IMG/VR virus record: IMGVR_UViG_3300050821_010343
Location: 1 to 22,974 of that record
Origin: a virus
Strand: one strand, 5' to 3'
DNA: 22,974 nucleotides
The notes beneath the pieces are model-generated. The model ran no database searches. It was not told the origin of the DNA and saw only the letters and a program-made list of their open reading frames with translations. The position numbers and the translations under genes were made by a program. Shown here one piece after another: positions 1 to 22,974 of this stretch (position 1 is its first letter; each line of letters starts with the position of its first letter).

Positions 1-173
1 CGATCGACAGCGCTCCGGCCGGCACGTGCCATTACACCGCGGCCCCCGGTAATTTCCCCAGCCCCGGCACGTTCCTCGCGCAGATCACGGCCACGTGGTC
101 GAGCAGCCAGGTGCTCACATGGACGGGCATCAAGATCATCGTCGAGCCGACGCTTCCCAAATCGATCAACTGA
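1..173 (+). CDS. Phage structural protein, C-terminal fragment
   Basis: The open frame enters at base 3 and runs 56 codons to a TGA at 171-173; the start lies left of the window. The fragment is beta-rich. The stretch around GTFLAQITATW followed by a short strand ending IIVEP resembles the end of Ig-like or BppU-type beta domains in small siphovirus virion proteins encoded between portal and protease genes. The link is from general sequence style; no catalytic motif is visible. It is followed after one base by the next start, so the two genes are probably co-translated. Confidence 0.5.
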   Translation, partial: IDSAPAGTCHYTAAPGNFPSPGTFLAQITATWSSSQVLTWTGIKIIVEPTLPKSIN

Positions 174-174
174 T

Positions 175-336
175 ATGATTACCGGCTCCAAATCCCCCTA
201 CTACGAAGAGACCGAGTGCAAATGCGGGGCAAAGATCAGCCGCCGGAAAGGCATCCCGAACCCCATCTGCGCGTCCTGCAGGCAGAAGAAAGACCGCGAG
301 CGCAAGCGAGTTCTGCACATATCCAAGAAGGCTTGA
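175..336 (+). CDS. Small zinc-ribbon-like protein, 53 aa
   Basis: This ATG-TGA frame starts one base after the preceding stop. The product has two cysteine pairs, CKCG near residue 15 and CASC near residue 32, and a very basic tail (KKDRERKRV). That pattern fits a small zinc ribbon or treble-clef fold that binds nucleic acid or a protein partner. There is no SD before the start, as for the structural genes downstream. Its role is unknown. The position just before the head module suggests a DNA-packaging accessory or small regulator, which is inference only. Confidence 0.5.
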   Translation: MITGSKSPYYEETECKCGAKISRRKGIPNPICASCRQKKDRERKRVLHISKKA

Positions 337-354
337 CGTTTCTATAGTTAAGGT

Positions 355-927
355 ATGAATAACAAACTACTTATCGGTCTCGCACTTGTTGCGGGCATAG
401 TCGGAGGAGTGGTCGGGGTTTTTGCAGTAAATCAACTAACGTCGAGTCAGTTGGGGGGCGACTTTGCGGGCGGCATCACGCCGAGCAATCTGTTCAGCGC
501 GAACGTGAGCGCGAACAGCGTCACGCCGAACCTGTCGAACATGTACCTGAACGGCGGCATCAGCGTCGGCGGCACGGCGGCGAACAACCAGATCCCGGTG
601 GTCTACACGGCCACGACCGTGTATCCGGCATCGGCGGTGACGCTTGGTCCTATCCAGGCAACCACGTCGACCACGAGCACCGCGGTTTCGTTTACTGCTA
701 CCGGGTTTTCGGTCGGCGATGCGTGCGAAGTCGCGTATAACGGCAATGGCACTTCGACGACACCGTTCGGCGCAGATGCATTCATCACATCGGTAAGCGG
801 CAACGCGGCCACGGCGACGGTAACGTTCTGGAATGGCAATTCGGCCTCCCTGACCCTTACCGCTACGAGCACCGTAACCGGCGTATCGAGCACGCTCAAG
901 ACCACCTGCTTCCATACCGGCGTCTAG
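355..927 (+). CDS. Membrane-anchored Ser/Thr/Ala-rich protein, 190 aa
   Basis: The N-terminus is a short polar start (MNNK), then a hydrophobic glycine-rich helix at about residues 4-26 (LLIGLALVAGIVGGVVGVFA), read as a signal anchor. The rest is low-complexity and rich in Thr, Ser, Ala and Gly with alternating hydrophobics, so it is probably beta-structured and exposed. Two cysteines (in DACEV and TTCFH) could form a disulfide. No family is recognised. It sits directly upstream of the prohead protease. A membrane-anchored protein is unusual there, so it could be a virion surface protein or a lysogeny-expressed envelope protein. The start has at most a weak AAGG upstream. Confidence 0.6.
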   Translation: MNNKLLIGLALVAGIVGGVVGVFAVNQLTSSQLGGDFAGGITPSNLFSANVSANSVTPNLSNMYLNGGISVGGTAANNQIPVVYTATTVYPASAVTLGPIQATTSTTSTAVSFTATGFSVGDACEVAYNGNGTSTTPFGADAFITSVSGNAATATVTFWNGNSASLTLTATSTVTGVSSTLKTTCFHTGV

Positions 928-948
928 GTTCTCAACTATCACGAGGCA

Positions 949-2523
949 ATGGATGAACTACTCAAACAATTCACCAAAGACCTCGCCACTGACCTCAAAT
1001 CCCGCTTAACATCCCAAGAGACATCTGAGTTCATCAAGGCGACCAAAGCCTCCGGAGACGACCGGAGCTTTGAGGTCGTGATGAGCACCGCCGACGAGGA
1101 CCGCCAAGGCGACGCGCTCGACCAGTCCCGATGGGACCTGAAGTATTACACGATGAACCCGGTCGTCCTGTGGGCGCACAATTACCAGGGCTTCCCGATC
1201 GGCGTGATCGAGGACATCCAGATCGAGGGCGACAAGGCGGTCGCCACCGGGAAATTCGCGCCGGAAGGCGTGAATCCCGAAGCGGACCTGGCGTGCACGC
1301 TCTACCAGGAGAAGATCCTCCGCGCCGTTTCCCCCGGCTATATCCAAAATGACGACGGCACCCGCGAGCTCTTGGAAGTGAGCTTCTGCCCGGTTCCCGC
1401 GGGCCGCTATGCGCTCTCGTTGCGCCAGGTGGGCAAACTCGGCCTTTCCACCCGCGACCTCGTGACCAAGGGCTTTTTCTATGAAGAAAAGAAGGAGAAG
1501 TCGCCGCAGATCGGCGACCGCTGCGAGCTGGACGACGGGACGATCGGGATACTCGCAGATGACGACAAGAATCCCGGAACCCTCGTATGCGTCCCCTCGA
1601 AATCAAACAAATCCGAAACTATGAATAACGAACTGGAAAAGAAAATCAAAGCGGAACACGAACGGCACGGAAAGGCCGTCGGCAAGGCGATCGACGAGTT
1701 CGAAAAAGCAGCGTTGCCTGATGAGAAAAAAGCTCAAGGAGCCGACGAGTACGGCAAGGCGATCGACGAGTTCAAGTCCGCGATCGACGGCGAGCAGGCT
1801 GACCACCTCGACAAGTGCATGAAGGCGATTGACGAAAGCTACGAGCTGGAGGATCAGAAGCCGAAGAAATCGATCGACGAGTTCAAGTCCGACATGAAAG
1901 CCGAGCACCTGAAGCACGTCAAGGCAATCGACAAAGCGATCGACGGGTTGGAGGAAGTGGAGCATCCGGGCGACGGCGAGGATTGGAAGCCGGTTGAAGA
2001 TGCTATCCAGGAGTTCACCGAGAAAGCCCAGACTGAGCTCGCCCGCCATGAAAAGGCGCACGAGGAACTCATGCAGGAGCACGCGCCCGAGGCAGAGGAC
2101 GACGGAAAAGACGACAAGTCATTCGTTAAAACCGTGAAGGACGTATGCACCGGCAAACTTTCGGAAACCGAGATCGATGCCATTGTTAAAGCCGGCCGTT
2201 CCATTTCCGCGAAAAATCGAGACGCAATCGAGAAGGTCATCAAAGCCATCGAGGACCATCACACGGAGCATGGGAAAGCTACTGACGAAGTAACCGCGGC
2301 CCTGAAGGCCATCGTGTCTTCAGGCGACGGAGGGGAGGAACCGAAGCCGGATGAAAAATCCGGCGCGGCCCTGAACTCAAGGTCGAGCACCTCGGGAGCA
2401 TCTGCCGAGTTGGAGACTTATCTCTTCAACCAGCGGCTCGCGAGGCAGGTCAAAACTGCCGCAGAGGATGCTCTCAGACAGATCAATCAAAAGATCAAGC
2501 TGTTGCGCACTTCGGGCAGATAG
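949..2523 (+). CDS. Prohead protease with C-terminal scaffold-like region
   Basis: Residues about 40-160 match the HK97-type (U35, herpesvirus-assemblin fold) prohead serine protease that cleaves capsid and scaffold during maturation. His77 in VVLWAHNY and Ser145 in ELLEVSFCP sit where the catalytic His and Ser belong; VSPGY and the ending CPVPAGRYAL are typical. Residues about 186-217 look like a small SH3-like insert. From residue 225 the protein becomes highly charged and helical, with repeated KAIDEF-type motifs near 247, 270, 292, 308 and 325. This region resembles a fused scaffold. At 524 residues it is much longer than a bare protease of roughly 200. The major capsid gene follows 20 bases later. 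Confidence 0.85.
   Translation: MDELLKQFTKDLATDLKSRLTSQETSEFIKATKASGDDRSFEVVMSTADEDRQGDALDQSRWDLKYYTMNPVVLWAHNYQGFPIGVIEDIQIEGDKAVATGKFAPEGVNPEADLACTLYQEKILRAVSPGYIQNDDGTRELLEVSFCPVPAGRYALSLRQVGKLGLSTRDLVTKGFFYEEKKEKSPQIGDRCELDDGTIGILADDDKNPGTLVCVPSKSNKSETMNNELEKKIKAEHERHGKAVGKAIDEFEKAALPDEKKAQGADEYGKAIDEFKSAIDGEQADHLDKCMKAIDESYELEDQKPKKSIDEFKSDMKAEHLKHVKAIDKAIDGLEEVEHPGDGEDWKPVEDAIQEFTEKAQTELARHEKAHEELMQEHAPEAEDDGKDDKSFVKTVKDVCTGKLSETEIDAIVKAGRSISAKNRDAIEKVIKAIEDHHTEHGKATDEVTAALKAIVSSGDGGEEPKPDEKSGAALNSRSSTSGASAELETYLFNQRLARQVKTAAEDALRQINQKIKLLRTSGR
1621..2523 (+). CDS. Possible internal-start scaffold protein (300 aa)
   Basis: An in-frame ATG at codon 225 of the protease gene falls exactly where the protease part ends and the charged helical repeat region starts. 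The downstream context (ATGAATAACGAACTG) closely resembles the true gene start at 355 (ATGAATAACAAACTA). In phage lambda, scaffold Nu3 is made from an internal start in protease gene C, so the arrangement has precedent. There is no SD, but neighbouring structural genes lack one too. The alternative is that only the full-length protein is made and the scaffold is released by proteolysis. Confidence 0.35.
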   Translation: MNNELEKKIKAEHERHGKAVGKAIDEFEKAALPDEKKAQGADEYGKAIDEFKSAIDGEQADHLDKCMKAIDESYELEDQKPKKSIDEFKSDMKAEHLKHVKAIDKAIDGLEEVEHPGDGEDWKPVEDAIQEFTEKAQTELARHEKAHEELMQEHAPEAEDDGKDDKSFVKTVKDVCTGKLSETEIDAIVKAGRSISAKNRDAIEKVIKAIEDHHTEHGKATDEVTAALKAIVSSGDGGEEPKPDEKSGAALNSRSSTSGASAELETYLFNQRLARQVKTAAEDALRQINQKIKLLRTSGR

Positions 2524-2543
2524 ACCTATCACTCAACAAAAAA

Positions 2544-3788
2544 GTGGATAAAAAAGAAATCGTAGACGTAGTCTCCAAGACTGTCTCCGATGGGTTCAAC
2601 GACTTCATGGAGAAGTCCCTCGTTCCGACGATGGAAGAAATCTCCGTGAAGACCGCGCGCACGATCGTCGAGCAGGCCATGGTGGAGCGTGCCGTAAAAG
2701 GCCGCGACATCTCCGGCATGACGAGCGATCAGAAGATCGCCTTCGCCAAACAGGTGCAGGCCGTCTTCCGCGGCAACCGCGATGGAGCTTTGAAGGTGAA
2801 AGCCAACGAAGCGCTCATCGAAGAGCAGGATAATCGAGGCGGCTATCTGGTCGAACCGGAAGTCGCGGCGGCGATCCTTCGCATCGCGGCCTCAGTCGGT
2901 ACGATCCTCAAGCAGGCGCAGAACTGGCCGATGAAGACCGATGAATTGGGCATCCCCAATTACACCGGCTCCTTCCTCACCGGTTCCTACATCGGGGTCG
3001 ATCTCCCTGGCACCGTCACCGGACTCACGTTCGGCCAGGCGGTCCTCATCGCCCGCAAGTGGCAGCTCGCGTTCACCGTTGGCAACGACCTTTTGGCCGA
3101 TGCTTCGGTGCAACTCGCGGACTGGCTTATGGCGATGGCAGGCGAGGCGCTCGCGAACATGATCGACCAGCAGGGATTTGTCGGCGGCGGCACCGTCGCA
3201 GGCGTGACCTACGCGGGTCCGTTCGTCGGTATAATGAATACCGCGAACGTCAACACGTACTATCTCGGCAATTCCTCCACCTCGGGCAACACTGCGTACA
3301 GCAAGTTCGACCCGGTGAAGGATACGACGAACATCATCGCGCAGCTTGAAGAGTCGATCCTCGACGGCGCCGCATTCTACATGCACCGCACCGTCTGGGC
3401 GCTCTGCGCTCAGGTGCTCGCTTCGACGTCAGGCATTCCGTACTTGTTCTTGGGCGGGTTCGCAAAAGGTTCCGAACTCGACAAAGATCCGTACGGCGGC
3501 CCGATCGTCCCGGCGGGACACATGGGAGGCTTCCCGGTGTATACGAACCGGTGGCTCCCCCAGGCGTCGACCACGGCGGCAAACACGCCGTTCATGATCT
3601 TCGGCAACCTCAAGGCGTGCGCATTCGGCGACAAGGGCGACCTCCGCGTCGCGCAGTTCGAGTCAGGCTCGTTCGGCGGCAAGGAGATCGCGCTCGCAGA
3701 CCAGCGCGGCATCGTTTACAAGCACCGCCACGCGTTCGTGGTCGTGCTCCCCAAGGCGTTCGTGGTCATCAGCACATCGGTGTCCTAG
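2544..3788 (+). CDS. Major capsid protein, HK97 fold
   Basis: This 414-residue protein has the normal HK97-family layout. A charged helical N-terminal delta-like domain (about residues 1-95) is followed by the signature start of the mature capsid, GGYLVEPEVAAAILRI, near residue 99. The mid-region WQLAFTVGNDLLADASVQL and the C-terminal segment IVYKHRHAFVVVLPKAFVVI also fit. The delta-like domain is probably removed by the upstream protease. The start is a GTG (2544-2546) with no SD; it gives an N-terminus of charged helix, MDKKEIVDVV. The protein forms the icosahedral shell. A separate scaffold-like region in the protease means the phage may have two scaffold elements. Confidence 0.92.
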   Translation: MDKKEIVDVVSKTVSDGFNDFMEKSLVPTMEEISVKTARTIVEQAMVERAVKGRDISGMTSDQKIAFAKQVQAVFRGNRDGALKVKANEALIEEQDNRGGYLVEPEVAAAILRIAASVGTILKQAQNWPMKTDELGIPNYTGSFLTGSYIGVDLPGTVTGLTFGQAVLIARKWQLAFTVGNDLLADASVQLADWLMAMAGEALANMIDQQGFVGGGTVAGVTYAGPFVGIMNTANVNTYYLGNSSTSGNTAYSKFDPVKDTTNIIAQLEESILDGAAFYMHRTVWALCAQVLASTSGIPYLFLGGFAKGSELDKDPYGGPIVPAGHMGGFPVYTNRWLPQASTTAANTPFMIFGNLKACAFGDKGDLRVAQFESGSFGGKEIALADQRGIVYKHRHAFVVVLPKAFVVISTSVS

Positions 3789-3937
3789 TTCGCTTCAATC
3801 CGCTTCCGGCGCGCGCTGATTCCTCGGCGTGTGCCGGTTGCCGACCGGGAAAATAAACCCGCCCGTGAAGCGCGCAAGCGTTTCATCCCTTCCGATTAAA
3901 GTCGATGGAAGGCAGGGGCCAACACATTAGCAATCAC

Positions 3938-4600
3938 ATGCGTGGTTCCATTTATGACGATGTAGCGTTCCAGGGAGGCGTCAGCCTCGCTCCGCAATCG
4001 TTTTCGGGATCTTCGGCCGTCAACGGTAACACCGTGCCGACCACGGGCTTCACTGACGCCGTGATCCGCGCCTATGGCGCCGCTCCGAGCGGATCGCCGA
4101 CCGCCGCGTCCCTTGTCGTGACTCTTCAGGAGTCCGCGAACGGGACGACCGGCTGGACGAACGCGCTGGACAACACCGGCGTCGTGATCGGGTTCACCCT
4201 CAGCGCTCTTTTGAGCATTACGGGCAACACGACCAGCGGCTCCAACCAGGTGGCCTCCGTGAACACCACGACCGGCTTGTACGTCGGCCAGTCGGTGAGC
4301 GGCACCGGCATTCCCGCCGGGACCGTCATCACGGCCGTCAGCGTTGGTGCGACGACCTCGTCCATCACGTTGAGCGCGAACGCCACTGCTACGAACACCG
4401 GCACCGCTTTGACTCTCTCCACCGAGGGCGAAGCGCGCATCGAAGGCCTCAACCTTAATCGGAAGGCATTTCTTCGGGCGGTCATCACGCCGAGTTTCAC
4501 GGCCGGCACGTCCCCCGCGATCCTTGGCTATGCCGAGATCGTCCAGGGCGGTCCTGCCCAGCAGTTGCCCGTTCAGGGCTTGGCGACTTCGAACACCTAG
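3938..4600 (+). CDS. Probable capsid decoration or head-associated protein
   Basis: The frame is open from an ATG at 3905, but ATG 3938 is preferred. The 11 residues before it are not domain-like, and the CAC-ATG context matches neighbouring starts. The body is a beta-rich protein (VVTLQESANGTTGW, then RKAFLRAVITPSF and AILGYAEIVQGG), a pattern common to small head proteins encoded after the capsid gene. An extra beta module, about 4216-4420, interrupts it (GNTTSGSNQVASVNTTTG to TNTGTALTL). A related module occurs in the next gene. Its role as a decoration protein is inferred from position and style, not from a recognised family. Confidence 0.6.
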   Translation: MRGSIYDDVAFQGGVSLAPQSFSGSSAVNGNTVPTTGFTDAVIRAYGAAPSGSPTAASLVVTLQESANGTTGWTNALDNTGVVIGFTLSALLSITGNTTSGSNQVASVNTTTGLYVGQSVSGTGIPAGTVITAVSVGATTSSITLSANATATNTGTALTLSTEGEARIEGLNLNRKAFLRAVITPSFTAGTSPAILGYAEIVQGGPAQQLPVQGLATSNT

Positions 4601-4625
4601 CAATAGGCGCTCGAACCTTCGCTCC

Positions 4626-4675
4626 CATGGCACTTCCGGTGAGGTAAGTGCCATGTCGCGAGGGAAATTCCCTCG
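4626..4675 (+). promoter_or_regulatory. Two adjacent hairpins between head genes
   Basis: A 10-bp perfect stem (CATGGCACTT at 4626-4635 with AAGTGCCATG at 4646-4655, 10-base loop) is followed by a second near-perfect inverted repeat (CGAGGGAA at 4659-4666 with TTCCCTCG at 4668-4675). The second ends five bases before the start of the connector gene. The T-run after it is only three bases, so this is a weak terminator at best. It may be an attenuator or RNA-processing site separating abundant head mRNA from the neck genes. Confidence 0.4.
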
Positions 4676-4680
4676 TTTCA

Positions 4681-5550
4681 ATGACCACCACAGAAAAAGT
4701 CTATCCCTATGCTTTGACCACCTTGCAAAGGTGTAAGGACCGTCTCGACATCAAAATCGATGACCACGATGCGGTTTTGACGCGCATGATCAATTCCGTC
4801 ACCGACTATATCGAACGCGAATGCGGCAAGACCGGCCTCGAGTCGTTTCCGAATGACGGCCATTTCATACAAAAAACATACACGAACGAGGTCTATACGG
4901 CGCGCGGAAGGAAGCAGGAGCGCCTCGTGCTCCGCAATTCGCCCGTCACGTATCTCATCGTTACCGGCAATCTCACGTCAGGTTCCGCCACCGTTGCAAG
5001 CGCATCGCCGACGACCGGCATCGTGGCGGGAATGCCGCTCTACAACATCCAGGGCCTCTTTCCGCAGGGCACCACCGTTCTTTCTGCGACCACCAATTCG
5101 ATCACGATGAGCCAGCCGGCAAGCATCAGCATGACCGGCGCCGTGTTCGAGATCAGCGGCCTCATTTCCTTCCAGTGGCGCTCGGGCACGCCCAGCAATC
5201 CGAATTGGACGAGCTTCATCACCGACCAATATGAGCTTGACCAGATGGGACGCTCCGGCATCATCCGCGTCTACGGCTCGATTCCCGGTCTCTACAACAA
5301 CATGATCCGCGCGACCTACGTGGCTGGATACCCCGAGGACTGGCAGAACGCAGGCAACGGCGGCAGTCACCAGGTTCCCAGCGATCTCACGAACCTCTGC
5401 GAAAACCTCGTTGTCCGGATATACAAGCGGCGCCAGCTCGACGGTAAGGCAAGCGAAAACATCCAGGGCGCAACGACCGCCTGGCGCGATGCGCTCGACG
5501 GGTTCGACCAGAACATTATCAATAATTACCGCCGTCCAACCATCTTTTAA
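4681..5550 (+). CDS. Head-tail connector (gp6-like adaptor) with beta insertion
   Basis: The N-terminal part (YPYALTTLQRCKDRLDI, then HDAVLTRMINSVTDYIERECG) is the helical signature of phage gp6-like head-tail connector proteins, which form the ring below the portal. The C-terminal part (PSDLTNLCENLVVRIYKRR) completes the adaptor. The normal loop is enlarged by a beta module, about 4957-5156 (TGNLTSGSATVASASPTTG to SMTGAVFEISG), related to the module in the preceding gene. This makes the protein 289 residues, against roughly 100-200 for simple adaptors. ATG 4681 is chosen because the upstream in-frame ATG at 4648 lies inside the hairpin and adds non-domain residues. Confidence 0.8.
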   Translation: MTTTEKVYPYALTTLQRCKDRLDIKIDDHDAVLTRMINSVTDYIERECGKTGLESFPNDGHFIQKTYTNEVYTARGRKQERLVLRNSPVTYLIVTGNLTSGSATVASASPTTGIVAGMPLYNIQGLFPQGTTVLSATTNSITMSQPASISMTGAVFEISGLISFQWRSGTPSNPNWTSFITDQYELDQMGRSGIIRVYGSIPGLYNNMIRATYVAGYPEDWQNAGNGGSHQVPSDLTNLCENLVVRIYKRRQLDGKASENIQGATTAWRDALDGFDQNIINNYRRPTIF

Positions 5551-5554
5551 ACCA

Positions 5555-6025
5555 ATGGCCGATACGCAATTTCGCGTCACAATTCCCAACCTCCCGAAGC
5601 TCCAGGCCGCGCTTGCGGATTACCCCGCCATCTCCGCGCCGATCATCCAGCGCGCCATCGTGGCCGCACAGGCGATCCTCGCGAAGTTCACGACCGCCGC
5701 GACCGTTCCCATCCGTACTGGATACCTTGTGCAGAACTGGGCGTTCGAAGTGGGAAATCTCATGGCGCGATGGTATCCGAAGGCGAGCTACGCGCCCTAC
5801 GTCGAGTTCGGCACCGCGCCGCACGAGATCCGGCCGGTGAACAAGCGCGTGCTCGCGAACGCGCAGACGGGGACAATTTACGGCACGCTTGTCCACCACC
5901 CCGGAACCAAGGCAAATCCTTTCATGGAACGGATCGTCGCATCGGCACAGCCGGACATCGACGTGCTGTTCGGTACTGCGCTCGACCAGGTCGCCCAAGC
6001 TATCGCATCACAAGCCAATGAGTAA
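5555..6025 (+). CDS. HK97 gp10-like neck / tail-completion protein
   Basis: This 156-residue protein carries the typical gp10-family pattern. A helical N-terminus comes first (PNLPKLQAALADY), then an RTGYLVQNW motif, then the YAPYVEFGTAPHEIRPV signature and a C-terminal NPFMERIVASAQPDI. Members act at the head-tail joining interface. The ATG is four bases after the connector stop and the 3' end overlaps the next gene by eight bases, indicating translational coupling. An in-frame upstream ATG at 5411 lies inside the connector gene and is rejected. No SD is present. Confidence 0.82.
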   Translation: MADTQFRVTIPNLPKLQAALADYPAISAPIIQRAIVAAQAILAKFTTAATVPIRTGYLVQNWAFEVGNLMARWYPKASYAPYVEFGTAPHEIRPVNKRVLANAQTGTIYGTLVHHPGTKANPFMERIVASAQPDIDVLFGTALDQVAQAIASQANE

Positions 6026-6482
6026 CACCCCCGCCCAGAACATCAAGCAGTCAATCATCACCGATCTTCAGTCGCTCGTAGCGAGCGGCGTGTTGGGCTC
6101 GGTCGCCGCCGACGATTTCACAAAGCTCAACCCGCTCGACCGCACCTGGGGAGCATTCCCGGCCGCGCTCGTCATACCGCCGACCGTCGGCCAATCCGAG
6201 TATGAGGACACCGCGACGAACCTTCGCGAATACACATGGTACGTCATGGTGGTCACGACCCCGGACAACCTGCCGGCAACCGATCCCACGTATCTCGAAA
6301 GCCTGATTGATAGCACACTCCAGGCGTTTGATAACGACGTGACCTTGCAGGGCATGGCAGTCGGCGGCGTGTCGCCGGCAGTGCTCGACCCTCCGGGGCC
6401 TGTGAGTAGCGGCTCAGTGACTTATGTCGTTTACTACATTACACTTAAAGCACGGACCCTTGTCCCCGGATTGGTTCAATAA
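6018..6482 (+). CDS. Tail terminator-like protein
   Basis: The 154-residue product starts within the last codons of the gp10-like gene (ATGAGTAA overlap). It has a mixed alpha/beta pattern: a helix NIKQSIITDLQSLV, strands AFPAALVIPP and YTWYVMVVTT, a helix LESLIDSTLQAF, and a final strand SVTYVVYYITLKAR. That order resembles small siphovirus tail terminator proteins, which cap the tail tube before head joining. Position between the neck and tail-tube genes supports the assignment. Sequence identity to a named family is not obvious by eye. Confidence 0.6.
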   Translation: MSNTPAQNIKQSIITDLQSLVASGVLGSVAADDFTKLNPLDRTWGAFPAALVIPPTVGQSEYEDTATNLREYTWYVMVVTTPDNLPATDPTYLESLIDSTLQAFDNDVTLQGMAVGGVSPAVLDPPGPVSSGSVTYVVYYITLKARTLVPGLVQ

Positions 6483-6499
6483 ACTAACTCATCACATAC

Positions 6500-6754
6500 A
6501 TGGATATTCCAGATGTCAGCAACAAAATGATCGATGGGGATTCAGTCAATAACAAGGATGTGCAGCCCACGACCGCTATCGCGGCGTCCGTCCTTGAGAA
6601 CGATTATTTCTACCCCGAGGCGAACGGCTATAAGTCAATCACGATCCGCGCGGCCACGCTTCAGGACGCCCAGAAGATCTATCTCGCAAAACGGATACCG
6701 GTGAAGCCGGAACCTGAAAAGGTCGAAGCAGCATCAGAAAACAATAAAGAATAA
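6500..6754 (+). CDS. Small hypothetical tail-module protein, 84 aa
   Basis: A short acidic protein sits between the terminator-like gene and the tail-tube gene, with the next start two bases after its stop. A central segment (NGYKSITIRAATLQDAQKIY) looks like one strand followed by a helix. The C-terminus is charged and probably disordered (KPEPEKVEAASENN). No family is recognised. Conserved position and tight spacing make it a real gene, perhaps a small accessory of tail-tube assembly. Confidence 0.6.
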   Translation: MDIPDVSNKMIDGDSVNNKDVQPTTAIAASVLENDYFYPEANGYKSITIRAATLQDAQKIYLAKRIPVKPEPEKVEAASENNKE

Positions 6755-6756
6755 TC

Positions 6757-7761
6757 ATGTCAGTAAAAGGAATCGGCAGACTATTTTCCTTCGGAGTGGC
6801 CGTGGAGGACACTCGCGGAACCGCAGAATCGACCGCGGAGTATTGGCTTCCGTTCGATGAGCTGAGCTTCGATGAGAAGTTCGAAAACGCCATCGCCGAC
6901 CAGTCCGTAGGCGTCGTCGAGAACGCGATCAACGAATACCGCGTCAAGAATTACGCCGACGGAACCTTCAAGGTCCCGATGATGGACCGGAGTACCGGCG
7001 AGCTGTTCTATAGCCTGTTTGGCGGGTACGCGGTCGGAACGCACGCCGGGGAATCGATCGTCTACGACCATACGTTTACCGTCGGAGAGTCGGCACAGCA
7101 CCAGTCGCTCACCTTCTTCATCCACGATCCGCTGTCCGGTACGGACTATTCGCACGCGAACGGCGTCATCCATAAGATGGAGCTCGACGCGGAGCTGAAG
7201 AAGTTCGTCACGCTCTCGCTTTCCGCGCGGGCGCAGAAGGGTGTTTCGCAGTCGAGCTTCAGCCCGTCGATATTGTCGGAGAACCGCTTCATCCCGCAAT
7301 ACATGACGTTCAAGTACGCGACGACCGCGGCCGGTCTATCCGGCGCGACGGCAATCGCTCTCAAGAGCATCAAACTCACGGTGGACGAGAATATCGAAGA
7401 TCAGGAGGTGCTCGGCAACGTCGCCCCCGCGGACTTCCTCAACAAGGAATTCAAGGTCGAGGGCCAACTCGAATGCATCTATCAGAACCTGACGGACTTC
7501 AAGAACGTCGCCCTTGCGACGCCGAACGTCGGCCAGGCGATGCTCATCGATCTCGTAAACAGTGATGTCACGCTCGGCAGTGCGGCACATCCCGAATTGA
7601 AGATCACGCTTAATCAGGTGTTCTTCTCTGAGTACAGCAGACCGATCAAGGTCAAGGATCTCGTGTATCAAACCGTCAAGTTCCGTGGGACTTATAAGCT
7701 CGCGGACTCGGCAATGATCACCGCAGTTTTGACCAACTTGGTCGCGACCTACGCTTCGTAA
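6757..7761 (+). CDS. Major tail tube protein
   Basis: This 334-residue protein fits the siphovirus tail-tube family: an N-terminal GIGRLFSFGVAVEDTRGT, an extended beta-rich body, repeated strand motifs such as KMELDAELKKFVTLSLSARA, and a late IKSIKLTVDENIEDQEVL-like strand pair. Tail-tube proteins stack as hexameric rings around the tape measure. Position, two bases after the small upstream gene and directly before the frameshifted chaperone genes, is the canonical place for this protein. The start has no SD. Confidence 0.82.
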   Translation: MSVKGIGRLFSFGVAVEDTRGTAESTAEYWLPFDELSFDEKFENAIADQSVGVVENAINEYRVKNYADGTFKVPMMDRSTGELFYSLFGGYAVGTHAGESIVYDHTFTVGESAQHQSLTFFIHDPLSGTDYSHANGVIHKMELDAELKKFVTLSLSARAQKGVSQSSFSPSILSENRFIPQYMTFKYATTAAGLSGATAIALKSIKLTVDENIEDQEVLGNVAPADFLNKEFKVEGQLECIYQNLTDFKNVALATPNVGQAMLIDLVNSDVTLGSAAHPELKITLNQVFFSEYSRPIKVKDLVYQTVKFRGTYKLADSAMITAVLTNLVATYAS

Positions 7762-7819
7762 AGAAAAAGAGCGGTCGTCAGCCGCTCCTCGTGTAACAAA
7801 AATCCTCACCATAACAACA

Positions 7820-8125
7820 ATGTCAGATCGCGAAACGAAAGAGATTGAGACACCGCTCGGACACAAAGCGGTCGTGAAAACATTCCTCACGGGCCGCGAA
7901 GTGGATGCCATCCTTGGCGATCTCTTCAAGGATCAGCAGTCGGGCGAGAAGCCCAGCGTCCCGATGACGCTCGGCATCCAGCGGAACAACAAGCTCATCG
8001 AAGCCGCCGTGGTTTCCTTCGATGGAAGCGCGGAAAATATCTTTGAGCGCGTGCAGGATCTTCCCGCGTCGGAAAAGGCGTTCATCCTCAAGCAGGTTCA
8101 GGAACTCGCAGGCGGAAATTTTTAG
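7820..8125 (+). CDS. Tail assembly chaperone, short form (gpG-like)
   Basis: The 101-residue zero-frame product has the usual acidic, largely helical character of the short tail-assembly chaperone (FLTGREVDAILGDLF, then IFERVQDLPASEKAF). Chaperones of this class bind the tape measure and recruit tail-tube subunits; they are not in the finished virion. The frame ends at TAG 8123-8125, directly after a slippery AAATTTT, so a fraction of ribosomes should continue in the -1 frame. The start ATG follows an A/C-rich leader (CCATAACAACA) with no SD. Confidence 0.85.
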   Translation: MSDRETKEIETPLGHKAVVKTFLTGREVDAILGDLFKDQQSGEKPSVPMTLGIQRNNKLIEAAVVSFDGSAENIFERVQDLPASEKAFILKQVQELAGGNF

Positions 8126-8325
8126 AGGGCGAAGAGCACCGCTGGCACACCTTCTTCGCCTTCGGCCGTGCCGAGCTCCATCCGGTCGAAAGGGGCGCAC
8201 TCGTCTGCCGCGAGTTCGGCTGGACGTGGGATGAATACCAAACGCAACCGACGTGGTTCATTCGCTCCATCCTCGCAATGCTCCGCGAGGAGGCGGAGGA
8301 ATCCAACCGCAGGGCATCCAAATAG
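7820..8325 (+). CDS. Tail assembly chaperone, frameshift fusion (gpG-T-like)
   Basis: Joining the 101 zero-frame codons to the -1 frame from base 8122 gives a 168-residue fusion that ends at TAG 8323-8325. The 67-residue extension reads as a coherent protein (HRWHTFFAFGRAELHPVERG, then REFGWTWDEY and WFIRSILAMLREEAEE). It has no ATG of its own in a useful position. This matches the conserved G/G-T expression scheme of siphovirus tails, where a -1 programmed frameshift sets the ratio of the two proteins. Its place between tail tube and tape measure is exactly as expected. Confidence 0.85.
8116..8122 (+). promoter_or_regulatory. -1 programmed frameshift slippery site AAATTTT
   Basis: In the zero frame the heptamer reads A-AAT-TTT, the X-XXY-YYZ form, followed at once by the TAG stop of the short chaperone. 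It is an A/T-only run in an otherwise GC-rich gene. The -1 frame stays open for 67 codons with chaperone-like sequence. The stop codon in the A site after the slip probably adds pausing. Confidence 0.85.
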
Positions 8326-8409
8326 CGCACCCTTGCCAAATCACCCATTTTGAGGCATTACTTAAAGTAAGACATAAAGGTCGCAAAACCGAAAATACCC
8401 ACCTCACCA

Positions 8410-8547
8410 ATGGAAATATTTATTTGGATCGTCGCTATCGTGCTCATCAGCCTCATTCTGTATCGGGCCGGCCAGCTTCTCTATAAGTGGCACCGGCTCG
8501 TTGACAGGGTCGGCAAAAGCATCGATCGCTATATCGACTCCGATTAA
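8410..8547 (+). CDS. 45-aa single-pass membrane protein
   Basis: A short ATG-TAA frame begins with an N-terminal hydrophobic helix (residues about 2-19, EIFIWIVAIVLISLILY) followed by a basic amphipathic tail (LYKWHRLVDRVGKSIDRY). It lies between the chaperone fusion and the tape measure, with 15 bases to the next start. Siphovirus tail modules rarely encode a dedicated membrane protein at this point. The start context CTCACCA-ATG has no SD, like its neighbours. Function is unknown. A role in membrane-associated tail assembly or DNA ejection is speculation. Confidence 0.6.
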   Translation: MEIFIWIVAIVLISLILYRAGQLLYKWHRLVDRVGKSIDRYIDSD

Positions 8548-8562
8548 CCAATATCAATCGCA

Positions 8563-10281
8563 ATGGCCGCCTCGCAGTCCATTTTAGAAATAATCATTCA
8601 AGCGGTGGACGAGAGCGCCGCGGCGCTTGAGGGAACGCAAGCCAACCTTCGACAGGTCGGCCAGGAGGCCGTTGCCGCCGGAGTGCAAGTGGGCATCGCG
8701 GGCGCCGCCATCACCGCGGCATATGCAAGTGTCGTGAGCTCCGCCGCGAACGTCCAGGAGTCTCAAGATGGCTTAAAGCAGGCCGTTACCGACGCGATGG
8801 CGGGAGCAAGCACCTCATCCACCTCTTACGCGACGCAGGTGGCGTTTTTGCAGGATAAGATCAACGGCTACAAGGCCTCGATTGCGGAGGCGACGGCGAC
8901 CCTCGATACCCACACCGGAAGCGTCGAGAAGTCGGCCGCGTCCCACGCGAAGGCCGCCGCGAGCATCGCCACCGATCAAGTCAACATCGCAAAGTATCAG
9001 CAGCAGCTCGACATTCTCACCAATTCGCAGGACCTCAACGGCCAGTCCGTTGATGACATCACGGCGAAACTCGAATCACAGGCGACCGCGAGCGTCTCGC
9101 TCGGCTTTTCCATCGACGACAGCACGCGTAGCCTTTCGCAGGCGTTCACCGCCACGAAAAACGTGAGCGAAGCGATGCAGGTCAACCAGGCCGCGATGGA
9201 TCTCGCCCGCGCGAAGAACATCGACCTTGCGACGGCAACGAATCAGGTGATCCTCGCGATGAACGGCCAGGGCCGCGCCCTTGCCACCTACGGCATCCAG
9301 ATCAAAGACGGCCTCTCCGGCATGGACGCATTGCAAGCGGTCCAGGGCGCGGTGAACGGGCAGGCGCAGGCGTACGCCGACACGCTCACCGGCCAGCTCG
9401 CCGTCGCCATGCAGAGCTTCAATAAGCTGCTGTCCGATATGGGCTCGACCCAGCTCCCGCTGTTGACCCAGCTGCTTCAAATATTCGTTAACATCATCAA
9501 TGCCGTGGACAGCTTCACGCAGAGTCACCAGAAGCTCACGGAGACCATTCTTATTTCGGTCGGCGTATTCGGCGCGCTCCTCACCGCCATTGGAGCGTTG
9601 CTCGTATTCTTCGGAAGCCTCATCATAATCATCGCGGTCCTGACTCTTCCCCTGACCGCGCTCATCGCCCTGGTCGCTATTCTCGCCGGTGTCATTATCG
9701 CCAACTGGCAGAACCTTTCAGACGACATGGTGGCGATCTGGCAGATTGTGGAAGGCTTCTTTACCGGCGCATGGTCATGGATGAAAAACACCTTTACCGA
9801 GTCCCTCCAATTCATCAGCAATACGTGGAATAGCGCCTGGCAAGGAATGTCCGATTTTCTCGGCACTATTTGGAACGTCATCAAGACGACCATAAAAGAC
9901 GGCATCAACTACGAGATATGGGGCATTAACGCCTTTATCAACGCCCTTGATGCGATCCATATTTCGCTCCCGTCCATCTCCATACCGGGCACGAAAATCG
10001 CCACCCCCGCCCTTAACCTCGGCTTCAACATCCCGGACATCCCGATGCTCGCCGCCGGCGGCATCGTTACCGGTCCCACGCTTGCGCTTATCGGCGAAGG
10101 GGGACCGGAAGCCGTGGTACCGTTGTCGGGCCTCGCCGGAGGAGCGGGCGCCGGCACGCAGATCGTGGTCAACATCAATGGGGGAATCTTTCCCGCGGAC
10201 CAGAGCGCGATCCGGCAGATCGGCGACATGCTGGCGAAGCAGATCAATATGTCGCTCCGCACCCGTAACTACGCATCATGA
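8563..10281 (+). CDS. Tape measure protein, 572 aa
   Basis: The protein is long, helical and Ala/Ser/Gln-rich at the N-terminus (ILEIIIQAVDESAAALEGTQ). A coiled-coil section follows (residues about 85-155) and then a strongly hydrophobic block at about residues 326-384. The C-terminal motif AAGGIVTGPTLALIGEGGPE is typical of siphovirus tape measures. The protein fills the tail lumen, sets tail length and helps pass DNA through the inner membrane. Using the usual 0.15 nm per residue, a tail of roughly 85 nm is expected, a short siphovirus tail. It is the largest protein of the tail module. Confidence 0.9.
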   Translation: MAASQSILEIIIQAVDESAAALEGTQANLRQVGQEAVAAGVQVGIAGAAITAAYASVVSSAANVQESQDGLKQAVTDAMAGASTSSTSYATQVAFLQDKINGYKASIAEATATLDTHTGSVEKSAASHAKAAASIATDQVNIAKYQQQLDILTNSQDLNGQSVDDITAKLESQATASVSLGFSIDDSTRSLSQAFTATKNVSEAMQVNQAAMDLARAKNIDLATATNQVILAMNGQGRALATYGIQIKDGLSGMDALQAVQGAVNGQAQAYADTLTGQLAVAMQSFNKLLSDMGSTQLPLLTQLLQIFVNIINAVDSFTQSHQKLTETILISVGVFGALLTAIGALLVFFGSLIIIIAVLTLPLTALIALVAILAGVIIANWQNLSDDMVAIWQIVEGFFTGAWSWMKNTFTESLQFISNTWNSAWQGMSDFLGTIWNVIKTTIKDGINYEIWGINAFINALDAIHISLPSISIPGTKIATPALNLGFNIPDIPMLAAGGIVTGPTLALIGEGGPEAVVPLSGLAGGAGAGTQIVVNINGGIFPADQSAIRQIGDMLAKQINMSLRTRNYAS

Positions 10282-10284
10282 TCC

Positions 10285-11757
10285 ATGGCGAACCCGATTG
10301 TAATTAAGGACAATGGAGCTGATATTTCATCATCGGTCGATTGGAAATCGATCGACGCCACGTCTGTCCTTACCAAGGAGAACGCGTCATTAAAATTTTC
10401 CGTGCGCCAAGGAGTCGGCCAAACGTACCCGGCGATCACCGTTCCCGCCATTGGCGACACGATCCAGCTTTATGATTCGACCGGGATCATCTTCGGCGGT
10501 ACGGTCACCGAGGTGGAAACGACGATCCAGGGCCTTGTCATGACGAGTCAGGTGACGGTGTCGGATTGGGGATATACCTTTGACGGCATTCTCATCAAAA
10601 AGAACTACGCGATGATGGACCCGGCAGACATCGTGGAAGACATCGTTGACCAGGCAGACCCCACCGGCTCGAAGGGTTTCACTACGAACCACGTCCAGCG
10701 CGGCAATTTCCTCGTGCCGTCCATCAAATTCAATTACCAGCAGCCGACCAAATGCCTCCAGTCGCTCGCAAAGCTCATCGGCTGGGACTGGTACATCGAT
10801 CCGACCAAGGACATCCATTTCTTCCTGGGCGACGTTGAGAACGCCGTCGGCGAAGGCGGCGTGGCACCCATCACCGTCGATGCGACGAGCGGGAAGATCG
10901 AATGGAACTCCCTCGACGTGGACATCAACCTGCAGAATATGCAGAACAGCGTCTTTGTGATCGGCGGGACCTACGTGAAGACATTCACGGCTTTAAATAC
11001 CCCCGACAGTTTCCCGACCGATGGCACGACCCAGTTTTTCACCACGTCGTATCCGTACGACGTGAGTTCCATCACCGTGACCCTCGACGGCGTCGCACAG
11101 ACGGTCGGTACCGCGAACCAGACCGCACCCGGTTCCGTCCAGGTCCTCTACAACGACGCCCAGCGGTGGATTCAGTTCACCGCCGGCGCGCCCGCGAACG
11201 GCCACACGGTCAAGGTGTACGGCAACGCGAAAGTGCCGATCGTCGCGCACGCCGGCAACGCGGCGAGCATCGCCACGTATGGCGAATATCAGACGGTGGT
11301 CGTCGATGCCAAGATCACGTCCGTCCCGGAAGCACAGCAGCGCGCGCAAGCGGCCGTGCTCCAATTCGGTCACCCGGTCTATGACATAAAGTTCAACACC
11401 CTCGTCGCGGGATGCGCGATCGGCCAGGCGATCACCGTAAATCTCACCGCCTTCGGGATCTCGAACAAGCAGCTCGTCATTAAGCGTGTCGAAGCGACCG
11501 GATACGTGCCCGGCGCCAATGGCCAGCTTGAATATCAGGTCGAATGCATCGGGTCGGACAATGTGACCTTCACCGATCTCATGACCACCATCCTCCAGGA
11601 GGAGGCGACCCAGACGCCGGTGGATGATTCGACGGTCAATGAGAACCTTGAGGTCGTCGGCGAAACGGTGACGCTTACCGAAGCGGTCTCGGCGTCGTCC
11701 GGAACCAAGCCGTATGCGTGGGGCAGTTTCAGGTGGGGTTTCTTCACATGGAACTGA
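10285..11757 (+). CDS. Tail hub / distal tail protein
   Basis: This 490-residue protein directly follows the tape measure, the standard place for the distal tail or hub protein. It is beta-rich. The segment SLAKLIGWDWYIDPTKDIHF near residues 163-182 resembles hub proteins of the gene-D or gp27 type. An inserted strand-rich region lies at about residues 232-310 (FPTDGTTQFFT, then HTVKVYGNAKVP). The C-terminus is aromatic (WGSFRWGFFTWN), as in several phage hub proteins. It probably forms the ring from which the fibre proteins project. The precise hub family is not established by eye. Confidence 0.7.
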   Translation: MANPIVIKDNGADISSSVDWKSIDATSVLTKENASLKFSVRQGVGQTYPAITVPAIGDTIQLYDSTGIIFGGTVTEVETTIQGLVMTSQVTVSDWGYTFDGILIKKNYAMMDPADIVEDIVDQADPTGSKGFTTNHVQRGNFLVPSIKFNYQQPTKCLQSLAKLIGWDWYIDPTKDIHFFLGDVENAVGEGGVAPITVDATSGKIEWNSLDVDINLQNMQNSVFVIGGTYVKTFTALNTPDSFPTDGTTQFFTTSYPYDVSSITVTLDGVAQTVGTANQTAPGSVQVLYNDAQRWIQFTAGAPANGHTVKVYGNAKVPIVAHAGNAASIATYGEYQTVVVDAKITSVPEAQQRAQAAVLQFGHPVYDIKFNTLVAGCAIGQAITVNLTAFGISNKQLVIKRVEATGYVPGANGQLEYQVECIGSDNVTFTDLMTTILQEEATQTPVDDSTVNENLEVVGETVTLTEAVSASSGTKPYAWGSFRWGFFTWN

Positions 11758-11826
11758 CTTCTCCACAGCCGCCGCTATGGTCTTGCAGTGTTTTCGCCGC
11801 TATGATGTAAATAATCCCCACATTCC

Positions 11827-12384
11827 ATGATTACCAACAACGAGGCTCTTTCGGTGTCAGGGAAGATCATCGTCCGGTCACATCCGGCCGGAACCCTGCA
11901 TCTCTATCAGTCGCTCGCCGGTTTGGGGCGGCTCGATCTCGCGCGTGAACTCCTGAAGGACGGCAAGATCGAAGTCGAGCAGAAGAATCTCATCGTCGAT
12001 TCCTCGAATTACGGCAAAGACATCCTCGTCCAGTACCTCATCAGCGCGTACACCGGATCGAATCCGTTTCCCTTGGGGATAGCCTGGGGAGAAATAGGAA
12101 CGGGGAATACCACGCCGGCCGCCGGTGATACCGCGCTCACGACGCCCACGAACCGCGCTACGGTCGCCTATGCGGCCGACCTTGGCTTCAACGAAGCGCA
12201 ACTCCAATTCTTCTTCCCGGACGCTTCTCTCGCGAACGGTACGTACTACGAGTGTGGCAGCTTCATCGGCGGATCGTCGACAATCGGAACCGGCAATATG
12301 TTCAATCACGCGCTCTTTAGTTCACCATATTCGAAATCAAGCGGAACAGATACGACCTTAGAAATTGACATCACCATTTCATGA
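11827..12384 (+). CDS. Tail fibre / baseplate protein, 185 aa
   Basis: After a helical N-terminal part (LYQSLAGLGRLDLARELLKD), the protein has the pattern of short phage fibre proteins. It includes NLIVDSSNYGKDILVQYLIS, then IAWGEIGTGNTTPAAGDTAL with a following Arg, and a later ECGSFIGG. That arrangement recurs in baseplate-proximal fibre segments. Its stop overlaps the next start in ATGA (12381-12384), so the two are coupled and probably belong to the same structure. No SD precedes the start (CACATTCC-ATG). Confidence 0.65.
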   Translation: MITNNEALSVSGKIIVRSHPAGTLHLYQSLAGLGRLDLARELLKDGKIEVEQKNLIVDSSNYGKDILVQYLISAYTGSNPFPLGIAWGEIGTGNTTPAAGDTALTTPTNRATVAYAADLGFNEAQLQFFFPDASLANGTYYECGSFIGGSSTIGTGNMFNHALFSSPYSKSSGTDTTLEIDITIS

Positions 12385-13775
12385 GAAGCAGACCGATCGG
12401 CAATGGCATGACGGGGAATGCGAGCCAGCTTGATTCGGCGCGCGACGACGCCCGCGGCGGAAGCTTTCTGTTAGCCCATCAGCAGCTCGGCGTGCTTGCG
12501 CTCGGCACGAATCCGTCGAATAACCAGGTTGTTCCGATCGTCATCAACGGTACGACGATCACCGTCACCTTCGTTACCTCGATCGGCTCGACTGCAAATA
12601 ACATCCTCATCGGCGCGAGTGCCACCGCGAGCGTCACAAATCTTGTGAATTTCTTGCGGCGTCCCGACGTTTCCAACTCCAACCAAGTAGCGGCATCATC
12701 GGCAAATCAGGCGCTCTTGCAATACGTAGGATGGGCATGGCCGGGATCTTCGACAAATATCGTTCCATTTTCACTAAACAAAAACGCGAACGAGAACACC
12801 GGGCCGCTCACGAGTTTTAATATCACGGGAATCACCGTCACGAGCGGCACGTGGACCGCGCAGACGATGCAGCTCTATGTCGAGGACGGGACCTATTACA
12901 TCGGAACCACGCGGGTTCTTTTCACGGGCGGCTCGACGCCTACCGTAACGGCTCCCGTGTCTCATCCGCGCATCGACGTGCTTACCGCCGATTCCTCCGG
13001 CACGCTCGCGTGGACGACAGGTTCCGAAAATGTTTCGCCGACTGCCCCCGCATATCCGGCTGGAAAGGTGCCCATCTGCGAACTCTATAATGTCGTTTCG
13101 GAAACGGCGCTCTATGACAACGAAGATCAGCAGGCGAGCCAAGGATACATTTTAAATGACGTGCGGCCGTTCTCGACGCCGGTCTATATCGGCAGCACCG
13201 CGCAGGTCGCAAGCGGATTGTTCATTCTTGATCCTGGCGGCGAAGTCCAGGGTGATCTTTTGTATTACAACGGCGCCGCATGGGTGCGGCTCGCGGCCGG
13301 TACCAGCGGACAAGTGCTCATCACGAACGGCGCGAGTGCCAATCCATCATGGTCCACATCGCCCGCCGCGGACATTATCACCGGATCGGCCACCGGCACC
13401 AACTACACCACCACGAGCACATCGCTCGTCGATATGGACGCAACGAACCTGAAGCGCACCCTGAGCGGCCTTACGGTCGGAGATTATCTGTACGTCACGG
13501 TCTCCGGGTTCGGCAACGCCGGCGCGGGTGGTTCCACCGATACCGTCCAGCTCACCGACGTCACCAACTCGGCGTCGATCCTTCAATTCAATCTTTCAAA
13601 TTCCTCCGCGAGCTTCAGTGGGTCCGGCTGGTACAAGATCCCGTCCACCACGGTGCAGTTCTCGCTCCAATTCAAAACCAATTCCGGCACGACCTCGATT
13701 TCAAACTCTAACGTCGGTATCGCACTTGGCGGACAATTGCCATTTGTACAGTGGCAGATAATTCATACTTCATAA
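12381..13775 (+). CDS. Tail fibre / receptor-binding protein candidate, 464 aa
   Basis: The protein is Ser/Thr/Asn-rich and beta-structured throughout, with little helix. The N-terminal region contains NGTTITVTFVTSIGSTANN, a module common in phage fibre-like proteins. The middle contains AAGTSGQVLITNGASANPSW, the typical repeat of trimeric fibre shafts. The C-terminal 130 residues form a separate beta domain (SGFGNAGAGGSTDTVQL to GGQLPFVQWQII) that could bind the receptor. It is the last large virion gene and is coupled by ATGA to the previous one. The receptor is unknown. Confidence 0.7.
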   Translation: MRSRPIGNGMTGNASQLDSARDDARGGSFLLAHQQLGVLALGTNPSNNQVVPIVINGTTITVTFVTSIGSTANNILIGASATASVTNLVNFLRRPDVSNSNQVAASSANQALLQYVGWAWPGSSTNIVPFSLNKNANENTGPLTSFNITGITVTSGTWTAQTMQLYVEDGTYYIGTTRVLFTGGSTPTVTAPVSHPRIDVLTADSSGTLAWTTGSENVSPTAPAYPAGKVPICELYNVVSETALYDNEDQQASQGYILNDVRPFSTPVYIGSTAQVASGLFILDPGGEVQGDLLYYNGAAWVRLAAGTSGQVLITNGASANPSWSTSPAADIITGSATGTNYTTTSTSLVDMDATNLKRTLSGLTVGDYLYVTVSGFGNAGAGGSTDTVQLTDVTNSASILQFNLSNSSASFSGSGWYKIPSTTVQFSLQFKTNSGTTSISNSNVGIALGGQLPFVQWQIIHTS

Positions 13776-13778
13776 TTC

Positions 13779-14102
13779 ATGAGCGACGAGCGTACACAAG
13801 TTCCGAATATCCAGGTCAATAACACCCCGACAGCAGACCATGATCTACTGATCCGGCTTGACACCAAATTCGACATTATGGCCGGCAAGTTCGACGACCT
13901 TTCTGAGAACCTGGTCGGCCGCGTCGATTTGCTCGAAAAGGAAAGTGTTGAATTGCGCACGAAGCTGAAGGAAGCGCAGGATGATGTGGGCGAGGCGAAG
14001 AAGGATATTAAATCACTCAACCGCTACCTGTGGATGGCCATTGGTGCAGTGGGTTTACTCCAGCTCTACCTGTTCTATCGCCAAGTGTTCCCGCACTCGT
14101 AA
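13779..14102 (+). CDS. Coiled-coil protein with C-terminal membrane helix (XhlA-like)
   Basis: The 107-residue product has a helical, heptad-like central region (residues about 30-80, including DLLEKESVELRTKLKEAQDD) and a single C-terminal membrane helix (YLWMAIGAVGLLQLYLFYR). Coiled coil plus C-terminal anchor at the tail-lysis junction is the layout of XhlA-type phage lysis accessory proteins. The sequence itself is not close enough to name the family. It begins three bases after the fibre gene stop, without an SD. Confidence 0.6.
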   Translation: MSDERTQVPNIQVNNTPTADHDLLIRLDTKFDIMAGKFDDLSENLVGRVDLLEKESVELRTKLKEAQDDVGEAKKDIKSLNRYLWMAIGAVGLLQLYLFYRQVFPHS

Positions 14103-14235
14103 TCCCCAATCCCCTCTTCAAGACGTCACTGTTTTCGGGCTTTTTTTGCGGTGGGGGAGTGCTCTGGTAGGGGAGGGGAGTGGCCTTATGCACAACTGGA
14201 CAAATACGCATAATGCCCCATGATTAAAGAAAAGC
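14103..14235 (+). other. Intergenic G-rich segment with possible -10 box
   Basis: The stretch contains a seven-T run (about 14143-14149) without a clear preceding stem, then a G-rich tract with GGGGG, GGGG and GGGG blocks (about 14151-14181). Next comes CATAAT at about 14210-14215, roughly 20 bases before the peptidase start, which could be a -10 element; no good -35 lies 17 bases upstream. It may separate transcription of virion genes from the lysis-like genes. No gene is seen. Confidence 0.25.
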
Positions 14236-15132
14236 ATGGATGTAACTCTGCCCGTGAACTTGGGGGGCCTTGAGAGGAAGCCCGACAACCGCGATATTCA
14301 GCTCGGCGCCGTTCAGGCGCCTGTTTCCATTCCGTCTACTTTCATTCCGGATATGACCTGGTTCGTCCGGAACTATCAGGGACAGACCGCGTTCTGCGGA
14401 GAACACGCCGGCACTCACTTCAAGGCGATCATTGAGCATCAGGACTCGCCGACGACCAACCAGCGCTTCTCCCCGCGCTACGGCGTGATCAAGTTAAAGA
14501 CTCCTGCGTCGCCCGTCTATGACGGCTTCGGGGTCGATGCCGGCACGACGCTGACCGCGATCTTTAAATGGCTGCAGAAATGCGGTGCGGCGAGCTACGA
14601 GCCGTTGGAGGACAACGTGTTTCTCTCGGAAGCGGCGTATGTCGATCCATCAGTCGTGACTCAGGACATCGATACCGACGCCGCGAGCCACCAGATCGCT
14701 TCCTATGCGTTCGATGCGTTGACCTATGAATCGTTATGCCAGGCGATTTACCAATCGAAGGCGGTCATCATTCTCATCAAATGCGACGACGGGTTCTGGG
14801 GCACGCAAACGCCGACCTTCACCACTCCCACGTACGGCCACTTTGTCACCGCATACGCTTACGACGAAAATGGCATTTGGGTGATCGATTCCGCGGACCC
14901 GAATATCGGATACGTCTTCAAGCATATTGCCACGGAATACATCACCCCGACGTTCTTCAAAGAATCCGGCACCGCGGTTGACGTCCCTCCGGCCGTGAAG
15001 CAGGCGCTCACGACGGCCGCGCCGATTCCCCCGAGCGTCAATCAGGCGATCTCCGCCGGCCAGCTCAATTTGGCAGAACAAATCCTCCAAGATATTGAGG
15101 CAGCCCTCGCTCTGATAAAGAAAGAACTCTAA
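14236..15132 (+). CDS. Papain-like (C1-type) cysteine peptidase
   Basis: The N-terminal half carries NYQGQTAFCGEHAG, which aligns with the papain active-site block: Gln48 as the oxyanion residue and Cys54 as the nucleophile, six residues apart as in papain. His202 in TYGHFVTAYAYDENG and Asp218 in WVIDSADPN occupy the catalytic His and Asn positions; Asp for Asn is atypical. A proline-rich linker (about 250-266) leads to a helical tail (QAISAGQLNLAEQILQDIEA). There is no signal peptide. It sits where siphoviruses usually encode the endolysin, next to a holin-like gene. It may act on the host envelope, on a defence protein or in virion maturation; the substrate is unknown. Confidence 0.75.
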   Translation: MDVTLPVNLGGLERKPDNRDIQLGAVQAPVSIPSTFIPDMTWFVRNYQGQTAFCGEHAGTHFKAIIEHQDSPTTNQRFSPRYGVIKLKTPASPVYDGFGVDAGTTLTAIFKWLQKCGAASYEPLEDNVFLSEAAYVDPSVVTQDIDTDAASHQIASYAFDALTYESLCQAIYQSKAVIILIKCDDGFWGTQTPTFTTPTYGHFVTAYAYDENGIWVIDSADPNIGYVFKHIATEYITPTFFKESGTAVDVPPAVKQALTTAAPIPPSVNQAISAGQLNLAEQILQDIEAALALIKKEL

Positions 15133-15159
15133 AGGTCGCGCAATAAATTAAACATCCCA

Positions 15160-15411
15160 ATGCTTCAACAACTCAGTGCAACAACGAAACTCGTATTGCA
15201 CGGGATCGTGAACATCGGCGGGAACACGGCAATCATCACCTTGTTGCCCTCGTTTCTTCCGTCATCCTGGGTCGCCATCGTGTTCCTTGTGTTCAACGTG
15301 GCCCAAGTGCTCTACGCATTCACTGACCCGTCCTATGCGGTCCATCTGATCCAGACCGGTCAGATCGCCGCTCCTCAGACGACCGCCTCCTCCACATCGA
15401 AGCCGCAGTAG
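15160..15411 (+). CDS. Holin-like membrane protein, 83 aa
   Basis: Two hydrophobic segments are visible, about residues 11-30 (LVLHGIVNIGGNTAIITLLP) and 36-56 (SWVAIVFLVFNVAQVLYAFT), with a short turn between them and a hydrophilic C-terminus rich in Thr, Ser and Gln. Size, topology and position after the peptidase fit a two-helix holin that permeabilises the inner membrane. Holins are too diverse to confirm by eye. The start has no SD. Confidence 0.55.
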   Translation: MLQQLSATTKLVLHGIVNIGGNTAIITLLPSFLPSSWVAIVFLVFNVAQVLYAFTDPSYAVHLIQTGQIAAPQTTASSTSKPQ

Positions 15412-15542
15412 AACTCCCAACTCTGGAGACTGCGAACGGGTTTATTGACCTTTACTCAGTAGTGGTCTCCGGAATTGGGCGCTTTGAACGTTACGACCTA
15501 ACCAGGTCGGGCGCCCGCCAGCTCTTTGTCATGGAGGTCAGT
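15412..15542 (+). promoter_or_regulatory. Leader of the DUF932 cassette, with inverted repeats
   Basis: A TTGACC box lies at 15445-15450 but no fair -10 follows at normal spacing. Two inverted repeats are visible: GGAGAC (15425-15430) with GTCTCC (15465-15470), and a hairpin CGACCT-AACC-AGGTCG at about 15495-15510. They could form an operator or a leader hairpin. This is where the translation signals change from SD-less to strong SD. Confidence 0.3.
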
Positions 15543-15806
15543 ATGAAGCGGTTTCTCGTCTTCTTCTTACTCGCTCTTTTCTGGACGCTGCTCTGCATCG
15601 CCCAAGACCGTGAGGTGCGGCAACTGTTCTCCATTGGGGGACAGCACTACGCTTTCACGGGGTCTGTCGAATCCTGGAACGAACTCCAGAAACAGATCAA
15701 ACTCAACAATCTTCTCTGCGAAATCATGACGGACGAAGCGAAGGGCTTACACCCGTACCAAAAGATCAAGCTCGCCAAAAGACTGGCGAAAGAACTGGAG
15801 GAGTAA
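15543..15806 (+). CDS. Small exported or membrane protein, 87 aa
   Basis: The start at 15543 is set by a GGAGG at 15533-15537, five bases upstream; an upstream in-frame ATG at 15462 has no such site. The N-terminus is a clear signal peptide or anchor (MKRFLVFFLLALFWTLLCIA), possibly cleaved after the Ala. The rest is charged and mostly helical, ending KLAKRLAKELEE. It overlaps the SD of the DUF932 gene, whose ATG follows its TAA directly. No family is recognised. Confidence 0.7.
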   Translation: MKRFLVFFLLALFWTLLCIAQDREVRQLFSIGGQHYAFTGSVESWNELQKQIKLNNLLCEIMTDEAKGLHPYQKIKLAKRLAKELEE

Positions 15807-16511
15807 ATGACCTTGATCGCCCACACCGGCGCGGAACTCATGACCCGCGATGCGCTCGCGCAGATTCTTCCGCCCGAACGCACCGCAACGCACCAACCGA
15901 TCGCACACATCACGCTCGTCAATTCCATCCTCGAATCGCTTTCCTTCCGCCACATCAACGTAGTCAAGGAGGAATATGCGGTTTCGGCTGATGGCATGAA
16001 GCTCTTTGGCTGCCTCGATCTCGAGACGATGGGCGACGGCTTCCGCTTTGCCCTCGGGCTTCGGAACGCGAACGACAAATCGATGCGCCTCGGCCTTGTG
16101 GTCGGTGTAAGGGTCCTGATTTGCGACAATATGGCCTTTTCCGGCGACTTCGAGCCGGTTCTCGCGAAGCACAGCAAGCACTTCGACCTTAATTCCGCTC
16201 TCGCAATCGGCATGGAAGCAATGCAACGCAACTTCAAGCCGATGGCGGACCAGATCCAAAACTGGAGGACTGCGCAGATCACCGATGGACAAGCGAAGGA
16301 AGTCATCTACCGGGCGTTCATCGAAGACCAGCTTGATGCGCCGAAGCACCTGGCCCGCGTCGTCCACAAAGAATACTTTGAGCCGACCATTCCCGACTTC
16401 GCCGCGCGCACCCGTTTTTCGCTCAACAATGCGTTCACGAGCGCGTTCAAACTGCTCGACCCGATCCCGCAGTTTAAGGCGACGGCGAGCTTAGGCGAGT
16501 TCTTCCACTAG
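15807..16511 (+). CDS. DUF932-family protein
   Basis: This 234-residue protein carries the conserved DUF932 core: RHINVVKEEYAVSADGMKLF, then GLRNANDKSMRLGLVVGVRV, CDNMAFSGDF and the C-terminal LDPIPQFKATASLGEF. Relatives occur in phages, plasmids and bacterial chromosomes. Their function is not established; they are sometimes discussed with DNA mobility or anti-restriction loci. Close relatives are common in Acidobacteria as I recall, supporting the host guess. GGAGG at 15797-15801 sits five bases before the ATG, which abuts the previous stop. Probably intracellular, with no signal or membrane helix. Confidence 0.85.
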   Translation: MTLIAHTGAELMTRDALAQILPPERTATHQPIAHITLVNSILESLSFRHINVVKEEYAVSADGMKLFGCLDLETMGDGFRFALGLRNANDKSMRLGLVVGVRVLICDNMAFSGDFEPVLAKHSKHFDLNSALAIGMEAMQRNFKPMADQIQNWRTAQITDGQAKEVIYRAFIEDQLDAPKHLARVVHKEYFEPTIPDFAARTRFSLNNAFTSAFKLLDPIPQFKATASLGEFFH

Positions 16512-16519
16512 GAGGAAAC

Positions 16520-16729
16520 ATGAATCCCCTTATGAAAGAAAGGATCGTCGCAATCTTCGCCCAGCTAGATGTGGACGAAGGAAATAGGAAGCGTGCCGAG
16601 GAAGACCCTGAAGCGTGCATCCTGTCTTTATTGACACACGTGGAGGACGAACTTCGGCACTACTCATTCGTCTTTCGGGATGCCGCCTACACGGAAAACG
16701 TGAACGCGGCACGGACACTACTCGGCTAG
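16520..16729 (+). CDS. Small hypothetical protein, 69 aa
   Basis: A GGAGG at 16511-16515, overlapping the DUF932 stop, places the start at 16520. The product is acidic and helical (RIVAIFAQLDVDEGN, then ACILSLLTHVEDELRHYSF), without membrane segments or cysteine motifs. It is not a recognised family, but the SD and tight spacing make it a real member of the DUF932 cassette. It may be a partner of the DUF932 protein. Confidence 0.7.
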   Translation: MNPLMKERIVAIFAQLDVDEGNRKRAEEDPEACILSLLTHVEDELRHYSFVFRDAAYTENVNAARTLLG

Positions 16730-16746
16730 CCACTTAGGAGGAAGCC

Positions 16747-16959
16747 ATGCTCACGTACTGTGATCGTTGCTTCGGCCTCGTCCAACCGGACGACGGCACC
16801 ACCATCCACATCGAGGCGAAGGGGATTAAACACTCTTTTACCTATCACAACAGAAACGGATCCGATTGTTTGGCTCACAAAATCCGCGAGTTAAAAATCT
16901 GGTATCAGGAGGAGAAAAAGCATGAAGCAGTGCCCGAAGTGCCGGAAGCAAGTAGCTGA
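16747..16959 (+). CDS. Small protein with N-terminal CxxC, 70 aa
   Basis: AGGAGG at 16736-16741 fixes the start. The protein opens with YCDRCFGLVQPDD, a single CxxC that could be half a zinc site, with a third cysteine in GSDCLAHKI and histidines nearby that could complete it. The C-terminus is charged and probably disordered. Its 3' end overlaps the next gene by 38 bases, showing close coupling. Confidence 0.65.
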   Translation: MLTYCDRCFGLVQPDDGTTIHIEAKGIKHSFTYHNRNGSDCLAHKIRELKIWYQEEKKHEAVPEVPEASS

Positions 16960-17083
16960 CGGCGCGATCATTTGTCCCACCTGGGCGTGTACCCATGTTT
17001 TCATGGACACGCTCGCGAAAGGCGATGTGGCGCCCATCCACGCGACGTATCCCGCCGGAGCCGTTCGACCGACCGACATCTAG
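16922..17083 (+). CDS. Small zinc-ribbon protein, 53 aa
   Basis: The start ATG lies within the previous gene, nine bases after an AGGAGG at 16907-16912. The product begins KQCPKCRKQVADGAIICPTWAC style, with CPKC followed about 13 residues later by a second cysteine pair spaced CxxxxC; this is a probable zinc ribbon. It is the last gene of the cassette and ends nine bases before a terminator. Confidence 0.65.
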   Translation: MKQCPKCRKQVADGAIICPTWACTHVFMDTLAKGDVAPIHATYPAGAVRPTDI

Positions 17084-17091
17084 CACCTTTA

Positions 17092-17121
17092 AGCAGACGC
17101 CTCATGACGCCTGCTTTTTTT
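17092..17121 (+). terminator. Rho-independent terminator of the DUF932 cassette
   Basis: AGCAG at 17092-17096 pairs with CTGCT at 17111-17115. A second short CG pairing lies inside, separated by one mismatch, and a run of seven Ts follows. It comes just after the last SD-bearing gene of the cassette. Confidence 0.65.
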
Positions 17122-17144
17122 CATTCTGATATGATTCCTTATAA

Positions 17145-17534
17145 ATGACTTCCCCTTCAGATGATTCCATGGGCTGTGGATGTCTAATTCTCATAGGCAT
17201 ACTCGCAGCGGTGATCTTCGGAGGATATAACGAAGCCGACACCAATGGCTGGGTTCCGCATACAGCCGATGTCGATCTCTCGATGGACCCCAATTGGCTC
17301 GTGGGGGAGAATCGTGAATGCGTCAGCATCCATTCCGCCTCTCCAGACAACGGTCGCATCAAGGATCTTTTCTGTCCACTCTCGGCCACCGATCAGGAGA
17401 AGCACAATCTGACGATTAAGTTCTGGGGCCGCATCGTGCGTCCGTTTTCAAATCAGAATGACCCGTCCGCGGGCTTTCATCAGTGGAAATGCACGCGGAC
17501 AGCGGATGGCTTTGTCTGCAAAGCTCTCAACTGA
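17145..17534 (+). CDS. Membrane-anchored small protein, 129 aa
   Basis: The N-terminus has CGC then a hydrophobic helix at about residues 13-28 (CLILIGILAAVIFGG), followed by an external beta-rich domain. That domain includes NGWVPHTADVDLSMDPNWL, IKDLFCPL, NLTIKFWGRI and a late cysteine pair (WKCTR and FVCKAL), so disulfides are likely. The style matches small acidobacterial hypothetical proteins that I recall, but no function is known. TATGAT at 17130-17135 lies ten bases before the ATG, so transcription could start almost at the gene and give a nearly leaderless mRNA. It is probably an accessory gene expressed apart from the virion genes. Confidence 0.6.
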   Translation: MTSPSDDSMGCGCLILIGILAAVIFGGYNEADTNGWVPHTADVDLSMDPNWLVGENRECVSIHSASPDNGRIKDLFCPLSATDQEKHNLTIKFWGRIVRPFSNQNDPSAGFHQWKCTRTADGFVCKALN

Positions 17535-17614
17535 GCCCTGTGGACAAACCGCCTTGCAATCCATCACGGGAATTTCATACTTAAAGGGTCGGCAAACCTA
17601 ACGTCCGGTCTTAA

Positions 17615-18106
17615 ATGACCGGTTGCCCAAATGGGCGCGGGGCTGTCCCCGAACGATTGACCATACTGCATGTCATCCTTGCCATCTTCCTGTTTCCAAA
17701 AGTCTACGCAATAAGCCCTATTTCGGCCGCTCCCGTCCACCAAGTCATTCCTGTGGCGTCTACGCCTAAAAACCCCGCCACGGCCTCCACGGAGCCGCCA
17801 GCGAGGGTTTATACCCAAGCCGAAATCGACGAAATGACGGCCCGGACCTTCCACCCCTACATTCTAAGAACCCTAATAAAATGCGAGAGCCAGAACACCA
17901 ACGTAGCCAGGATAGACAGCAATGGGGTTATGTCATATGGCCTACTTCAGTTCAACGGCTCATCGACGTGGAATCAATTTGCCCGTCCTGCGGGCGTTTC
18001 CTCTACCCCGATGAACCCCACTTCTGCAATACAGGTGGCCGATTACATGATTTCTATTGGACAACTCCATAGGTGGACCTGCGCCTACATCACCGGCCTT
18101 TTATGA
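17615..18106 (+). CDS. Secreted lysozyme-like / lytic transglycosylase enzyme
   Basis: After an N-terminal hydrophobic export signal (residues about 15-32, LTILHVILAIFLFPKVYA) and a Pro/Thr-rich linker, the C-terminal half shows a lysozyme-fold pattern. Glu91 in LIKCESQNTN is the likely catalytic acid. It is followed by MSYGLLQFNGSSTW and a final LHRWTC. Cys90 and Cys156 could form a disulfide. Such enzymes cut the peptidoglycan glycan chain, so this is the best endolysin candidate in the window. The export signal would allow a SAR- or Sec-dependent route. It lies about 2.2 kb beyond the holin-like gene, separated by the DUF932 cassette. There is no SD. Confidence 0.7.
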   Translation: MTGCPNGRGAVPERLTILHVILAIFLFPKVYAISPISAAPVHQVIPVASTPKNPATASTEPPARVYTQAEIDEMTARTFHPYILRTLIKCESQNTNVARIDSNGVMSYGLLQFNGSSTWNQFARPAGVSSTPMNPTSAIQVADYMISIGQLHRWTCAYITGLL

Positions 18107-18216
18107 TGCCCCTCACTCAAACCCGCGAAGCCGCCCGCGCACATGCAAAGATCAAACGGAAAGCTGCCCGGAAGGCCGCGCAAAGGACGAAAATACGAAA
18201 GCCGCGCCGTCCATAA
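18103..18216 (+). CDS. Short highly basic peptide, 37 aa
   Basis: The ATG overlaps the lysozyme stop in ATGA, indicating translational coupling. The product is about half Lys, Arg and Ala (KIKRKAARKAAQRTKIRKPR), resembling histone-H1-like tails, and would bind nucleic acid or membrane phospholipids. In Gram-negative phages a gene right after the endolysin is often a spanin, but no signal or lipobox is present. An alternative frame from 18143 overlaps it, so it could be spurious. Confidence 0.4.
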   Translation: MMPLTQTREAARAHAKIKRKAARKAAQRTKIRKPRRP

Positions 18217-18238
18217 ACCAGACGAGCGCGGCACGGGG

Positions 18239-18418
18239 ATGACCCATTGGCAGGACTTATGGATTGCCTGCGTTGCTATATACAACGGGATTGGCACTCG
18301 AAAGGTTACATTGCCAATCGCCCTGAAGTTTCGCTATCATGTATTCGAGCATATGGATCTCGCGCGCTGGTTAGAGAAAACTTTCCAGCCGCAAAATCCG
18401 CCTCTGAATCACAATTGA
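18239..18418 (+). CDS. Possible small protein, 59 aa
   Basis: The frame is open from 18143 but ATG 18239, after a GGGG stretch, is the more natural start. It reads WQDLWIACVAIYNGIGTRKV, then LDLAR-like MDLARWLEKTF. A competing frame starting at 18259 (54 residues, MDCLRCYIQRDWHSKGYI) is also plausible. G/C-ending codons favour the first. Neither belongs to a known family, and only one can be the real gene. Confidence 0.3.
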   Translation: MTHWQDLWIACVAIYNGIGTRKVTLPIALKFRYHVFEHMDLARWLEKTFQPQNPPLNHN

Positions 18419-18544
18419 AATAGGATTATCAGGATTACTCCTGACTGACTTACGTTTCGCGCCTAGTCGAGGGATCGTACATAGCCCGCCTGGCAGGGCT
18501 CCGGATTTGATCCGTTCTTTTCAGCATCTTCTATCGGCCAGGAG

Positions 18545-18715
18545 ATGGGAGATAATGTGCTACCTGAGTTCGACTTCAGGCCCCGCCAGAGGCGTAAACG
18601 CGTCAATCCCCACAAGTTATTAGGAACAATTGTGCTATATGGTTTCGCTGCCGACGACGCGATTCGCGTGGTTAATTGGCTCGTGCGCAGCTTGATCCAT
18701 GAGCTCTGGAAATGA
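18545..18715 (+). CDS. Small hypothetical protein, 56 aa
   Basis: An ATG-TGA frame encodes a basic N-terminal half (DFRPRQRRKRVNPHK) and a hydrophobic, probably amphipathic C-terminal helix (IRVVNWLVRSLIHELWK). Its TGA overlaps the next ATG in ATGA (18712-18715), a sign of coupling and of a real operon. AGGAG directly abuts the ATG, too close to act as a normal SD. No family is recognised. Confidence 0.5.
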   Translation: MGDNVLPEFDFRPRQRRKRVNPHKLLGTIVLYGFAADDAIRVVNWLVRSLIHELWK

Positions 18716-19025
18716 TTCGCCTTATGTTCGCCTATACTGGTCTCATGGGCTTGGAAGTTGGCGGCTACCAGGATCGTCCGGACTGGCCGAAGATGGGGCC
18801 ATCGCTCCTCATCGCGACCTGCTTGATACTCGCGACCCGCACCGCCCGGTGGCCGGCGAACTTCGACGACAAGTTCTCCGAATCTGGCTTGGACAAAGAG
18901 ATCGACTACGCCGCGCACCTTGCCGGCCGCGTCCTCTTTCGGCCCTCATGCACCGGCACGAGACGATCTTCCCACAACGAAAAGAGCCATGGTACCAGGC
19001 GAACGATGAGGATGTGCCGAAGTGA
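18712..19025 (+). pseudogene. Small hypothetical gene broken by a -1 frameshift
   Basis: The first part, from ATG 18712 (coupled by ATGA), reads well to about 18936: DWPKMGPSLLIATCLILATR, then SGLDKEIDYAAHLAGRVL. After that, good sequence continues in the -1 frame: LSALMHRHETIFPQRKEPWY, ending DEDVPK at TGA 19023-19025. The zero frame runs on to 19041 in poor sequence (GTRRSSHNEKSHG). The simplest reading is loss of one base near 18934-18940, by mutation or assembly error. No canonical slippery heptamer is present. The joined protein of about 105 residues resembles small acidobacterial hypothetical proteins in style. Confidence 0.55.
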
Positions 19026-19042
19026 GCAATCAGATGCGTGAC

Positions 19043-20035
19043 TCACGTCTTCAAGCCGCGTGGTTGAGGCTTCGGTGCCAACCACGTGAAAAGCCGCATC
19101 GCATTTGAGACGGTCCACTCTTTAGTGGGATCACTATGAATCTGCTCAAGGTGCATGCTCATCATCGAATGAGGCATTATTGTCTTCATCGGCACATAAG
19201 GACTCTTCGATACAACGTGGTATACCCGACCTCGATCTGCGATTTCGAATTGTGACTCAATCGCTGAAGGACGCGCGACGTGCACCTGAACTGTGCCAGA
19301 TGTACTGATATGACTAAGCGGCTCACCGTTGATAAGGCACACGTGGTTATTAAAACGGAGAACGCCCTCGAAGTTCACTGGGAATGTTTCTCCATCCGCC
19401 ACATTTAGTGAGTCAAAGTTCTTGCATGTATCATGAACTGTTTGTTGTATAAAGGCACTTACGTGTTCTTCGAATGGATGAGGCACGCCATCAATCAGAA
19501 ACTCTATTTCGCCGGTGAAACTGGCTTCTGAATCAAGGTCACTCTTTAGATAGATGCGAAGCCTTGTATCCCCGCCGATCACGGCGACGATATGGAACAA
19601 CTTCAATTGCGCCAGTATGAAACTCGGGAGTTCGGTTAGGTCCAACTCTTCAACACAAAGAAGCTCTACGCGTGGATCTTTTTTCGCCTGGGCCTCGGCG
19701 TATCGAGTGAATGATTTTGCGACAAAAAAGCCCTTCTGAGCGGGAGCGACTTTGACCTTTTCGCTGAACTCAATGATGTGGCTCTTTCCAATCTTCTTTC
19801 TCCAGTTTTTGCACTCAAAGATGAAAGTTGCTGTATAACCGTTCCCGTGATCGACCGTCACCCATAGGTCGATTTCGTGACGTACCCCATCCGCCATAAT
19901 GATCTTTTTCGGTTCAAATTGAAATGTCCCTTCAACGTAGGAAGGAGACTCTCTCAGGATGGCAGCTTCGAGCGTTTGGACAGCTTCCTCCAACGAATCG
20001 CCCTTAACTTTTGCCGAGCTGTTTTTCTTTGCCAT
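19043..20035 (-). CDS. PD-(D/E)XK (Mrr-like) nuclease, 330 aa
   Basis: The N-terminal 120 residues fit a restriction-endonuclease fold. Glu16 lies in the first helix (GDSLEEAV), Asp56 in RHEIDLWV, and Glu74 and Lys76 in TATFIFECKNWRKK, i.e. the D and ExK of the catalytic core. These are followed by AQKGFFVAKSFTRYAEAQ. The C-terminal 200 residues are beta-rich and unrecognised, perhaps a specificity or sensor domain. ATG 20035 is chosen; the longer frame begins with TTG at 20074. The region is more AT-rich than the virion genes and lies opposite to them, convergent with the broken gene. It is likely a superinfection-exclusion or defence moron carried by the prophage. DNA cleavage is inferred from the motif only. 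Confidence 0.75.
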   Translation of the reverse strand: MAKKNSSAKVKGDSLEEAVQTLEAAILRESPSYVEGTFQFEPKKIIMADGVRHEIDLWVTVDHGNGYTATFIFECKNWRKKIGKSHIIEFSEKVKVAPAQKGFFVAKSFTRYAEAQAKKDPRVELLCVEELDLTELPSFILAQLKLFHIVAVIGGDTRLRIYLKSDLDSEASFTGEIEFLIDGVPHPFEEHVSAFIQQTVHDTCKNFDSLNVADGETFPVNFEGVLRFNNHVCLINGEPLSHISTSGTVQVHVARPSAIESQFEIADRGRVYHVVSKSPYVPMKTIMPHSMMSMHLEQIHSDPTKEWTVSNAMRLFTWLAPKPQPRGLKT

Positions 20036-20504
20036 GCACGTATATGGTACCTTCTTCGTCGGAAAGTTGGCCAACCAAGAGGTTCTCAGCAGGTGTGGAC
20101 TTATCCCCAGCCCATCCCCTTGCGCTTCTTCATGAATCCTTCATGATGAATGTACCTAGCTCGCGGATAGGCCTTGCAACCGTTGTTTCTGGTATCAGAT
20201 CACTTGCAAGGTCGTCTGGTACTAGGAACAACGGTTTTTGTTTCCACAAATTTCCGGCGGAAAATAGCAATTGAATATCGAGGGAGATGCTATCGCATCC
20301 TTCCTCATTAAAGGCGACCGCCCACAAAACTACCGCCAAGGGGGTAGGGGACGGAGGTTGAGGAATTCTTATTCCGAAACCGACGGAACCGGGAAGGGGG
20401 TCAGAAGATTTAAATGCATTTAACCCGCAAAGGCTTATATTTTCTAAAAAATCGGCGAATTTTAATTTTCACCCATGTCGATTTGACCGCTAATTCCGCG
20501 GCAA
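20036..20504 (-). other. AT-rich intergenic stretch with a long inverted repeat
   Basis: This 470-base region holds no convincing gene. A minus-strand frame at 20130-20339 (69 aa, TTG start, LWAVAFNEEGCDSISLDIQL) is possible but may be a remnant. AACCGTTGTT at 20178-20187 and AACAACGGTT at 20227-20236 form a 10-bp inverted repeat enclosing two copies of TCTGGTA. About 20410-20480 is A/T-rich and could hold the promoter of the minus-strand nuclease. Confidence 0.3.
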
Positions 20505-20720
20505 TTATTGAATCGGCAAGTCGGCGAACGATATTACCTTACGCTCAGAACCATGACCGCGACGCTCGACGCTCTCTTTCTGCATTTCAAGGAGGCAGTG
20601 CTCGGCATCGAGAACCCTGTCAAGGATCGTGTTATGCGTCTCTTTCTGTGTTACTGCTTTTTCGATGTCAAGGAGTTTACGCAGCAAAATCGTCGTATCC
20701 ACAGTGGCCCGATCCCTCAT
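20505..20720 (-). CDS. Small helical protein, 71 aa
   Basis: On the minus strand, ATG 20720 begins a mostly helical protein (ILLRKLLDIEKAVTQKETHN, then ILDRVLDAEHCLLEMQKESV) with a charged C-terminus. A longer frame begins upstream at 20798, but that adds poor sequence covering the palindrome described next. Codon pattern and amphipathic helices favour this frame over a 74-residue plus-strand frame at the same place. I recall similar small proteins in acidobacterial genomes, without known function. It is oriented like the nuclease. Confidence 0.5.
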   Translation of the reverse strand: MRDRATVDTTILLRKLLDIEKAVTQKETHNTILDRVLDAEHCLLEMQKESVERRGHGSERKVISFADLPIQ

Positions 20721-20752
20721 GATCAACTCTGAAGGATAAGCGCAGGGTGCGC

Positions 20753-20768
20753 TGTGATATACGTCACA
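20753..20768 (-). promoter_or_regulatory. Perfect CRP/FNR-type palindrome TGTGA-N6-TCACA
   Basis: TGTGA (20753-20757) and TCACA (20764-20768) are separated by six bases (TATACG), exactly the CRP consensus half-sites. The site is about 33 bases upstream of the minus-strand start at 20720, a suitable position for a regulator. Chance occurrence of a perfect ten-base match in a window this size is low (about 0.02). Confidence 0.45.
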
Positions 20769-20851
20769 CTTGGTAATGGGTTCCAGTAGGACATTCACCG
20801 CGTCCCCTTCACCGCAGATTCGAGTGCCAGCGCTTGCTCCGAGCGAGTTTC

Positions 20852-20896
20852 AAAAAACAATATCCCCGCCGGCCTTGGTGTTCCGGCGGGGATATT
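20852..20896 (-). terminator. Strong Rho-independent terminator (leftward)
   Basis: A perfect 14-bp stem, AATATCCCCGCCGG (20859-20872) with CCGGCGGGGATATT (20883-20896), encloses a ten-base loop. Read on the minus strand it is followed by TGTTTTTTG, so it stops leftward transcription coming from the integrase side. No T-run follows on the plus strand. Confidence 0.75.
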
Positions 20897-21029
20897 CACG
20901 TGCTCTGTCCATTTCGCGTATCGTCTACGAAACTGATCCGAATGTACAACCGCCATCGAACGGCGGTCTGGTCAATCTGATACGTTCGAAATTTTCTGCG
21001 TGCGTATACTGATCTCCACGAGGTGCTCT

Positions 21030-21161
21030 GTGTCCTCGATGGTCGGCTCGCGTAGAAATCGCCTGCGTTCTGCCCAAGAAAAATATGGTTCCGACGTTAT
21101 ATCGATCATTGTGATCTTTCTCGGTATCGCCGCTCTCCTGATTTTCCTCAGCCCACAGTGA
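21030..21161 (+). CDS. 43-aa single-pass membrane protein
   Basis: A GTG start at 21030 has GAGGTG five bases upstream (ATG 21039 is the alternative). The product has a basic N-terminus (GSRRNRLRSAQEKYG) and one strong membrane helix (VISIIVIFLGIAALLIFLS). TATACT at 21005-21010 could be a -10 element, though the -35 is poor. The gene lies opposite to its neighbours, between the leftward terminator and a minus-strand gene. Small toxin or membrane accessory is possible, but unsupported. Confidence 0.45.
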   Translation: MSSMVGSRRNRLRSAQEKYGSDVISIIVIFLGIAALLIFLSPQ

Positions 21162-21197
21162 ATACGCCGCGTCCCAAAAAAAGAAGGTTGCTGAGAA

Positions 21198-21419
21198 TTA
21201 TCTACCCCTCGAACTTTCGAAAAATCGCGTGCCGCCCGGATTTATCCCTTGGCACACCGCACAAGTTTGCTCATGAAGGTCTAGGAATTTCTCCATTGCA
21301 CGCAGGCGTCTTCTATCACAGGCTTCATCTCTACTCCCGCGCGTCCCGCGCGTTTTGCTTTGTTCCGCCCTCACCGAATCTAACTTTTTGATGAGCTCAA
21401 CCATAATTGGGCAATTCAT
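21198..21419 (-). CDS. Small possible zinc-binding protein, 73 aa
   Basis: This minus-strand frame starts 37 bases after the integrase stop, in the same direction. It encodes a helical, Arg-rich protein with a HEQTCAVCQ motif near residue 49. An AAGGA lies about ten bases upstream of ATG 21419; the in-frame ATG 21404 is an alternative. The plus-strand frame here (21158-21391) is poorer in composition. The gene would be co-transcribed with the integrase up to the terminator at 20852-20896. Confidence 0.4.
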   Translation of the reverse strand: MNCPIMVELIKKLDSVRAEQSKTRGTRGSRDEACDRRRLRAMEKFLDLHEQTCAVCQGINPGGTRFFESSRGR

Positions 21420-21455
21420 AAGGCACCATTCCTTGAGGCGGTCGGTGCAGTGATT

Positions 21456-22505
21456 CTACGCCCATGTCGCCTTGACCGACTCATTGATCGAGTCCTGCCG
21501 CCCCGGTATCCACTGCGAATACACTTTCTCGATCATCTTCGGGCTATTTCCTAAAATCGCCGCGACCTCGGAAACGGGAATGCCTTTCGCCAAAAGCTCC
21601 GTCGCCAGATTGTGCCGGAACCGATGTGCGTGGCATCTGAATTTCGTGATTTTGTAGAGCCGCTTAATCGTCCGCTCCCAGGCTGACACGGCCGACTTCA
21701 ACGTCCCTTCCCCGGACCAGAAATAGAACCGATTCCCGTTCTTGATCTTTTCGAGCGCGGCTTTGGCCTCAGGGTGGATAGGAATCGAAACCCGCTGTCC
21801 GGTTTTCGTCGTCCGGATCGTGATCTGCCCGTCAATGATCTTTGCATCTTCGAGCTGTACTGCGTCCCCGATCCGCATTCCCGTCCACCGGAGGACCAGG
21901 AGAAAGGCCCGCAACCGATCCCGCGTCTTCGTCCCATAGATTCCCCAGTTCGGGAACTCATCGACCGCTTCCCAGATTTTCGTGAGTTCCTCCTGGTCAT
22001 ACGGCTTCCGGTCGATCGCATCGACTTTTGGGATCGTGAGATGCCGGGCCGGATTTTTCTCGATCCATTCCCGCTTCACACAGAAATTGAAAAATGCCCG
22101 GATGCGGTTGATCGTATTCCCGGCCGTCGTCGGCCCGAACGCCCAGCTCTGCCGGAAGCGGTCGAGGTCATCGACGGTGATTCCCCGCACCGGACAATTC
22201 CCGAAGAACCCCGCCATCAGTTTTTTTAGTCGGCTGTGCTTCGCCACGGTGTCGGCGGCCGAAGCGTTTACCCGATGATCTTCCAGGTATCGCCCATAGG
22301 CGTCTTCCAATAGGACGCACTGCTGTACCCCGTGAATCTCCCACTCGCGCACACGTTTCTGGGCGGCCTCCCAGTTCGTGAGGTCGAGTGATCGGCGGAT
22401 CTTCTCCCCGTGCAAAATGCCCTGCGCCCAGATCGGGCAAAAGCATTTCGCCCGCCGCCCCTTCAGCTTGCACTTTTCCCGATGGCGTCGATAGAGCGTG
22501 AGCAT
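21456..22505 (-). CDS. int: Tyrosine recombinase / phage integrase
   Basis: This 349-residue integrase has an N-terminal cysteine cluster (HREKCKLKGRRAKCFCPIW), an SAM-like core-binding domain (about 62-160) and a C-terminal catalytic domain. Catalytic residues are visible: Arg in LRWTGMRIGDA, Lys in RTTKTGQRV, His and Arg in CHAHRFRHNLA, and the nucleophile Tyr in IEKVYSQW near the end. GGAGG (plus-strand CCTCC at 22512-22516) sits six bases before the start. The gene is read away from the tRNA, its start about 75 bases from the tRNA 3' end, the usual layout for phages that integrate into tRNA genes. It catalyses integration and, with an excision factor not seen here, excision. The N-terminal style resembles acidobacterial integrases. 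Confidence 0.93.
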   Translation of the reverse strand: MLTLYRRHREKCKLKGRRAKCFCPIWAQGILHGEKIRRSLDLTNWEAAQKRVREWEIHGVQQCVLLEDAYGRYLEDHRVNASAADTVAKHSRLKKLMAGFFGNCPVRGITVDDLDRFRQSWAFGPTTAGNTINRIRAFFNFCVKREWIEKNPARHLTIPKVDAIDRKPYDQEELTKIWEAVDEFPNWGIYGTKTRDRLRAFLLVLRWTGMRIGDAVQLEDAKIIDGQITIRTTKTGQRVSIPIHPEAKAALEKIKNGNRFYFWSGEGTLKSAVSAWERTIKRLYKITKFRCHAHRFRHNLATELLAKGIPVSEVAAILGNSPKMIEKVYSQWIPGRQDSINESVKATWA

Positions 22506-22600
22506 AGCGAGCCTCCAGGTACATTCAGAGGACGTTATTTTCTCATGTTCTGTAAGTGATTGTAAACAGGAAAGTTATTGTGGTGGCGGGGGACGGGATC
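22506..22600. other. Prophage attachment-site region (attL/attR)
   Basis: The integrase start, an AT-rich stretch with short repeats (GTTATT twice; TGTAA twice; CTGT and ACAG flanking) and the 3' end of tRNA-Met are juxtaposed. This is the usual attachment junction, with the core probably inside the tRNA T-arm and acceptor. The exact core cannot be set because the other junction lies left of the window. Confidence 0.55.
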
Positions 22601-22657
22601 GAACCGTCGACCTTGGGGTTATGAATCCCACGCTCTAACCATCTGAGCTACCCCGCC
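22581..22657 (-). tRNA. tRNA-Met (anticodon CAT), elongator type
   Basis: The minus strand folds as a complete tRNA: acceptor GGCGGGG with CCCCGCC, D-arm GCTC/GAGC, anticodon CAT at 22621-22623 in loop TTCATAA, T-arm GACGG/CCGTC with loop TTCGATC, and an encoded CCA. The G1-C72 pair fits elongator Met rather than initiator. The top pair next to the anticodon loop is an A-C mismatch. The gene is intact because the phage att core restores its 3' end. Confidence 0.92.
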
Positions 22658-22739
22658 GGGAGGGCTTGCACCCATGTAGATGATACGGGGGACTGGATTT
22701 AAGGTCAAACGGACCGGCGGCTCGGTACAATCGAATCCG

Positions 22740-22974
22740 ATGCATTCTCCCATCATCGCCGGCGTGATCCCGGCGCGGCTCGCTTCCACGCGGCTAAGCC
22801 GCAAGGCGATCCGGCAATTGGCTGGAAAGCCCATGATCGAGTGGGTGTGGCGTGCCGCCGTGGCCAGCGGCCGTATGGATCCCGTAGTGGTGGCTACCGA
22901 TGCCGAAGAGGTAGCGGCGGTCTGCCGTTCCCGCGGCATTCCGGTGTGGATCACTTCCCCGGATTGCGCCAGCG
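22740..22974 (+). CDS. kdsB: CMP-Kdo synthetase (kdsB), N-terminal part
   Basis: The first 78 residues match 3-deoxy-manno-octulosonate cytidylyltransferase: VIPARLASTRLSRKAIRQLA, GKPMIEWVW, and VVVATDAEEVAAVCRSRGI followed by a TSPDCAS that normally continues GTDR. The enzyme activates Kdo with CTP for lipopolysaccharide core synthesis in the cytoplasm. LSRK replaces the usual LPGK/LPRK, a small deviation. The gene runs off the window. It is divergent from the tRNA and is host chromosome, marking the prophage edge. TACAAT about ten bases before the ATG could be a -10 element giving a very short leader. Confidence 0.9.
   Translation, partial: MHSPIIAGVIPARLASTRLSRKAIRQLAGKPMIEWVWRAAVASGRMDPVVVATDAEEVAAVCRSRGIPVWITSPDCAS

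Follow-up and report, generated by a model that had tools for sequence, protein, structure and literature searches.

Can the genes of a single temperate phage be divided between two ways of starting translation? The question is raised by a virus record of 22,974 bases (IMGVR_UViG_3300050821_010343; the window, analyzed over its whole length), for which a preliminary description had proposed that virion and lysis-type genes lack Shine-Dalgarno (SD) sequences, that a short gene group further right and the integrase carry them, and that the two initiation regimes meet abruptly at about 15.4 kb. The window has all the features of an HK97-fold temperate siphophage: an HK97-type capsid, a tape measure, a tyrosine integrase and a probable tRNA attachment site (Table 1). 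Profile matches between 2544 and 12384 comprise capsid protein, head-tail adaptor, neck/tail completion, minor tail protein, tail protein and tape measure. The integrase gene adjoins tRNA-Met, and the right end of the record runs into host DNA that includes this tRNA and the beginning of a kdsB gene (NF003952). A gene on the (-) strand (19043-20074) encodes an Mrr-type restriction endonuclease domain (PF04471, 3.1e-8) and is probably a defence or accessory gene.

Table 1. Coordinates of the features discussed, numbered from the first base of the window; dG in kcal/mol.
Feature	Coordinates	Strand	Remarks
Rightward lytic operon without SDs, 18 genes, left edge cut off	355..15411	+	virion and lysis-type genes
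Major capsid protein, GTG start, leader CTATCACTCAACAAAAAA	2544..3788	+	phrog_10, 5.6e-26; TIGR01554
Head-decoration-like gene, start corrected	3938..4600	+	start codon and upstream GGCAGGGGCCAA as in relatives
Head-tail adaptor	4681..5550	+	phrog_442
Tail protein (phrog "minor tail protein"), leader AACAATAAAGAATAATC	6757..7761	+	phrog_290
Tape measure protein, leader AACCAATATCAATCGCA	8563..10281	+	phrog_991, 2.7e-34
Lysis-region gene without SD, conserved in the lineage	14236..15132	+	14 members, median dG 0.4
Strong hairpin, probable terminator or processing site	15412..15480	+	-30.8 kcal/mol, z -3.8
First gene of SD-bearing unit, GGAGG	15543..15806	+	dG -10.0
DUF932 protein, SD GGAGG, SD kept in relatives	15807..16511	+	PF06067 just under cut-off
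Three small genes, AGGAGG each	16520-16729, 16747-16959, 16922-17083	+	dG -10.2 to -10.3
Tyrosine integrase, SD GGAGG	21456..22505	-	phrog_1, 7.3e-48; dG -9.3
tRNA-Met	22581-22657	-	probable attachment site

We scored SD strength as the energy of the duplex formed with the canonical anti-SD ACCUCCUUA. The reported absence of SDs from the starts at 355 to 15160 holds: none of the 18 reaches -4.4 kcal/mol at a functional spacing and, over 20 nt, 83% score -1 or weaker. G accounts for 6% of their leaders (positions -18 to -6) versus 26% of the whole record. The strong SDs described at 15543, 15807, 16520, 16747 and 16922 are likewise present (-9.3 to -10.3, with the integrase at -9.3), so that the tally in the record is 0/18 for the lytic operon versus 6/6 for the five-gene unit and the integrase. 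SDs are not universal on the right side: the genes at 17145, 17615 and 18699, whose starts are uncertain, have none. The head-decoration gene probably starts at 3938 rather than 3905, because relatives have GGCAGGGGCCAA...ATG at that place, and moving the start leaves the SD result unchanged. The G-rich GGCAGGGGCCAA (3911-3922), approximately 14-25 nt before this start and conserved in several relatives, is not an SD and forms a clear exception to the G-poor leaders. Two other leaders contain SD-like stretches: GAGGCA lies directly before the ATG at 949, a spacing unusable for an SD, and GAGGG lies ~20 nt upstream of 4681, within a hairpin and too far away to act as one. This GAGGG...CCCTC hairpin (4656-4680), immediately 5' of the head-tail adaptor start, is found in many relatives.

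Set against the host rate, the SD lack of the record has P ~0.001. A strong upstream match is present at only 4.8% of the ATG triplets in the record, the chance level, and a single record is therefore not decisive; it is weak evidence, and the proof has to be comparative, with the relatives deciding.

A search with the capsid protein yielded 71 viral loci and 6 genome loci, which share between 96% and 25% identity with it. Most of the ~75 related loci are likewise SD-poor, and leaders poor in both G and SDs occur in nearly all of them, at 37-63% GC. Homologous starts align, and almost all virion genes are without an SD in the relatives as well (major capsid starts in 60 loci, median dG 1.2). 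Among the genome loci, the closest is a prophage (G001) in tRNA-Met on a 232 kb contig of an Acidobacterium MAG. A 23-nt att repeat (116013-116035 and 168104-168126) bounds the region, which therefore has the appearance of a whole prophage, 52.1 kb long, within host DNA. Near its far end lies an ATPase gene (G001:C67:160923-162167) that by eye has the look of a TraD/VirD4-type coupling protein. In a capsid tree of 71 rows with midpoint rooting, members from Acidobacterium, Erythrobacteraceae and Peribacteria-labelled contigs fall in one well-supported set. The bins of the Patescibacteria-labelled contigs may be wrong. In the branch of the Erythrobacteraceae prophage, leaders of L076, L061 and L163 often have CCT or GCT directly before the ATG, a local habit unlike the A/C-rich leaders of the acidobacterial branch.

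For family statistics we combined 20 long viral contigs, the Acidobacterium MAG prophage and the record itself (22 in all). Genes were called without SD information, with imperfect start calls, and their proteins were grouped into families. The 43 operon families (548 genes) form one rightward unit spanning replication/recombination, small terminase, portal, capsid, tail and lysis, with a median dG of 0.1 and not one family led mainly by SDs. At functional spacing, 1.1% of the 548 genes have a strong SD, compared with 70% in the SD-bearing phage families. Over 20 nt the frequencies are 3.5% for the operon, 12.3% for internal ATGs of the same phages, 35% for host genes and 61% for the other phage families, and strong SDs in the operon are thus below the chance level given by internal ATGs. 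In 19/19 testable genomes, operon leaders contain less G than the other leaders (Wilcoxon 4e-6). The trait is less clear in some distant members (G318, G319 and G320; leader G 20-25%, 16-38% strong). The terminase large subunit family was excluded from the operon statistics because the AAGGAGG that abuts the ATG in most members (for example, at oriented position 17355 in G304) has a spacing of zero and its letters lie within the end of the small-subunit gene.

The SD-bearing families comprise DUF932 and its small neighbours, the integrase, and a set of mainly leftward genes that includes a leftward primase-like family (median dG -6 to -10); the DUF932 SD is retained even in distant relatives. 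The proposal of two initiation regimes within one phage is supported, and the split is conserved in relatives. The preliminary description had assigned the SD-free regime to the late genes; these do lack SDs, but the term is too narrow, because early, replication and packaging genes of the operon are also without SDs in the long relatives. Its suggestion that the modules differ in origin is weakened: many relatives keep the SDs of DUF932 and the integrase, and most accessory genes within the operon have none.

Within the operon region, accessory rightward genes are SD-poor (11% strong), whereas interleaved leftward genes are SD-richer (23/68 strong, and 88% among the few conserved ones; Fisher 3e-9). 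The split thus appears to follow the direction and unit of transcription, as read from the sequence, rather than place. The change at 15.4 kb is indeed abrupt, but it looks like the boundary of a transcription unit, at the hairpin 15412-15480, and not like a regional change. Several relatives have strong hairpins, some of them terminator-like, between the lysis genes and DUF932. No σ70 promoter was recognized in this interval, which says little for Acidobacteriota. In the oriented contigs G304 and G305, the DUF932 SD region AGGAGAATTC has an exact complement, GAATTCTCCT, further upstream; it is possible that the SD is masked and released there, which would make this a candidate regulatory leader.

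The composition of the operon leaders changes with distance from the start codon. G falls from ~22-29% at -25 to -20 to ~8-14% at -16 to -7 and then recovers slightly, with A and C increased; the depletion is confined to about -18 to -1. The leaders are A/C-rich rather than U-rich, the first codons of operon genes are also A-rich and G-poor, and folding around the starts is weaker than in other families (-7.6 vs -13.3 kcal/mol). The depletion peaks in intergenic gaps of 11-30 nt (5% G, 0/100 strong), and starts behind gaps >100 nt are still SD-free (3% strong, n=120). AATCA, TAATC and ATCAC are mildly enriched, and no strong motif shared among the operon leaders was found beyond such mild enrichments.

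Other accounts of this signal were considered and rejected. Pairing of the leaders with other parts of 16S rRNA gave no site clearly better than in shuffled leaders. Misplaced starts would leave SDs at other in-frame positions, but alternative in-frame starts rarely have a strong one (4.5% each), and no family has one consistently. Leaderless mRNA is opposed by the distribution of TAnnnT, which occurs ≤21 times at any position in the 548 leaders with no clear -10 peak, and by the many operon starts inside or adjoining upstream genes. GGAG is not specifically avoided within coding sequence either, where it stands at 0.85 of expectation, like GGTG (0.84) and CCTC (0.80).

The host does not share the habit. 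Host genes are SD-richer, as had been anticipated: strong SDs occur in 31% on the Acidobacterium contig (functional spacing) and in 41% in Parerythrobacter (over 20 nt), and the operon (1.1% and 3.5%, respectively) does not show this mix. In Parerythrobacter lacustris, the structural operon of the prophage is mostly SD-free in a genome in which 41% of host genes are strong. The 16S tail carries the canonical anti-SD in an acidobacterium genome related to the Acidobacterium MAG. Unrelated phages use SDs, including Tunturi_2, 3 and 4 of Acidobacteriota (mostly weak in Tunturi_4), RcapNL, RcapMu, HK97, THSA-485A and an Oceanotoga phage. SD-free initiation most likely belongs to the phage lineage and not to the host.

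We consider it probable that translation of the lytic mRNA begins independently of SDs, at unstructured A/C-rich leaders, and that selection maintains this. Almost every gene for replication, packaging, virion and lysis, encoded in one rightward unit, would start without SD pairing, each behind ~20 nt of A/C-rich, G-depleted and weakly structured RNA. The 30S subunit would reach the start codon through local openness, perhaps with S1, and through the initiator tRNA, and the genes outside the unit (the DUF932 unit, the integrase and the opposite-strand genes) would use ordinary SDs. Selection may keep the leaders SD-free to avoid competition with SD-bearing mRNAs and dependence on SD differences between hosts. 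We infer that the operon genes form one transcript, that ribosomes enter it independently of SDs, and that this state is upheld by selection.

An alternative origin, which we think unlikely, is a legacy of an SD-poor ancestral host (Bacteroidota-like or Patescibacteria), with the leaders kept after a move to new hosts and the SD genes added later. The Bacteroidota phage phi10:1 does have SD-free early and late genes, and relatives occur in Patescibacteria-labelled contigs. However, G depletion is sharp at 55-60% GC and strong SDs are rarer than at internal ATGs, which indicates a state that is maintained and not only inherited, and DUF932 holds its SD even in distant relatives.

The avoidance of SDs throughout the operon of one genome, with SDs kept outside the lytic unit, would also be expected if a phage factor disabled SD initiation. 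The phage would then alter the translation apparatus at induction, by masking, cutting or removing the anti-SD, by SD-directed mRNA cleavage in the manner of T4 RegB, or with a new initiation factor; host and lysogeny mRNAs bearing SDs would be shut off while the immune SD-free operon was translated, amounting to a lysis switch at the level of translation. We regard such a switch as improbable. RegB provides a precedent in spirit (PMC3014915), and its shut-off of SD-bearing early mRNAs would likewise separate SD from non-SD transcripts in one infection, but T4 late transcripts can retain GGAG and are simply resistant to RegB (PMC3014915), and GGAG is only mildly rare in coding regions here. 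No RegB match was found in the 22 contigs by a search that had no working positive control. No bS21 or S1 domain was found in the phage contigs, which may be incomplete; the host genome did give matches. For a 66-residue protein conserved in the operon, the predicted fold (pLDDT 77, pTM 0.42) is too weak to compare.

Translational coupling, in which ribosomes reinitiate at the next start of packed genes and SDs become dispensable, is in keeping with the many gaps that are <30 nt or overlapping. It is less likely still: it predicts neutrality and not G depletion, genes behind gaps >100 nt are SD-free too, and the HK97 and Rhodobacter phages, which are also packed, use SDs. Since the depletion persists at gaps >100 nt, simple coupling does not explain it. 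Finally, the A/C-rich leaders with their mild enrichments could bind an A-rich-RNA regulator of the Hfq/Crc type and so keep lytic genes silent during lysogeny, but this is very improbable, as a strong common motif is absent and the lytic operon of a temperate phage is expected to be silent by transcription anyway.

The question of whether, and when, SD sites matter is usually approached through whole genomes or with reporters. Here both regimes lie side by side, split by unit and conserved across host phyla, which makes the lineage a natural experiment. The conserved split suggests that protein synthesis is started in a manner specific to the transcript, and it indicates that SD use can belong to the virus rather than to the host. 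In phages of this kind, gene finders trained on SDs may put starts in the wrong place. The literature searched, with partial coverage, held no report of an SD split inside one phage; a known initiation mode appears to be used in an operon-restricted and lineage-conserved manner that we did not find described.

HK97 and Rhodobacter RcapNL have similar head and tail genes in one late cluster, but 44-50% of their late genes have strong SDs, unlike the operon here. Cellulophaga phage phi10:1 resembles it more closely in its G-poor leaders and in having 0% strong SDs among the early and late genes tested. Bacteroidota rarely use SDs (PMC3155529), which fits the SD lack of phi10:1; its leaders are A/T-rich in an AT-rich genome, whereas those described here are A/C-rich at 55-60% GC in SD-using hosts. 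Genes without SDs and with unstructured leaders occur in many bacteria (Nakagawa et al., 2017, PMC5397173), and Caulobacter uses SD-independent initiation for most of its genes (PMC4117421). The operon shares with these bacterial genes the absence of an SD, weak structure at the start and biased composition on both sides of it. In those bacteria, however, the habit is genome-wide or scattered, whereas here it is that of one phage operon, and other genes of the same phage are strongly SD-led.
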